From: Myxacorys californica WJT36-NPBG1
GTDB taxonomy: Bacteria; Cyanobacteriota; Cyanobacteriia; Leptolyngbyales; Leptolyngbyaceae
Direction: 5' to 3'
NCBI GenBank assembly: GCA_019359315.1
Contig: JAHHHO010000034.1
Span: 1-58,064 of the forward strand
Length of the DNA: 58,064 nucleotides
The notes below the pieces were generated by a model. It was not told where the DNA came from. It did no database searches and saw nothing but the letters and a program-made list of their open reading frames with translations. Positions 1-58,064 of this stretch are shown piece by piece (the first letter of the stretch is position 1; each line of letters begins with the position of its first letter). The position numbers were made by a program, and so were the translations under genes.

Positions 1-3
1 TTA

Positions 4-126
4 ATGTCGCGTCATCGAGGTGTGATAGCCAAAGACCACCGAGGACGGGGCCGTGAAGTGATTAGTCTGGATTGGACGCTCTCGCCTCATGAGTGGGGCA
101 AACACATCTTTGGAGCGAAGCGCTCG
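4..126 (+). pseudogene. possible transposase remnant
   Basis: The frame opening at base 4 reads MSRHRGVIAKDHRGRGREV and continues to about base 126 with SLDWTLSPHEWGKHIFGAKR. The basic, Trp/His-rich character resembles the N-terminal half of cyanobacterial DDE transposases of the IS4/IS701 type, a resemblance from memory only. The frame stays open further downstream, but only because it then runs antisense to the Uma2 remnant. No inverted repeat is visible and the 5' side is cut by the window edge. It could be an unrelated peptide. Confidence 0.35.
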
Positions 127-516
127 TTATTTATCGTTTGCCAACTCTTGCTCATCAAAATTGACGCCTTCATACAAATCGCCAAAGCCAATCTCAAGCC
201 CAACCGTTCCCAACCGCACCACAGAATTCTCGCTCTCGTAGTCTGTCAGCAGCCATCCCTGCTCAGTCTTCCGATACTGCATCACCCGCGATCGCGTCTG
301 ATCGATCAACAGATACTCCTCCATCTCTGGAATCGAGCGGTAATACGTGAACTTATCCCCCTGATCATAGTTCTGCGTAGACTTCGGCAACACCTCTGCA
401 ATCAGCATCGGATTAGTTACCGTTGTTGTGCCCTTGTCCGCATAAACTGGTTCACCCCGAATCACCATCACATCGGGATAGGTGTACTGTCGATGTTTAG
501 GAATCCACAGCCGCAC
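127..516 (-). pseudogene. Uma2-family endonuclease-like protein, 5'-truncated
   Basis: The 129-residue frame contains the Uma2 (DUF820) core: RLWIPKHRQYTYPDVMVI, then TNPMLIAEVLPKST, then MEEYLLIDQTRSRVMQY. Its D, E-V and Y-x-L-I-D residues fit the restriction-endonuclease-like fold of the family. Full-length relatives are about 190 residues. Here the homology continues upstream of the only usable start (GTG at 516) as QPYKVYIGDV, then meets an in-frame stop near 570. About 50-60 N-terminal residues are therefore missing, and truB begins only 90 bp from this end. It is probably a decayed copy of a family that is highly repeated in cyanobacteria. The adjoining transposase-like fragment at 4-126 may mark the rearrangement. 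Confidence 0.7.
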
Positions 517-605
517 ATCGCCAATGTAAACCTTGTAGGGTTGAGTACAACATCTAAGCAGGCCAAACTAAGATAAGAAACTGCACTCAAACGATCGAGT
601 TACTT

Positions 606-1481
606 GTGAACGGTTTCCTCAATCTCAACAAACCCTCTGGCTTCACCTCACACGACTGCGTGGCAAAAGCTCGCAAGTTGCTCAAGCTCAAACGCATCGG
701 ACATGCTGGAACGCTTGACCCTGCCGCGATCGGGGTTCTACCGATCGCGATCGGACGGGCGACCCGACTACTGCAATATCTCCGTAGTGACAAAGCGTAC
801 CAAGCCACAATTCGATTTGGCGTTACCACTGCAACGGATGATTTAGAAGGCGAAACGCTGACGAGTCAAGCCGTTCCCCAATTGACGTTAGAGGCAATTA
901 GAGAGAAGTTACCGCTTTTTTTAGGCAACATTCAGCAGATACCGCCAAACTACAGCGCCATTCAAGTTGAAGGAAAACGGCTGTATGACTTGGCGCGATC
1001 GGGAGAATTGATCGATGTACCCGCACGATCGGTAGACGTTTACACTCTCGATATTTTGGATTGGAGAGCGGGAGACTTTCCCGAATTAGAGCTTGCGATC
1101 GCGTGCGGGGCAGGCACTTACATTCGTGCGATCGCCAGGGACTTAGGCGCAGCGCTAAACACTGGAGCGACGCTCGCAAAACTCATCCGAACGGAGAGTA
1201 GTGGCTTTACGCTGACCGACAGTTTGACCTTCGAGGAACTCGCTCAGCAAATAGAAGCAGGAACCTTCACGCTGGTTTCACCCGATCGTGCGTTGTCTCA
1301 TTTATCTAAAATCCATCTGCCCGAAGACTTAGCGCGGCGTTGGTGTCAAGGGCAAAAGATTGCTTCAGACCACTCCGAAGATCAACTCATGCGCGTGTGG
1401 GACGAGCGCGATCGCTTTTTGGGCATCACCCGTTCTATAGAAGGTGTCCTTGTGCCTCAAATGGTGTTTGAACCCGTGTGA
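606..1481 (+). CDS. truB: tRNA pseudouridine(55) synthase TruB
   Basis: The 291-residue product opens with [19 protein letters not shown] and has the TruB signature [19 protein letters not shown], with the catalytic Asp at residue 38. TruB isomerises uridine 55 in the T loop of elongator tRNAs in the cytoplasm. The motif [16 protein letters not shown] and the strand [14 protein letters not shown] complete the conserved core. Length is normal for the bacterial family. The start is GTG at 606; no upstream in-frame ATG is available before the Uma2 remnant. The 3' end overlaps the convergent hydrolase gene by 25 bp. Several GCGATCGC-type sites lie inside the gene. Confidence 0.95.
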
Positions 1482-2371
1482 GCTTTCTCTAAAATCCAAT
1501 CCCGCAAAATCGGGTTGACGACTTCCGGTGCTTCATCTTGCGGGCAGTGCCCCACTCCCGCAAGCGGAATAAACGATTCGACTCGCGGATACTCAGCAAA
1601 CGCACGCCCCAGCGCGATCGGTTCCCACGGATCTGCTTCGCCCCACAGCACGATCGCAGGGCACGACAACTCTGGCAACAAATCTTCGGGCAAGGGGCCT
1701 TGAGAATAATTTGTAAACGCAATGAATACTCCCATCGCGCCCTCATCCTTGGCGGCTCCCAACAGCAGATCGACTAATTCGTCCGTCACCGCGTCTGATC
1801 GTCCATACGCCTTCAGCAACACTTTCCGAACCGTCTTAGGTGTGGCAAGCTGCTTGAAAAACAACTGACCAAACCATTTCTTCTTCAGCACCTTCTGCAA
1901 AATTGGCGCACCGACACGCTTAAACCACGGTTGCGTCGCTTGATGCCGTTCATGCAGCAACCGCAGCGAACATCCCACCAAGGCAACACCACGCACCCAG
2001 TCAGGAGCATCAACCGCCGCTTGCATGATCGCGATTGAGCCAATCGAATTGCCCACTAAGAATGCAGGCTCACCAATCACCTCTCGGCAAAAATCTGCAA
2101 GCTGCGCTCCCCACGTCTCAAAGGTGTACTCCATCTGCTTGTCAGGAATCGGTTTAGACGATTTGCCAAACCCGATTAAATCGATCGCATAGACGCGACA
2201 GGTTTTTGCAAGCTCGGGCAAATTTTTGCGCCAGTGATAAAACGATGCTCCAAATCCATGCACTAGCACAACCGCAGGACCTGCTGTTCCCTCAGCTTGA
2301 TAGGCAACTTGAAAGCCTTTCCACATCCAGGTGCTGTAATCAGACCGAACCGAAATTGAAGAGGTGAGCAT
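1457..2371 (-). CDS. alpha/beta-fold hydrolase
   Basis: The 304-residue protein shows the alpha/beta hydrolase fold. The oxyanion region is [14 protein letters not shown], the nucleophile elbow is GNSIGS with Ser109, an acidic residue lies in [10 protein letters not shown], and the C-terminal catalytic His is in [12 protein letters not shown]. It resembles cyanobacterial epoxide-hydrolase/haloalkane-dehalogenase-like and chlorophyll-associated hydrolases, but the substrate cannot be deduced. No signal peptide is evident, so it is probably cytoplasmic. The gene is convergent with truB, overlapping it tail to tail. The start ATG at 2371 is followed by an in-family N-terminus ([12 protein letters not shown]), which supports this start. 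Confidence 0.9.
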
Positions 2372-2512
2372 AAACCTTGAGAGCGTTTGGGTAAGGATCC
2401 CCTGTTAGCGCCAGGGCGAATAGTGGAATTCTATTAAAATATGAACTTTCATAAATCTAGCATTCGGGATACGGTTCTTCGCTTGTCGCTCTAGTCCATT
2501 AGGCGACCCTTA

Positions 2513-2550
2513 TTTGTCCAGTTCCTACGCTTTTGTCCAGTTCCTACGCT
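2513..2550. repeat. 19-bp perfect tandem duplication
   Basis: TTTGTCCAGTTCCTACGCT occurs twice head to tail (2513-2531 and 2532-2550) just upstream of the peroxiredoxin-like gene. The 195-bp gap 2372-2566 shows nothing else recognisable. It may place promoter elements of the downstream gene in duplicate. Confidence 0.9.
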
Positions 2551-2566
2551 AATCCTTCATAAAAAA

Positions 2567-3118
2567 ATGATAGAAACCCTTGGTACTTCGATTGGTAGCT
2601 ATGCCCCAGATTTCGAGCTTCCCGGCACAGACGGCTTAGTGCATCACCTCGCTGACTATTTGAAAAATCAGCGCGCGATCGCAGTGGTGTTCATCTGCAA
2701 TGGGTGTCCTTACGTCAATCTATACCTCGATCGCCTCAAACAACTCCAAGCAGAGTTTCACGATCAAGGCTTTCTGATGATTGGCTTAAACCCCAACGAT
2801 GAGCAGCAGTTTCCTCAAGATCGCTTCGAGCAAATGAAATCGTTTGCTGCCAAAAACCAGCTCAATTTTCTGTATTTGCGTGATGTCACTCAAGACGTGG
2901 CCGAGACGTTTGGTGCAACCAAGACACCCCACGCGTTTCTGATCGATCAAGCCGGAGTGCTACGCTATCGCGGTGCGATCGATGACAATGCCGAAAATCC
3001 GAAAGCGGTCAAACGTCAGTATTTAAGAGAGGCGATCACGCAGGTTCTCAAGGGTCAATCTCCGTCGCCTGCCTCGACCGAACCGATTGGCGGCTCGGTC
3101 AAATGGCGTGCATCTTAA
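2567..3118 (+). CDS. thioredoxin-fold peroxiredoxin-like protein
   Basis: The 183-residue protein has the AhpC/TSA-type thioredoxin fold: an N-terminal APDFELPGTDG strand, then VVFICNGCPYVNLYLDRL with a CxxC redox pair at Cys44 and Cys47. The cis-Pro region is GATKTPHAFLIDQ and a further segment reads LRYRGAIDDN. This matches the PRX-like-1 subgroup common in cyanobacteria, presumed to reduce peroxides or protein thiols. No signal peptide is visible. Start ATG 2567 lies a few bases after a run of A residues. The 3' end overlaps the convergent nucleoside transporter by 4 bp. Confidence 0.88.
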   Translation: MIETLGTSIGSYAPDFELPGTDGLVHHLADYLKNQRAIAVVFICNGCPYVNLYLDRLKQLQAEFHDQGFLMIGLNPNDEQQFPQDRFEQMKSFAAKNQLNFLYLRDVTQDVAETFGATKTPHAFLIDQAGVLRYRGAIDDNAENPKAVKRQYLREAITQVLKGQSPSPASTEPIGGSVKWRAS

Positions 3119-4656
3119 CGAGCAGCATCAGGCTTCGCGGGTGAAGCCTTTACCTTCGGTGCAGAAGTGGCGGCTTTTGGCGATGGTGTTAGCCTGGGTG
3201 CAGGCGAAGTGAGTGAGGTCGGAGCAGCAGGACTTGCCGTGACTTGCGGGTTAGGCTTCGTGCCCAGAATGCTCGCAGCACCCGTATCGTATACTCCCGC
3301 CACACAAGCAATCATCAGCGTCGCAAGCGTGCCAACGAACAACGCTTTCCAGCCCAAATCAGCAATATCTTTGCGCCGCGAGGGAATCAGCGCGATCGTA
3401 CCACCGACAAAAATTCCGACGGAGGCGAGGTGAGCAAAGCCCGACAGCGCATAGCTGACGATCAGAACGGCGCGATCGCTGAGCGGATTGTCAGGACGAG
3501 CAGCAGCCAGACCCAAGGCCTGATATGACGGAATGGCGGTTTCAAACAAGCGGCGTCCGATCAGCACCGACGATTCCCAAAGCTCACTCCATTCGAGAGA
3601 AACACCTGTCAAGATAGTGAACGGCAGGAATAACGCGCCTTCAATATTAGCAAGCGTCACCACTTTGAAGAAGTCACCTACACCGCCCGGAATTCCGGCG
3701 AGACCTGCAAAGATTTGATTGATCAGCGAAACGAATCCCAGAATGAGGATCAAGACAGCCGCGATCGCCACTGCCATTTTGACGCCATCTAACGCGCCGA
3801 CGATCGCAGCATCAAGGGAATTCATCCGCTCGATCGGTTCTCCTCCAACCGTTTCTTGCACGCGCTGCGTCTTTTCTTCCTGAGGAACACCGCCCATTGT
3901 GAGGGGAATCTCGGTTTCTGGAACCAAAATTTTAGACAACACAAAACAGGCGGGAATCGCAATAATCGACGCCGATACTAAATGTCCCAGAATATTGGGA
4001 AAGACGGGACGCAGAAAGCTGACATAGATTGCCAGTGTGGAAGAAGCCGCCGTTCCAAAGCAGCAGGACAGAATCGCGCAAAGTTCGCTGCGAGTCATTT
4101 TGGCGAGGTAAGGCTTGACGACGATCGCGGCTTCGATGCCCACAAAAATATTTGCCGCGCCGCTGAGGGCTTCTGCTCCACTCAGCCGCATTGTGTGATA
4201 GAACGCCTTCGCAAACACGCCCGTAATCGCTTGAATAACGCCCAAATTTTGCAGCAGTGCCATCAGTCCTGAAAAGAAGACGACCGTCGGCAGCGCTCGG
4301 AACGCAAAGATGTAGCCTAAGTTGATGTCCGCAGGTTTAGTCGGAAGCGGCACTAAATTTTTGCCAAACACGAAATTCGCACCCGTATCTGCCGCCAAAA
4401 ACACACCATCTAACAAACTACTAAAAACTTGAAGCGCCCATTGCGTCACTGGAAACCCAAACACAAGCGCTCCCAGCACAAGCTGAAGCAGAATACCCGT
4501 GAACACAACGCGCCAGGGAAAGAATTTCAGACGGCGGTTTTCTGAGAAGAGCCAAGCGATCGCGCAAAGCCCAAACATGCCAAGCAGCGAAATGAGATTG
4601 AGGATCATAAGGGCAGTAGAAGCGGGGGTAGGTATCGTCATTGACAATCTGTTCAT
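3115..4656 (-). CDS. CNT-family nucleoside transporter (NupC type)
   Basis: The protein is a polytopic membrane transporter of the concentrative nucleoside family, taking up nucleosides with H+ or Na+. Recognisable segments are an N-terminal membrane helix with LNLISLLGMFGLCAIAWLFS, the core GAANIFVGIEAAIVVKPYLA, the SSTLAIYVSFL helix and the C-terminal GFAHLASVGIFVGG. At over 500 residues it is longer than the usual roughly 400. The excess is a C-terminal Pro/Ala/Ser/Thr tail of about 55 residues after the last helix. Possible starts are GTG 4689, ATG 4656 and ATG 4641; none has a clear ribosome site, and 4641 best fits family N-termini. It is convergent with the peroxiredoxin-like gene. Confidence 0.88.
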   Translation of the reverse strand: MNRLSMTIPTPASTALMILNLISLLGMFGLCAIAWLFSENRRLKFFPWRVVFTGILLQLVLGALVFGFPVTQWALQVFSSLLDGVFLAADTGANFVFGKNLVPLPTKPADINLGYIFAFRALPTVVFFSGLMALLQNLGVIQAITGVFAKAFYHTMRLSGAEALSGAANIFVGIEAAIVVKPYLAKMTRSELCAILSCCFGTAASSTLAIYVSFLRPVFPNILGHLVSASIIAIPACFVLSKILVPETEIPLTMGGVPQEEKTQRVQETVGGEPIERMNSLDAAIVGALDGVKMAVAIAAVLILILGFVSLINQIFAGLAGIPGGVGDFFKVVTLANIEGALFLPFTILTGVSLEWSELWESSVLIGRRLFETAIPSYQALGLAAARPDNPLSDRAVLIVSYALSGFAHLASVGIFVGGTIALIPSRRKDIADLGWKALFVGTLATLMIACVAGVYDTGAASILGTKPNPQVTASPAAPTSLTSPAPRLTPSPKAATSAPKVKASPAKPDAAR

Positions 4657-4837
4657 ACAGACGATACCCAAAAAATCTCTACTTGGCACAAATTATTGAC
4701 CCGGACGTTGCACTTTGGGCGTGATGGCGAAATCAATGCTTGAAAGCTGTTATCCGATTAGAGCGGATGGTTAAAGATTGCTAAGTAATGCAGGCTGGGT
4801 AGAAGATTTGTCTCTACTGAGGAACTGGATGAAGCAA

Positions 4838-4867
4838 GCGATCCTTCGGAGCTTGCGGAGCAATCGC
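4838..4867. repeat. dispersed palindromic element, copy A
   Basis: The 30-bp element begins GCGATCCTTCGGAGC and ends GGAGCAATCGC. It is an imperfect palindrome of the family also seen at 17614, 25037, 27909, 29060, 29652, 47516 and 49614. It is followed by GCTTTTTT and then the first 21-bp array. Confidence 0.75.
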
Positions 4868-4895
4868 GCTTTTTTAATGCTTTTCACGGAAGCGA

Positions 4896-5168
4896 TCGGC
4901 TTCAGAACGCGAAGTTCCGCCTTCAGAATGCAAAGTTCCACCTTCAGAACACGAAGTTCCGCCTTCAGAACACGGGTTGTCAGGCTCTATACTCGGAACT
5001 CCAGGCTTTTTACTCGGAGAGCGAGGCTCAAAGCTCGGAGTTCCGCCTTCAGAACTCGGAACTCCAAGCTTTTTACTCGGAGATTGAAGCTCAAAGCTCG
5101 GGACTTCGCCTTCAGAAGCCGAACTGCCAGGCTCTACACTCGGAACTCCGAGCTTTATAGCTGAAAAT
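4896..5168. repeat. 21-bp tandem array 1 (12 units plus a degenerate one)
   Basis: Units start every 21 bases (4896, 4917, 4938 ... 5127, degenerate at 5148). A typical unit is CCGCCTTCAGAACACGAAGT plus T, alternating with forms reading CCAGGCTTTTTACTCGGAGA plus one base. Because the period is 7 codons, the forward frames stay open. One reads FRTRSSA/LYTRNSR-like heptads from a TTG at 4778; another reads LQAFYSE-like heptads but has no start codon. There is no ribosome site, so I treat it as a repeat array and not a proven gene. The gap 4690-4895 holds only the palindromic copy A. Confidence 0.85.
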
Positions 5169-5228
5169 AGATGTTACTAACTTGGCGTCAGTTCAACAGA
5201 AGTAGTGCGCTCCGATTATGAATTCGAG

Positions 5229-5320
5229 AAGCCTCCCTAAATCTCTCAAAATTGGGGGACTTCAAGCCAAACCTTCCGATTCAAAGTTCCCCAGAATGAG
5301 GGATTTAGGGGGCAGAAGCC
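5229..5320. repeat. inverted repeat of the CCTAAATC / GATTTAGG type
   Basis: Two arms of about 35 bp, 5229-5263 and 5284-5320, are imperfect inverted copies. The left arm contains GCCTCCCTAAATCTCTC and the right arm GAGGGATTTAGGGGGC. Similar hairpin-forming intergenic repeats are common in filamentous cyanobacteria. It could fold into a long stem-loop. No coding content is apparent. Confidence 0.7.
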
Positions 5321-5482
5321 GCTATCAACGAAGCGAAAGAACTCGTCGAACTCAGGTTAACTTGCAAAAAATGATGCTTGCAAAAACTAGCGATCGCTCG
5401 GCTTCATCCCATTGCCGATTCCCTCATTCCCTCTAAAACACGTCATAATGAGCGAGACGCAACGCTGCAAATTCGCTACGCC

Positions 5483-5770
5483 ATGATGGACGCTTTTGAC
5501 CCGACTCCGCCTGCGTGGACCAAACCTGCCAGTCATTCTTACACGTTCGCCTGTCCGACCTGCCGCAAAACTTCCACGGAAGCAACCCAAGTTTGGATTA
5601 ATCGCCGCTCTCCCGTGTTTACAGAAGACTACCGGAAAAAGTGGCAAGAGTTTTATCAGTGTCAGTGTGGTCAAGTCTGGTGGGCGTGGAGCAACGATCG
5701 CCCCCCCTCCGAACTCGGGCAGCGCGATCGCCCCACGCGAGATTTCTTCAATCCCTTCGAGGATTTCTAA
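5483..5770 (+). CDS. conserved zinc-ribbon protein, function unknown
   Basis: The product from ATG 5483 (or the adjacent ATG 5486) is about 95 residues: [20 protein letters not shown], followed by [17 protein letters not shown] and a second pair in [18 protein letters not shown]. The CxxC...CxC pattern suggests a zinc ribbon. The frame is open from further upstream (5378), but that part overlaps intergenic repeat sequence and looks non-coding. Small proteins of this kind occur in many cyanobacteria without assigned function. The stop overlaps the 3' end of the convergent mntH by 4 bp. Confidence 0.75.
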
Positions 5771-7092
5771 TGCGAAATCCATCCACTCGCCGTCTGCCAC
5801 AACAACCACCCGTTCAGTCCGGCAATTAAGATTGCCACACCCCAACCCGTGAATTTGAGCCAAGTTGGATTGACAAAGGTTCCCATCAACTTACGATCGC
5901 TGGTAAACATCATGAGCGGAAACACCGCAAACGGAAGCTGTAAGCTCAGGATCACTTGACTGAGAATCAACAGATCCCCAGTGCACTGTTCTCCAAACAC
6001 CAAAATCGTGATCAGCGCAGGCACGATCGCAATCAACCGAGTGATCAAGCGTCGCGCCCAAGGGGGCAGGCGGAAGCTTAGAAATCCTTCCATCACAATT
6101 TGTCCGGCGAGCGTTGCGGTTAAGGTTGAACTTTGTCCAGACGCTAGGAGCGCAAAGCCAAAAACAGCACTTGCCACCCCAACACCCAGCAGGGGCGACA
6201 GCAACTTGTAAGCATCCTGAATTTCTGTCACGTCATGATTCCCGGACATGTGGAAGGTAGCGGCAGCAACAATCAGAATTCCGGCATTGATCAGCAGGGC
6301 AAACCAGAGCGCCACTGTAGAATCGATCGTGCTGAATTTAATTGCTTCCCGTTTTTTCTTGATCGTGGGTTCAAATGCACGAGTCTGCACAATGGAAGAA
6401 TGCAGATAGAGGTTGTGCGGCATCACCGTTGCGCCCAAAATGCCGATCGCTATGTAGAGCATCTCAGAATTCTTGACGATATCTAAGCTGGGGACAAATC
6501 CACCCAGAATACCGCCAACACTAGGACGGGCAAACCAAATTTCGGCGGCGAAACAGAGCGCGATCGTACCGACCAACGTAATAATTAGCGCTTCGACATA
6601 GCGGAATCCTTTCGATTGCAGCAGCAACATCACCAGCACATCGAATCCCATGAGACAAACGCCCCACGCCAACGGTAAGCCAAACAGAAGTTGTAGCGCG
6701 ATCGCGCTACCCAGAAGCTCGGCTAAGTCACACGCTGCGATCGCGATCTCACAGACAATCCAGAGGGCAAAACTAACCCGTGGACTAAATTGCTCATGGC
6801 ACATCTGCGCCAAGTCACGCCCGGTCGCAATGCCAAGCCGCACACACAGCGATTGCAGTAAAATCGCCATTAAATTCGAGAGCAAGATCACGCTGAGGAG
6901 GGCATAGCCAAACCGAGAGCCGCCAGCAATGTCTGTTGCCCAGTTGCCAGGATCCATATAGCCGACCGACACGAGGTATCCCGGACCGGCGTAGGCTAAG
7001 AGCTTGCGCCAAAAATTTTTAACGTTTGGAACCGGAACACTTCGATGCACTTCAGGAAGGCTCGGTCTCGACGCTGTACTGTTAAAGGACAT
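5767..7092 (-). CDS. mntH: Nramp divalent metal (Mn2+/Fe2+) transporter
   Basis: The 441-residue membrane protein has both signature metal-site motifs of the Nramp family: DPGN in [17 protein letters not shown] (TM1) and MPH in [19 protein letters not shown] (TM6). About eleven hydrophobic helices can be traced, and the total length is normal. Nramp proteins import Mn2+ or Fe2+ with protons across the plasma membrane; Mn supply is important for photosystem II. The start ATG at 7092 precedes a polar N-terminus with [20 protein letters not shown]. The gene stands alone, facing away from the region with the tRNA and lipA. Confidence 0.93.
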
Positions 7093-7765
<673 letters not shown>

Positions 7766-7860
7766 ATGCCTATAGTTCAGGTTAGCACACCCGTCTAAAT
7801 ATACAATCCTCCACACCAACTTGTTAAGATTAGGATTGCAAAACTTCAGGAACGACAGAC

Positions 7861-8739
7861 GTGGTTGTGAAACCGGACTGGTTACGGGTCAAAGCTCCTC
7901 AGTGGGAGCGGGTCGGCAACGTTAAAGACATTCTGCGAGATCTCGCTCTCAACACAGTTTGCGAGGAAGCATCCTGCCCCAACATCGGCGAATGCTTCAA
8001 CGCTGGAACGGCGACGTTTTTGATCATGGGACCCGCTTGCACCCGCGCCTGCCCCTACTGCGACATTGATTTTGAGAAAAAACCGCAGCCCCTCGACCCC
8101 ACAGAGCCGACCCGGTTAGCAGAAGCCGTGCGACGAATGCGGCTCAACCATGTGGTGATTACGTCCGTCAATCGCGATGATTTGCCCGATGGAGGAGCAA
8201 GTCAGTTTGTGCGGTGCATTGAGGAGATTCGAGCCATTTCACCGGGTACAACGATCGAGGTTCTGATCCCCGATCTGTGCGCCAATTGGGAAGCGTTGGC
8301 GATTCTGCTAAGCGCTGCGCCCGAAGTGCTAAACCACAACACCGAAACGATTCCTCGCTTGTATCGGCGAGTGCGTCCCCAAGGAGACTACGCCCGATCG
8401 GTCGAACTCTTGAAGCGATCGCGGCAAATCACTCCGTCGGTCTACACCAAGTCTGGCATTATGGTGGGCTTAGGCGAAACCGATGACGAAGTGCGCCAAG
8501 TCTTGCGGGATCTGCGAGCCGTAGACTGTGACATTCTCACCATCGGGCAGTATCTCCAGCCGACGCAGAAACATTTGGGCGTTCAGGACTTTGTGACGCC
8601 CGAGCAGTTCGACGCATGGCGTGAGTACGGAGAAGCGCTAGGATTTTTACAAGTTGTCTCGTCCCCGCTTACCCGCAGTTCTTATCATGCAGAACAGGTG
8701 AGAGCGCTGATGAAGCAATATCCACGGGGGAACGCTTGA
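7861..8739 (+). CDS. lipA: lipoyl synthase
   Basis: The 292-residue radical-SAM enzyme inserts two sulfurs into protein-bound octanoyl groups to make lipoate. The LipA-specific auxiliary cluster ligands are Cys34, Cys39 and Cys45 in [12 protein letters not shown]. The radical-SAM CxxxCxxC motif is at Cys60, Cys64 and Cys67 in CTRACPYC. The C-terminal RSSYHAEQV supplies the conserved Ser that ligates the auxiliary cluster. The start is GTG 7861 (GTG 7867 is an alternative). It overlaps gpsA by 4 bases (TTGA), which suggests translational coupling. Confidence 0.96.
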
Positions 8740-9713
8740 AGATCACCGTCGTAGGAGCAGGGGCATGGGGCAGCACCTTAGCAGAGCTTGCTAGAGGAAA
8801 CGGTCATCAGGTCGAGATCTGGTCACGACGCTCTTCGACCTCTCTAGAAGACGTGATTGAGAATGCCGAGATCATCGTCTCTGCCATTTCGATGAAAGGC
8901 GTCCGCTCGGTGATGGCACAGCTACAAACGTGCGCGATCGCACCCAACACCATTCTCGTCACCGCTACTAAGGGACTTGATCCTGACTCTGGCAGCAATG
9001 TTGATCTGCCATTACTGCCGTCTCAAGTTTGGCGAACGGGCTTTCCGGCGCAGCTAATTAGTTCCGGCAAGCTCCAAAAGAATTCGCTAACCGAAGCCTT
9101 GAGGATTGCGATTCTATCAGGACCAAATTTATCAAAAGAAATTGAACAAGGCTTACCGGCTGCTAGCGTCATTGCAAGTGACCATCCAGAGACAGCGGAA
9201 CGAGTGCAGGCGGCCTTTTCGTCCAGTCGGTTTCGAGTCTATACAAACTCTGATGCGATCGGCGTTGAATTGGGCGGGGCACTGAAAAATGTGATTGCGA
9301 TCGCGGTTGGAGCCTGTGACGGACTGGAACTGGGAGACAACGCCAAAGCCGCCCTGATCACTCGCGGGTTAGCCGAAATGATTCGCATCGGCACCTATTG
9401 GGGAGCCAAAGCCGAAACCCTATACGGGCTCTCAGGATTAGGAGATCTGCTAGCGACCTGCAATAGTCCGCTAAGTCGCAATTATCAAGTTGGCTATGGG
9501 TTGGCACAAGGCAAAACACTATGTCAAGTTCTAGAAGCGCTAGAAGGTACGGCTGAAGGCATCAACACAACCGCAGTCTTGATCAAACTTGCTCAGCAAC
9601 AAGGCATCTCAATGCCGATATCTCAACAAGTGCATCGCTTGCTCCAGGGAGAGATCACCCCTCAAGCGGCGGTCGGAGAACTAATGCAACGCGATAGCAA
9701 ACCCGAAGTTTAG
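8736..9713 (+). CDS. gpsA: NAD(P)+ glycerol-3-phosphate dehydrogenase
   Basis: The 325-residue enzyme reduces dihydroxyacetone phosphate to sn-glycerol 3-phosphate, feeding membrane lipid synthesis. The N-terminal Rossmann motif is [15 protein letters not shown]. The catalytic Lys region is [18 protein letters not shown] and the substrate-binding stretch is [14 protein letters not shown]. Compared with many bacterial homologues the region after the first strand is short ([21 protein letters not shown]), a form I associate with cyanobacterial versions. The start is TTG 8736, within the stop region of lipA; the alternatives would remove the Rossmann strand. Confidence 0.94.
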
Positions 9714-9785
9714 TCACTCGCATCTCTTACCAGTTTTAATTACTCGAGAGTGTTGTAGACCGTGGCTGAACGATCGCATTGCCCT

Positions 9786-10406
9786 CTAATCTTCGAGTTG
9801 AAGCTCGTCCAATTCAAGCGGCTCTTCTGCTCCTAAATCCTTTCGTATTTCTTCCGATGTATCCAACGCGATCGCTTCTCCATCCGTCACTTCTTCCCCG
9901 CTGGGTTTCGCCTTTCGCCGCGAAATCAATTGACTCATGCCTTCCGGTAGCTGATTCAACTGAAAATATTGGTGAAACTTATCGGTCACTTGCACCCAAT
10001 AAGACCGACCATCCGACTTGCGCCGTCGCTTTACAAAGCCCTGAGTCACGAGTTCCTGAACGTGCTGATAAGCGCCTGATCCCCGCAAATCGACTAAATC
10101 CGTTTGGGTGAGCGGCCCTCTCATCGCAATGACCGCTAGCGTTCTGAGCGCCCCGACTCCCACATCCGCAGGGATTAAGGCATGAACCAAATTTTGGTAC
10201 GACTCACGAAGCTGGAGTGTGTAGCCTTTTCCTGTATCTACCACTTCTAGCGCCGTGTCGCGATGGGCATAGTCTCCCATCAGTTCTAATAATCCTTCCT
10301 CGGTCGTTTTGCGATCGCAGCCCGCAAACTCGGAAATCTGCGCGATCGACAGAGGTTGCGCTTTGAGGTAGAGAATCGCTTCAATCGTACTGGCAAGACG
10401 AGACAT
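9786..10406 (-). CDS. scpB: segregation and condensation protein B
   Basis: The 206-residue protein begins MSRLASTIEAILYLKAQPLS, the typical ScpB N-terminal winged helix. It continues with LVHALIPADVGVGALRTLAVIAMRGPLTQTDLVDLRG, the second winged helix. ScpB works with ScpA and SMC in chromosome condensation. The last 45 or so residues are acidic (EEPLELDELQLED) and probably disordered. It is convergent with gpsA. No scpA gene lies nearby. Confidence 0.93.
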   Translation of the reverse strand: MSRLASTIEAILYLKAQPLSIAQISEFAGCDRKTTEEGLLELMGDYAHRDTALEVVDTGKGYTLQLRESYQNLVHALIPADVGVGALRTLAVIAMRGPLTQTDLVDLRGSGAYQHVQELVTQGFVKRRRKSDGRSYWVQVTDKFHQYFQLNQLPEGMSQLISRRKAKPSGEEVTDGEAIALDTSEEIRKDLGAEEPLELDELQLED

Positions 10407-10537
10407 GAGACGTTAATCGATAAGTCAGCAGAATGAATTAACAGGTTAGCAGGTTCAGCCCAACGTGCAGATTTATTTCAGTCAGCGCGTCAGTTGCTAG
10501 AGTAAGAGTGCCTCTCTTGTCACGGAATCTAGATTTT

Positions 10538-10723
10538 ATGACTACACCCTCTGAAGCGCCTGTTGACCCGACTCCTGAGACGCCAACCGAGCGTCCGCCG
10601 ACCTATGTCAAGCTCGCCATGCGAAACATGGTTCGGAAGCGGGGAACCTCCATATTTCACTTCCTCTTGACGGCAACTGGGCTACTAGCCGTGCTGATTG
10701 GTCTATCTTATCTAACTCGGTAA
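10538..10723 (+). CDS. DUF3285 small membrane protein
   Basis: From ATG 10538 the product is about 61 residues: a Pro/Thr-rich head ([20 protein letters not shown]), then [20 protein letters not shown] and one membrane helix [19 protein letters not shown]. This is the DUF3285 family, present across cyanobacteria with unknown function. A longer frame from GTG 10508 is less likely. The stop TAA shares one base with the ATG of ybeY (TAATG), so the two are probably translated as a coupled pair. Confidence 0.85.
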
Positions 10724-11256
10724 TGGGCATCATGCACGTCGAACTCAGTGTGCAGGATTGCTTTTTTTCCACTCAACCGTCAGCCGAAACGTCTCCCGTC
10801 AGTTCGGAAACTTGGGAGATTTGGTTTCGTCGTTGGCTAGAGATGCTACGTCCTACCGATCCTGACGATGAGCTACCCCTCCATCCCCAAGAACTCTACG
10901 AGTTAAGCTTGCGGCTAACCGACGACCAAGACATCCAGGTTCTAAACCGTCAATATCGGCAAAAAGACCAACCCACCGATGTTTTGTCATTTGCCATGCT
11001 GGAAGTAGAGTACCCAGAATTTGATGAGCTGGACGAAGAACCCTTGTATCTGGGAGACATTATCATTTCGATCGAGACTGCCACCCGCCAAGCCCAGCAG
11101 CACGAGCATTCTCTAGAAACCGAATTAGCGTGGCTCTCTGCTCACGGACTCTTGCATCTCCTAGGCTGGGATCATCCCGATGATGAGCATTTAGAAAGAA
11201 TGTTAGATCAGCAGCAGGTGCTTCTCAACTCCGTCGGAATCGCCGTTCATCTGTAA
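10723..11256 (+). CDS. ybeY: endoribonuclease YbeY (16S rRNA maturation)
   Basis: The 177-residue protein carries the zinc motif HxxxHxxxxxH in [16 protein letters not shown], plus the family segments [19 protein letters not shown] and [11 protein letters not shown]. YbeY processes the 3' end of 16S rRNA and takes part in ribosome quality control. The start may be ATG 10723 or ATG 10732. The stop codon falls inside a 16-bp tandem duplication (TGTAATGTGATGTTTA at 11252 and 11268). Confidence 0.95.
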
Positions 11257-11283
11257 TGTGATGTTTATGTAATGTGATGTTTA
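11252..11283. repeat. 16-bp perfect tandem duplication at the ybeY stop
   Basis: TGTAATGTGATGTTTA is present twice without spacer (11252-11267, 11268-11283). The first copy contains the ybeY stop codon. Confidence 0.9.
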
Positions 11284-11441
11284 CGTTTGATGGCATTGTT
11301 GCAATACTGTTTCTGAAGTTTATTGACTAACTTATAAAATAGCTCCACGCCTTACTCTAATCGCTGAAGAAATCGCTGAAGAAACGAATCGCTAAAGAAA
11401 CGGTGAGTTCAATTTCCCCGCCCGTTATGTAAGTTATTGCT

Positions 11442-11909
11442 ATGTCCTCAGAAGTTCCGACCCAGCCGCCGAAGCGCCCTCCCTCTAAAATTTTGTCTTT
11501 AGTGAAGCCCGATCGCGATTTGGCGTGGCAAGTTGCCCCCACGTTGTTTACCAGCTTTAAGTACGCTTGGATGGGCATCAGCTATGCGTTTCTGACGCAG
11601 CGTAATTTTCGGATTCATGTGTTGCTGGGGAGTGCGGCGATCGGGTGCGGAATTGCGCTGCGATCGAGCGTGGTAGAACTGGCGGTGATTGGCTTGACGA
11701 TTGGGCTAGTGTTGGCGATGGAGTTGCTCAACACGGCGATCGAGTCAGTAGTGGATTTGACCGTGAAGCAGTCCTATCACGAACTGGCAAAGATTGCGAA
11801 AGATTGTGCGGCGGCGGCGGTGTTAGTTTCTGCGATCGCGGCAGTCCTAGTCGCTGGCTGTGTCCTTTTGCCTAAAGTATTTGTGCTGTTGCCTGCTCTT
11901 CCGGGCTAA
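11442..11909 (+). CDS. dgkA: diacylglycerol/undecaprenol kinase family protein
   Basis: The 155-residue protein has about 45 N-terminal polar residues and then FTSFKYAWMGISYAFLTQRNFRIH, followed by three membrane helices. The DgkA signature is in LAMELLNTAIESVVDLTV, with the catalytic Glu region. The family phosphorylates diacylglycerol or undecaprenol at the membrane; which substrate is used here cannot be told. Start ATG 11442. It lies 45 bp upstream of trpG on the same strand, so the two may be cotranscribed. Confidence 0.92.
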   Translation: MSSEVPTQPPKRPPSKILSLVKPDRDLAWQVAPTLFTSFKYAWMGISYAFLTQRNFRIHVLLGSAAIGCGIALRSSVVELAVIGLTIGLVLAMELLNTAIESVVDLTVKQSYHELAKIAKDCAAAAVLVSAIAAVLVAGCVLLPKVFVLLPALPG

Positions 11910-11953
11910 GAAGGGACAGGGTAGACTAGAATTCACCGTTCTGGTCTATTGCC

Positions 11954-12550
11954 ATGATTCTTGTGATCGACAACTACGATAGTTTTACGTACAACTTGGT
12001 TCAGTACCTCGGTGAATTGGGGGCAGAATTTCCGATCGCAGCAGACATTCAGGTTTACCGGAATGACCAGATTACGCTGGAGCAGGTGAAGCAGCTAAAC
12101 CCCGCCGGAATTGTGATTTCGCCAGGACCGGGACGTCCAGAAGATGCCGGAGTCTCAATGGAGCTGATTCGGCAACTGGGAGTGACAACGCCAATTTTAG
12201 GCGTCTGTTTGGGCCATCAAAGTATTGGACAGGTGTTTGGCGGCAACATTGTTTCTGCACCCGTGTTAATGCATGGCAAAACATCTGACGTGCAGCATAC
12301 GAATCTGGGCGTGTTTGCGGGCGTTGAGAACCCAATGACGGCGACTCGATATCACAGTTTGGTGATTGAGCGGGAGAGTTGCCCGGATGTGCTAGAAATT
12401 ACGGCTTGGGTAGACGATGACACGATTATGGGCGTTCGGCATCGACACTACCCGCACATTCAAGGGGTGCAGTTTCATCCAGAAAGCGTGCTAACGGCTT
12501 CGGGTAAGCAGCTATTGCGGAACTTTTTGCAGGATATTAGCGATCGTTGA
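11954..12550 (+). CDS. trpG: anthranilate/aminodeoxychorismate synthase glutamine amidotransferase subunit
   Basis: The 198-residue class I glutamine amidotransferase starts MILVIDNYDSFTYNLVQYL. The nucleophile Cys lies in GVCLGHQSIGQVFGG and the catalytic His-Glu in QGVQFHPESVLT. It supplies ammonia to TrpE or PabB to make anthranilate or aminodeoxychorismate. Cyanobacteria often have one amphibolic subunit. No trpE or pabB is adjacent, so the exact partner is uncertain. Confidence 0.92.
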   Translation: MILVIDNYDSFTYNLVQYLGELGAEFPIAADIQVYRNDQITLEQVKQLNPAGIVISPGPGRPEDAGVSMELIRQLGVTTPILGVCLGHQSIGQVFGGNIVSAPVLMHGKTSDVQHTNLGVFAGVENPMTATRYHSLVIERESCPDVLEITAWVDDDTIMGVRHRHYPHIQGVQFHPESVLTASGKQLLRNFLQDISDR

Positions 12551-12676
12551 GACCATCTTTGAGATCTTCGTGAAGTCAAGCTGTGAAACCAATCATTCAA
12601 GGCGACTGGAGGAGATAAGTTGACGAGGGGAACCGTTTGACTCAACACTTAGAACTCAGGAGTCGTGATCGGCATT

Positions 12677-12704
12677 GTTGAGGAGAACTCGTTGAGGAGA
12701 ACTA
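12677..12704 (+). repeat. 14-bp tandem duplication duplicating a ribosome-binding site
   Basis: GTTGAGGAGAACT occurs twice (12677 and 12691, period 14). The second copy provides the GAGGAG ribosome site of the ATG at 12704. The first copy would give a non-productive extra Shine-Dalgarno-like element upstream. Confidence 0.75.
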
Positions 12705-13468
12705 TGAAACGGAGACAATTTTTACAGGTAGCGGGCGCAGGATTGGGAAGTGCAGTCGCGACGATCGCGTTATCAGACCGACGGGCGATTGCTCAGACGG
12801 GTTCTCTCTCAGTTCAGTACTTGGGACATAGCTGCGTCTTGCTGAGCGGTAGTGGACAGCGCATTCTCGTCAATCCGTTTAAGAGCGCAGGCTGCACCGC
12901 CGGATATCGTGCCCCCAAAGTGGGAGCCGATTTGGTGATGATTAGCAGTCAGCTTCTCGATGAAGGCGCAGTGGACGTTGTGCCTGGAAATCCTAAACTG
13001 CTCTACCAAGCTGGTGCTTACAATTTGAATGGGTTGAAGATTCAAGGCATTGCTACCGACCACGATCGCAATGGCGGTAGACGCTTTGGCAAAAATATCG
13101 CGTGGAAATGGACTCAAGGCGGTGTGTCCGTGTTGCATCTTGGCGGGGCGGCGGCTCCGATTAGTCTAGAGCAAAAGATTTTGATGGGCACTCCCGATGT
13201 GGTGTTCATTCCGGTGGGCGGCGGCCCGAAAGCCTATACGCCACAGGAAGCCAAACAAGCACTGCAAGTGTTGAACGCTAAACTTGTTGTGCCGACTCAA
13301 TATCGCACTTCAGCGGCGAAAGATCAGTGTGAACTGACCGCGTTAGATAATTTCCTCACGCTCATGAGCGGCACACCTGTGCGGCGGGGAGGAAGCTCGC
13401 TCACGATTAGCCGTTCAGATGTGCCCAAAGAGGGTATGGTAATCCAGGTTATGAGTTACAAAGGTTAA
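12704..13468 (+). CDS. Tat-exported MBL-fold-like protein with incomplete metal site
   Basis: From ATG 12704 (ribosome site GAGGAG just upstream) the product is 254 residues. It begins MKRRQFLQVAGAGLGSAVAT, a twin-arginine signal peptide with a predicted cleavage after AIAQT. The body resembles the YtnP/UlaG-like metallo-beta-lactamase fold (VQYLGHSCVLLSGSGQRILV ... GVSVLHLGG ... VVPTQYRTSA). The strand that normally carries HxHxDH reads VMISSQLLDEG, so the metal-binding histidines are absent. It is probably exported to the periplasm or thylakoid lumen and may not be catalytic. GTG 12665 is a less likely start. Confidence 0.8.
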   Translation: MKRRQFLQVAGAGLGSAVATIALSDRRAIAQTGSLSVQYLGHSCVLLSGSGQRILVNPFKSAGCTAGYRAPKVGADLVMISSQLLDEGAVDVVPGNPKLLYQAGAYNLNGLKIQGIATDHDRNGGRRFGKNIAWKWTQGGVSVLHLGGAAAPISLEQKILMGTPDVVFIPVGGGPKAYTPQEAKQALQVLNAKLVVPTQYRTSAAKDQCELTALDNFLTLMSGTPVRRGGSSLTISRSDVPKEGMVIQVMSYKG

Positions 13469-13530
13469 TAGAGGGTGTGTTTTGGCGTTGCCTAACACCC
13501 ATATGTTTACCCCGTTTATTCCACATCGTT

Positions 13531-14838
13531 ATGCAATCAGAATTTCGTCAACGGCGCGATCGCTTTCTCGAAAAAATTGGCAACGGAACTGCGATTCTTC
13601 GGAGTGCACCGACTGCCGTGATGCATAACGATGTGGAGTACAACTTCCGGCAAGATAGTAATTTTTTCTATCTAACGGGATTCAATGAAGCGGATTGTGT
13701 GGCGGTGTTTGCGCCGTGGCACGAAACCCATAAATTTGTGTTGTTTGTGCAGCCGAAAGATCGCGACAAGGAAACGTGGTCAGGCTATCGGATTGGGGTT
13801 GAGGCGGCGAAAGAACTTTACGGCGCAGATGAGGCGTATCCGATCACGGAGTTGACGGAAAAGCTGCCGCAATATGTCGAAAAAGCCGATCGCATCTACT
13901 ATCACATGGGGCGCGATCGCAGCTTTAATGATCGAATCATTGCGCTGTGGCAGCGATGCATGGCGACCTATGAGAAAAAGTGGATTGGTCCCATTGCGAT
14001 CGAAGATCCGGGGCCTTTGCTCTATCCGTTGCGGCAGGTGAAGAGTGAAAGCGAATTGGAGTTGATGCGCAAGGCGGTTGCGATCGCGGCAGAATCTCAC
14101 AATCTCGCGCTCCAACTCCGCAAACCGGGCATGTATGAATACGAACTCCAAGCTGAAATGGAGCATCTGTTTCGCTTGCGGGGTGGATGGGGCGCGGCGT
14201 ATCCGTCGATTGTGGCGTCGGGAGCGAATTCTTGCATTTTGCACTACACCGAAAACGATCGCCAAATGCAGGACGGGGAACTTCTTTTGGTGGATGCTGG
14301 CTGTTCCTACGGTTATTACAATTCAGACATTACGCGCACGTATCCGGTCGGCAGCAAATTTACTGAAGAGCAGCGCATTTTGTATGAGCTAGTTCTGAAG
14401 GCGCAACTGGCTGCCATCGCGCAGCTTCAACCCGGCAGCGCTTGGAATCAGTTTCACGAGACTGCTGTTCGCACGATTGTAGAAGGATTGATGGCGCTTG
14501 GCCTGTTGCAGGGAGACATTGAGGAAATCATTAAAGAAGAAAAGTACAAGCCGTTCTTTATGCATGGCACGGGACACTGGTTGGGGCTGGATGTACATGA
14601 TTCTGGCGTGCGGCAAATTGGCGAAACGTGGCAGACTTTCCAGGCAGGGCATGTGGTCACGGTTGAACCTGGAATCTATATTCGACCGGACTTCAAACCG
14701 TTTGAAGGACAGCCAGAAGTGCCAGAGCGGTGGCGCGGCATTGGCATTCGGATTGAGGACGATGTGTTGGTTACGCCAACGGGAAATGAAATTCTAACGG
14801 CAGCCGTTCCGAAATCACTAGAGGCAATGGAGAGATGA
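13531..14838 (+). CDS. pepP: aminopeptidase P (Xaa-Pro aminopeptidase)
   Basis: From ATG 13531 the product is 435 residues. The N-terminal creatinase-type domain (about 1-165, MQSEFRQRRDRFLEKIGNGT) is followed by the pita-bread catalytic domain. The metal ligands are visible: Asp in LLVDAGCSYGYYNSDITRTY, His in FFMHGTGHWLGLDVHD, Glu in VTVEPGIYI and Glu in GIRIEDDVLVT. The enzyme removes N-terminal residues that precede proline. The frame is open from GTG 13477, but the extra 18 residues do not look like the family. The stop overlaps the next ATG (ATGA). Confidence 0.94.
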   Translation: MQSEFRQRRDRFLEKIGNGTAILRSAPTAVMHNDVEYNFRQDSNFFYLTGFNEADCVAVFAPWHETHKFVLFVQPKDRDKETWSGYRIGVEAAKELYGADEAYPITELTEKLPQYVEKADRIYYHMGRDRSFNDRIIALWQRCMATYEKKWIGPIAIEDPGPLLYPLRQVKSESELELMRKAVAIAAESHNLALQLRKPGMYEYELQAEMEHLFRLRGGWGAAYPSIVASGANSCILHYTENDRQMQDGELLLVDAGCSYGYYNSDITRTYPVGSKFTEEQRILYELVLKAQLAAIAQLQPGSAWNQFHETAVRTIVEGLMALGLLQGDIEEIIKEEKYKPFFMHGTGHWLGLDVHDSGVRQIGETWQTFQAGHVVTVEPGIYIRPDFKPFEGQPEVPERWRGIGIRIEDDVLVTPTGNEILTAAVPKSLEAMER

Positions 14839-15089
14839 AGCTACCAGAACTAGAACAAGCAAGTATCGATCGCATTGTTGAGATGGCGTGGGAAGATCGG
14901 ACGCCGTTTGACGCGATCGCTACGCAGTTTGGACTAGATGAAAAACAAGTCATCGCTCTGATGCGACGAGAGATGAAGGAATCTAGTTTTCGGATGTGGC
15001 GCGAACGAGTGAGCGGACGCAAAACAAAGCATTTGAAGCCGCGAGGATTTGTCGAAGGACGATTTAAATCTCAAAATCAGAACACTTAA
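14835..15089 (+). CDS. DUF2805 / TIGR03643-type small protein
   Basis: The 84-residue basic protein reads MKLPELEQASIDRIVEMAWE, then TPFDAIATQFGLDEKQVIALMRREMK and FRMWRERVSGRKTKH. It has a predicted helix-turn-helix-like first half and a conserved basic tail. It matches the TIGR03643 (DUF2805) family of unknown function. It overlaps pepP by 4 bases (ATGA), so translation is probably coupled. Confidence 0.88.
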   Translation: MKLPELEQASIDRIVEMAWEDRTPFDAIATQFGLDEKQVIALMRREMKESSFRMWRERVSGRKTKHLKPRGFVEGRFKSQNQNT

Positions 15090-15264
15090 ACAACGGCTTT
15101 ACCCTCTGTTTATGGGTGCTGAAGGTTAACAAATGCTTAGAAGAGAAATGGTATAGTGCCCTTCCTAGCTTGATGGGCATATTGATTGGTATACACTCCA
15201 TCTTTGGGATGAGCGGCATCATTCTTCTGATCTATAACCAATCCAATTTGACTTCTTGAAGCTC

Positions 15265-17319
15265 ATGCCATTTTTTACCAGCACGTTATTCTCACCTCGC
15301 AGCATTAGTATTTCTGAAGCGGTAGATCTCTCAGCAGTTCTGAGAGCTTGCCAAGCTTTCTCTAGGGAAGTCGAGCTAGAGAAATTGATGGCTGCTCTGC
15401 TGAGGGATGTGAGCGAGTTTGCTGGAGCCGAAAAATGTGTTTTGCTGATGCACCAAGAGGATCAGTGGGTGATTGAAGGGTTGGCTGAGCGTGGAGGAGT
15501 AGCAGTCAATCGGCACTCTCTCTCAGTTGATATCAGTCAAGTGGTTCCGATTTCTCTCGTGGGTGCTGTTAGCCGCACGTTGCAGCCTATCGTTCATCAG
15601 AATGCGGTTTCCTATAACTCTTTCTCTAACGATCGCTACTTGCTGCACCATCAGCCGAAAAACGTGCTGTGTGCGCCTCTGTTGAATCAAGGTAAGCTGA
15701 TCGCGATTTTGTACCTAGAAAATAGTCGGCATCTTGAATCATTTACCTGCGATCGCGTTGAAGGTCTCAACCTGCTGTTTACTCACGCCGCGATCTCGCT
15801 AGATCACGCTATTCTTTACCAGAATCTACACGCCACTGCCGCGATCGGGCGGGCAGAGAATGTCGAACTGAAGAACACGCTGGCTGCCCTCAAAGAGCAA
15901 GTTCGACAGGTGGAGTTTCGAGCAGAAGTTGACTTCGCGCTGACCAATGGCAGCACGCTGCAAGAGGTTCTGAAACACTGCACCGATGCAATGGTGCAGC
16001 ACTTAGATGCGGCCTTCGCGCGGATTTGGACGTTGAACGCCAACGAGAACGTTTTGGAGTTGCAGGTGAGTTCTGGACTGTACACTCACATTGATGGCGA
16101 TCACGCTCGCGTTCCGGTGGGGATGTTTAAGATTGGCTGGATCGCTCAAGAGCGACAGCCGCATTTGACGAATTCTGTTTTAGACGATCCGCGAGTGGGG
16201 GATAAGGACTGGGCGCGTCGGGAGGGAATGGTTGCCTTTGCGGGATATCCGCTTTTGGTCGAAGGGCGATTGGTTGGCGTGATTGCCATGTTTGCTTACA
16301 AAAAGCTCAACGATTCTGTTCTTGAAGCCCTCAAGCTCGCTGCAACTGATGTGGCCTTGGGTGTTGTTGGCAAACAAACCGAAGAAGCGCTGTATCAGTC
16401 AGAAGCACAACTGCGTCAGCAAACTCAAGAGTTACAGCAGGCGTTGCAAGATCTGCAAAAGGCACAGGCGCTGATGGTGCAGAGCGAGAAAATGTCGGCG
16501 TTGGGCAACCTGATGACTGGGGTGGCTCATGAAATTAATAATCCGGTTGGCTTTTTAGCGGGCAACATTACGCCTGCAATGAACTATGTCGAGGATTTGA
16601 TGGGCTTGATTAGGCTCTATCAGCAGAAGTATTCTGATGCTGAAATTGAGGACAAGATCAGTGCGATCGATCTCGATTACATCGGTCAAGACTTGCCTAA
16701 GTTAATTGGCTCGATGCGCGAAGGGGTCTCTCGAATTCGCGGCATTAGCACTAGCCTCCGATCGTTTGCGCGTGCCGACTGCGATCGCGCCGTTCTGCAC
16801 GATTTGCATGAGGGGATCGACAGCACGTTGCTGATTCTCAAGCATCGTTTGAAGGGGAGCGAGACACGCCCCGCGATTGGGGTGATTAAAGAGTATGGTC
16901 AGCTTCCGCTAGTCGAATGCTTTGCGGGGCAGCTTAATCAGGTGTTTATGAATCTATTGGCAAACGCGATCGAGGCGTTGGAAGAGTCGAATGTAAACCG
17001 GACGCTTGCTGACTTAATTGCTCGTCCGAATCAGATCACCATTCGCACTGCCGTTGCAGCCGATCAGCAGCATGTTGCCATCCGAATTCAAGACAATGGA
17101 ATCGGCATGAGTGATGAGGTCAAAGAGAAGATTTTCAATCATTTGTTTACGACGAAAGCCGTTGGCGTTGGAACCGGATTGGGGCTTGCGATCGCGCGGT
17201 CGATTGTGGTGGAGAAGCACGCTGGAACAATAGAAGTCAATTCGGTATTAGGTCAGGGCGCAGAGTTTGTGATTACTCTCCCGATTGAAGCGGCAGGATC
17301 AGAACGGCAAGAAAAATGA
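15265..17319 (+). CDS. GAF-GAF sensor histidine kinase
   Basis: From ATG 15265 the product is about 684 residues. The order is an N-terminal GAF domain (about 20-190), a second GAF domain (about 215-370) and a glutamine-rich coiled coil (EAQLRQQTQELQQALQDLQK). The HisKA box follows with His422 in GVAHEINNPVGF. The HATPase domain has N, G1 and G2 boxes in NLLANAIEALEE, QDNGIGMSD and GVGTGLGLAIAR. There is no membrane segment, so it senses a cytoplasmic signal or ligand. No receiver or regulator gene is adjacent. TTG 15256 is a possible alternative start. The TGA stop at 17317 is followed in the same frame by 104 open codons made by 21-bp array 2. Confidence 0.9.
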   Translation: MPFFTSTLFSPRSISISEAVDLSAVLRACQAFSREVELEKLMAALLRDVSEFAGAEKCVLLMHQEDQWVIEGLAERGGVAVNRHSLSVDISQVVPISLVGAVSRTLQPIVHQNAVSYNSFSNDRYLLHHQPKNVLCAPLLNQGKLIAILYLENSRHLESFTCDRVEGLNLLFTHAAISLDHAILYQNLHATAAIGRAENVELKNTLAALKEQVRQVEFRAEVDFALTNGSTLQEVLKHCTDAMVQHLDAAFARIWTLNANENVLELQVSSGLYTHIDGDHARVPVGMFKIGWIAQERQPHLTNSVLDDPRVGDKDWARREGMVAFAGYPLLVEGRLVGVIAMFAYKKLNDSVLEALKLAATDVALGVVGKQTEEALYQSEAQLRQQTQELQQALQDLQKAQALMVQSEKMSALGNLMTGVAHEINNPVGFLAGNITPAMNYVEDLMGLIRLYQQKYSDAEIEDKISAIDLDYIGQDLPKLIGSMREGVSRIRGISTSLRSFARADCDRAVLHDLHEGIDSTLLILKHRLKGSETRPAIGVIKEYGQLPLVECFAGQLNQVFMNLLANAIEALEESNVNRTLADLIARPNQITIRTAVAADQQHVAIRIQDNGIGMSDEVKEKIFNHLFTTKAVGVGTGLGLAIARSIVVEKHAGTIEVNSVLGQGAEFVITLPIEAAGSERQEK

Positions 17320-17331
17320 TCCGTCGTTGAT

Positions 17332-17583
17332 GCTCAAACATTCACGCGCGAAGCTCAGACTTTCAACGATGATGCTCAGACTTTCAACGATGAAGTTCAA
17401 ACATTCACGCGCGAAGCTCAGACTTTCAACAGTGAAGCTCAAACATTCACGCGCGAAGCTCAGACTTTCGTCGATGAACCTCAGACATTCACGCGCGAAG
17501 CTCAAACATTCAACAATGCACCTCAAACATTCAGGCGCGAAGCTCAGACATTCAACGATGAAGCTCAAACATTCAACGAGAAA
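17332..17583. repeat. 21-bp tandem array 2 (12 units)
   Basis: Twelve units of 21 bp start at 17332. Units of the form GCTCAAACATTCACGCGCGA plus A alternate with forms reading GCTCAGACTTTCAACGATGA plus A. Read in the frame of the preceding kinase the units encode AQTFTRE and AQTFNDE heptads until a stop at 17632-17634. The frame is separated from the kinase by a single TGA. The other frames are open too, as expected of a 7-codon period. A dispersed palindrome (17614-17642) closes the right side. Confidence 0.88.
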
Positions 17584-17613
17584 GAGCGAGGCTCTATCAC
17601 GGATGTAAAAAGC

Positions 17614-17642
17614 GCGATCGCTCAGCAAACTTGAAGGATCGC
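17614..17642. repeat. dispersed palindromic element at the edge of array 2
   Basis: Reading the minus strand the element begins GCGATCCTTCAAGTTTGC and ends GAGCGATCGC, followed by GCTTTTT and then array 2. Copy A beside array 1 has the same order: element, then GCTTTTTT, then repeats. Confidence 0.65.
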
Positions 17643-17651
17643 GCAAGTTAA

Positions 17652-17804
17652 CTATTTCTTCATCGTATGGATCAGCAAGGCAACCGATTTGATGAGGATC
17701 GCGATCGCAAGAATGAACTGAGTTGTGGAATCTCTTTGCATCGGCTGCGGCGGTGTCACTGTGATAGGCACTTCGGTATGAGAATGAGCCGTGATGTAAG
17801 ACAT
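17652..17804 (-). CDS. small single-helix membrane protein, unknown
   Basis: From ATG 17804, preceded by GGAG nine bases upstream, a 50-residue product reads MSYITAHSHTEVPITVTPPQ, a short polar linker, then one hydrophobic helix FILAIAILIKSVALLIHTM and KK. I recognise no family. Its own ribosome site and a clear membrane helix support a real gene. It lies between array 2 and the NACHT gene on the opposite strand. Confidence 0.5.
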   Translation of the reverse strand: MSYITAHSHTEVPITVTPPQPMQRDSTTQFILAIAILIKSVALLIHTMKK

Positions 17805-17949
17805 TGAAAGTTCTCCAAGTTGTTTGACGCTTCTAATGTCTTGCAAACAGCGTATTCGCTAGGCTTTTGCGCTGTGTGATTTGAGAGTGCGCTATGAGTG
17901 AGTTGTGAATGACTCCGCTAGAATAAGCTTAAGTTTTTTCGGTCGTCGT

Positions 17950-20511
17950 ATGGTTCAGCGATCGCTTCAGGCTTCTCAAGACGGAATCCAAACTGCGGAT
18001 ACAGCACTCGTTAGCAAACGGTTAACTCAACAAGCTTTAGCAGATGCTTTGGGAGTGACTCGTCAGCCAATTAGTAAGTTTTTTAATGGAAAGTCTATTG
18101 ATCGCGATCTGTTTGTTCGTGTCTGTGTTTTCTTGGGGTTGGAATGGCAAGCGATCGCGGTTCAGGCTCAAAAGAATGTTTCAGCATCGGATGAACCTAC
18201 GGTTGATTCGGAGCAGCAGTTGAAATCGAGCCAACAGCCAGAATCTAAGATTGAGCAAACGAACCGCGATCGCAGTACAGGATTGCAAACCAAGGCTGAA
18301 TCAGGCAGCAATGTGCATATTGCAGAGACGATGCACTTTTATGCTGGAGAGAAAGCGGAAGAGGCGAAATCTCAAACAGAATCAGAACAAGATATCGATG
18401 CTGTGGTGCAAGAGACTCGTGAATACATACGATCGCAGGTTGAACAGCAGTGCGGGACGATGCGTGTGTTGGATATGTCGCACCCAATCGAACTCAGCGC
18501 GATTTATACCGATGTCAACATTCTGCAAAAGCTAAGCGGACGGCAGCGGCTAGAAATAACAGAGCTACTAGCAAAATGCAGCCTTGAGAACTTCGATCGC
18601 TTTGGCTTAAGCACTGTTCAAGAGAAGCGCGTAGATGGGTTTGAGGCAGTAGAACAATATGACAAGCTGGTTGTTTTGGGTCAGCCCGGAGCCGGAAAGA
18701 CAACATTCCTAAAGCGGTTGGCAATGCAGTGCATCAACCAAAAATTTCAGGCGAACCGAGTGCCGATCTTCGTCACGCTGAAAGCGCTTGCCGAAGCGGA
18801 TGGAAAACCGAATTTGTTGAAGTATTTACCGCAGAGCTTTGAACTGAGCCAAGAATCGGACGAAGGTGCAGCGATCGCAGCTAAATTGCGCTCCATCCTA
18901 ACCGCAGGAAAAGCCCTAATTCTTCTCGATGGCTTAGACGAGGTGAAAGAAGCAGACAGTCAGCGCGTTGTGCACCAAATCGAACGGTTTGCAACGCAGT
19001 TTCACCGCAATCAGTTTGTCATGACCTGCCGAATTGCAGCGCGGGAATATACCTTCAAACAGTTCACCGAAGTCGAAGTTGCTGACTTTGACGAAAAGCA
19101 GATTCACGATTTTGTGACGAAGTGGTTTGCCACAAAACAAGATCCCGTCAAAGCAAAGACGTTTAAGCAAAAGCTGGAAGAAAATGAGCAAATTCGAGAA
19201 TTAGCAACCAATCCTCTGCTTTTGACGCTCCTGTGTTTGGCATTTGGGGAAGCGGGCGACTTTCCAACCAACCGTTCGGAGCTATATGAAGAGGGCCTGG
19301 ATGCACTGCTGAGAAAGTGGAATGTTTCCCGGAATATTGAGCGCGATCGCGTTTACAAAAAATTGTCGCTCCAACGCAAAGAAGACCTGCTGAGCCAACT
19401 CGCCCATACATTCTTTGAGCGAGGCGAATATTTCTTTAAGCAGCGCGTGGTTGTAGACCACATCATCAGGTTTATTCGCAATGCCCCAAATGTTAGTCAA
19501 GACGAAGAGAGCTTAGAATTGGATGGCGCAGCGGTTTTGAGATCGATTCAGGCACAACATGGGCTGCTAATCGAGCGAGCGCACGGCATCTACTCGTTTT
19601 CTCACCTCACGTTTCAGGAATATTTCACCGCACGGCAGATTAAAGAAACGCGAAGTGACGAACTGCTGCAAAACTTAGTCAGCCACATGACTGAGAAACG
19701 CTGGCAAGAAGTTTTCCTGTTGACTGCGGAAATGCTGCCGGATGCAGATCATTTTATGAAGTTGATGAAAGCAGAAATCGATCAACTCTTAGCTGAAGAG
19801 CCGGCGACACAAGAACTCCTGAAATGGGTGCATCAAAAATCTGAATCTGTAGAAGCTTCCTACAAACCTGCTGCAATTAGAGCATTCTACTTCTACCTCG
19901 ACCTCGCCCGCGACCTCGCCCTCGTCCGTGCCATCGACCGCACCCTTGTCCGTGCCATCGCTCGTGCCCTCGATCTCGACCTTGACCTTGACCTTGATCT
20001 CGACCTCGCCATCGACCTCGACCTCGACCTCGCCATCGACCGTGCTATCGCCATCGACCTCTCCATCGACCGTGCTATCGCTATCGACCTCGCCCTCGAC
20101 CGTGCCATTGACCGTGCCCGTGCCCTCACTCGCGCCCTCGTCCGTGCCATCGCCCGTGCCCAAGATGTTGAATTAAAACGCAAGTTGCAAGAGCTACGCG
20201 ACGATCTACCCAATGTCTCTCCGGAAAATCGAGAGAACTTTAAGCACTGGTGGCAATCGAATGGTCAAACCTGGGCTGAGCGACTGAGAACCGTAACGAT
20301 TCAACATCGCAACATTGGGCACGACTGGCAGTTCAACCATGCCCAAGAAGAACGCTTACAGAAGTATTACGATGCCAATCTTCTGCTCGTGCAGTGTCTA
20401 AACAGCGAGTGTTATGTCAGCCCAGAAGTGCGACAAGAGATTGAGGACACATTGCTATTACCCCTTTCCGAAATCGAAAAACGGCGGAAAACTGAGGTCA
20501 AGCGAACTTAG
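17950..20511 (+). CDS. HTH-NACHT STAND NTPase with hexanucleotide-repeat helical region
   Basis: From ATG 17950 the product is about 853 residues. The N-terminal segment (about 1-70) is the helix-turn-helix-like domain often seen in cyanobacterial NACHT proteins (TQQALADALGVTRQPISKFF, then NGKSIDRDLF). The NACHT NTPase has Walker A GQPGAGKTT (Lys250) and Walker B LILLDGLDEV (Asp327, Asp330). It also has the downstream FVMTCRIAAREY, LATNPLLLTLLCL and FSHLTFQEYFTAR motifs. Residues about 650-737 are built from variants of GACCTC/CGTGCC hexamers, giving alternating Asp/Arg with Leu/Ala/Ile. NACHT proteins of this kind are candidates for anti-phage or stress-sensing STAND switches; no target is known here. 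GTG 17905 is an alternative start. Confidence 0.88.
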   Translation: MVQRSLQASQDGIQTADTALVSKRLTQQALADALGVTRQPISKFFNGKSIDRDLFVRVCVFLGLEWQAIAVQAQKNVSASDEPTVDSEQQLKSSQQPESKIEQTNRDRSTGLQTKAESGSNVHIAETMHFYAGEKAEEAKSQTESEQDIDAVVQETREYIRSQVEQQCGTMRVLDMSHPIELSAIYTDVNILQKLSGRQRLEITELLAKCSLENFDRFGLSTVQEKRVDGFEAVEQYDKLVVLGQPGAGKTTFLKRLAMQCINQKFQANRVPIFVTLKALAEADGKPNLLKYLPQSFELSQESDEGAAIAAKLRSILTAGKALILLDGLDEVKEADSQRVVHQIERFATQFHRNQFVMTCRIAAREYTFKQFTEVEVADFDEKQIHDFVTKWFATKQDPVKAKTFKQKLEENEQIRELATNPLLLTLLCLAFGEAGDFPTNRSELYEEGLDALLRKWNVSRNIERDRVYKKLSLQRKEDLLSQLAHTFFERGEYFFKQRVVVDHIIRFIRNAPNVSQDEESLELDGAAVLRSIQAQHGLLIERAHGIYSFSHLTFQEYFTARQIKETRSDELLQNLVSHMTEKRWQEVFLLTAEMLPDADHFMKLMKAEIDQLLAEEPATQELLKWVHQKSESVEASYKPAAIRAFYFYLDLARDLALVRAIDRTLVRAIARALDLDLDLDLDLDLAIDLDLDLAIDRAIAIDLSIDRAIAIDLALDRAIDRARALTRALVRAIARAQDVELKRKLQELRDDLPNVSPENRENFKHWWQSNGQTWAERLRTVTIQHRNIGHDWQFNHAQEERLQKYYDANLLLVQCLNSECYVSPEVRQEIEDTLLLPLSEIEKRRKTEVKRT
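19905..20160 (+). repeat. 6-bp coding repeat inside the NACHT gene
   Basis: About 250 bp are composed of degenerate hexamers (GACCTC, GACCTT, GCCATC, CGTGCC, GCCCTC). They encode runs such as DLDLDLDLDLDLAIDLDL and DRAIAIDLSIDRAIAIDL. The unit is two codons, so unit gain or loss keeps the frame. Confidence 0.9.
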
Positions 20512-20520
20512 CCAACTCAT

Positions 20521-21699
20521 CTAATCGCGGCTTTTAACCGTAGAGAAATCCTCAAACCAGCCTTTGCGTTTGAAGTAATAGACTAGCGCGATCGCGATGC
20601 CAAACATCACCGTCAAACAAAGAGGATATCCCCAGTACCAGTTCAACTCCGGCATATTAAGCGGAGATTTCTCGGTATTAAAATTCATTCCATAGATTCC
20701 CGCAACGAAGGTTAATGGAATGAAGATCGTTGAAATCACCGTCAGCACCTTCATGATTTCGTTCATCTTGTTGCTCACCGATGACAAGTACACATCCATC
20801 AAACTAGACGCCAATTCGCGGTAAGTTTCGACCATATCGAGAACTTGAACCGTGTGGTCGTAGCAGTCCCGCAAATAGATCCGAACCTCCTCGCTAATCA
20901 AAGCATTGCCATCTCGAATCAGCGTATTGATCGCATCTCGCATGGGCCAAATGGCGCGACGCAACGTGAGTAGCTCTCGCTTTAAATAATGAATCCGTTC
21001 TAACGTTTGATGAGTCGGGCTTGCCACAACGGCATCTTCCAACTCTTCAATATCTTCGCCATAGATCTCCAGCACCGGAAAGAAGCCATCAATAATCGAG
21101 TCAAGAATGGTGTAAGCAAGGTAGTCAGCCCCCTGTTGGCGGATGGTTCCTTTGCCCATGCGGATGCGATCGCGCACTGCCCCAAAGCAATCAAACTCCG
21201 GCTCTTCTTGCACCGTCAACACATAGTGTTGGCTTAAAATCAGACTGACCTGCTCTTGGTGAAACGAACTGCCCGATCGATTAGGCATCACCATACGAGC
21301 GATAATCAGCAACTGATCGTCATACTCTTCTACCTTGGGGCGTTGGGGCACATTCACCACATCTTCCAAAACCAGAGGATGCAACCCAAATACTTTTCCG
21401 ATTCGTTGCAACACGTCTTCGCTACCCAACCCTTTGACATCCACCCAAGATACCGATTCCGAATCGAGGTAAGGCGCACATTCTTCCGGCGTCTCAACTT
21501 GCAGACGCACGGCTTTCTGTTCGTTGTAGTCAATCAATCCGATCACTGGAGGCAGCGCATTCGATGGAATTCGCAATGTCCCCGGCATACTTCCCGGCAC
21601 ATCGTAGAAATATTCCATCTGAAAATTTGGTTCTCCTTCGCGTGTAACAACGTTGACAAGTTGACGGCGCTTTCCCACCATATCGGTTGATCCTTCCAT
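20521..21699 (-). CDS. corA: CorA-type Mg2+/Co2+ transporter
   Basis: The 392-residue protein has the large N-terminal cytosolic domain (SVSWVDVKGLGSEDVLQRIG and HPLVLEDVVNVPQRPKVEEY). A long stalk helix follows, then two C-terminal membrane helices with the signature GMN in FVAGIYGMNFNTEKSP. CorA forms a pentameric channel importing Mg2+. The gene is convergent with the NACHT gene, 9 bp apart. The start ATG 21699 falls at the edge of a 20-bp tandem duplication. Confidence 0.93.
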   Translation of the reverse strand: MEGSTDMVGKRRQLVNVVTREGEPNFQMEYFYDVPGSMPGTLRIPSNALPPVIGLIDYNEQKAVRLQVETPEECAPYLDSESVSWVDVKGLGSEDVLQRIGKVFGLHPLVLEDVVNVPQRPKVEEYDDQLLIIARMVMPNRSGSSFHQEQVSLILSQHYVLTVQEEPEFDCFGAVRDRIRMGKGTIRQQGADYLAYTILDSIIDGFFPVLEIYGEDIEELEDAVVASPTHQTLERIHYLKRELLTLRRAIWPMRDAINTLIRDGNALISEEVRIYLRDCYDHTVQVLDMVETYRELASSLMDVYLSSVSNKMNEIMKVLTVISTIFIPLTFVAGIYGMNFNTEKSPLNMPELNWYWGYPLCLTVMFGIAIALVYYFKRKGWFEDFSTVKSRD

Positions 21700-21737
21700 T
21701 GATGTGAGCTTGAGATTATTGATGTGAGCTTGAGATT
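21698..21737. repeat. 20-bp perfect tandem duplication at the corA start
   Basis: ATTGATGTGAGCTTGAGATT is present twice (21698-21717 and 21718-21737), covering the corA start codon edge and leader. It leaves only about 95 bp before the divergent MlaE gene. Confidence 0.9.
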
Positions 21738-21832
21738 TATGAGCTTCAGAACCTAACAGACATCACTCTAATGTACTTATACCTGAACGGAACTGATATC
21801 CTTACTAACTAAGTTACTCATGGATTTTTCCA

Positions 21833-22633
21833 TTGACTGAAACGCCCCAACCTCAAGCATCGGAATTAGGACTCTGGAGCCGCCGTCTACTCGCTGCCAT
21901 CTTGCTGGGTGGTCAAGTTCTGGTTCATTTACTCAAAGGTCGAATTAATCGGCGCAACACACTCGATCAGATGGCGGCGGCTGGTCCTGCATCCCTACCG
22001 ATCGCGTTAGTGACAGCTAGTTTTGTCGGCGCTGTGTTTACCATTCAGGTCTCTCGTGAATTTATCAACCTAGGGGCTGGCTCGGCAGTCGGTGGAGTAT
22101 TGGCGATTTCTCTGTCACGAGAATTAGCGCCGGTGTTGACGGCAGTCGTGTTAGCCGGGCGAGTTGGCTCAGCCTTCGCTGCCGAAATTGGCACCATGAA
22201 AGTCACAGAACAGATCGACGCGCTTTATATCTTGCGGGCTGATCCGATCGATTACTTAGTCATTCCACGGGTCATTGCCTGCTGTTTGATGTTGCCAATT
22301 TTGACTCTGCTTTCCTTCGTGACAGGGCTAATTGGCGGCATGTTCGTTGCCAATGGACTGTACGGAATCTCAAACACGATTTTTCTCGACTCAGCCAGAG
22401 ATCTCATGTCCGTGTGGGATTTGTGTAGCGCACCCATCAAAGGAGTTGTGTTTGGAGCATTGATTTCAATCATCGGGTCAAGCTGGGGACTAACGACCAC
22501 TGGGGGCGCAAAAGGGGTCGGGCAATCGACGACAACAGCAGTTGTTACCTCGCTGTTAGCCATCTTTATTTCTAATTTTTTCTTATCCTGGCTCATGTTC
22601 CAGGGTGCAGGACGAGGAATCGTCGGATCGTAG
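21833..22633 (+). CDS. MlaE-family lipid ABC transporter permease
   Basis: The 266-residue membrane protein has the MlaE/permease (DUF140) features: an amphipathic N-terminus, IALVTASFVGAVFTIQVSRE, then LAPVLTAVVLAGRVGSAFAAEIGTM and VTEQIDALYILRADPIDYLV. In Gram-negative bacteria this permease moves phospholipid between membranes with an ATPase and an MCE protein. In cyanobacteria the family also includes plant TGD1-like permeases. The ATPase and MCE genes are not adjacent. The start is TTG 21833; an ATG at 21820 is out of frame. Confidence 0.9.
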   Translation: MTETPQPQASELGLWSRRLLAAILLGGQVLVHLLKGRINRRNTLDQMAAAGPASLPIALVTASFVGAVFTIQVSREFINLGAGSAVGGVLAISLSRELAPVLTAVVLAGRVGSAFAAEIGTMKVTEQIDALYILRADPIDYLVIPRVIACCLMLPILTLLSFVTGLIGGMFVANGLYGISNTIFLDSARDLMSVWDLCSAPIKGVVFGALISIIGSSWGLTTTGGAKGVGQSTTTAVVTSLLAIFISNFFLSWLMFQGAGRGIVGS

Positions 22634-23026
22634 AACTGCCTTGAAGAAGTGTATTGAAAATTCTTCCAAAGTACAGTTGTACTTTTAATTTTTTCTGTGT
22701 ATTTTATGGCTCAAGGGTGACAAATTCAACTGAAGTAACGGCAACATACTAGAGATAGGGCAGAGATGCAGCCTTATAAAGGGCGTTAGCAATAGAGATG
22801 CTATTCGTCACACACGCGTTCTCGCACAGGGACGCAGCGGCAACGACGCAGCGCAACCTCTGCGATGACATCGCTCTCTAAAGCCTTCACGAAGCAAATG
22901 GTTTCCTATTGACGATTTACTATATCTAGTGTTTTATATGTAAGCGGCTCGCACAAAGACGCTATATCTAAATCCCTTTTTACGGTGCATTCAACCGACC
23001 TGTTCTTCTAACCCCCGAATGTCGCT
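22634..23026. other. intergenic gap containing a LexA-like box
   Basis: This 393-bp gap has no credible gene. It contains the palindrome listed at 22670 and an AT-rich stretch after it. Near 22840-22890 lies a region with scattered GCGATGACATCGC-like partial palindromes. A promoter for the gene at 23027 is expected here but I cannot place it with confidence. Confidence 0.5.
22670..22683. promoter_or_regulatory. LexA-box-like palindrome
   Basis: AGTACAGTTGTACT is a perfect dyad (AGTACA-GT-TGTACT). It fits the cyanobacterial LexA consensus RGTACNNNDGTWCB at every position. It lies 37 bp after the MlaE stop and about 340 bp before the next start. Function is inferred from the motif alone. Confidence 0.4.
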
Positions 23027-23563
23027 ATGGTTTCACAAGTCGAGACCCCTGTATTTGACTCTAAACGATCGCCTAACCTGCGTGTAGAAGGGTTGGTACA
23101 GGTGTTTACCTCTCCTCACCGCAGTTTTTTTACCAGTGTGATGGCGCAAGCGCTGAGAATTGCCAGTCAGGGAACACCCGTTTTGATTGTGCAGTTCCTG
23201 AAGGGGGGTATTCGGCAGGGGCACGATCGCCCAATTCAACTGAGCCAACATTTAGACTGGTTGCGCTGCGACATTCCTCGGTGCATCGATACGCCGCAAC
23301 TCGACGATGAAGAGTTGCGATCGCTGCAAGACCTTTGGCAGCACACTCAAGATATGGTGCACCAGGGTAGATACGATCTGGTGGTGTTAGACGAATTGAG
23401 TCTAGCGATCGGGTTTGGATTTGTGCCTGAAGCGGAGGTGCTGGACTTTCTTAAGCAGCGTCCGTCTCACGTCGATGTGATTCTGACAGGCCCCGACATG
23501 TCACCTGCAATTTTAGATATAGCCGATCAAATTACTGAGCTTCGCCGCAGCCATCAGCCCTGA
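23027..23563 (+). CDS. CobA/BtuR-like corrinoid adenosyltransferase homologue without a Walker A motif
   Basis: The 178-residue product aligns by eye with CobA/BtuR ATP:corrinoid adenosyltransferases. The N-terminal strand VEGLVQVFTSPHRSFFTSVM corresponds to the place where CobA has a GNGKGKTT P-loop. VLIVQFLKGGIRQG and YDLVVLDELSLAIGFGFV are also conserved, as is VDVILTGPDM. The P-loop glycines and lysine are missing (TSPHRSFFT), so ATP binding of the usual type is doubtful. Cyanobacterial genomes often carry such a P-loop NTPase-family paralogue. It is followed 47 bp later by dcd on the same strand. Confidence 0.8.
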   Translation: MVSQVETPVFDSKRSPNLRVEGLVQVFTSPHRSFFTSVMAQALRIASQGTPVLIVQFLKGGIRQGHDRPIQLSQHLDWLRCDIPRCIDTPQLDDEELRSLQDLWQHTQDMVHQGRYDLVVLDELSLAIGFGFVPEAEVLDFLKQRPSHVDVILTGPDMSPAILDIADQITELRRSHQP

Positions 23564-23610
23564 GTCATTCGTCCCGTTCTTCAAGTCACTCCTTACAGAG
23601 AAGGCAAATC

Positions 23611-24192
23611 ATGATTAAAAACGATACCTGGATTACTCAAATGGCGCAGGAAGGGATGATTAGCCCTTTTGAGCCGAAACTTGTGCGCCGCTCGAATGAG
23701 CTTCCTGTTATTTCCTACGGATTGAGCAGCTACGGCTACGATTTGCGGCTGTCGCCGACAGATTTCCGCATTTTTCGTCATGTTCCAGGTACAGTCGTTG
23801 ATCCAAAGAATTTCAGTTCTGCAAACCTAGAGCCTGCTGCGCTCCATCACGATGACAATGGCAGTTTCTTTATTTTGCCTGCGCATTCCTACGGGTTGGG
23901 TGTGGCGCTAGAGCGGTTAGAAGTTCCCGATTACATCACTGTGATCTGTATTGGTAAGTCAACCTATGCACGCATTGGACTGATTGCTAATTTGACACCC
24001 GCAGAAGCGGGCTGGCGTGGGCATTTGACGCTAGAGTTTTCTAACTCTTCGAGCGCCGATTGCCGGATTTATGCCAATGAAGGCGTTGTGCAGTTGCTAT
24101 TTTTAGAGGGTGCGCCTTGTGCAGTGAGCTATAGCACTCGGAATGGCAAGTATCAAGACCAAGTGGAACAAGTGACGCTGGCGAGAGTTTGA
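23611..24192 (+). CDS. dcd: dCTP deaminase
   Basis: The 193-residue enzyme deaminates dCTP to dUTP for thymidylate synthesis. The family motifs are present: SYGLSSYGYDLRLSP, VICIGKSTYARIGLIANLTP, then EAGWRGHLTLEFSNSS with the catalytic Glu, and a C-terminal YSTRNGKYQDQ typical of nucleotide-binding tails. The start ATG 23611 is preceded by GAGAAGG. It may share a transcript with the CobA-like gene. Confidence 0.95.
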   Translation: MIKNDTWITQMAQEGMISPFEPKLVRRSNELPVISYGLSSYGYDLRLSPTDFRIFRHVPGTVVDPKNFSSANLEPAALHHDDNGSFFILPAHSYGLGVALERLEVPDYITVICIGKSTYARIGLIANLTPAEAGWRGHLTLEFSNSSSADCRIYANEGVVQLLFLEGAPCAVSYSTRNGKYQDQVEQVTLARV

Positions 24193-24290
24193 AGACGAGA
24201 CGCCAGCGGCAACGCTTTGTAAAGAAGGAGGAAGGAGCTAGTTCTTTATGTCCTCCTTTCTCCTTGGTCTGGGCATCTGCCAGTGAGTGT

Positions 24291-24686
24291 TTACTTGCTG
24301 CTTACGGGGGTTTTGATGAGCTTTCTTACATTATTTTTTGCCCGACCCTCGCTGCTTCTGCGGATGCGATCGCTCTTCCGAGTTCCGCCTGCCATTTCAT
24401 ACTCGCGGCTGTCGTTGCCATACTTCACCCGAACGCTGCTTAGCATCTGATCGAGCAAATCGCCCAACTGTTTCTCCATGTCGTCGATTTGGAGTTTCAT
24501 AGCATCGATCTTCGCGAGTTCCGTGTTGTAGTCGTTGAGGGTGGTTTGCAATCGCTCGATCTGTTGCGTCAGGGTTCTAAGGTTGCCATCGCTGCCAAAG
24601 TCCATGTTGGGGTCGATTGCTTTAAGTTTCAAGACCCGTAGCTGTCCTTTGTCGAGAATGCGAGAGGTGCGGTGCGAAAGTGGCAT
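24291..24686 (-). CDS. conserved coiled-coil protein, function unknown
   Basis: The 131-residue product begins MPLSHRTSRILDKGQLRVLK. It has a central coiled-coil region (about 35-80, TLTQQIERLQTTLNDYNTEL and IDDMEKQLGDLLDQMLS). It ends in a basic tail with VRVKYGNDSREYEMAGG and RKSDRIRRSSEGRAKN. I believe similar proteins are common in filamentous cyanobacteria, but no function is known. It is convergent with dcd. Confidence 0.7.
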   Translation of the reverse strand: MPLSHRTSRILDKGQLRVLKLKAIDPNMDFGSDGNLRTLTQQIERLQTTLNDYNTELAKIDAMKLQIDDMEKQLGDLLDQMLSSVRVKYGNDSREYEMAGGTRKSDRIRRSSEGRAKNNVRKLIKTPVSSK

Positions 24687-24857
24687 AAGGTAGTGTCCCT
24701 GAAATAATGTTTTCTAGTGCTAGTTTGTCTTCTGCGATTCGCAAACTGGATGAGTACATCTCGCAAAAAGCTATATTTTTTTGATGAAGTTTTTTGAGCA
24801 GATCTCGTGATTTTCCGAACCCGCTTGGGGTCTACCCGTGTCTTTACTGAAAAAATT

Positions 24858-25025
24858 ACGAGCTTCGTGACGAACGTTACGACATTGGTGACGACAACTA
24901 CGAGCTTCGTGACGAACGTTGCGGGATTCACGAGGAACGTCACGAGCCTGATAACGACAACTACGAGCTTCGTGACAACGACGACGAGCTTTGCAGCGAC
25001 GACGACGAGCTTCATGACGACGACT
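24858..25025. repeat. 21-bp tandem array 3 (8 units)
   Basis: Eight 21-bp units start at 24858: ACGAGCTTCGTGACGAACGT plus T, then variants ending GACGACAACT or GACGACG. On the plus strand the units read TSFVTNV, TTLVTTT or TSFMTTT heptads. There is no start codon with a ribosome site. It occupies most of the 480-bp gap 24687-25166 before the second NACHT gene and ends beside a dispersed palindrome (25037-25070). Confidence 0.88.
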
Positions 25026-25036
25026 ACGGTGGGGGT

Positions 25037-25070
25037 GCGATTCTCTGAAGCTTGGCAAAGCCAATTGCGC
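25037..25070. repeat. dispersed palindromic element at the edge of array 3
   Basis: GCGATTCTCTGAAGCTTGGC followed by AAAGCCAATTGCGC. The minus-strand version closely matches the copy at 49614-49645 (GCGATTGGCTTCGCCAAGCT type). Confidence 0.65.
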
Positions 25071-25166
25071 TTCATGTCACAGAGTTGATATCAGTAATTT
25101 CTACTTAAAGACGATAAGAACTGGCACAAGGTAGCATAGAAGGCAAGTTACACTCAGAAGCCCCTC

Positions 25167-26270
25167 ATGCCCGAAGAATCAGCGCCAAAATCTGACTCTA
25201 ACGCCGAATCTAAGTCGCCGAATCGCTCAGAGCAGATTGCAGATTGGATTCTCAAAGCGATCGTAGCGGGCGGGGGATTAAATGCGTTGTGGGCGGGGTT
25301 CAAAGATAGCGATCTGCCCAAGGCGTTCCTATCTGCTCTATTGGCGGGAGTTGCTTACTACGGCACGAGATTACTTCAACCGATGCACAAACGGGCTGAG
25401 GAAGAACTCGATCGCATGGGCAATTCTGTTGTTAAAAGGGGCGACAGCGTTGCGAGTCAAGTTTCTGGATTTGAGAAGAAATATCTCCAAGCGCTCAAGA
25501 TTTACTGCGATGAATTGCAGATTGAAGGGGTTAAAAGTTACCTAAAGCGGGTTCCTTTAAACGAAGTTTTTGTGCCGCTTTGGTTGGGTGACGATTCGAC
25601 TTCAGTAACTTATCGCGATCGTAGTAAACAGATATGGGATTTGTTACCGAAAAAGCAACACAAGAGCGATCGCGTGTGTCGGTTGGCAGTCGTAGCTGAT
25701 CCGGGTTATGGCAAAACCACGCTGACGCGATATCTCACCCTAAGTTTTTCTAACGAAACGTATCGGGAGCATCACGCTCAGCGATTGATTCCAGTGTTGT
25801 TGTTGCTGCGATCGCTCTATCCAAAAATTCAAGACCAGCGCACGCCAGCACTGCCAGATCTGATTGCAGACGAGGTAAGACAATTGCCGCGCTGCGAGGA
25901 CTTGAGAACATCGAGTCAATGGTTTAGAGAGCAGTTGCAAGATGGTAAATGTTTGGTCATGCTAGATGGCTTGGATGAAGTGCCCGAAGCTCAACGGGAG
26001 AAAGTCAGCCGTTGGGCAAACTGGCAGATGCAACACTATCCCACACCCTTGATTTTGATCGACCTCACGGCTACGATAGTACGTTGTTTGAGCAAACTCA
26101 GCAGATTGGAATCAAAGACTTTAATCGAGAGCAAAAATCGGACTTTATTCACAAGTGGTATCGTGCGGATGAGCGAGAATACTGGGATTCGGGGCGAAAT
26201 TCGATTGACGATCGCGAGCAGATTGAAGCCCAAATTGAGCATCGTGCGAACGAGAGAGCAACGGAACTAA
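25167..26270 (+). pseudogene. NACHT-FGE-GUN4 protein, 5' part (frameshifted)
   Basis: This frame gives the first part of a second NACHT protein. An N-terminal polar segment comes first, then a weakly hydrophobic stretch (about 30-70, with DLPKAFLSALLAGVAYYGTR). The NTPase core has Walker A VVADPGYGKTTLTRYL (Lys183) and Walker B CLVMLDGLDEV (Asp267). Homology stops after WANWQMQHYPTPLILI; beyond about 26055 the frame encodes a nonsense tail. The expected continuation (RPHGYDSTLFEQ) is present in another forward frame from 26060. A small deletion between about 26050 and 26060 is the simplest cause. Start ATG 25167 lies 142 bp after array 3. Confidence 0.8.
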
Positions 26271-27799
26271 TTAATCAACTGGCGCTCAATCCAGCGTTGA
26301 ATGAGTTGGCAAATAATCCGCTATTGATCACGATTATTGCGATTACCTATCAAACGTCGCTGACGTTACCCAAGCACCGAGCAAAACTGTATCAAGAGAT
26401 CTTCAAAACACTGTTAGAACTGCGTCCTCGTCGTCGAGATACGAAGTTAACACTATCGATTGCAGAAGAAAATCAAGCGGTGTTGCAGGTGTTGGCATTG
26501 AATTTAATGCAGCAGCAGAAAACATACTTCACGCCACAAGAAGGAGCGCAATGGATTCAAGCCAAATTATTGGAATATAGTGCAGAGCTTTCACCCAAGA
26601 AGTTTTTGCAGGAGATTCAAGATGTTGCTGGGTTACTGGCGGGTGCTGAAAGCGATATTGTGGCGAGTCATCTCTACCAGTTCACTCATAAAACCTTTCA
26701 GGAATATTTAGCGGCGGTCGAAGTGTATGAACACCATGACGGCGAATGTTTAATCGAGCAATTCCATAACTCCGATTGGAAGGAAGTGATCTGTTTCTAT
26801 GCGGCGCTGCGAAATGCGACAAGATTTGTACAGGTTGCTTTGGACAACCGCACAGACTATGCCCTGCAATTGGCACATCGCATCGTAATAGATGAAGGCA
26901 GTAAGGTGGATGATGAGACCTACGATCGCTTAACCAAAGTACTAGAAACGATTGATTTAAGTGGTGCATTAGGAGCAAAGGTGCAACTCGAGCAACGGTT
27001 TCGAGATCGCTTAGCCAGTCTTGATGACAACAGGATTATTTCAGATGTCATCACGATTGGAGAGTACCATCTATTTATGACAGCCCAAGCCGATGGACAG
27101 TTTCATTCTCAAGCAAAAAGTATGCCTCTGTCGGTTAGTGAGAGTCGCCCTGTGACAGGCATTTCTTGGCAAGATGCACGATGGTTTTGTGCATGGTTGG
27201 CAACTCAGGCAAGTCTGCAATCGGATGATGTCGTGTATGACTATCGTTTACCGACTGAAGCAGAATTGCAACAGATCAACGATCGCGACAGTTTCACCGT
27301 TTCAGAAGACTCTCGCAACGACCGAACCTTACGAATTGTGCGTGAGGAACTGCCGAACCACTACAAATCATTGCTCAGTTATTTAGCAAACGGACGATGG
27401 CAAGAAGCCGACCAAGAAACAGATAACGTCATGCTAGAAGTAGCAGGACGAAAAGAAAAACGATATTTGGATGTCAAAAGTATTCAGAAATTTCCCTGCG
27501 AAGATCTCCGCATCATCGACCAGTTGTGGGTAAAATTCAGTGGCGGACATTTTGGATTTAGCGTCCAAAAGCAAATCTATGTGGAATGCGGCAATCCGTT
27601 GGATAGTCAGTATTACGAGGGAAAATGGGAAGCGTTCTGCGATCGAGTCGCCTGGATGAAAAACGGAAACTACGTAGACTATCCTAACGAAGTAATTTTT
27701 GATACCTCCGCTTTAAGAGGACACTTACCCTTGAGGGGTGTAATAAGTTGGGGGAGGTGGGCCGTTAGTTGGTCTCTTTTCTCTCGCAGAGACTTGTGA
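26012..27799 (+). pseudogene. NACHT-FGE-GUN4 protein, 3' part (frameshifted)
   Basis: Real homology starts at about 26060 with RPHGYDSTLFEQTQQIGIKD. The rest of the NACHT module follows (LANNPLLITIIAITYQ and YQFTHKTFQEYLAAVEVYEH). A short formylglycine-generating-enzyme-like (SUMF1) segment lies at about 27120-27290 (PVTGISWQDARWFCAWLATQ and DYRLPTEAE). A C-terminal GUN4 domain spans about 27335-27799 (LLSYLANGRWQEADQETDNV, FPCEDLRIIDQLWVKFSGGH, FGFSVQKQIY, ending SRRDL). GUN4 domains bind porphyrins such as Mg-protoporphyrin IX. The FGE part lacks its usual C-terminal half. The gene would be one 870-residue protein without the frameshift. Confidence 0.82.
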
Positions 27800-27908
27800 A
27801 CTGTAGCATATCTAAGTCCTAGCGTTTTATTTAGTTTTTTTGCAGCGTTGATTTCAACGATAGAATCAGCGTTTCAGAAATTTCTTACCTTGCAATCGCC
27901 TCTGCACA

Positions 27909-27943
27909 ACGATTAGCGCAAAGCACAACTCCGAAGGAAACGC
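27909..27943. repeat. dispersed palindromic element, copy B
   Basis: ACGATTAGCGCAAAGCACAA followed by CTCCGAAGGAAACGC. Nearly identical copies lie at 29060 and 29652. This one is intergenic, 38 bp before the antitoxin gene. Confidence 0.75.
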
Positions 27944-27980
27944 AGTGCTACCTTAAAGAAAACAAATCAAAGACATTGCT

Positions 27981-28229
27981 ATGACCTTGCAAGAACTAGA
28001 ACAACAAGTTCAGCAGCTATCCATTGCAGAGCGATTGTCACTACTCAACACCATCACACAATCGCTGCAACACGATATCGCCCAACCACAAGCCCTCACT
28101 CAACCTGACAAGCGCACATTAGTCGAACAACTTCGAGGTTGCCTAAAACAACCTGGCGAACCTGCGCCTACCGATGCAGAAATTGACGCAATGCGCGAAC
28201 AGCGTTTGGTGGAGAAATACTTGACGTGA
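27981..28229 (+). CDS. antitoxin of a PIN toxin-antitoxin pair
   Basis: The 82-residue product begins MTLQELEQQVQQLSIAERLS, a start shared by many small cyanobacterial antitoxins. The middle reads LVEQLRGCLKQPGEPAPTDA and the end IDAMREQRLVEKYLT. It overlaps the toxin start by 4 bp (GTGA), the usual arrangement of a type II antitoxin-toxin operon. Assignment rests on context plus this general similarity. Confidence 0.8.
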   Translation: MTLQELEQQVQQLSIAERLSLLNTITQSLQHDIAQPQALTQPDKRTLVEQLRGCLKQPGEPAPTDAEIDAMREQRLVEKYLT

Positions 28230-28642
28230 AACTTCTGCTCGACACCAACATCATCCTTGATTTCTTTCTCGAACGTGACCCATTTTATGTAGAAAGCAGC
28301 CAACTCTTTGATGCGATCGCAGAGAGTAACGTGGAAGGCTTTTTCTCAGCATCAAGCGCCACAGATATCTTCTATATTTGTAGACGGCAAACCCAAAGCC
28401 TTGATACTGCAAGACAAATCTTTGAAAGAACGCTTGCCCTGCTTACGGTTTGTCCAGTCACTCAATCAGTCCTTGAGACAGCATTTAATTCTGGACTCCC
28501 TGATTTTGAAGATGCCGTCCAAATTAGTTGTGCCGTAGCTCAACGCTTAGATGCAATTGTCACTCGCAATCCCAGAGACTTTCAAACGACCCTCATTCCA
28601 GTTGTATCGATCGCTAACCTTTTGCAACAACTAAACAGTTAG
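28226..28642 (+). CDS. PIN-domain toxin (VapC-like RNase)
   Basis: The 138-residue PIN protein starts MKLLLDTNIILDFFLERDPF with the first catalytic Asp. It has a mid-chain acidic segment, then LPDFEDAVQISCAVAQRLD and IVTRNPRDFQTTLIPV, the third and fourth acidic positions. PIN toxins cleave RNA and are held inactive by the cognate antitoxin encoded immediately upstream. The start is GTG 28226, overlapping the antitoxin stop. Confidence 0.88.
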   Translation: MKLLLDTNIILDFFLERDPFYVESSQLFDAIAESNVEGFFSASSATDIFYICRRQTQSLDTARQIFERTLALLTVCPVTQSVLETAFNSGLPDFEDAVQISCAVAQRLDAIVTRNPRDFQTTLIPVVSIANLLQQLNS

Positions 28643-28766
28643 CAACAGCTAGACAGTTAACAGAGTAGAGGTTCCCAATCAACACTTGTCCTAACCCTTC
28701 TGACTCCAGCTATATAATCTAGAAAACAAACAGCACCAGCAGCAAAAGACGTGACTCAAATGGAAA

Positions 28767-28970
28767 GCAATTGCCACGATCGCTAAACTTGAGATTGACA
28801 ACACCTTAATTCAAGAAGCGCTGGCACTGGGCAAACATCAAACCGAACAAGCCGTCATCGAAGCTGCCCTGCAAGAATACGTTCAGCGGCGCAAGCAAGT
28901 GCAGCTTCTAGAATTATTTGGCGCAATCGATTACGACCCAAACTATGACTACAAACAACAAGGGTTAGCT
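28767..28970 (+). pseudogene. VapB-type antitoxin remnant without a start or toxin
   Basis: The frame reads AIATIAKLEIDNTLIQEALA, then TEQAVIEAALQEYVQRRKQV and LLELFGAIDYDPNYDYKQQG, the classical VapB (DUF2191) pattern with a C-terminal toxin-binding DYDPNYDY segment. There is no ATG, GTG or TTG in a sensible place: a stop codon precedes it and the nearby ATG is out of frame. No VapC toxin follows. It looks like a decayed orphan. Confidence 0.7.
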
Positions 28971-29000
28971 TGTCTTCCCTGTGTCCTACGAGGGAAGACA
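28971..29000. repeat. perfect 10-bp stem hairpin
   Basis: TGTCTTCCCT and AGGGAAGACA pair perfectly around a 10-nt loop. A second dyad follows: CTAGTGAA (29023) and TTCACTAG (29036). They lie in the 411-bp gap 28643-29053 just before the XRE gene. There is no U tract, so this is more likely a regulatory or dispersed repeat than a terminator. Confidence 0.7.
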
Positions 29001-29053
29001 GTTGATATACTACATGTCATATCTAGTGAATTGCATTCACTAGTTCGTGCTTT

Positions 29054-29359
29054 ATGGCTGTGATTAGCGCAAAGCGCAACTCCGAAGGAACCGAACAACC
29101 AACGCTAGTGGATCTCGTGCGGGAAACGCGACAACGCTTGCAACTCTCACAAGCCAAGTTTGCGACGAAGCTAGGAGTTTCATTTCAGAGCGTTAATCGT
29201 TGGGAGAACGGGCGGACGAAGCCCGTACCGATCGCTTCGCTACACGGATACGTGCTTGCGTTGAAGCAGGTTGAGCAATTGCTGCACCAGATGGGCGACT
29301 CTGGCAAAGGTCTGCTTGCCAAATACTTTTCACAGCAAGGACGGAGACGATATGACTGA
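29054..29359 (+). CDS. XRE-family HTH regulator
   Basis: The 101-residue product carries a clear HTH (LVRETRQRLQLSQAKFATKL, then GVSFQSVNRWENGRTKPVPI). It is a short DNA-binding protein, probably autoregulatory. The first 13 residues after Met (AVISAKRNSEGTE) are mostly encoded by a copy of the dispersed palindrome (29060-29093), so the original start may have been GTG 29111. The stop overlaps the ATG of the downstream kinase by 8 bp, making this the first gene of the signalling block. Confidence 0.85.
   Translation: MAVISAKRNSEGTEQPTLVDLVRETRQRLQLSQAKFATKLGVSFQSVNRWENGRTKPVPIASLHGYVLALKQVEQLLHQMGDSGKGLLAKYFSQQGRRRYD
29060..29093. repeat. dispersed palindromic element, copy C (in-frame at the 5' end of the XRE gene)
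   Basis: GTGATTAGCGCAAAGCGCAA followed by CTCCGAAGGAACCG. It encodes ISAKRNSEGT just after the start codon of the XRE gene. Confidence 0.75.
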
Positions 29360-32300
29360 TAGACTCCAGCGCTCTGTCCCTTCAGGCAGTGGTTTATCTC
29401 AAAATACTACTCTAGACATCACTGAAGCCGATGTCCTCATGACAGCAGAATTGGCAAGTCGTCCAGCTCGGCAGCCCGATTTAGCAGCGGAAATCCAAGC
29501 ACTTCAAATCCTTGCCCAGCAGCTCACAGATGACCCGCAGGTGATGCTCAAAACCCTCGTTGGAATCGTGCTTGATCTCGCTCAAGCGGGCACTGCGGGA
29601 GTCAGCTTACTGGAAACTGCGCCGGATGGTGAATCCGTCTTCCGTTGGGTCGCGATTAGCGCAAAGCCCAACTCCGAAGGAACCGCAGGAGCATTCACAG
29701 ATTTAGAGCACACCACAACCCCAGGTGATTTTAGTCTCTGTTGCACCACTCTTCGCAGTAACCAGCCCCAACTATATGCCTATCCTGAACGCTACTTCAC
29801 CTATCTGCACCATCCTCAGTGTCCGATCGTCGAAGGATTGGTAATTCCGCTATGCGTGAACCATCAACCCTTGGGCACGCTGTGGCTTTTGTCCCATGAT
29901 GAGGCACGTCGATTTGACTTAGAGGATCAGCGGTTAATGACCCGTTTAGCTGGCTTTGCCGCTGCTGCCCTCCAAAGCATGCAGCAGGTGCGCCAGAAGG
30001 CTGAGGACGCGCAGCGATCGCAGAAAGTGGATACAGAACAGGCACAATCAGCAGTGCCATTGCGCCAAAGCGAGGAGGTGAGTCAGCAGATCCTCGATAG
30101 TAACGATGACTGCATCAAGGTGTTGGACTTAGAGGGGCGAATTCTGTTCATGAGTCCGGCGGGGCAAGCGCTGCTGGGCATCCAGGATATAACGCCGTTC
30201 CTCAACACGCCCTGGGCTACGTTCTGGGAAGGCGCAGCTCAGCAAGCGGCCATCGAGGCGATCGCAGGGGCAAAAGCAGGAGAGGTTTGTACCTTTCAAG
30301 GGTATCGCCCGACGATGACCGGCGAACTCAAGTACTGGGATAACAAAGTTACTCCCATCCGCTCTCCGAATGGGCAAGTTGAACGGCTGTTATGCATCTC
30401 GCGGGACATCACCGAGCGCAGGCGGAGCGAAGACAAACGCAGACAGGCTGAGGAGTGCTTGCGTAAGAGTGAGGAGCACTTATCTGCGATCTTTTCACGA
30501 GCAGCGGTGGGGCTTTCCGAAGTCTCGCTCGATGGACATTTCCAGCGGATCAACGACAAGATGTGTCATATGCTGGGGCGATCGCGTCAGGATATGTTAG
30601 CGGCAAGCGTGTTCGGTGTTACGTATCCCGAAGACGTGCCCAAGAGCCTCCAGGCTCTTCAACATCTGGTTGAAACTGGCGAGCCGGTCTCACTTGACAA
30701 GCGCTACTTGCGCTCGGATGGAACGATCGTCTGGGCAAACAGCAGCCTCACCCGCCTCGACGATGAGCAGGGGCGTCCACGTACCCTACTAGCGGTCACT
30801 GTTGATCTAAGCGATCGCAAACAAGCAGAAGAAGCCATTCGCCGTTCAGAAGAAAAATATCGCACGCTGTTCGAGTCGATGGACGAAGGCTTTTGCCTCA
30901 TCGAAGTTTTGTTTGATGAAACCGGAAAAGCAGACGATTACCGCTTCCTGGAAGCCAATCCGGCATTTGAGAAACACACGGGACTTGTGGACGCGATTGG
31001 CAAAACAATGCATGAGTTAGTGCCGCAGCACGACGCACCTTGGTTTGAGATTTACGGCGAAATTGCGCTAACGGGGACACCCACACGGTTTGAAAACTAC
31101 GCCAGTGCGCTTAAGCGTTTTTACGATGTTTACGCCTTCCGCGTCGGCCAGCCACACGAGCGCAAGGTAGCAGTTTTCCTCAAGGACATCAGCGATCGCA
31201 AGCAGGCAGAAGAATCGTTGCGCGAATCGGAAGCGCGGCTGCAAAAGGCGATCTCCATCGAAACAGTTGGTGTAATTTTCTTTAGCGCCGAGGGCGTCAT
31301 TACCGACTGCAATGACGCGTTTCTCCGCATGAGTGGCTACAGCCGTGAGGATTTTGAGCAAGGGCGAGTGCGATGGGACGAACTGACTCCACCAGAGTGG
31401 ATGCCCGCTTCTTGGAGGGCGATCGAGGAATTTTTAACCCTGGGGCGCACAACGCCTTACGAAAAGGAATACATCCGCAAAGATGGTTCGCGTTGGTGGG
31501 GTTTGTTCGCGGCATTCCGCCTCAACGGAACTGAAGGTGTGGAATTTATTATCGACGTCAGCGAACGCAAAGGAGCCGAAGCCGCTGTCGCCGCAGACCT
31601 TAGAGATACCCAACTCTTGCGTGACTTGAGCGCACGACTGCTCGGCGAATCTGACGTTCAGGTGCTTTACGACGAGATTGTGACGACTGCGATCGCATTG
31701 ATGCAGGCGGATGCTGGCTCATTTCAAGTGCTCGATACCGCGACGCAAGAACTGCTGTTGCTTGCTACGCAGGGCCTTAGTCAGGTAATAGCTGGGCATT
31801 TCGATTGCTTCGATCGCATTGATGCCAGTTTCAATACATCCTGTGGCATTGCCCTGGCAACTGGCGAGCGATCGTTTGTTGATTTTGATGTGCCAGAAAG
31901 CGAAGACCCAAATGGTTATCGGCGAATTCATGTCGAGGCTGGGTTGCTCTCTGCTCAGTCTACTCCGCTCATCTCTCGTTCCGGCAAGTTGATCGGCATG
32001 GTGTCAACCCATTGGCGCACCCATCACCGACCGACGGAGCGCGAACTGCGATTTCTGGATTTACTAGCGCGTCAGGCGGCTGACCTGATTGAGCAGCGAC
32101 AAGCTGAAGCCGAACGCAAAAAACTCTTAGAACAAGAACAGGCGGCGCGGGAGGAAGCCGAACGAGCCAACCGCATCAAAGACGAATTTTTGGCAGTGTT
32201 ATCTCATGAGTTGCGATCGCCGCTCAACCCTATTCTCGGTTGGTCAAAACTATTGCAGAAGGGCAATCTAGACGCGACAAGAACCCAGCACGCCTTGAAG

Positions 32301-33284
32301 ACGATCGAACGGAACGCCAACCTGCAATCGGAATTGATTGAAGATCTGCTAGATGTTTCCCGGATTCTACAAGGCAAACTGTCCCTTACGGTGAGTTCGG
32401 TCAATTTAGCGGTGGTGATTCGAGCGGCGATGGAAACGATGCGACTTGCGGCAGAAGCGAAATCGCTCCAAGTCGAAGCCCGTCTTAACCCAGAAGTGGG
32501 GAACGTATCCGGCGATGCGACTCGTTTACAGCAAGTGATTTGGAACCTGCTTTCCAATGCTGTTAAGTTCACTCCCGCAGGGGGTCGGGTGACAGTGCAA
32601 TTAGAACAGGTGGGGAATCAGGCTCAAGTCACTCTGAGCGATACAGGGAAGGGAATTCAGCCTGAGTTCGTGCCCTATGTATTTGAATACTTCCGGCAAG
32701 AAGATGGGGCGACGACCCGTAAGTTTGGTGGACTGGGACTAGGGCTAGCGATCGTGCGTCACCTCGTCGAACTGCATGGGGGCACAGTTAGGGCTGAAAG
32801 CCCCGGAGAAGGACAGGGAGCAACGTTTGTAATCCGACTGCCGCTGATGCGGGCGGCATCAAAAGCGACTCAGGACGAGCGACTGCCTGAGAATCCTGTC
32901 GCTTTGAATAACATCAACATTCTCATAGTGGATGATGAAACCGATTCTCGTGAATTGGTGGCGTTTTTATTGGAACAGCAAGGGGCACAGGTGAGAACCG
33001 CCGCTTCAGCACACGAAGCCCTGATCGTTCTGTCCCAATCAACGCCTGATGTCCTGCTGAGTGACATCGGCATGCCAGAGATGGATGGCTATATGTTAAT
33101 CCAGCAGGTGAGAACGTTAGCACCAGAACAAGGCGGGCAAATCCCGGCGATCGCGCTGACGGCTTATGCTGGGGAAATGAATCAGCAACAGGCGCTGGCA
33201 GCAGGGTTCCAGAAACACATTTCTAAACCAGTAGAACCGCAGAAATTAATTCAAACGATTTCTAGTCTGATTCGGTCTGCTTAG
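29352..33284 (+). CDS. multi-PAS/GAF hybrid sensor histidine kinase
   Basis: From ATG 29352 (GGAG seven bases upstream) the product is about 1310 residues. The order is a GAF domain (about 35-220), four PAS/PAC units (about 240-360, 365-490, 490-610, 615-745) and a second GAF domain (about 755-915). A short coiled coil follows, then HisKA with His952 in FLAVLSHELRSPLNPILGWS, HATPase (about 1060-1175; DTGKGIQPEF, GLGLGLAIVRH) and a C-terminal receiver with Asp1238 in LLSDIGMPEMDGY. There are no membrane helices. Residues about 101-112 (AISAKPNSEGTA) come from the dispersed palindrome inserted in the first GAF domain. The downstream regulator lies 213 bp further on. Confidence 0.92.
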   Translation: MTDRLQRSVPSGSGLSQNTTLDITEADVLMTAELASRPARQPDLAAEIQALQILAQQLTDDPQVMLKTLVGIVLDLAQAGTAGVSLLETAPDGESVFRWVAISAKPNSEGTAGAFTDLEHTTTPGDFSLCCTTLRSNQPQLYAYPERYFTYLHHPQCPIVEGLVIPLCVNHQPLGTLWLLSHDEARRFDLEDQRLMTRLAGFAAAALQSMQQVRQKAEDAQRSQKVDTEQAQSAVPLRQSEEVSQQILDSNDDCIKVLDLEGRILFMSPAGQALLGIQDITPFLNTPWATFWEGAAQQAAIEAIAGAKAGEVCTFQGYRPTMTGELKYWDNKVTPIRSPNGQVERLLCISRDITERRRSEDKRRQAEECLRKSEEHLSAIFSRAAVGLSEVSLDGHFQRINDKMCHMLGRSRQDMLAASVFGVTYPEDVPKSLQALQHLVETGEPVSLDKRYLRSDGTIVWANSSLTRLDDEQGRPRTLLAVTVDLSDRKQAEEAIRRSEEKYRTLFESMDEGFCLIEVLFDETGKADDYRFLEANPAFEKHTGLVDAIGKTMHELVPQHDAPWFEIYGEIALTGTPTRFENYASALKRFYDVYAFRVGQPHERKVAVFLKDISDRKQAEESLRESEARLQKAISIETVGVIFFSAEGVITDCNDAFLRMSGYSREDFEQGRVRWDELTPPEWMPASWRAIEEFLTLGRTTPYEKEYIRKDGSRWWGLFAAFRLNGTEGVEFIIDVSERKGAEAAVAADLRDTQLLRDLSARLLGESDVQVLYDEIVTTAIALMQADAGSFQVLDTATQELLLLATQGLSQVIAGHFDCFDRIDASFNTSCGIALATGERSFVDFDVPESEDPNGYRRIHVEAGLLSAQSTPLISRSGKLIGMVSTHWRTHHRPTERELRFLDLLARQAADLIEQRQAEAERKKLLEQEQAAREEAERANRIKDEFLAVLSHELRSPLNPILGWSKLLQKGNLDATRTQHALKTIERNANLQSELIEDLLDVSRILQGKLSLTVSSVNLAVVIRAAMETMRLAAEAKSLQVEARLNPEVGNVSGDATRLQQVIWNLLSNAVKFTPAGGRVTVQLEQVGNQAQVTLSDTGKGIQPEFVPYVFEYFRQEDGATTRKFGGLGLGLAIVRHLVELHGGTVRAESPGEGQGATFVIRLPLMRAASKATQDERLPENPVALNNINILIVDDETDSRELVAFLLEQQGAQVRTAASAHEALIVLSQSTPDVLLSDIGMPEMDGYMLIQQVRTLAPEQGGQIPAIALTAYAGEMNQQQALAAGFQKHISKPVEPQKLIQTISSLIRSA
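29652..29686. repeat. dispersed palindromic element, copy D (in-frame inside a kinase GAF domain)
   Basis: GCGATTAGCGCAAAGCCCAA followed by CTCCGAAGGAACCGC, near-identical to copies B and C. It encodes AISAKPNSEGTA between the GAF strands VFRWV and the loop before DFSLCCTTL. Confidence 0.8.
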
Positions 33285-33383
33285 CGATCGCTGCAAATCT
33301 TGCAATGAGGAAAAGATAATACGACTTCTCGCACCATGCGCTTACGTTTCATCTGGTTAGCACTCCTGGCCAACTCTACGACC

Positions 33384-33424
33384 TCACTGTTGAAGTTCAC
33401 TGTTGAAAGCTCACTGTTGAAGGG
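33384..33424. repeat. 13-14-bp tandem triplication
   Basis: TCACTGTTGAAGT, TCACTGTTGAAAGC and TCACTGTTGAAGGG follow one another in the gap between the hybrid kinase and the response regulator. Confidence 0.85.
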
Positions 33425-33497
33425 CAAGCAGTAGGGTCATGTGTAGGAGTGCTATATCTTGTAGGAAGATGGAGTAAAAGTTACTACTTCAAATTCT

Positions 33498-33938
33498 ATG
33501 GAAGATTCATCAGCAGCCCTATCCATCCTGGTGATAGAAAGTAATCCTGATCATGCTCAATTGATTCAAGAGGTATTGAGTAGTAATTCAATCCAGCACC
33601 AAATTGTCACGATCGCGGATGGATTAGAGGCGTTGGACTTTCTGCACCAACGGGAAAATTATGTGTCCGCTGCTCGTCCAGATTTAATTTTATTAGATTT
33701 AAATATATCAGGAAAAAATGGCAGAGAAATTCTGTCAGAAATTAAAACAAATCCGCAACTCAAGAGAATTCCAATTGTGGTATTAACGACCTCTACCGAG
33801 GAAGCAGATATTTTCAACAGCTATGCTCAGCAGGGCAACTGTTATGTGATCAAATCTTTTGATGCCAATCAACTATTTCAAGTTGTTAAGCGAATTGAAG
33901 AATTTTGGTTGGGAATTGTAACTCTTCCAGTGGAGTAG
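33498..33938 (+). CDS. Rcp-like single-domain response regulator with altered acidic site
   Basis: The 146-residue protein is a stand-alone receiver of the phytochrome-associated Rcp type. Family features are the phospho-acceptor Asp67 in LILLDLNISGKNGREILSEI, the Thr/Ser position in IVVLTTSTEE, Lys in CYVIKSFDAN and the terminal IEEFWLGIVTLPVE. At the N-terminal acidic pocket it reads LVIESNPDHA where Rcp proteins read LVEDN; the second acid is replaced by Ser. Phosphorylation by Mg2+-dependent chemistry may be weakened. It lies upstream of the phytochrome gene on the same strand. Confidence 0.9.
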   Translation: MEDSSAALSILVIESNPDHAQLIQEVLSSNSIQHQIVTIADGLEALDFLHQRENYVSAARPDLILLDLNISGKNGREILSEIKTNPQLKRIPIVVLTTSTEEADIFNSYAQQGNCYVIKSFDANQLFQVVKRIEEFWLGIVTLPVE

Positions 33939-34239
33939 AGACTTTCATACACAAGAAGTTTTATTAAAAAAAGCCGATTTTTATAATCAAAACCAAACTT
34001 ATAAATTGTTTATATCGTGTAAGAAAATATTTCTTTTTTTAGTCAATGGAAGCTTTCTTTTATTTAAGAATTCCCGCCCCACGATCCACAATTTTCTGCG
34101 ATATGCTGCTGACGGAGGACTAAAAATCGAATGCATATATCGGTAGGTAGATTTATCGGTAAGCATATTAGTAAATTCATGCCCTCCAGGTTTGCTTTAT
34201 TTCAGTTCAATTTGTACTTTGGCTCTGTGGAGGCTAATC

Positions 34240-36546
34240 ATGGTTGGTATGAATTTAGAGACTCAAGAAATTAATTTAACTCGATTAAAACAGCCATCAA
34301 TTCATACCCTGACGCAAATTCAACCTCATGGAGTTTTGCTGGTTCTACAAGAACCCGATTTAAAGATTCTGCAAGCCAGTAAGAATACATCTACAGCCCT
34401 TGGTATTAAGGCAGAAGACGTTTTGGGCAGAACGCTAGATGAGGTGCTCGATTCGTTTCAGGTCGATCGCTTTAGGACTGGGCTAGCTCAGGAAAACCTG
34501 GATCTGATTAATCCCACCAAGGTCTGGGTGAGACGGAAAGGGGATGATTATCTAGTGTTTGATGCTGTTTTTCATCGCAGTGCTGACGGCTTTTTGATAT
34601 TGGAATTAGAGCCTGCTCTAAGCCATGAAAATATTCCCTTTCTCAGCTTCTACCATCTGGCAAAAGCCTCTATTAACCAGCTAGAGGCAACCTCTAGTCT
34701 GCAAGATTTCTGCCAAATTATTGTGCGAGAAGTTCGCAATGTCACGGGGTTCGATCGCGTCATGCTCTATAAGTTTGACGATGATGGACATGGTGAAGTG
34801 GTTGCCGAAGAAAAACTGGATGAAATGGAGCCTTATCTGGGGCTGCATTTTCCAGAGTCAGATATTCCCCAGCCTGCCCGCAAAATGTTCGTCTCCAACT
34901 GGATTCGCGTCATTCCTGACGCTCACGCTGAACCTGTTGCACTTTATCCGGCGGCGAACCCGGTTACCAATCAGCCGCTCGATCTGACGCTTTCCATTTT
35001 GCGTAGCCCCTATTCCTGCCATATGGAATACCTGCACAACATGAAAGTGGGTGCGTCACTCACGATTTCGCTGATGAAAGACCAGAAACTTTGGGGGCTA
35101 ATTGCCTGCCACCATCAGACGCCCAAGCTAGTCAACTATGAACTGCGAAAGGCCTGCGAATTTCTGGGGCGAGTCATTTTTGCCGAAATTTCTACCCGTG
35201 AAGAAGCGGCAGATCATAGCTACAAAATGAAGCTAGCTGGGGTTCAGTCGGCGTTGATTGAATCCATGTCCCAAGAGGACAATTTTATTGATGGCTTGAT
35301 GCAACATGAGCCAAACCTGTTAGATTTAGCCGACGCAACGGGTGCTGCCATTTGTTTAAGTGGACAGTGGACGACGATCGGTCGGACACCTGGTGAAGAG
35401 GAACTCAACTACCTAGTTCACTGGTTAGGAAAAACGGTTGATGAGGAAATCTTTTACACCGATTCGCTGCCGCTGATTTACTCCGATGCAGAACGGTTCA
35501 AGGATGTGGCGAGTGGCTTACTGGCGATTCCGATCTCGAAGCGGAGCTACGTTCTGTGGTTCCGTCCTGAAGTGATTCAAACGGTGAACTGGGGAGGTGA
35601 CCCCAATAAGGCGTATGAATTGATCGAATCCGGTAGTCATCCGCGCTTGTGTCCCCGTAAGTCGTTTGAGCTGTGGAAAGAGACGGTGCGCTTGAAGTCT
35701 CTACCCTGGAAGCAGGTTGAGGTCAAAGCCACGCTAGAGCTGAGAAAGGCGATCGTTAACATCGTGCTGCGGCAAGCAGAAGAACTGGCACTGTTAGCTC
35801 AAGATTTGGAGCGTTCAAACGCAGAGTTGAAGAAATTTGCCTATGTTGCTTCCCACGATTTGCAGGAACCGCTGAACCAGGTCGCGAACTATGTGCAGCT
35901 GTTAGAGATGCGCTATCACGATAATCTTGACCAGGATGCTACGGACTTCATCGATTTTGCCGTTGAAGGTGTTAGCCTCATGCAAACCTTAATCGATGAT
36001 GTATTGGCTTACTCCAAAGTCGATCTGAAAGGGATTGAGTGGGAACTGACGGAAGTTGAAACCGCTCTCAATCAGGCGTTAGGGAACGTTCGCGGTCGGA
36101 CGACGGAAACGGGCGCTGTGATTACCTCTGAGCCGATGCCGACGATCGTGGCAGATGGCACCCAATTGATGCAGCTCTTCCAGAACTTGATTGGCAATGC
36201 CATTAAATTCAGGCAAAAAGACGAGCTGCCCAAAATTCACATCGGCGTGCAGCGGCAAGAGGATGCCTGGTTATTCTCGGTCAAAGACAATGGGATTGGG
36301 ATTGATCCACAGTTTGCCGATCGCATCTTTGTGATTTTCCAGCGGTTGCATACCCGCGATGAGTACGCCGGTTCTGGCATGGGGCTCGCCATCTGTAAGA
36401 AGATTGTTGAGTGCCATCGGGGACGGATTTGGGTTGAATCTGAACTCGGCAAAGGTGCAACCTTTTATTTCACTATTCCGGTAGGAAGGCGCGATCGTCA
36501 TGCCAGTGGACGCAAAAACCAAAATTATCCTTCTGGTCGAAGATAA
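34240..36546 (+). CDS. Cph1-type phytochrome sensor histidine kinase
   Basis: From ATG 34240 (GTGGAGG upstream) the product is 768 residues. It contains a PAS-like domain (about 20-125), GAF (about 140-310), PHY (about 325-505), HisKA with His539 in YVASHDLQEPLNQVANY, and HATPase (DNGIGIDPQ, GSGMGLAICKK). The GAF domain has LHFPESDIPQPARKMF with the DIP motif and PYSCHMEYLHNM, where Cys260 matches the position of the phycocyanobilin-binding Cys259 of Cph1. ACHHQTPK follows as in Cph1. It should be a red/far-red photoreceptor. It overlaps the Rcp gene downstream by 47 bp, so the pair is coupled. A longer frame from TTG 34192 is less likely. Confidence 0.93.
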   Translation: MVGMNLETQEINLTRLKQPSIHTLTQIQPHGVLLVLQEPDLKILQASKNTSTALGIKAEDVLGRTLDEVLDSFQVDRFRTGLAQENLDLINPTKVWVRRKGDDYLVFDAVFHRSADGFLILELEPALSHENIPFLSFYHLAKASINQLEATSSLQDFCQIIVREVRNVTGFDRVMLYKFDDDGHGEVVAEEKLDEMEPYLGLHFPESDIPQPARKMFVSNWIRVIPDAHAEPVALYPAANPVTNQPLDLTLSILRSPYSCHMEYLHNMKVGASLTISLMKDQKLWGLIACHHQTPKLVNYELRKACEFLGRVIFAEISTREEAADHSYKMKLAGVQSALIESMSQEDNFIDGLMQHEPNLLDLADATGAAICLSGQWTTIGRTPGEEELNYLVHWLGKTVDEEIFYTDSLPLIYSDAERFKDVASGLLAIPISKRSYVLWFRPEVIQTVNWGGDPNKAYELIESGSHPRLCPRKSFELWKETVRLKSLPWKQVEVKATLELRKAIVNIVLRQAEELALLAQDLERSNAELKKFAYVASHDLQEPLNQVANYVQLLEMRYHDNLDQDATDFIDFAVEGVSLMQTLIDDVLAYSKVDLKGIEWELTEVETALNQALGNVRGRTTETGAVITSEPMPTIVADGTQLMQLFQNLIGNAIKFRQKDELPKIHIGVQRQEDAWLFSVKDNGIGIDPQFADRIFVIFQRLHTRDEYAGSGMGLAICKKIVECHRGRIWVESELGKGATFYFTIPVGRRDRHASGRKNQNYPSGRR

Positions 36547-36946
36547 CCGGGGTGATGTTCGGTTAATTCAGGAAGCCTTAAAGAGCACCACTGCCCAATG
36601 TCAGGTGGTGGTAGCTCGTGATGGCATGGAAGCCATGGCATATCTGCGGCAGGATGGGGAGTATGAAGAGGCAATGCGCCCTGACCTCATCCTGCTAGAC
36701 CTGAATTTACCTAAAAAAGATGGGCGGGAAGTGCTAGCAGAGATTAAGGCCGACCCCAATCTCAAGCACATTCCCGTCGTTGTTCTCACGACTTCTCGCA
36801 ACGACGAGGACATTTCTAAGAGCTACGATCTCCATGTAAACTGCTACATCTCGAAATCGCGAAATTTGCCTCAGTTATTCAAAATCGTCCGGGGGATTGA
36901 GGAATTTTGGTTGGAAACGGCAACGCTGCCATCGGAGGAACGGTAG
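36500..36946 (+). CDS. Rcp-type response regulator, phytochrome partner
   Basis: The 148-residue single-domain receiver has the full acidic site: LLVEDNRGDVRLI, Asp67 in LILLDLNLPKKDGREVLAEI, VVLTTSRNDED, Lys in CYISKSRN and a C-terminal GIEEFWLETATLP. It is very like cyanobacterial Rcp1, the regulator phosphorylated by Cph1. The start ATG 36500 lies inside the 3' end of the phytochrome gene in another frame. It has no output domain, so it acts by protein contact. Confidence 0.93.
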   Translation: MPVDAKTKIILLVEDNRGDVRLIQEALKSTTAQCQVVVARDGMEAMAYLRQDGEYEEAMRPDLILLDLNLPKKDGREVLAEIKADPNLKHIPVVVLTTSRNDEDISKSYDLHVNCYISKSRNLPQLFKIVRGIEEFWLETATLPSEER

Positions 36947-39042
36947 GCAGACCTCTCATCAATATTCTGCTAGTTGAAGATAATCTAGCAGAAGCCCGCT
37001 TACTACAAGAGATTCTCAAAGGAGCAATTCTCAGTCGCTTTAACCTGACTCATGTACAGCGGTTGGGAGAAGCGATCGCTTTGCTGAAATCGTCAACCTC
37101 AATCGCCTCAGTCAATTTTCAACCAACCCATTCTCAATCCGTCAACGTCCAGCAACCACCGTTGGATACCATTCTGTTTGATGTCATCCTGCTTGACCTG
37201 ACATTGCCAGATAGCTATGGCTTAGCGTCTCTCGATGCGTTGATTCAGCATGCGCCCAACTTACCGATCGTCGTTTTAACCAACACAAACGATGACCAAT
37301 TGGCCGTGCAAGCGGTGCGACAGGGTGCTCAAGATTATCTGGTGAAGCGACATCTAAATCAGGATAATTTGGTTCGGTCATTGCACTACGCGATCGAGCG
37401 CAAGCAGGGGGCAGAGGCTCTGCGGGAAGCCAACGAGATTTTAGAAACGCGAGTTCAAGAGCGCACAGCCGAATTAGAAACCGCCAATGAACGACTGCGG
37501 CAAGAAATTGAATGGTGCCAAAAAATTCAAGAGCGGCTAGAACTGGCTCAAAAAGCGGGCAGAATTGGCCCGTTTGAGTGGAATGTTCAATCCAATGCAG
37601 TCACCTGGACTGCCGAACTAGAAGCGCTATACGGTTTGGCAGCAGGCAGTTTTGCCAATCAATATGACGGATGGATTAAAACCATTCACCCAGACGATCG
37701 CCCCAAAACAGAACAGGAGTTGGAGCAGGCGATCAAGCTGGGAGAGGGATTGAACACCGAATTTCGGATCATTCTGCCAGATGGAGAAGTGCGCTGGATT
37801 GCGGTTAAAAGTAGTTTGTTCCATGATCAGACAGGTAAACCCCTGAGGATGATTGGCATCCACATGGACATCACTGAGAAAAAACAGTTGGAGGCACAGT
37901 TCCTGCGAGCCCAGCGCTTGGAAAGCCTAGGTACCCTAGCAAGCGGTATTGCTCATGACCTCAATAATATCTTGACGCCGATTCTGGCCGTGGTGCAGCT
38001 ACTGCCGCTGAAACTACCCGACCTGAACGACTCAACCCGACAAATGCTGAAGGCGGTAGACACCAGCGCCCACCGGGGAGCAGAACTGATCAAACAAATT
38101 CTGTCATTTACACGGGGGGTAGAAGGCAAACGGCTGTCGCTTCAAATCCATCATTTGTTGCTCGAAATCATTCAGATCATTCAACAAACTCTACCCAAAT
38201 CGATCGACATTAATACAAATATTTCGCCGGACTTGCTGCCAATTCTAGGAGATGCAACCCAACTGCACCAGGTGTTTATGAACCTGTGCGTTAATGCTCG
38301 TGATGCCATGCCCTACGGAGGCAAGTTGACGATTACCGCGAACAACTTGCTGATAGATGAATCCTATACCCGGATGCACTTGGATGCCAGCGTTGGTCCC
38401 TATGTTGTCATCACGATCGCAGATACTGGAATGGGCATTCCCCTGTCAAATTTGCACCGCATTTTTGATCCCTTCTTCACGACGAAAGACATTGGCAAAG
38501 GTACAGGACTGGGACTTTCGGCAGTGTTGGGCATTGTCAAGAGCCATGGTGGATTTGTGGATGTTCAGAGCGAGGTTGGTAAAGGTAGCCAGTTTCAGGT
38601 ATTTTTGCCCGCAAGCCAATCCATTGAGTCTCAAATGGATGATGAAGTTGAGCTATTGAGCGGGCAACAGGAATTGATTTTGGTGGTGGATGATGAGGTT
38701 GCCATCTGCGAAGTAACGAAAACTACCCTGGAAGCCTATAACTACCAGGTATTAACCGCCAATGATGGAATCGAAGCGATCGCTCTATTTGCTGAGCACA
38801 AGGATGCTATCAGCGGCGTTTTGATGGATATAATGATGCCCTCAATGGATGGGCTGACGACTCTCCCTTTGCTGCGCCGATTGAATCCTCACGTTCAAGC
38901 GATCGCCATGAGCGGTCTAAGATCGATCGAAGCAGTAACGCAAGCTGAAAAGCAGGGATTCCAAAGCTTCTTACCCAAGCCATTTACAACTAAAGACCTG
39001 CTGCATACACTGCAGAACGGGTTGTGTCACAACAATAAATAA
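36907..39042 (+). CDS. REC-PAS-HisKA-HATPase-REC hybrid kinase
   Basis: The 711-residue product has an N-terminal receiver (ILLVEDNLAEARLL, Asp97 in VILLDLTLPDSYG, Lys in YLVKRH), a helical linker and a PAS/PAC domain (about 215-330). HisKA follows with His350 in LASGIAHDLNNILTPI, then HATPase (DTGMGIPLSN, GKGTGLGLSAV) and a C-terminal receiver with Asp641 in VLMDIMMPSMDGL. The HDLNN type of H box is typical of NtrB-like kinases with two receivers. It overlaps the Rcp gene by 40 bp. The start is TTG 36907; no ATG occurs before the receiver, so the start is uncertain. It may extend the phytochrome phosphorelay. Confidence 0.88.
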   Translation: MVGNGNAAIGGTVGRPLINILLVEDNLAEARLLQEILKGAILSRFNLTHVQRLGEAIALLKSSTSIASVNFQPTHSQSVNVQQPPLDTILFDVILLDLTLPDSYGLASLDALIQHAPNLPIVVLTNTNDDQLAVQAVRQGAQDYLVKRHLNQDNLVRSLHYAIERKQGAEALREANEILETRVQERTAELETANERLRQEIEWCQKIQERLELAQKAGRIGPFEWNVQSNAVTWTAELEALYGLAAGSFANQYDGWIKTIHPDDRPKTEQELEQAIKLGEGLNTEFRIILPDGEVRWIAVKSSLFHDQTGKPLRMIGIHMDITEKKQLEAQFLRAQRLESLGTLASGIAHDLNNILTPILAVVQLLPLKLPDLNDSTRQMLKAVDTSAHRGAELIKQILSFTRGVEGKRLSLQIHHLLLEIIQIIQQTLPKSIDINTNISPDLLPILGDATQLHQVFMNLCVNARDAMPYGGKLTITANNLLIDESYTRMHLDASVGPYVVITIADTGMGIPLSNLHRIFDPFFTTKDIGKGTGLGLSAVLGIVKSHGGFVDVQSEVGKGSQFQVFLPASQSIESQMDDEVELLSGQQELILVVDDEVAICEVTKTTLEAYNYQVLTANDGIEAIALFAEHKDAISGVLMDIMMPSMDGLTTLPLLRRLNPHVQAIAMSGLRSIEAVTQAEKQGFQSFLPKPFTTKDLLHTLQNGLCHNNK

Positions 39043-39385
39043 TAGAAATAGTAGAAAGAAATAATAGGGTAGAAAGGTTTGTTCCTCTAACCTGAAGTAA
39101 ATGGCTGCTCTATCCCCATACCCTATGGGTAAAGCGACAGATCGGGCGACCGGACTTTAAGTTTGACAAATAATTCATCGCTACAGTCAAACAATCTGTC
39201 ACTCTACAGATGGGTTTAGAACATATAGATTTAGATCTGGAAGTGGGTTTAGATCTGGAAGAGGCGCTCATGATGCAACTGAAGCAATAGATGTGTTTTG
39301 AACTACGTCACGTGTCGTTGGGTCATCGCTGCCCAGATGTGATATGAGAATTAGAATGGACGAGATGTAGAGGTCGGACTTGAAT
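39043..39385. other. gap before the SWIM gene
   Basis: About 340 bp with no convincing gene. TTTAGATCTGGAAG occurs twice with an 18-bp period (39230 and 39248). A small dyad, CCCATACCCTATGGG, lies near 39114. A promoter for the SWIM gene is expected in the last 100 bp but no clear boxes can be named. Confidence 0.5.
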
Positions 39386-41146
39386 ATGGTAGCCCCCATC
39401 TCTGAAATAGTAATTTCGCATCATGCAACCAGCAACTCCTTTAGCCGAGGAGAAGATTACTACCACCGGAGCGCCGTAATCGATCTGGTGCAACGAGGCA
39501 ATACGATTCACGCTGAAGTCGAAGGTAGTGAAGTTACTCCATATCGTGTCAGTCTTCAGTTTGACTCCGGTGGCATTACCTCGGTTCGGTGTACCTGTCC
39601 TTACGACTATGAAGGCTGGTGTAAACATATTGTGGCAGTGGCATTGACCTGGGTGCGGCAACCGGATCGACTTGAACTCCGACCTACGTTACCACAATTA
39701 TTAGACCGACTGGATCACCTGCAAACGCAGCGATTGGTGCAGGCATTGGTGGCAGAACAGCCAGAACTAATTGATGCAGTCGATCGTCAGGTGATGCTGA
39801 TGTCGAATCCTGCCTCGTCAACGCCGATGGCTGCGCCTCAGCGTCGATCGACGCTGGATGTGGCTCCCTTCCGACGGCAAGTGAAACAGATCTTACAAGA
39901 AGGTGTGCGATCGCTGGAGGAGGGCTATGAAGATGATCCATTCACCGATGACTTGTTGGGCATTATTGAAAAAGCACAAGCATTTGCGAGAAATGAAGAT
40001 GGGAATAGTGCGATCGCTATTCTAGAAGCAATCACAGCCGCTTGTGTAGACGAATGGGATGACATCCAAGATTATGGGGGAGATGCCTTTCCGATTGCCG
40101 AGTCGCTAAACGAAGCTTGGACAGAAGCCATTTTGAGCGCGGATCTCTCGCCACCCGAAGCTGTCGATCTGCGGGTGATGTTAGAGGAATGGCAAGATGC
40201 GTTGGATAGCGATTTTTCGATGAGCTTAGTAGCATTGCAGCAGGGATGGACTGATCCAGACCTACTGCGGGCACTGCAAGGCAACGGCTATGCTGATCCA
40301 GAACGGTTGAATTCCCCGTTTGCTCAAGAACTAGCATTGATTCGGCTACAAATATTGAATCGGCAAGAACGGCAGACCGAGTATTTGAACCTGGCTCGAA
40401 CAGAAGGATTGACGGCGCAATATCTCACTCGATTAGCGGAAATCGGTAACATCGACGAAGCGATGACTGTGGCACGCGATCGTATGACTACGGCAGAAGA
40501 AGCATTTGCCCTGGCAAAAACCTTACGAGAACAGAATTATTTGTCCGAAGCGTTGACCATTGCTCAAGCTGGACTGCCCTTACCCGGAAATTGTCGATAT
40601 GCTCTGGCAAGTTGGACGAGTGAACTGGCAGAAGGGCTAGGAAATCGAGAAGCTGCATTAGATGCCAGTGTTCTCGCCTTTAAGCTTCGCCCTAGTTTTC
40701 CAGAGTATCAACGGGTCGCTCATCTTGCTGCCGCTCAGTGGGAGGGCATTAAATCAGACTTGCTGAAAACCCTGCGTCAGTCTCAGGACTGGCAAGCCAG
40801 GGAAGCAAAGGTAGACATTTTCTTGCATGAGGGATTGCTGGATGATGCCATTGAAGCGGTGCGCTCCGACCATTACTACCGCTCCGAGTTAGTACATCGC
40901 GTCATGCAAGCAGCAGTGTTCACCCATCCTGATTGGGTCATTAAGGCGGCACTCGAACGGGCAGAACCAATTATGGAGCAAGGCAAAGCCGATCGCTACC
41001 AGGAAGCTGTGCAATGGTTGCAGCACGCAAAAGCGGCTTACATTCAATCCGAGCAGCAATCAGTTTGGATGATTTATTTCAATCAATTACAGTCTAACCA
41101 CGCCCGCAAGCGTAAACTCATGGATTTATTCAAGCAATTACTGTAA
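39386..41146 (+). CDS. SWIM zinc-finger protein
   Basis: The product from ATG 39386 (TTG 39380 is an alternative) is about 586 residues. The SWIM motif CxCx(n)CxH is at about residues 70-82 in RCTCPYDYEGWCKHIVAVAL, after a conserved FSRGEDYYHRSAVIDLVQRG. SWIM domains bind nucleic acid or protein. The rest is alpha-helical with a TPR-like repetition (EEAFALAKTLREQNYLSEAL) and a C-terminal segment typical of bacterial SWIM proteins (YQEAVQWLQHAKAAY). Related genes often neighbour SNF2-type helicases; none is here. Confidence 0.87.
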   Translation: MVAPISEIVISHHATSNSFSRGEDYYHRSAVIDLVQRGNTIHAEVEGSEVTPYRVSLQFDSGGITSVRCTCPYDYEGWCKHIVAVALTWVRQPDRLELRPTLPQLLDRLDHLQTQRLVQALVAEQPELIDAVDRQVMLMSNPASSTPMAAPQRRSTLDVAPFRRQVKQILQEGVRSLEEGYEDDPFTDDLLGIIEKAQAFARNEDGNSAIAILEAITAACVDEWDDIQDYGGDAFPIAESLNEAWTEAILSADLSPPEAVDLRVMLEEWQDALDSDFSMSLVALQQGWTDPDLLRALQGNGYADPERLNSPFAQELALIRLQILNRQERQTEYLNLARTEGLTAQYLTRLAEIGNIDEAMTVARDRMTTAEEAFALAKTLREQNYLSEALTIAQAGLPLPGNCRYALASWTSELAEGLGNREAALDASVLAFKLRPSFPEYQRVAHLAAAQWEGIKSDLLKTLRQSQDWQAREAKVDIFLHEGLLDDAIEAVRSDHYYRSELVHRVMQAAVFTHPDWVIKAALERAEPIMEQGKADRYQEAVQWLQHAKAAYIQSEQQSVWMIYFNQLQSNHARKRKLMDLFKQLL

Positions 41147-41304
41147 TGCAGGATGACGAATGGGATTTACCTAAAAAATGGTGTAAGGGTGTGATGCCGT
41201 TGGCAAAATAGGAACCGACATCATGTAAAGATTCTCCCTCTCTTCTGGCATCCTCTTTGACTGCCAGACTATGGGTCTGCAAAGCTCCAATCTCTCCCTA
41301 TCGG

Positions 41305-41612
41305 CAGGGCTGTTTTATTGTGAGAAATGGAAATTTGCATACTCGATTCTCTCGTCCAGCGTTCTTGAATTTTTTGAACCTCGCAAACGAGGGCTTGCGG
41401 CTTTCAGATATCTCCTAATGACAATGAAACAGCCCTACCAACTGCACCGCTCATTGTCCCCATGATCACTAACACCAACACTGCCCACAGGGGATAGCGC
41501 GGTTGGGTCCGATAATCTCGCACGTGTTTGAGATGCTCAATCAAGCTCATGGTCAACGCAACCTAAACAGCGTCTTGATTCTAGTTTTTCTATCATCAAT
41601 AAAACAGCCCTG
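41305..41612. mobile_element. internally deleted ISAs1-type element (MITE-like)
   Basis: The 308-bp element is bounded by perfect 16-bp inverted repeats, CAGGGCTGTTTTATTG at 41305-41320 and its complement at 41597-41612. A third, near-identical end in inverted orientation lies inside (41421-41436), so two copies may be nested or rearranged. It encodes only the N-terminal piece of a transposase. The flanking 8 bp are not identical, so no target duplication is visible. Confidence 0.75.
41404..41550 (-). pseudogene. ISAs1-family transposase, N-terminal fragment
   Basis: From ATG 41550 the frame reads MSLIEHLKHVRDYRTQPRYP, then LWAVLVLVIMGTMSGAVG, the classic start of ISAs1/H-repeat transposases. 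After about 38 residues it runs into the internal inverted end and stops at 41404. The DDE catalytic part is absent. Confidence 0.75.
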
Positions 41613-41946
41613 CCCAGTAGATGGTGAAACGTACGTAAACGAAATTTTGGAGCGGTTTAAGCAAGTACATCAAGCCTAAAAGCGATCGCATCCTCATAGC
41701 TTCAAAGCATCACTTCTACCATTTACTGCGATCGCCCAGTCAAATCGCTAAAGCAACAGGTCTACATTTTGATACGTCACAACAATCAGTAAGTTACATC
41801 GCTAAACTCGGCAGATACTACGATCTGCTATTGCATTCGAGCGTTCTAGCTGTTATGGAGCCGTTGCATAAACTGTAACCAATGAATTTCTATTCTCTCT
41901 AGCTCGGCATAATAGCAGCAGCAAATTCTATCGCTAGTTCTGAGTT
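41613..41946. other. gap between the IS remnant and the RnfD-like gene
   Basis: 334 bp without a recognisable gene. Three GCGATCGC-like sites lie around 41680-41740. Nothing else is identified; the promoter of the RnfD-like/DUF2330 pair should lie in the AT-rich last 70 bp. Confidence 0.45.
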
Positions 41947-42777
41947 ATGGCGTTTCAAGATGCTCGGCTGGTTCAGATTCTTTTTCTCTCAACATTTCTA
42001 TTTCTGGGCTTTTGGACTCGCGACTGGACACTGCGATCGCAGGTCATCGGAGTCGCGATCGCAGCATGTCTGTTAACTCAATTTGCAGTGCAACGATACA
42101 GAGAAGACCAACCGTTCACACCTCAATCTTTTTTGAGTCCACTCATCACATCACTCGGATTGAGTTTGCTGCTACGGGTAGATCATTGCAGCACTATGGC
42201 GCTGGCTGGCGGAGCGGCAATTTTAAGTAAATCTGTATTTCAGGTCGGCGGCAAACATGTGTTTAATCCAGCCAATTTTGGAATCGTAATGGCATTGCTG
42301 CTAACAGGAGATGCGTGGGTGTCTCCGGGACAGTGGGGGGAAGAGGGGTGGTATGTGGTGCTGTTCTTAGCTACAGGTGGATTAGTCGTGGGTAAGGTCG
42401 GGAGATGGGACACCACACTGGCATTTCTGGGCATGTATGCCGGGTTAGAGGCCGTACGAAATGTCTGGTTGGGGTGGACTTGGGATGTTTGGGCGCATCG
42501 ATTGATGAGTGGATCGCTGCTGATGTTTGCGCTGTTTATGGTGACTGATCCGCGATCGATTCCCAATGCTCGAACGGGTCGAATTATTTGGGCAGGTGCG
42601 ATCGCGCTACTTACTTTTATTCTTCGCAACTATTTTTTCATTCCAACGGCAGTGTTTTGGGCGTTGTTTGCTCTCGCGCCGCTCACGATTCTGTTAGATC
42701 GTTTGTTTCCAGACGATCGTTTTATATGGGCACAAAATTCTCAAACGCAAGATTCTCAACTGGAGGTTTCAGTATGA
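41947..42777 (+). CDS. RnfD-like membrane protein
   Basis: The 276-residue membrane protein resembles RnfD/NqrB subunits. It has seven to nine hydrophobic helices, the motif GGKHVFNPANFGIVMALLLT and a C-terminal LLMFALFMVTDPRSIPNART. In true Rnf complexes RnfD carries covalent FMN on a Thr. Here only the isolated subunit is present, as in other cyanobacteria. The 4-bp overlap (ATGA) with the DUF2330 gene makes a two-gene operon. The biological role is unknown. Confidence 0.82.
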   Translation: MAFQDARLVQILFLSTFLFLGFWTRDWTLRSQVIGVAIAACLLTQFAVQRYREDQPFTPQSFLSPLITSLGLSLLLRVDHCSTMALAGGAAILSKSVFQVGGKHVFNPANFGIVMALLLTGDAWVSPGQWGEEGWYVVLFLATGGLVVGKVGRWDTTLAFLGMYAGLEAVRNVWLGWTWDVWAHRLMSGSLLMFALFMVTDPRSIPNARTGRIIWAGAIALLTFILRNYFFIPTAVFWALFALAPLTILLDRLFPDDRFIWAQNSQTQDSQLEVSV

Positions 42778-44144
42778 AGCTCATTCGATTCGCACTTTCA
42801 TTATTAGTGATTGTCATTAGTGGATGTATATTTGCTACAAAAGCATGGGCATTCTGTGGTTTTTATGTTGCGAAAGCTGATTCCAAGTTATACAACCAAG
42901 CGTCACAAGTTGCGATCGCGCACAGCGGTAAGAAAACTGTTTTGACGATGGCAAACGATTACCAAGGCGAGGTGAAAGATTTTGCCATTGTTGTTCCCGT
43001 TCCCGTTGTATTGCAAAAGGAGCAGGTTAAAATTGCCGAGCCTAAAATCATTGAGCGATTAGATGCTTTTAGCGCTCCACGATTGGTTGAATACTTTGAC
43101 GAAGATCCTTGTCGGGTGGATGAAAATCGAGCGTATAATGGAGCGCCAATGCCTCAAGCAGCTCCAGCCCCCGCCGCCAGTCAAAGGGGTGAGGTATCAC
43201 TCGGAGTGACGGTTGAAGCCAAATTCAATGTAGGAGAATACGACATTCTGATTCTAAGTGCCAAAGAATCTAGTGGACTCGAAACGTGGCTGCGTCAGAA
43301 TGGCTACAAGCTGCCTCAAGGCGCAAACCAATTGCTGAAACCCTACATTCGCCAGAAGCTAAAATTCTTTGTTGCTAAGGTCAATTTAGAAAAATTTGAC
43401 CAATCTGGAATCGAAAAATTGCGTCCTCTGCAAATTGCTTATGAGTCACCGCGATTTATGTTGCCGATTCGGTTAGGCATGATCAATGCAAAACAAGCAC
43501 AAGATCTATTGATTTACATCCTTTCACCCAAAGGACAAGCAGACGTAACCAACTATCGAAGGGTGAAAGTGCCGTCGGGTGAGGAAGTTCCCGTGTTTGT
43601 GAAAAATGAGTTTTCCGACTTTTACACCTCAACGTTTGCCAATTCTTACGATCGCGAAGGTCGAAATGTCGCTTTTCTAGAATACGCGTGGGATATGAGT
43701 AATTGCGATCCCTGTTCGGCTGAGCCTCTCAATCAAGACGAACTGAAGCAAGCAGGTGTATTCTGGCTCAATGGTTCTGAAGCATCAACGAGATCGATGC
43801 CACCAATATTTGGGCGTCCGATGCCCGAGGCTGATGCAGGAGTGTTTATCACTCGGCTACATGTGCGCTACACTCGCGACAAGTTTCCTGAAGATCTAAT
43901 GTTTCAAGAAACGTCAAATCGCGATTCATTCCAAGGGCGGTACGTGTTGCGCCATGCTTTTACAGGCGAGACGACGTGTCAAGAGGGAAGACGGTATACG
44001 CGATCGCTGCCTCGGCGCTATGAAAAAGAAGCTCAAACTCTCGCTCGCTTAACGGGCTGGAATATTAATGACATTCGCAAGAAATTGCCGCAAGTTCAGA
44101 AGCTCTCGTGGTGGCAGCAGGTGTTCCTGTCGTTAGTAGACTAA
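42774..44144 (+). CDS. DUF2330 exported protein
   Basis: From ATG 42774, with GGAGG upstream, the 456-residue product starts with a signal peptide (MKLIRFALSLLVIVISGCIF, cleavage after KAWA). It continues with CGFYVAKADSKLYNQASQVA, VPVPVVLQKEQVKI and DEDPCRVDE, the DUF2330 pattern. A Pro/Ala-rich linker (GAPMPQAAPAPAAS) splits the domain. Conserved Cys occur in SNCDPCSAEP. It is presumably periplasmic. The partner RnfD-like protein is translated just upstream. A longer frame starting at 42588 overlaps the RnfD gene and is not favoured. Confidence 0.87.
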   Translation: MKLIRFALSLLVIVISGCIFATKAWAFCGFYVAKADSKLYNQASQVAIAHSGKKTVLTMANDYQGEVKDFAIVVPVPVVLQKEQVKIAEPKIIERLDAFSAPRLVEYFDEDPCRVDENRAYNGAPMPQAAPAPAASQRGEVSLGVTVEAKFNVGEYDILILSAKESSGLETWLRQNGYKLPQGANQLLKPYIRQKLKFFVAKVNLEKFDQSGIEKLRPLQIAYESPRFMLPIRLGMINAKQAQDLLIYILSPKGQADVTNYRRVKVPSGEEVPVFVKNEFSDFYTSTFANSYDREGRNVAFLEYAWDMSNCDPCSAEPLNQDELKQAGVFWLNGSEASTRSMPPIFGRPMPEADAGVFITRLHVRYTRDKFPEDLMFQETSNRDSFQGRYVLRHAFTGETTCQEGRRYTRSLPRRYEKEAQTLARLTGWNINDIRKKLPQVQKLSWWQQVFLSLVD

Positions 44145-44175
44145 CGTTGCATTGATGACGTTGCATTGATAAAGA

Positions 44176-44222
44176 ATGGGTTGGTGTGGATCGCGCTCAT
44201 TGCGTCAGCCACACCAACCCAT
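44176..44222. terminator. 14-bp perfect stem hairpin after the DUF2330 gene
   Basis: ATGGGTTGGTGTGG and CCACACCAACCCAT pair perfectly around a 19-nt loop, 32 bp after the DUF2330 stop. It is probably a transcription-ending or RNA-stabilising stem. There is no long U tract, so the terminator call is an inference from position. Confidence 0.55.
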
Positions 44223-44240
44223 CTCTGTTTGCAGATCATG

Positions 44241-44274
44241 TTTACAGGGATACCTTCATCAATATCCCTGTAAA
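44241..44274. terminator. 12-bp perfect stem hairpin between convergent genes
   Basis: TTTACAGGGATA and TATCCCTGTAAA pair around a 10-nt loop, just before the end of the convergent DUF4142 gene. Position and symmetry suit a bidirectional terminator. Confidence 0.6.
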
Positions 44275-44279
44275 CCAAT

Positions 44280-44978
44280 TTAGAAGCCTTTAGCAGCCAT
44301 ATTTTGCGCCATCTCTAAATGATCTGAGACAATCGGCAAGAACTGCTTTGCAAACGCTTTCAAATTTGCATCGCGTCCTGCTCTCTGATAAGTCTGATAT
44401 TCAGCTTGAGTTCCGGCATGACCTCGGACTTGACCGACAATATAGGCTCTATCAAATTCAGAGCCTGATAATTGAGACAACTCGTCTAGCAAAGGACGAT
44501 TGAGAGGGCCAACATCCTTTGGCAAGGTGATGCCTTTCTGCATCGCGATCGGCATGAGTCTTTGGCTAGAAGTCGTATGGTCGCGAATCATACGTTCTGC
44601 ATACTGGCGCACGTTTGGATTGGTTGATTTCTGCAACGCCAGTTGGCTGGTTTGAATTTCCGTTTGGTCACTTTGGGCAGCTTTAATCGCGAACTTAGTA
44701 TCGATATCGCGAGTTGCCGCAGGAGATACTCTCGAACCTGGTGTAGCTGGTCTTGCTGGTGTAGCTGGTCTTGGACGAGGCGAAGTATTGACTTGAGGCG
44801 CACGAGGAGACGAGGGAGAAGTAGGAGCTTGAGCTAAAGCAAGCGAGTCTGCCTCTAAAGGCGAATGAGTCTTCAGCCCAGAATGAGGCAGTCCCATCAC
44901 TCCAAACAATGCCCCAATGCCGACCAGACTTAGAGAACCAGCAATTTTTCTAACCTTGTGTTTTTGAAAGATAGACAT
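44280..44978 (-). CDS. DUF4142 exported protein
   Basis: The 232-residue product has an N-terminal signal or anchor (about 10-32, IAGSLSLVGIGALFGVMGLP). A Pro/Arg/Thr-rich linker follows (about 50-85, PRPRPATPARPATPGSR). The DUF4142 helical bundle then runs DTKFAIKAAQSDQTEIQTSQ, VRQYAERMIRDHTTS and LKAFAKQFLPIVSDHLEMA. The family is periplasmic and ferritin-like in fold, of unknown function. It is convergent with the RnfD/DUF2330 pair. Confidence 0.88.
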   Translation of the reverse strand: MSIFQKHKVRKIAGSLSLVGIGALFGVMGLPHSGLKTHSPLEADSLALAQAPTSPSSPRAPQVNTSPRPRPATPARPATPGSRVSPAATRDIDTKFAIKAAQSDQTEIQTSQLALQKSTNPNVRQYAERMIRDHTTSSQRLMPIAMQKGITLPKDVGPLNRPLLDELSQLSGSEFDRAYIVGQVRGHAGTQAEYQTYQRAGRDANLKAFAKQFLPIVSDHLEMAQNMAAKGF

Positions 44979-45266
44979 GAGGGGTAACAGCGTTCTATTA
45001 AGGATTAATCTTCAGCTTCAGATTAGCGATCGCGACTCCACGATTCGTCTACCCAAAGAACAACTTGGTCTCAACCACCAGACAGAACACATTTATCACC
45101 ACGCCTACATCACCATTACGGACAGTGGCTTAAAATCGCCTCAACTTTGATGAAATGTTCTACAAAAAATTAAGTGTTCTACAAATAAAATTCAGTTTTG
45201 TTTGGGCTGGTATGATATGCAAGACCAAACCAGATCGAGCATTCATTGTTTTTGAGGGACATAGGC

Positions 45267-45728
45267 ATGAAAGGCATGATCGTCGCGCTGCTGTTGGTGC
45301 TAACCCTATTAGGATTTCCGAAAGCAGCGTCTGCCCACGCACTACAGGCAGACTATTCGCTGCTCCAGAAGTCTCAGCTAGAAATTCAGGCGAAGTTTAG
45401 CGATGGAGAACCATACCCGTTTGCGGATGTGCAAGTCTTTGCTCCTAAAGATGCAACTCGCCCTTGGCTAGAAAGCAAAGCCAATGCTCAAGGACAGTTT
45501 GAATTTATTCCAGATGCATCGCTGAAGGGCGATTGGACAGTCAAAATTGGCAAGTCAGATCACAAGGATATTTTGACGATTCCGGTCAGCGATCGCGGAG
45601 TTGAAGTAAACGAGATCAGCCAAGGATTCGGGCGATCGCTAAAAGCTCAACTGGCTGTTTGGGGCTTTGCCGCGATCGCGGGTATTACCGGAACTCGCTT
45701 GTTATCACCCCGTCTGCTAAATCGGTAG
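45267..45728 (+). CDS. exported, membrane-anchored protein next to a metal exporter
   Basis: From ATG 45267 (GAGGGA upstream) the 153-residue product has a signal peptide (MKGMIVALLLVLTLLGFPKA, cleavage near ASAHA). An Ig-like domain follows (LEIQAKFSDGEPYPFADVQV, then GQFEFIPDASLKGDWTVKIG). A C-terminal membrane helix reads LAVWGFAAIAGITGTRLLSP. This resembles the accessory components found beside Ni/Co transporters (carboxypeptidase-regulatory-like or NikK-like). It lies 185 bp upstream of the NicO gene on the same strand. The mature N-terminus begins with His, a possible metal ligand. Confidence 0.78.
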   Translation: MKGMIVALLLVLTLLGFPKAASAHALQADYSLLQKSQLEIQAKFSDGEPYPFADVQVFAPKDATRPWLESKANAQGQFEFIPDASLKGDWTVKIGKSDHKDILTIPVSDRGVEVNEISQGFGRSLKAQLAVWGFAAIAGITGTRLLSPRLLNR

Positions 45729-45862
45729 GTTTTTCACATTCGATACTCCAACGCGCGATCGCACTTCAAATCAAGGGCGATCGCTTTTTTACAATTACTC
45801 AACTCACGCTCCACAAAAGTGCGATCGCTTACAACACGGTTACTCTTACAACACCGCTATAC

Positions 45863-45886
45863 GTTAACAGTTAGTAAGTTAACAGC
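45863..45886. promoter_or_regulatory. paired GTTAACAG direct repeats upstream of the NicO gene
   Basis: GTTAACAG occurs at 45863-45870 and 45879-45886, 16 bp apart and about 28 bp before the ATG at 45914. The core GTTAAC is itself a palindrome. Position suits a regulator site of the metal exporter; this is inference. Confidence 0.35.
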
Positions 45887-45913
45887 GACATAACTTACAA
45901 CGAAGGTTTTCCC

Positions 45914-46717
45914 ATGAAACGACTGCATCAATTCGCGGGTTATCTCACAGTAATGCTATTCGGGTTTGCCTTGACCGCATCGCCTGCGATCGCGCATCCA
46001 CTCCACCTAGAATTTCTGCTCACACAACCATTGACACCCGCCTTATTTCTAGCAGGATTAGGTCTTGCGTTTTGTATTGGTGCGGGACATGCGTTAACGC
46101 CAGGTCATGGTAAGACGATGGTTGCAGCTTACTTAGTTGGAACTCAAGGCACTCCGCAACAGGCAGTCTTACTCGGAGTTGTCACTACGTTAACGCATAC
46201 GATCGGAGTATTTGCTTTAGGAATCGTTGCGTTAGTTGCTTCTCGATATGTTGTACCAGAAGATCTGTATCCTGTTCTCAGTTTGGTGAGCGGAATTACG
46301 ATCGTTGGTGTTGGTTCTCAACTGATTTTAGATCGGCTTCAATCATCGTCCAGCCATCATTCTCACGATCATCATCATGAGCATCACCATCACAAATCTG
46401 TTGCCACCTCTTCGCTGATCTCTTTAGGAATTGCGGGTGGATTAGTTCCTTGTCCGTCGGCGTTGGTATTATTGCTCAGCGCGATCGCACTTCATCAAAC
46501 CGTTTATGGCATCGTTCTGGTGAGCGCTTTTAGTCTCGGTTTGGCGTCTGTATTAATCGCATTAGGCATTGCGGCAATTTATGCCCACCACTGGTTTGAG
46601 CAGTTCTCATTTGAGCAGTTCTCAACCGGGCAACTGCTTCAAAAATATCTTCCGATTGCTAGTGCGATCGCCATCACCCTCGTTGGCGTTGTACTGTCCA
46701 CAAACGCACTTCTGTAG
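45914..46717 (+). CDS. NicO-family nickel/cobalt exporter
   Basis: The 267-residue protein has a signal-like first helix and six or so membrane helices. The NicO/RcnA motif is GAGHALTPGHGKTMVAAYLV and a second is TLTHTIGVFALGIVAL. A histidine-rich loop (HHSHDHHHEHHHHK, about residues 146-160) precedes LGIAGGLVPCPSALVLLLS. These are the hallmarks of Ni2+/Co2+ efflux permeases. A perfect in-frame 15-bp duplication (46595 and 46610) gives FEQFSFEQFS in a loop near the C-terminus. The start ATG 45914 is clear. Confidence 0.9.
   Translation: MKRLHQFAGYLTVMLFGFALTASPAIAHPLHLEFLLTQPLTPALFLAGLGLAFCIGAGHALTPGHGKTMVAAYLVGTQGTPQQAVLLGVVTTLTHTIGVFALGIVALVASRYVVPEDLYPVLSLVSGITIVGVGSQLILDRLQSSSSHHSHDHHHEHHHHKSVATSSLISLGIAGGLVPCPSALVLLLSAIALHQTVYGIVLVSAFSLGLASVLIALGIAAIYAHHWFEQFSFEQFSTGQLLQKYLPIASAIAITLVGVVLSTNALL
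46595..46624 (+). repeat. 15-bp in-frame tandem duplication in the NicO gene
   Basis: TTTGAGCAGTTCTCA is present twice in a row and encodes FEQFS-FEQFS. Confidence 0.95.
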
Positions 46718-46856
46718 TCCGTTTGTAATTCGATGTAAGTTCAACTTAAAATTACAGTTCCGAAATTGCGCATCTTGAGAGTGAAGACTGAAACAGTCGT
46801 TTCTATAGATGATGGAGATTTCGTAAATCTGTCATAAGATAGAGTAGACATATTGA

Positions 46857-46872
46857 TACTACATGTGTAGTA
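46857..46872. promoter_or_regulatory. 16-bp palindrome upstream of a small gene
   Basis: TACTACATGTGTAGTA is a perfect dyad 37 bp before the ATG of the small reading frame at 46909. It could be an operator. No regulator can be assigned. Confidence 0.4.
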
Positions 46873-46908
46873 TTTTAATAGAAGAATATTTGAGGAGTTT
46901 GCCTTCCC

Positions 46909-47124
46909 ATGTTATGTAACTTCCCCTGGAACAGTACCGTTGAGCCACGACCCAGCACCAGCTTGGGAAATGTGCTGTTCGCAGTTGTGGGAACATATAG
47001 CGTCGGTGGCGATGCAGCTATTAATGCCATAGGCATAATCTCGGAAAAATTAGACTACAGAGAGCCAGATCTAGAGCAATCGACCCAGAGCGGAAGGTGC
47101 AGGCGCGTCCTGTCACCCACATAA
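46909..47124 (+). CDS. possible small protein, unknown
   Basis: A 71-codon frame begins MLCNFPWNSTVEPRPSTSLG and has a mildly hydrophobic middle (NVLFAVVGTYSVGGDAAINA) and a polar end. No family is recognised. In its favour, TGAGGAG lies about 11 bases before the ATG, a palindrome lies upstream and an intrinsic terminator starts 32 bp after the stop. Against it, composition and codon use are unremarkable. The transcript could instead be a small RNA. The rest of the gap 46718-47327 shows nothing else. Confidence 0.4.
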   Translation: MLCNFPWNSTVEPRPSTSLGNVLFAVVGTYSVGGDAAINAIGIISEKLDYREPDLEQSTQSGRCRRVLSPT

Positions 47125-47155
47125 AGCCAGAGCAGTTTATCGACTGTAACTAGCT

Positions 47156-47193
47156 ACCCCCGCTCTTAGAACCAGAGACGGGGGTTCTTTTTT
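47156..47193 (+). terminator. intrinsic terminator
   Basis: ACCCCCGCTCT pairs with AGAGACGGGGGT (one bulge) around a short loop and is followed by TTCTTTTTT. This is a textbook rho-independent terminator for rightward transcription. Confidence 0.85.
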
Positions 47194-47327
47194 GGGGGTT
47201 TGCACGTTAGCCGCCGCTAACCAGTTTTAGAACATTAAGGACATTAGTTAACCAAGCCGGTCATGGATTGAATGAGACTTCAACCTTTGTATGGCTGACT
47301 CAAACCGCCACCCAGGAGTGACGCACG

Positions 47328-47744
47328 ATGTTAAAGCTCACCTACACCGAATTTGGATTGCACTTAGAGCGGGTCACCACTTCTCTAGAGACGCTGGTTG
47401 CTCAGCGAGTTGTGTTGGCGTTGCGTTTAGGATGTACGCTGCACGTTGAGTCGAGCCGCGCTGCCTTTCTGATTTCTGCTCACGCTCCGGGGTTAGCCAC
47501 TCTAGAAAGAATGGTGCGATCCTTCGGAGCTTCGCAAAGCGAATCGAAGGAATCGCAGCACTCGACGCTAACACTGGCATTGGTCGATGATGAATTTGTC
47601 GAGGTCGGCTTGCAAGGGTGCTGGATAGCAGACAGCGCTGATGCTGACGAGGGAATGTTTGTCACGGCATTAGAGGAGCGGGTTGAATTCTTTGTTTATG
47701 AGTTGTGGCAAGTCACCCAAGCAGAAGCCGTCTGCAATTCGTAA
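47328..47744 (+). CDS. conserved cyanobacterial protein (alr0857-like) with repeat insertion
   Basis: The 138-residue protein begins MLKLTYTEFGLHLERVTTSL and ends with EGMFVTALEERVEFFVYELW. I recognise this pattern from a conserved cyanobacterial family of unknown function. Residues about 64-77 (RSFGASQSESKESQ) are encoded by a copy of the dispersed palindrome (47516-47556), inserted in frame between two conserved strands. The start ATG 47328 is well placed. Confidence 0.75.
   Translation: MLKLTYTEFGLHLERVTTSLETLVAQRVVLALRLGCTLHVESSRAAFLISAHAPGLATLERMVRSFGASQSESKESQHSTLTLALVDDEFVEVGLQGCWIADSADADEGMFVTALEERVEFFVYELWQVTQAEAVCNS
47516..47556. repeat. dispersed palindromic element, copy E (in-frame in a conserved gene)
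   Basis: GCGATCCTTCGGAGCTTCGC followed by AAAGCGAATCGAAGGAATCG and C. The outer arms GCGATCCTTCG and CGAAGGAATCGC can pair. It lies inside the coding sequence 47328-47744 without breaking the frame. Confidence 0.8.
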
Positions 47745-47893
47745 GTTGTAATCCACAGTCGATTGAAGAATCACGGTGGATTACGACCCACTAGAGACAT
47801 TGTGTTGTTTTAATCGAGGAGGTTTAAGAAAAGGTAACTTTCAAAAATTAGACAGCACCTCTGTTGACAGTGACTTTTGTTCTGAAGCTTTTC

Positions 47894-47925
47894 TTGACTC
47901 TCCATTAAACTGGAACTTTTAGAAT
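47894..47925 (+). promoter_or_regulatory. MerR-type promoter with a 20-bp spacer
   Basis: TTGACT (47894-47899) and TAGAAT (47920-47925) are separated by 20 bp. The spacer contains the dyad TCCA-ttaaac-TGGA. Over-long spacers with a central dyad are the signature of promoters activated by MerR-family regulators. It lies 48 bp upstream of the merR-family gene itself, suggesting autoregulation. Confidence 0.6.
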
Positions 47926-47972
47926 AAAGAGAGATGCTGAGTAGTTCAAGTTTGTGATGCGGGGTACAAAAG

Positions 47973-48425
47973 ATGTATAGCGTCAAGACAGAAAATCTCT
48001 TGAAGATTGGAGAAGTGGCGGCTAGCACCAATTTGCCGATCAAAACAGTCCGCTATTATGAGGAGCTTGGATTGCTGACACCCACTGTCAGTCGCTCAGA
48101 ATCTAACTATAGATTGTTTAAACCGACTGTTCTGGATCGGTTGTCGTTCATTAAGCGATCGCAAGCGTTAGGTCTTACCTTGCGTGAGATTCAAGACGTT
48201 CTGAATGTGCATGATCAAGGACAACTTCCGTGTGACGAAGTAAAACACAATCTTCAGAGAAAACTTCAACAAATTACCGAGCAGATTGAAGCCCTACAAC
48301 TGCTGCGCTTTGAGTTACAAGGTTTGTTGTCAGGTTGGCAAGATCAGCCTTCAGAAGAGATTGCGGCACGAACTATTTGTCCAAACCTAGAAACAGCAAC
48401 TCTGTTCGAGATCGATCAGAATTAA
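47973..48425 (+). CDS. MerR-family metal-type regulator
   Basis: The 150-residue protein has the MerR winged helix (LLKIGEVAASTNLPIKTVRY, then YEELGLLTPTVSRSESNYRL and FIKRSQALGLTLREIQDVL). A dimerisation coiled coil follows and Cys87 (QLPCDEV) and Cys136 (ARTICPNL) flank it. The cysteines suggest a metal or thiol sensor of the CueR/ZntR/CadR branch. No efflux ATPase is adjacent, so the regulon is unknown. The start is ATG 47973. Confidence 0.9.
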   Translation: MYSVKTENLLKIGEVAASTNLPIKTVRYYEELGLLTPTVSRSESNYRLFKPTVLDRLSFIKRSQALGLTLREIQDVLNVHDQGQLPCDEVKHNLQRKLQQITEQIEALQLLRFELQGLLSGWQDQPSEEIAARTICPNLETATLFEIDQN

Positions 48426-48431
48426 GGCTCT

Positions 48432-49040
48432 TTAGTGAAGTTCCGCATCAAAACTCGAAGCGCCTTTAAGGAGAAGGTTTAGAGCGCGTCGAACGGATTC
48501 TGTCCAAGATTCAGGGTTTGGTTGAAAAATTAATGCATAAAGCATGATTCCGCTCATCGCATCGAAGACTAAACCAGGATCTAGGTCTGCCCCAATTTCA
48601 TGTCTTGCTTTTGCTCGCTCCAGTACAACCGCAAAGGCTTGGCGTCGAGGTTGTAAATATTTTGTCCAGTAAATCTCCGCAAACTCAGGATTGCTCGATG
48701 CACTGCTGATAATCATGGCAACGGTTTGTCGTCCGAGCGGACTGAGCGTGATTTGTGCAGCACTTTGAATTAGTGCGTCAATATCGCTCTTCAGGCTACC
48801 TGTATCAGGAATGACGATTTCTTCTCGAACTCGTTCGATCGCATCCGCAACCAGTTCTGCTTTAGAGGCATAGCGACGATAAATAGTTGCTTTGCCGACT
48901 CCAGCCCGAGCCGCGATCGCGTCAATGCTCATAGCATCAAACCCAACTTCTCCCAGTAATTCTAAGGTCGCTTGCAGCATGGCTTGATGAGATTGGGCAC
49001 TGCGAGGTCTTCCTGGCGACTTTTTATGAATGTCATTCAT
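48432..49040 (-). CDS. TetR-family regulator
   Basis: From ATG 49040 the 202-residue product has an N-terminal TetR HTH (TLELLGEVGFDAMSIDAIAA, then RAGVGKATIYRRYASKAELV) and an all-helical ligand domain. A GTG at 49070 would add ten residues not expected in the family. A perfect 15-bp palindrome covers the start codon. The convergent MerR gene lies 6 bp away. The divergent Coq4-like gene starts 46 bp away and is a plausible target. Confidence 0.9.
   Translation of the reverse strand: MNDIHKKSPGRPRSAQSHQAMLQATLELLGEVGFDAMSIDAIAARAGVGKATIYRRYASKAELVADAIERVREEIVIPDTGSLKSDIDALIQSAAQITLSPLGRQTVAMIISSASSNPEFAEIYWTKYLQPRRQAFAVVLERAKARHEIGADLDPGLVFDAMSGIMLYALIFQPNPESWTESVRRALNLLLKGASSFDAELH
49026..49040. 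promoter_or_regulatory. 15-bp palindrome over the TetR start codon
   Basis: ATGAATGTCATTCAT reads the same on both strands apart from its central base. Its minus-strand copy begins with the ATG of the TetR gene. Length and symmetry suit a TetR operator in the shared intergenic space. Confidence 0.45.
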
Positions 49041-49086
49041 GAGTGCTAGTATAAATTTACGAAACTGCACCGTATCGAAATAAACG

Positions 49087-49593
49087 ATGAGCCAGCAGCC
49101 TCGTCCTCATTACACGGACAAAACCAGTACTCAGACGCTTCGAGAAGGACTAGAGGAATACTATGCCTTAAATCCGAACATCACCGATTCAAGAGGACTC
49201 CCCCCGGACTTTGCAAAAATTTTGCTGGCACATGATGTCTCGCACATTATCTACGGTTGCGATACAGGCATGTACGATGAACTCAAAATTTTGCCGCTCA
49301 CTTGGTGGACAAGCAACTACAAGTTTCGGGATCACCTCAACACGATTAAAGATCCAACCATTAGCCCTGCAATTCGCGTGATGTATGACGACTTGATCAA
49401 AGAGCATGGAGTGCTCTGGTTATATGCCTCGATTTTCGTTGTGTTGCCTCAACTATTCCCAGAATTGATTTCAATGTGGTTGAAGTCACGTCAGAGATCC
49501 CAGTTGGTTCCATTTCTTGATTTTGAATCCTTACTCGATCGTTCTCTCCTGGATATCCGTCAAGAGTTTGACCTATTGCCGTTTATCAAATGA
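49087..49593 (+). CDS. Coq4-like protein
   Basis: The 168-residue protein contains HDVSHIIYGCDTGMYDE. This satisfies the HDxxH-x11-E zinc motif of COQ4 (His49, Asp50, His53, Glu65), and COQ4 is the protein that decarboxylates and hydroxylates the coenzyme Q ring. The rest (EGLEEYYALNPNITDSRGLP, LLDIRQEFDLLPF) is helical. Cyanobacteria make plastoquinone, not ubiquinone, so the role may differ. The gene is divergent from a TetR regulator and overlaps the next TetR gene tail to tail by 21 bp. Confidence 0.65.
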   Translation: MSQQPRPHYTDKTSTQTLREGLEEYYALNPNITDSRGLPPDFAKILLAHDVSHIIYGCDTGMYDELKILPLTWWTSNYKFRDHLNTIKDPTISPAIRVMYDDLIKEHGVLWLYASIFVVLPQLFPELISMWLKSRQRSQLVPFLDFESLLDRSLLDIRQEFDLLPFIK

Positions 49594-50412
49594 CCGATTC
49601 TGGCTAATCTGTTGCGATTGGCTTCGCCAAGCTTCGAAGGATCGCTTAGACTCGACAAACTGTTTCCCGCAGTTCTTGCAGCGATAACACTGCTTTCCCC
49701 GACGATACCCATTTTTTGATACCTGCTCAGATTGGCAATGGGGACATTTCATTACTTTCATTACATCATCTGACAGATTGTCTCCTACATGCGGCTCTAA
49801 ATACGATACGAGCAACTCTTCAATTTGATCAGTCAATTGTTGCCTATGTTGGAGATCCGGGTTACGCAGTGCAGCAAGCATCACTGCATTGCTGCTGTGA
49901 ACGCACACCTCTGCTAGTAAGCTGCACTGCGCTTCACTCAAAGCTGAGTTTCGCTGCTGCAAGAGACTTGCCATAAAATTAATCGCTTCCTGGGTCATGC
50001 TTTCATCGATCGACTGGAAGATCTCGCGAGAGACATAAAACTGCACAAACACCACCCGTGACACTGGTTGCTCAAACAGTTCTGCGACAGCACTTGCAAC
50101 GGCGTGAATCATTTGGCGGAGAGGTAGCTGAACAATTTCTGGGGTGTTGGTCTGCGCCCACATTCGTTTGACCCGCTCACTGTGGCGCAACTCCATCGCT
50201 TGAAAGATGGCAGCTTTATCTGGAAAAAACTGATAGAGAGACCCGATCGCTGTGCCCGCTTTTGCAGCAATTAGATGGGTGGTCGCTGTTTCGTAGCCCA
50301 CTTCGTCAAACACGGTTGCCGCCGCATCCAAAATTTTTTCGACCCGTTCTTTTCCTCGCTGCTGTTTGGGCTGACGACGCAAACTTCTTGACGAAAGCGA
50401 ATGTTTTGTCAT
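49573..50412 (-). CDS. TetR-family regulator fused to a transposase-type zinc ribbon
   Basis: The 279-residue product has a normal TetR protein in residues about 1-210 (HTH in AAATVFDEVGYETATTHLIA and AKAGTAIGSLYQFFPDKAAI). From 221 a separate zinc ribbon, MKCPHCQSEQVSKNGYRRGK plus QCYRCKNCGKQF, has Cys223, 226, 245 and 248. This is the kind found at the N-terminus of IS1-type transposases. Residues 256-267 (KRSFEAWRSQSQ) are encoded by a dispersed palindrome. The gene is divergent from the Rieske oxygenase gene, 52 bp apart, which it probably controls. Confidence 0.82.
   Translation of the reverse strand: MTKHSLSSRSLRRQPKQQRGKERVEKILDAAATVFDEVGYETATTHLIAAKAGTAIGSLYQFFPDKAAIFQAMELRHSERVKRMWAQTNTPEIVQLPLRQMIHAVASAVAELFEQPVSRVVFVQFYVSREIFQSIDESMTQEAINFMASLLQQRNSALSEAQCSLLAEVCVHSSNAVMLAALRNPDLQHRQQLTDQIEELLVSYLEPHVGDNLSDDVMKVMKCPHCQSEQVSKNGYRRGKQCYRCKNCGKQFVESKRSFEAWRSQSQQISQNRSFDKRQ
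49614..49645. repeat. dispersed palindromic element, copy F (in-frame at a TetR 3' end)
   Basis: GCGATTGGCTTCGCCAAGCT followed by TCGAAGGATCGC. It lies inside the last 35 codons of the zinc-ribbon TetR gene without a stop. Confidence 0.8.
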
Positions 50413-50464
50413 ATTTTAAAAACACGACGGATTTTTCACAATTTTATATCTAGCGGAGAACACT

Positions 50465-51457
50465 ATGCAGTCTATGCTTCCCGGTGCGCCTTGGTTGTTG
50501 GCGCACAAGTCGATGCTGACCGTGAATCAACCTCGCAAGATCTCGTTGTACGGTGCTGATTATGTGATGTGGAAAGATGCTACTGGAGAGGTTCACGCCC
50601 TGCCCAACGCCTGTCCGCACATGGGGGCCATGTTGTCAGAAGGATGGTGCGAACCCCAAGACGATGGTAGGAGTGCGGTTGTCTGTCCATTTCATGCACT
50701 GAAGTTTGATGCTGAAGGCTGCACTGTCTTGCCAGGATCGAACAAAAGAACATTACCGCAACTGAACCCTTTAGACCTCATTATCGAAGGCGATTTCGTT
50801 TGGTCGTATGCAGGTCACGAACCGAAAATTCCCATTCCTACTGTGCTGAATGCGATCGCAGAGACGTATTCCTTTATTGGGCATACTGCCGATCGCAGTG
50901 TGGAAACCGATCTGTTGACCATGCTGCTGAATATGCATGACTACAATCACCAAAACGGCACGCATCGAGACTTGTTTCGCATCACCGATGTCGAGTTTCA
51001 TCAATTTATTGATCAGGGGCATCATTCCCATGCGTTTTATGACATGCCTACTGCTCCTTACAGCTTGACCGAAAAGCTGAGAAAACCCGATCTCATGTTG
51101 TTGCCTAGCACGATTAAAGCGCACCTGGAAAATCACTTCCCGTCCTTGGTCATTTTTCATGGCGAAATGCCGTTGGGGAAAGCGGCTCAGTGTCATATCT
51201 TTGTGCCAGAATCCGAGAATTGCACTCGGACATACATCCTGCTCTTTGGTCAGGCTAAGCACCCACTCTTCAAGGTGTTTGGCAGCACGTATCTCAAGTT
51301 TGGTGAGGTTGTCGTGAATCAAGATGCCGATATTTTAGGAAAGATTTATGCCGACACGCCTCAGAAAATTAAACTCAACAATGAAGTAGGAATGGATTGG
51401 GTACGGCGTAATTTTGCGAGTTTTCCTACTGTTGTGGAACCAAATCTTTCTAAGTAA
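50465..51457 (+). CDS. Rieske [2Fe-2S] non-haem iron oxygenase
   Basis: The 330-residue protein has an N-terminal Rieske domain with CPHMGA (Cys50, His52) and CPFHALKFD (Cys74, His77). A catalytic domain follows whose mononuclear iron ligands are probably in LLNMHDYNHQNGTHRDL. It resembles aromatic ring-hydroxylating oxygenase alpha subunits; the substrate is unknown. The start ATG 50465 has GGAG eight bases upstream. The divergent TetR gene suggests inducible expression. Confidence 0.88.
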   Translation: MQSMLPGAPWLLAHKSMLTVNQPRKISLYGADYVMWKDATGEVHALPNACPHMGAMLSEGWCEPQDDGRSAVVCPFHALKFDAEGCTVLPGSNKRTLPQLNPLDLIIEGDFVWSYAGHEPKIPIPTVLNAIAETYSFIGHTADRSVETDLLTMLLNMHDYNHQNGTHRDLFRITDVEFHQFIDQGHHSHAFYDMPTAPYSLTEKLRKPDLMLLPSTIKAHLENHFPSLVIFHGEMPLGKAAQCHIFVPESENCTRTYILLFGQAKHPLFKVFGSTYLKFGEVVVNQDADILGKIYADTPQKIKLNNEVGMDWVRRNFASFPTVVEPNLSK

Positions 51458-51634
51458 TGTAGATCAATCTATTTGCATCCCGTAGCGTGAGCGTCTCGAA
51501 CCGATAGCGCTAGTTGTTTTGCGATCGCGGCAAAGATGCTCACACTACATTTGATAGTCAATATGACAGTCAATAGCTTGTTCTATGTTCTACCTAAATG
51601 GTTCTACCTAAATGATGGCTATGCTGTTGGTTCA

Positions 51635-51682
51635 ACATGCTCTAAATCTCACATGCTCTAAATCTCACATGCTCTAAATCTC
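51635..51682. repeat. 16-bp perfect tandem triplication
   Basis: ACATGCTCTAAATCTC occurs three times in a row (51635, 51651, 51667). The last copy covers the 3' end and stop of the Crp/Fnr gene. Just upstream GTTCTACCTAAATG is also duplicated. Confidence 0.95.
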
Positions 51683-52279
51683 ATAGTGCCAAACTTCCAT
51701 ATCGCTAATGACCATCTGTTGGCGAGACAAGCGGTTGATCAATCCTTGCTCTTCAAGATGACTAAGAATCCGAGTTACCGTCACGCGGGTTGTGCCCAAG
51801 AGTTCTGCTAAATCTTGATGAGTCAGGTGAAAGTCGAGTAAGTGTCCTTGCTTCACCGTTCGCCCAAATCGCTTCGCCAGCCAAAGTAACAACTGGATCA
51901 GAGCATCCTCAATGCGTTTGTGATGTCGAATAACAGTGAGTTCTTCTAAGCACTGAATGTGCCCCAGTACTGCTTCTGTCATATGAGACAAACTTTCTGG
52001 CGGTAGAGCGATCGCTTCTACGGCAGTGAGACATTCCATTTGAAATGGATTAACCCTGGAAAGGGTTTGTCCGACGATATCTCCCGCTTTCCAAATCCCA
52101 AGTGTAATTACGGTTCCATCCTCTAGCCAAGTTAAGGTTCGCACAATACCCTGATCAATGCGCCAAAGAGAACCTGATGTTGGTGGTAAGAGCGATCGCC
52201 GATTAAACGATCGGGTATAGGTTGGGTAGTACGGTATGAGGGGCGTTAGTCGCGCTGTTGGCATATCTGGTTTAATCAT
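51674..52279 (-). CDS. Crp/Fnr-family regulator (CysR-like by context)
   Basis: The 201-residue protein has a short cyclic-nucleotide-type beta-roll (LWRIDQGIVRTLTWLEDGTV, then GIWKAGDIVGQTLSRVNPF) and a C-terminal winged HTH (LTHQDLAELLGTTRVTVTRI, then LSHLEEQGLINRL). Residues for cAMP binding are not evident. In Synechococcus, the Crp-family CysR controls sulfate uptake genes. Position beside serine acetyltransferase and sulfate-importer genes makes a similar role likely. It lies 33 bp downstream of cysE on the same strand. Its stop lies within the 16-bp tandem triplication. Confidence 0.8.
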   Translation of the reverse strand: MIKPDMPTARLTPLIPYYPTYTRSFNRRSLLPPTSGSLWRIDQGIVRTLTWLEDGTVITLGIWKAGDIVGQTLSRVNPFQMECLTAVEAIALPPESLSHMTEAVLGHIQCLEELTVIRHHKRIEDALIQLLLWLAKRFGRTVKQGHLLDFHLTHQDLAELLGTTRVTVTRILSHLEEQGLINRLSRQQMVISDMEVWHYEI

Positions 52280-52312
52280 CTTTAGCAGTGACCTTTACGA
52301 GAGTTGTCGGCT

Positions 52313-53083
52313 TCAAATTCCTGCACCATCTAGAAACTCTTCAATTAGTTGATTGGAGACTGCATGATCGGAGACTGCATGATTGTTACGAGGATTAAGA
52401 GAGGGAGTTGCTACCGATGTCATTGGCTTCTGCGATTCCTGCCGAGGTACGCCTTGCGTCGATTGGATATGCGCAATCGCGTGTTCTAACTCCTGAATGC
52501 GATCGAACAGTACTCGAATCACCTGAGCCTCAACGTCGGGCAGTGCATCGGTATTGAGGCTCTCTTTCGTTTTCTTTTCTCTCACGATTCGTCCTGGAAT
52601 GCCGACAACCGTGCAATCTGAGGGCACGTCTCGCAACACGACTGAACCCGCACCAATCCGGGCTTGATTACCGATTTGAATATTGCCCAATACTTTCGCG
52701 CCTGCGCCTACGATCACGTTTTCCCCTAGGGTTGGATGCCGCTTTCCGGTTTCCTTTCCGGTTCCACCCAGGGTGACATCTTGATACAGCAAACAGTTGT
52801 TTCCAACGATCGCAGTTTCTCCGATTACGATGCCGCTTCCGTGATCAATCACTACTCCTTGACCAATGGTTGCGCCAGGATGAATCTCCACCCCAGTTAA
52901 AAATCGTGCCAATTGCGAAATTAGCCGAGGGATAACAGGCAGCCCAAGCAGGTAGAGCCAGTGGGCGATGCGGTAAAACCAGAGGGCATGAAGTCCGGGG
53001 TAGCACGTGATCACTTCTAGCCAGTGGCGAGCAGCAGGATCGCGCTGATAGATAGCTTGCAAATCGGTTAACAGCATGAGCAT
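52313..53083 (-). CDS. cysE: serine O-acetyltransferase
   Basis: The product, about 256 residues, makes O-acetylserine, the carbon skeleton for cysteine. The left-handed beta-helix hexapeptides are clear: TGVEIHPGATIGQGVVIDHG, then SGIVIGETAIVGNNCLLYQD, VTLGGTGKETGKRHPTLGEN and IGNQARIGAGSVVLRDVP. A C-terminal extension after residue 170 contains a coiled coil (VLFDRIQELEHAIAHIQ) and the in-frame duplicate HAVSD-HAVSN from a 15-bp tandem repeat. Starts at ATG 53083 and ATG 53077 are both possible. Confidence 0.93.
   Translation of the reverse strand: MLMLLTDLQAIYQRDPAARHWLEVITCYPGLHALWFYRIAHWLYLLGLPVIPRLISQLARFLTGVEIHPGATIGQGVVIDHGSGIVIGETAIVGNNCLLYQDVTLGGTGKETGKRHPTLGENVIVGAGAKVLGNIQIGNQARIGAGSVVLRDVPSDCTVVGIPGRIVREKKTKESLNTDALPDVEAQVIRVLFDRIQELEHAIAHIQSTQGVPRQESQKPMTSVATPSLNPRNNHAVSDHAVSNQLIEEFLDGAGI
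52351..52380 (-). repeat. 15-bp in-frame tandem duplication in cysE
   Basis: GATTGGAGACTGCAT is followed by GATCGGAGACTGCAT, one mismatch. On the coding strand they give HAVSD and HAVSN. Confidence 0.9.
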
Positions 53084-53334
53084 CCGCAAGGAGTGACAAG
53101 GAAAATCATCTTAAATTTCTGCCGATAGAGTGAACCTTAGAGTGAGTTCTGATTAAACTACGGCAAACTTATCGATTTATAGTAGATTACTTGAATTAGC
53201 ATACTATCACACTCTCAAAGCTCTCCTGCTTGAAGTCGCACTTCATCTCCAGATAAATTCCAAAAGACTAAACCTCCACCGTTACAATCAGTTGGCCCAT
53301 TACAATCAGTCATAGTGTCTTGCAGGCGGGTTAA

Positions 53335-54117
53335 ATGTGCCAACTGTTGGGAATGAACTGCAATGTGCCGACAGATATCTGCTTCTCCTTTGAAGGCTTT
53401 GCGGCACGAGGCGGAAAGACAGATGAACATCAGGACGGCTGGGGAATTGCCTTTTTTGAGGGGGCAGGTTGCCGAGTATTTCTCGATGAAAAACCCGCGA
53501 TCGCATCCCCGATCGCCGAATTAGTCCGCCACTACCCGATCAAGTCGAAGCATGTAATTGCTCATATTCGTAAGGCAACATTTGGCAAAGTGGCACTAGA
53601 AAATTGCCATCCCTTTCAGCGTGAACTTTGGGGACGATATTGGGTGTTTGCTCACAATGGCGACTTGCCCAACTTTGAGCCAGCCCGTCAGGGGTTTTAT
53701 GTTCCTGTCGGGCAAACTGACAGTGAACGCGCTTTCTGTTTGATCCTCAATACGTTGCGGCAAACGTTTCCGCAGGGCAAGCCGACTTTAGAGCAGTTGT
53801 ACGTCGTACTACAAGCCGTTACTCAAGACATCGCGCATTATGGGACGTTCAATTACCTGCTGTCAGACGGAGAATCTTTTTTCGCCCATTGCTCTACAAA
53901 ACTCTGCTACATCGTGCGTCAGGCTCCCTTCGCCGCCGCTCACCTAATAGACGAAGAAGTGACCGTTGATTTCCAGGAATTGACCACGCCACTCGATCGA
54001 GTGGCCGTCATCGCTACGACGCCACTGACCGATAATGAAGCCTGGACGGCTCTCCAACCGGGAGAACTGCTAGTTTTTCAGGATGGTCTATCGCGCCGAT
54101 TTGCTCAGCATTGCTGA
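53335..54117 (+). CDS. class II glutamine amidotransferase (YafJ/EgtC-like)
   Basis: The 260-residue protein begins MCQLLGMNCNVPTDICFSFE, placing the nucleophile Cys2 at the N-terminus after Met removal. It also shows GKTDEHQDGWGIAFFEGAGC, the glutamine-site Arg in VIAHIRKATFG, the Asn-Gly pair in WVFAHNGDLPNFEP and the Asp in GQTDSERAFC. This is the Ntn-type class II amidotransferase family. It lacks an adjoining synthase domain, so its acceptor is unknown. It sits between cysE and sbpA, divergent from cysE. Confidence 0.9.
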   Translation: MCQLLGMNCNVPTDICFSFEGFAARGGKTDEHQDGWGIAFFEGAGCRVFLDEKPAIASPIAELVRHYPIKSKHVIAHIRKATFGKVALENCHPFQRELWGRYWVFAHNGDLPNFEPARQGFYVPVGQTDSERAFCLILNTLRQTFPQGKPTLEQLYVVLQAVTQDIAHYGTFNYLLSDGESFFAHCSTKLCYIVRQAPFAAAHLIDEEVTVDFQELTTPLDRVAVIATTPLTDNEAWTALQPGELLVFQDGLSRRFAQHC

Positions 54118-54293
54118 TCCTGCCACCAAGAAGCCCTTGTGCCAGTCCTGAGCCGATCAAATCAATCTCGCCTTTGCCGCTCAAGATGCAGGAGATTATT
54201 CTTGCGTTTGTCACCCGTACTCGGTACAATCAGAGTCTACTGTAATTACGGTAACTTGAGAGGGAAACCGTAGATTGTTTGGGAGATGACAGA

Positions 54294-55430
54294 ATGAAGG
54301 CTTGGCAGCGCACGCTACAAACTGTGCAGGAAATGGTTAACCCATTTAAGTTTAAGATTAAATTCGGTTCGCTTCGAGGGTTTATATCGCTGTTTCTGAT
54401 GGGGGCGGTGTTGAGTGTTGCGATCGCGGCTTGCTCGTCTGGTAACAGCGCTTCTAATAACGCTAGCCCAAGCGGTGCCAGCCCAGCCTCTAATCAGCAG
54501 CAAGATATTCAATTGACGTTAGTTGGCTATGCGGTGCCCAAAGCAGCACATGATGCCATCATTCCTAAGTTTGTGGAGCAGTGGAAGAAAGACCACAACG
54601 GTCAGAACGTCACGTTCAATCAAAGTTATGGAGGATCGGGTTCTCAGACTCGCGCGATCGTAGATGGCTTAGAAGCGGATGTTGTGCATCTCGCGATCGG
54701 AGCGGATGTTCTCAAACTGGTGAGTGCTGGGTTCGTCAACCCCAACTGGAATCAGCGCGTTCCCAACAATGGCAATGTGGGTGAAACAGTGGCTGCTATA
54801 ATCACCCGTCCAGGCAATCCCAAAGGCATCAAATCATTTGCTGACTTGGCGCGGGATGATGTCAAGTGGGTGACGGCTGACCCGAAAACCTCGGGAGGTG
54901 CGCGTTGGAACTACTTTGCATTGTGGAACTCTGCTATCAAAGCTGGAAACGATGAAGCCAAAGCCAAGGATTTTGTCGCGAAGGCGTACAAGAACGTGGT
55001 GGTGTTAGCGAAAGATGCACGGGAATCGACGGATGCGTTTGCCAAGCAAGGTCAGGGAGATGCTCTGGTGAACTACGAAAATGAGGTGATTCTGGCAAAG
55101 CAAAAGGGTGAAGCTTTGGATTTTGTTGTACCCGATGTGAACATCTCGATCGACACGCCAACGGCAGTGGTGGACAAAAATGTGGACAAGCACGGGACAC
55201 GCGAAGCGGCTGAAGCCTTTGTACAGTTCTTGTTTACGCCAGACGCCCAGCAAGAATTTGCCAAAGTCGGATTCCGCCCATTAGGCGATTTGGGCAAGCA
55301 GAAGGAATTTACCGACAAGTACCCACCTGTGAAGCAGTTAGGAAAAATCGACGAGTTTGGCGGTTGGGAACAAGCCCAGAAAGTCTTTGAGGACGGCGGC
55401 ACGTTCGATAGCATTCGCGCTCAATCGTAG
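54294..55430 (+). CDS. sbpA: sulfate ABC transporter substrate-binding lipoprotein
   Basis: From ATG 54294 (GGGAG upstream) the product is 378 residues. It has a lipoprotein-type signal (VLSVAIAACSSG, lipobox Cys47) and the Sbp family core. Motifs are GYAVPKAAHDAIIPKFVEQW, FNQSYGGSGSQTRAIVDGLE, WVTADPKTSGGARWNYFALW and NYENEVILAKQKGEALDFVV. The protein captures sulfate (or thiosulfate) in the periplasm and hands it to CysTW. It is the first gene of an sbpA-cysT-cysW run. Confidence 0.94.
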   Translation: MKAWQRTLQTVQEMVNPFKFKIKFGSLRGFISLFLMGAVLSVAIAACSSGNSASNNASPSGASPASNQQQDIQLTLVGYAVPKAAHDAIIPKFVEQWKKDHNGQNVTFNQSYGGSGSQTRAIVDGLEADVVHLAIGADVLKLVSAGFVNPNWNQRVPNNGNVGETVAAIITRPGNPKGIKSFADLARDDVKWVTADPKTSGGARWNYFALWNSAIKAGNDEAKAKDFVAKAYKNVVVLAKDARESTDAFAKQGQGDALVNYENEVILAKQKGEALDFVVPDVNISIDTPTAVVDKNVDKHGTREAAEAFVQFLFTPDAQQEFAKVGFRPLGDLGKQKEFTDKYPPVKQLGKIDEFGGWEQAQKVFEDGGTFDSIRAQS

Positions 55431-55560
55431 TATTGTCTGGTAGTCGATCGTAAGCGTTTGATCTAAATTCAGCCTTCTCAGTGGGCAGATCGGCTGCCAG
55501 TCCCCATCCACTTTGCTAACCGCTTATCTCAACTCAGCTTTTTTCACCATTTTTTCACCA

Positions 55561-56415
55561 ATGGCTATTTCTTCAGTTCCGCAGAAACCGACGTTCGGAA
55601 AAGCCTTCCTTCGTCAAATTATTCATGCACCTTGGACATGGCGGATCATGATCGGCTACTTAGCCGTGATGCTCATCTTGCCGGTGCTAGCAATGCTAAC
55701 CAAAGCAAGTGCCGTTGGCCCTGCCAAGTTTTGGCAAATTGCCACTAGCCCAACTGCCCTATCTGCTTATGATGTGACGTTTACTACCTCATTCATTGCA
55801 GCAGCATTCAACGGAGTGTTTGGCACCCTGATCGCTTGGGTGTTGGTGCGTGAAGACTTTCCATTAAAGCGATTTATTGATGCGTCAGTTGATTTGCCCT
55901 TTGCGTTACCGACATCCGTTGCAGGTTTGACATTGGCAACCGTCTACAGCCAAAACGGATGGGTAGGTTCACTGGTTGCGCCGTTTGGCATCAAAATTGC
56001 CTTTACTCGAATTGGGGTAGGCGTGGCAATGACGTTTATCTCACTGCCCTTTGTAATCCGGACGGTGCAGCCCGTGTTGGCAGAGCTAGAGCAGGACATT
56101 GAAGAAGCCGCTTGGTGTTTAGGCGCTTCGCCGTGGCAGACCTTTCGGCACGTCATTTTTCCGCCGCTTCTGCCTGCTATTCTGACCGGAGTTGCGCTGG
56201 GATTCTCGCGCGCGGTTGGAGAGTATGGTTCGACGGTGATCATTGCGTCAAATACTCCCTTTAAGGATCTGATCGCGCCAGTGTTAATTTTTCAGCGATT
56301 AGAACAATACGACTACTCGGGTGCAACGGTGGTCGGCATGGTGTTGTTGATCATCTCACTAGTTGCACTGATTGGAATTAACTTACTACAGGCTTGGGCA
56401 AGACGGTATGACTAG
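55561..56415 (+). CDS. cysT: sulfate ABC transporter permease CysT
   Basis: From ATG 55561 the 284-residue protein has six membrane helices. The permease EAA loop is in [20 protein letters not shown] and the family segment [20 protein letters not shown] precedes it. It forms the channel with CysW. Its last 8 bp overlap the start of cysW. A longer frame opening at 55513 is less likely. Confidence 0.93.
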
Positions 56416-57280
56416 TGTAGATCCCCTTCTAACAACAGCTCGGGCAACCTCTGAGAAAAAGCCAGCGAAATCTAAAAGTTGGGCTTCGATCGCATTAGTT
56501 AGCGTTGCGATCGCATACCTCGCTCTCGTTCTCTACATCCCTGCCTTAAACGTCTTCATGCAAGCGTTTAGCAAAGGCGTTGGGCCTTTTCTCGTGAACC
56601 TAACTCAGCCAAACTTCTTGCACGCGATCAAGCTCACGGTGCTGATGGCTCTCATTTGCGTGCCCTTGAATACGGTGTTCGGCTTATGTGCCGCTTGGGC
56701 GATCGCGCGGCGGCGATTTCCAGGTCGAACCTTTCTACTCAGCATTATTGACCTGCCGTTTTCCATCTCTCCCGTAGTAGCAGGATTGATGATCGTACTG
56801 CTCTATGGGCAGCAAGGATGGTTTGGGGGTTGGCTGCAAAATCATGGAATCAGGGTTGTGTTTGCGTTTCCGGCAATGGTGTTAGCGTCTGCGTTTGTCA
56901 GTATGCCGTTTGTAGCGCGTGAAGTGATTCCGGTGCTGGAAGAAGCCGGAGCCGATCAAGAAGAAGCGGCAAAAATCTTGGGTGCGAGCGATTGGCAAAC
57001 GTTTTGGCGGGTCACCCTACCGAACATTCGGTGGGGACTGCTCTACGGATTAATTTTGACCAATGCTAGAGCAATGGGCGAGTTTGGAGCCGTGTCTGTA
57101 GTCTCGGGCAACATCGCTGGCAAGACTCAAAGTTTACCGTTGTTTGTAGAAGAAGCTTACAAACAGTACGAAGGGGAAGCTGCCTACTCTGCTGCCGTTT
57201 TACTGGCATTACTAGCGGTCGTGACCTTGGTATTGAAAGAAATTCTAGAACGCAAAACTCGCATTAAAGACACTGAGTAA
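56408..57280 (+). CDS. cysW: sulfate ABC transporter permease CysW
   Basis: From ATG 56408 the 290-residue product has a 30-residue polar head, then six helices. The family segment is [20 protein letters not shown] and the EAA loop is [20 protein letters not shown]. It pairs with CysT. It overlaps cysT by 8 bp, so the two are translated together. The ATPase gene that should follow is destroyed. Confidence 0.94.
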
Positions 57281-57395
57281 TTGATGTTGAGAGGCTTCTG
57301 TTAGGGCATGGCAGTGCTGTGCCTCTGCAAGGTCTGTCGCATTAATTTAGAAAATTGATATTACACCTTCCCACTCCAAGAAATCGAGATTGATT

Positions 57396-57549
57396 ATGGG
57401 CATTTCTATTCAAGGCGTGACGAAAAATTCGGTTCATTTCGGGCAGTTGACGACGTAAATTTGGAGGTCAAGACCGGATCGCTCGTCGCGTTGCTTCTGG
57501 CCCTTCGGGTTCAGGAAAATCAACGCTGTTACGCATGATAGCTGGGGGT
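57396..57549 (+). pseudogene. cysA: sulfate ABC transporter ATPase CysA, frameshifted N-terminal remnant
   Basis: ATG 57396 starts MGISIQGVTK; then FGSFRAVDDVNLEVKTGSLV continues in a second frame after a base is lost at an A run (57423-57427). GPSGSGKSTLLRMIAG (Walker A) continues in a third frame after about 57497. Homology ends at residue 50 or so and is replaced by IS630-type sequence. No Walker B or signature motif remains. The importer must use an ATPase encoded elsewhere, or be dead. Confidence 0.88.
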
Positions 57550-57732
57550 AGTGCAGTAGATCAACGCTTGCTGCTATTCTGGGATGGCGCAAAGTACCAT
57601 CACTCTGAAGAGTTGAGAGAATTTCTCCAACAAATCAATGGCAGCATGTATAGCACCACCGCACAACATAGCGCCTGTCGGCTGCTAGGGAATAAAACCG
57701 AAAACGATATCAGTTATAGAAAGATACTTTGA
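57550..57732 (+). pseudogene. IS630-type transposase fragment fused to the cysA remnant
   Basis: The frame that carries the cysA Walker A continues as VDQRLLLFWDGAKYHHSEEL and REFLQQINGSMYS, the second-Asp region of IS630 (Tc1/mariner-like) transposases. The usual LPPYSPxLNPIE part with the last catalytic Glu is absent. The remaining codons do not match the family. Confidence 0.75.
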
Positions 57733-57938
57733 ATATAAGAGTTAAAGATATGATCACAGTTTGCTGAAGCAGCAAGAATATAATGAGTTGCACAAATGCG
57801 TAGTGCTAGTGCAATCTCGCAAATACAAAATGCGCCAGCAGAAGTGCATTCGTGCATCACTAAAGACATCGTTAACATTAGCACCGAGAATCAGTACAGC
57901 TAACATTTCTGCAAGAATTAACAAGCAGTGGGAAATAT
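57733..57938. other. unassigned debris between two IS remnants
   Basis: About 205 bp with two open frames (plus 57761-57949, minus 57754-57969), neither with a recognisable motif. It is bounded by IS630-type and IS1-type remnants and may be a decayed fragment of either. Confidence 0.4.
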
Positions 57939-58064
57939 GGCGTTGCTGAATGAGAAGATGAATTAGCATGGAATCGGCACATCTCGAAATTTGAGGTAGT
58001 GCAAGAGTAATCGAATTGAGTGCCTGAGCATCTCAACCGATTTCGAGTAGCACAAGGTTTTGCG
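57939..58064 (-). mobile_element. IS1-family element, right end and transposase C-terminus
   Basis: On the minus strand from the window edge the frame reads RKTLCYSKSVEMLRHSIRLL and LHYLKFRDVPIPC, then stops at 57963-57965. RKTLxxSKS plus a closing hydrophobic helix is the C-terminal signature of IS1 InsB-type transposases. GGCGTTGCTGAATGAGAAG at 57939-57957, just after the stop, is in the right place to be the terminal inverted repeat. The rest of the element lies outside the window. Confidence 0.65.

Follow-up and report, generated by a model that had tools for sequence, protein, structure and literature searches.

Two families of small SDR5-like repeats, probably inserted at HIP1 sites and filtered by selection within genes, in Myxacorys californica

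Repeats of the kind described here are already known in other cyanobacteria. Elhai et al. in 2008 reportedly characterized the SDR5 repeats of Nostoc as elements of 21–27 nt with a paired structure carrying compensatory changes, considered them mobile and proposed RNA intermediates; repeats of the SDR5 class are said to be confined to one coherent cyanobacterial subgroup. A further account puts the SDR5 insertion at a precise point in HIP1, between nucleotides 3 and 4 (PMC4390886). Two other systems invite comparison. The Rickettsia palindromic elements (RPEs) insert in frame into unrelated genes, adding a peptide, and comprise ten families of ∼150 bp (PMC10969869). REP sequences carry the motif GTAG or CGTC (extract of PMC3733652), and in the REP context SDRs are named among the repeats whose origin awaits explanation (extract of PMC3116915). 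In the open-access literature, outside which the key 2008 paper lies, no account of such repeats in Myxacorys or Leptolyngbyaceae was found.

The window analysed here, positions 1–58,064 of contig JAHHHO010000034.1 of Myxacorys californica WJT36-NPBG1, carries two related families (Table 1): family A, a 27-nt insert adding nine residues, and family B, a 24-nt insert adding eight, rather than the 10–14 residues given in the initial annotation. Copies of A and B were scored with models R2 and R1, respectively. All five positions previously listed for near-identical elements are confirmed; those at 27909, 29060 and 29652 do belong together (3 matches, against 0 in 100 shuffles) as family A, whereas those at 47516 and 49614 are real but belong to family B, two further copies of which (25037 and 4838) had been missed. 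The copy at 27909 is intergenic, as had been stated. Those at 29060, 29652 and 47516 lie inside coding sequences, but 49614 is a weak example of this, since it falls within the last 6% of the TetR ORF, whose tail has only a sub-threshold zinc-ribbon match. The ATG start of the hybrid kinase at 29352 is our choice inside ORF 29271–33284.

Table 1. Repeat copies and their host genes in the 58,064-nt window
Feature	Position	Strand	Evidence
Short (22-nt) family B copy	4838..4867	-	R1 38.3 bits
Decayed family B copy	25037..25068	-	R1 38.9 bits
Intergenic family A copy flanked by ORFs 26012-27799 and 27981-28229	27909..27943	+	R2 53.7 bits
XRE-type helix-turn-helix gene hosting the 29060 copy	29054..29359	+	PF01381
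Family A copy (27-nt insert) in the XRE/HTH gene, starting at codon 3	29060..29094	+	R2 52.7 bits
Hybrid histidine kinase (PAS, GAF, HisKA, HATPase, receiver)	29352..33284	+	Domain matches
Family A copy, N-terminal in the hybrid kinase (~residues 101-112), HIP1 interrupted by 27 nt	29652..29686	+	R2 50.2 bits
alr0857-like gene (label from the initial annotation)	47328..47744	+	No Pfam match
Family B copy in the alr0857-like gene, 24-nt insert, implied target TCGATCGC	47516..47547	-	R1 45.5 bits
TetR regulator ORF with extra C-terminal tail	49573..50412	-	ORF list, domain search
Family B copy close to the TetR ORF 3' end, frame open	49614..49645	+	R1 50.3 bits

Of 100 matches, 75 have an insert of 24 or 27 nt. 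Copies of either family fold into a pair of neighbouring hairpins, with the HIP1 halves (GCGA ... TCGC) closing the structure. Changes on both sides of a pair number 33 in B (84 rows) and 16 in A (76 rows), counts reached in 0 of 500 shuffles in each case; among hand-picked rows, the compensatory changes in B were borne out and the family A count was no better than in shuffles. The wobble asymmetry by which RNA and DNA might be told apart as the moving strand was looked for and was absent, G.T and A.C cells being equally common (67 v 59 and 48 v 49), so that the pairing bears no sign of a moving RNA strand. At the gathering threshold of Rfam the elements had no family match, the sole match being one tRNA. 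In their described features A and B fit the SDR5 kind: insertion into HIP1 is precise, the size falls in the reported range of 21–27 nt, the pairing is compensated, and B is exactly describable as 24 nt inserted between HIP1 nucleotides 3 and 4. Unlike the Nostoc SDR5, they are found in Leptolyngbyaceae.

HIP1 (GCGATCGC), the cyanobacterial octamer that the inserts interrupt either as such or in a near variant, is ∼97-fold over-represented here (1116 occurrences in 852 kb, against 11.5 expected from base composition). Among copies found by their interior alone, the implied target is exactly GCGATCGC for 20/48 A and 14/49 B copies in M. californica and for 10/20 and 10/13 in M. almedinensis; counting targets with up to one change, the figures rise to 33/48, 30/49, 15/20 and 12/13, respectively, or 90 of 130 copies over both genomes. 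At 29652 the empty site is preserved: two related sequences, the M. californica paralogue L101 and L102, a homologue in a different genus, read GCGATCGC and are shorter by exactly 27 nt. At 29060, where the implied target is GTGATCGA, two changes away from HIP1, the homologues L101, L104 and L102 have, past the start codon, the length expected without the element. These two sites support the earlier proposal that palindromes of mobile appearance have entered genes in frame. The same alignment check is less telling at 47516, where 14 of 15 aligned homologues have a 10-residue gap and M. almedinensis a 3-residue gap; the nearest homologue is too diverged around the site to demonstrate exact insertion, and the remaining 9 nt of the element as first delimited are probably host sequence. 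Elsewhere in the genome, the M. almedinensis counterpart of C95:1588 is empty, base-exact and has an intact HIP1. At the empty counterpart of C95:81206 in genome G021 HIP1 is intact too, but there are additional base differences in the right flank.

The flank comparisons as a whole are more uneven. Exact HIP1 spacing was found in 9 of 16, among which the octamer has diverged in six, the flanks are just 36–62% identical in three and the comparator in another is a kinase paralogue of distant relationship; it was absent from the other 7 and from most further comparisons, the flanks being mostly diverged. Several comparators have no HIP1, and the target is therefore looser or the sites have since changed. 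At L250:14255 of M. almedinensis (G001) and on C103 of M. californica, B-like sequence is present in both species, arranged differently, so species-specificity is not universal among sites. It is nevertheless hardly credible that the repeats are conserved host sequence, or chance hairpins flanked by HIP1. One loose match (C119:60552) is indeed native, being conserved in 7 of 7 relatives searched, but for the core set this explanation is refuted by the exact empty sites, and it sits equally badly with a reversed-sequence control that gave 0 matches at ≤3 mismatches and with the genus-centred copy numbers.

The HIP1 halves also allow for spread with no dedicated enzyme, one HIP1 site passing the insert to another by template switching or a short gene conversion: a replicating strand stalled at the hairpins would pair via its GCGA/TCGC halves with another HIP1, and the insert would be carried over by copying. 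HIP1-like halves at both ends of most copies, the extreme abundance of HIP1, an apparently broken Y1 transposase in M. californica and a search of M. almedinensis that found no reverse transcriptase all speak for such a process. However, the homology amounts to just 4–5 nt per side; the right half of family A mostly starts with C instead of T (30/48), so this is not a pure HIP1-to-HIP1 exchange; and the strong amplification in Myxacorys alone, with few copies in its relatives, is given no clear reason. We regard template switching as a serious candidate, albeit an unlikely one.

The M. californica genome holds a few hundred copies. The interior-only search (≤3 mismatches) covered 1.63 Mb of M. 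californica, with 97 copies, and 0.78 Mb of M. almedinensis, with 33, densities that may be somewhat high because the stretches searched came mostly from contigs with a previously known match. Across 42 genomes of the family, A matches number at least 149 in M. californica, at least 106 in M. almedinensis and 0–26 in the others, and B matches at least 141, at least 67 and 0–6; within Leptolyngbyaceae both families are thus centred on Myxacorys. In Nostocales, R1 gave weak matches only (5 of 7 genomes, best E 0.008), and an element of 25 nt, built alike but with a different second hairpin, occurs in six copies in Mojavia pulchra and was absent from the other 15 genomes searched (1 of 16 positive), all 16 of which we take to belong to this order. 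Over 291 genomes of the phylum, with 23 candidates scored per genome, R2 also matched in 49 that are not of this family; G158 and G200, both f22 genomes, each have one match above 42 bits and the others reach at most 29.6 bits among the matches listed. Genomes of the genus g45 match R2 at 16–22 places each, by score alone.

This distribution bears on the possible drivers. RNA-mediated copying by a resident reverse transcriptase of the group II intron or retron type would suit the RNA intermediates that Elhai et al. are said to have proposed, and the M. californica genome has four RVT_1 matches; the wobble pairs, however, show no strand preference, and in M. almedinensis, despite its many copies, the search for RVT_1 yielded nothing at E 0.001. 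Such copying is distinctly improbable, and a reverse transcriptase is disfavoured as the driver. Mobilization by RAYT or another Y1 (HUH) transposase, as for REP/REPIN-like elements, would agree with copies that are small, hairpin-forming and numerous and with an intact-looking Y1 gene in M. almedinensis (G001:C2:161207). Yet M. californica has only two overlapping Y1 pieces (C103:16325–16680), one with internal stops, which look like a broken remnant, and a genome with 42 Y1 matches (G022) has one A and no B match. A and B resemble REP/REPIN in being short hairpin repeats of high copy number; unlike those extragenic elements, about half of their copies lie in predicted genes (60/118), no transposase has a matching distribution, and GTAG and CGTC, the motifs given in the extract cited above, are absent by eye from both strands of both consensus sequences. 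A Y1 or RAYT driver, whose distribution does not match the copy numbers, is rejected as very improbable. We found no mobilizing gene, neither Y1 transposases nor reverse transcriptases following the copy numbers, and the movement itself is what we infer.

Placement in genes was assessed in a tighter set (22–28 nt, 118 of the 132 matches, both genomes) and a loose set (all 132, 20–34 nt, ≤3 mismatches). The frame stays open in 58 of the 60 genic copies of the tighter set, in agreement with the initial annotation of insertion without frameshift; among the 21 coding copies of M. almedinensis, two, both 22-nt forms, disrupt a predicted, low-scoring ORF. Lengths are multiples of 3 in 58/60 genic against 45/58 intergenic copies of the tighter set (p 0.002) and in 60/66 against 51/66 of the loose set (p 0.055). 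The 14 rows separating the sets include C119:60552, the window copy at 47516 (parsed there as 33 nt) and four of six ORF-breaking rows (lengths 20, 29, 29 and 32, each with 3 mismatches). The phase bias is strong, copies not being out of frame as often as in frame, and one frame dominates in each family: same-strand phase 0 in A (18/32, p 3e-4) and antisense phase 1 in B (13/24, p 8e-6), a family open in all six frames. Stop-making placements of A number 0/32 against ∼8 expected (p 1.5e-4). Peptide polarity only partly accounts for the placement of A, with 8/32 copies in the hydrophobic antisense phase 1 and only one in the polar same-strand phase 2. Compared with HIP1 sites, copies are depleted from genes both in M. 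californica (43/95 against 1739/2089, p 4e-16) and in M. almedinensis (23/37 against 1038/1277, p 0.009).

In-frame residence within genes (58/60) is shared with the RPEs. At 24–27 nt, however, A and B are ∼6 times shorter than those ∼150 bp elements, and they are bound to HIP1 and found in a cyanobacterium. The kinship with Rickettsia elements raised initially is unsupported and is rejected on size and target, the likeness being limited to the manner of working; the description fits SDR5. Nor does keeping the frame call for a special coding adaptation, since intergenic lengths are also mostly multiples of 3 (45/58).

We infer insertion at HIP1 followed by selection and consider, with a probability of roughly 0.87, that A and B are two families of tiny, non-autonomous mobile repeats of the SDR5 kind that insert at HIP1, are tolerated in frame and are then purged by selection. 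An enzyme acting in trans would insert the folded single strand of a source copy, whether RNA or DNA, into HIP1. Since inserts typically have a length divisible by 3 and are open in most frames, many insertions within genes would be tolerated; purifying selection would then purge those creating stops and, in B at least, the majority of those yielding hydrophobic peptides. The multiple-of-3 lengths, the openness of B in six frames, the HIP1 ends frequent in genes and the polar, loop-like preferred frames might instead suggest mobile elements adapted to genes, acting as a generator of protein loops and moved by an enzyme of a new kind. We consider this reading quite unlikely. If true, HIP1 insertion would be a standing source of 8–9-residue protein loops, and the elements would be among the smallest mobile elements known, with a mover of undescribed kind.

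SDR elements may rank among the smallest mobile DNA known. With two Myxacorys species that each have well over 100 copies, with empty sites that are clean and with a target that is defined, the way SDRs move becomes testable. The frame bias shows selection on the effects of a mobile repeat on proteins; it may account for extra short loops in some proteins and is a possible trap for annotation or alignment. The genus-centred distribution could help to trace recent genome change in Leptolyngbyaceae.

The initial annotation had claimed three near-identical copies of a short palindrome in the window; these are borne out, with a chance expectation of nil, and a pattern search of the whole 5.97-Mb source genome, of which the window is one contig, gave 45 copies at up to three mismatches and 0 with the reversed pattern. 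Within a sample of 1.63 Mb (27% of the genome, mainly long contigs with a match in the genome-wide search), the copies fall into two sharply separated families, A (GCGATTAGCGCAGAGCGCAACTCCGAAGGAACCGC) and B (GCGATTGGCTTTGCCAAGCTCCGAAGGATCGC). Insert length, measured as the nucleotides from GCGAT to CGC, peaks at 27 nt (38 of 100 matches in this sample) and at 24 nt (37 of 100), with six matches in the reversed control. The same sample yielded 97 copies when only the element interior was searched, corresponding to ∼350 per genome, a figure on the upper side owing to the choice of contigs. Four family B matches lie within ∼390 nt of another contig of this genome (C122, 13343–13734), three of them spaced ∼110 nt apart in one predicted gene of 936 residues.

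The flanks of the element together form the octamer HIP1, GCGATCGC, which is over-represented ∼97 times in this genome. The interior-only search (up to three mismatches, 0 in reversed controls) keeps the target out of the search pattern. Copies found in this way imply an exact HIP1 target in 20/48 A and 14/49 B, and a target at most one change away in 33/48 and 30/49; the corresponding values for Myxacorys almedinensis (Leptolyngbyaceae), the closest named relative as judged by the protein encoded at 47328–47744 and assigned to the same genus as the source genome, are 10/20 and 10/13 (exact) and 15/20 and 12/13.

Empty sites were sought by flank comparison. In the main set of 16, spacing was exact in nine, three with intact HIP1 and six with a diverged octamer, and not exact in seven; of the nine, three have flanks only 36–62% identical and one more is against a distant paralogue of the kinase. 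The copy at 29652 lies in a hybrid histidine kinase gene, of which one paralogue from this genome and one homologue from another genus (G021) lack the insert exactly, base for base, and read GCGATCGC. The site corresponding to C95:1588 is likewise empty to the base in M. almedinensis, with HIP1 intact, while that of C95:81206 is empty with intact HIP1 in G021, where further base differences in the right flank leave exactness unproven. C6:48457 of the source genome and the M. almedinensis copy L265:7512 show an exact length difference with a diverged octamer and flank identity of 79–83%. At 29060, removal of 27 nt restores the length of three homologues, none of which (0/3) has HIP1 there, and at 47516 the homologue alignment fails to show an exact insertion. 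B-like sequence is present in both species at L250:14255 of M. almedinensis and its counterpart on C103 of the source genome, in differing arrangements.

Each family folds into a pair of small hairpins, with the HIP1 halves closing the structure. Using all distinct interior-found copies at up to four mismatches in the two genomes (84 B, 76 A), both-sided pair changes numbered 33 for B and 16 for A, against maxima of 21 and 13 in 500 shuffles. With hand-picked rows, B outscored every one of the 500 shuffles on three of the five measures, whereas A did so on none. G.T and A.C cells are equally frequent, so the pairing is silent on whether RNA or DNA is the moving strand.

Families A and B are best taken as further members of an already known kind of repeat. 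This assignment follows from the fit to SDR5 of Nostoc, whose insertion rule as described in PMC4390886, precisely in HIP1 between the third and fourth nucleotides, is matched exactly by family B, and from a variant in Mojavia pulchra (G341), a 25-nt element in six copies that splits HIP1 and shares the plan of A and B but has a different second hairpin (GTGCC-GNA-GGCA). A search of 15 other Nostocales genomes did not find the latter. The suggested resemblance to the Rickettsia palindromic elements (PMC10969869) is one of analogy only.

Across 42 genomes of the family, model matches among the candidates scored (at most 150 per model) number at least 149 for A and at least 141 for B in the source genome, at least 106 and at least 67 in M. 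almedinensis, and 0–26 and 0–6 in the others. Among 291 genomes of the phylum, few of them from the family, the B model (24 candidates scored per genome) gave a strong signal in the two Myxacorys only; the A model (23 per genome) matched in 49 genomes outside the family, exceeding 42 bits in two. Genomes of one genus (g45 in f22, e.g. G084 and G182) have 16–22 A-model places each among the candidates scored, many of those listed being 23 or 29 nt long and some clustered; these are probably another small repeat family.

Copy numbers are not tracked by Y1 transposases (an apparently broken remnant in the source genome, two matches in M. almedinensis, and 42 in G022, which yet has one A match and no B) or by reverse transcriptases (four matches in the source genome, 0 in M. 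almedinensis). In our view some trans-acting enzyme is the likeliest agent, the main rival being template switching between HIP1 sites. In the single-contig genome G022, 39 of the 42 Y1 matches are identical in score and frame length, as if an insertion sequence had multiplied there recently.

Other features of the window are tabulated below. The tail of the TetR reading frame, which has a sub-threshold zinc-ribbon match, resembles the start of an insertion-sequence transposase, and is perhaps an old insertion-sequence fragment joined to the regulator.

Repeats and an extended reading frame in the window, and loci of the Mojavia pulchra element
Location	Feature	Detail
4900–5159	Tandem or near-tandem array	21-nt unit
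17266–17617	Tandem or near-tandem array	21-nt unit
24856–25018	Tandem or near-tandem array	21-nt unit
19880–20171	Long repeat-unit stretch	TCGACC/GTGCCA type, unit spacing 12 or 18 nt
49573–50412	TetR ORF	Runs on into tail
L323, L326, L329, L332, L335, L342 (G341)	M. pulchra element copies	

Gene prediction used a codon-usage caller of our own, run after the elements had been excised from the DNA, so that the calls are independent of the element. Among 118 copies of 22–28 nt in the two genomes, 60 lie within predicted genes and 58 of these leave the frame open, the two exceptions being 22-nt forms in short, low-scoring M. almedinensis ORFs. Insert length is a multiple of three in 58/60 genic versus 45/58 intergenic copies (p 0.002), a contrast that is weaker in a loose set of 132 (p 0.055). 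Family A favours the same strand in phase 0 (18/32; consensus peptide AISAERNSEGT, hydropathy −0.87) and has no stop-creating placements (0/32, versus 24% expected from HIP1 phases). Family B favours the opposite strand in phase 1 (13/24; DPSELGKANR, −1.61), its two most hydrophobic frames holding 1/24 and 3/24 copies; A fits this polarity rule less well, with 8/32 copies in a hydrophobic antisense frame and 1/32 in a polar same-strand frame. Copies are depleted in genes relative to HIP1 sites, both in the source genome (43/95 versus 1739/2089) and in M. almedinensis (23/37 versus 1038/1277). We infer that insertion into HIP1 is blind to frame and is followed by purifying selection.
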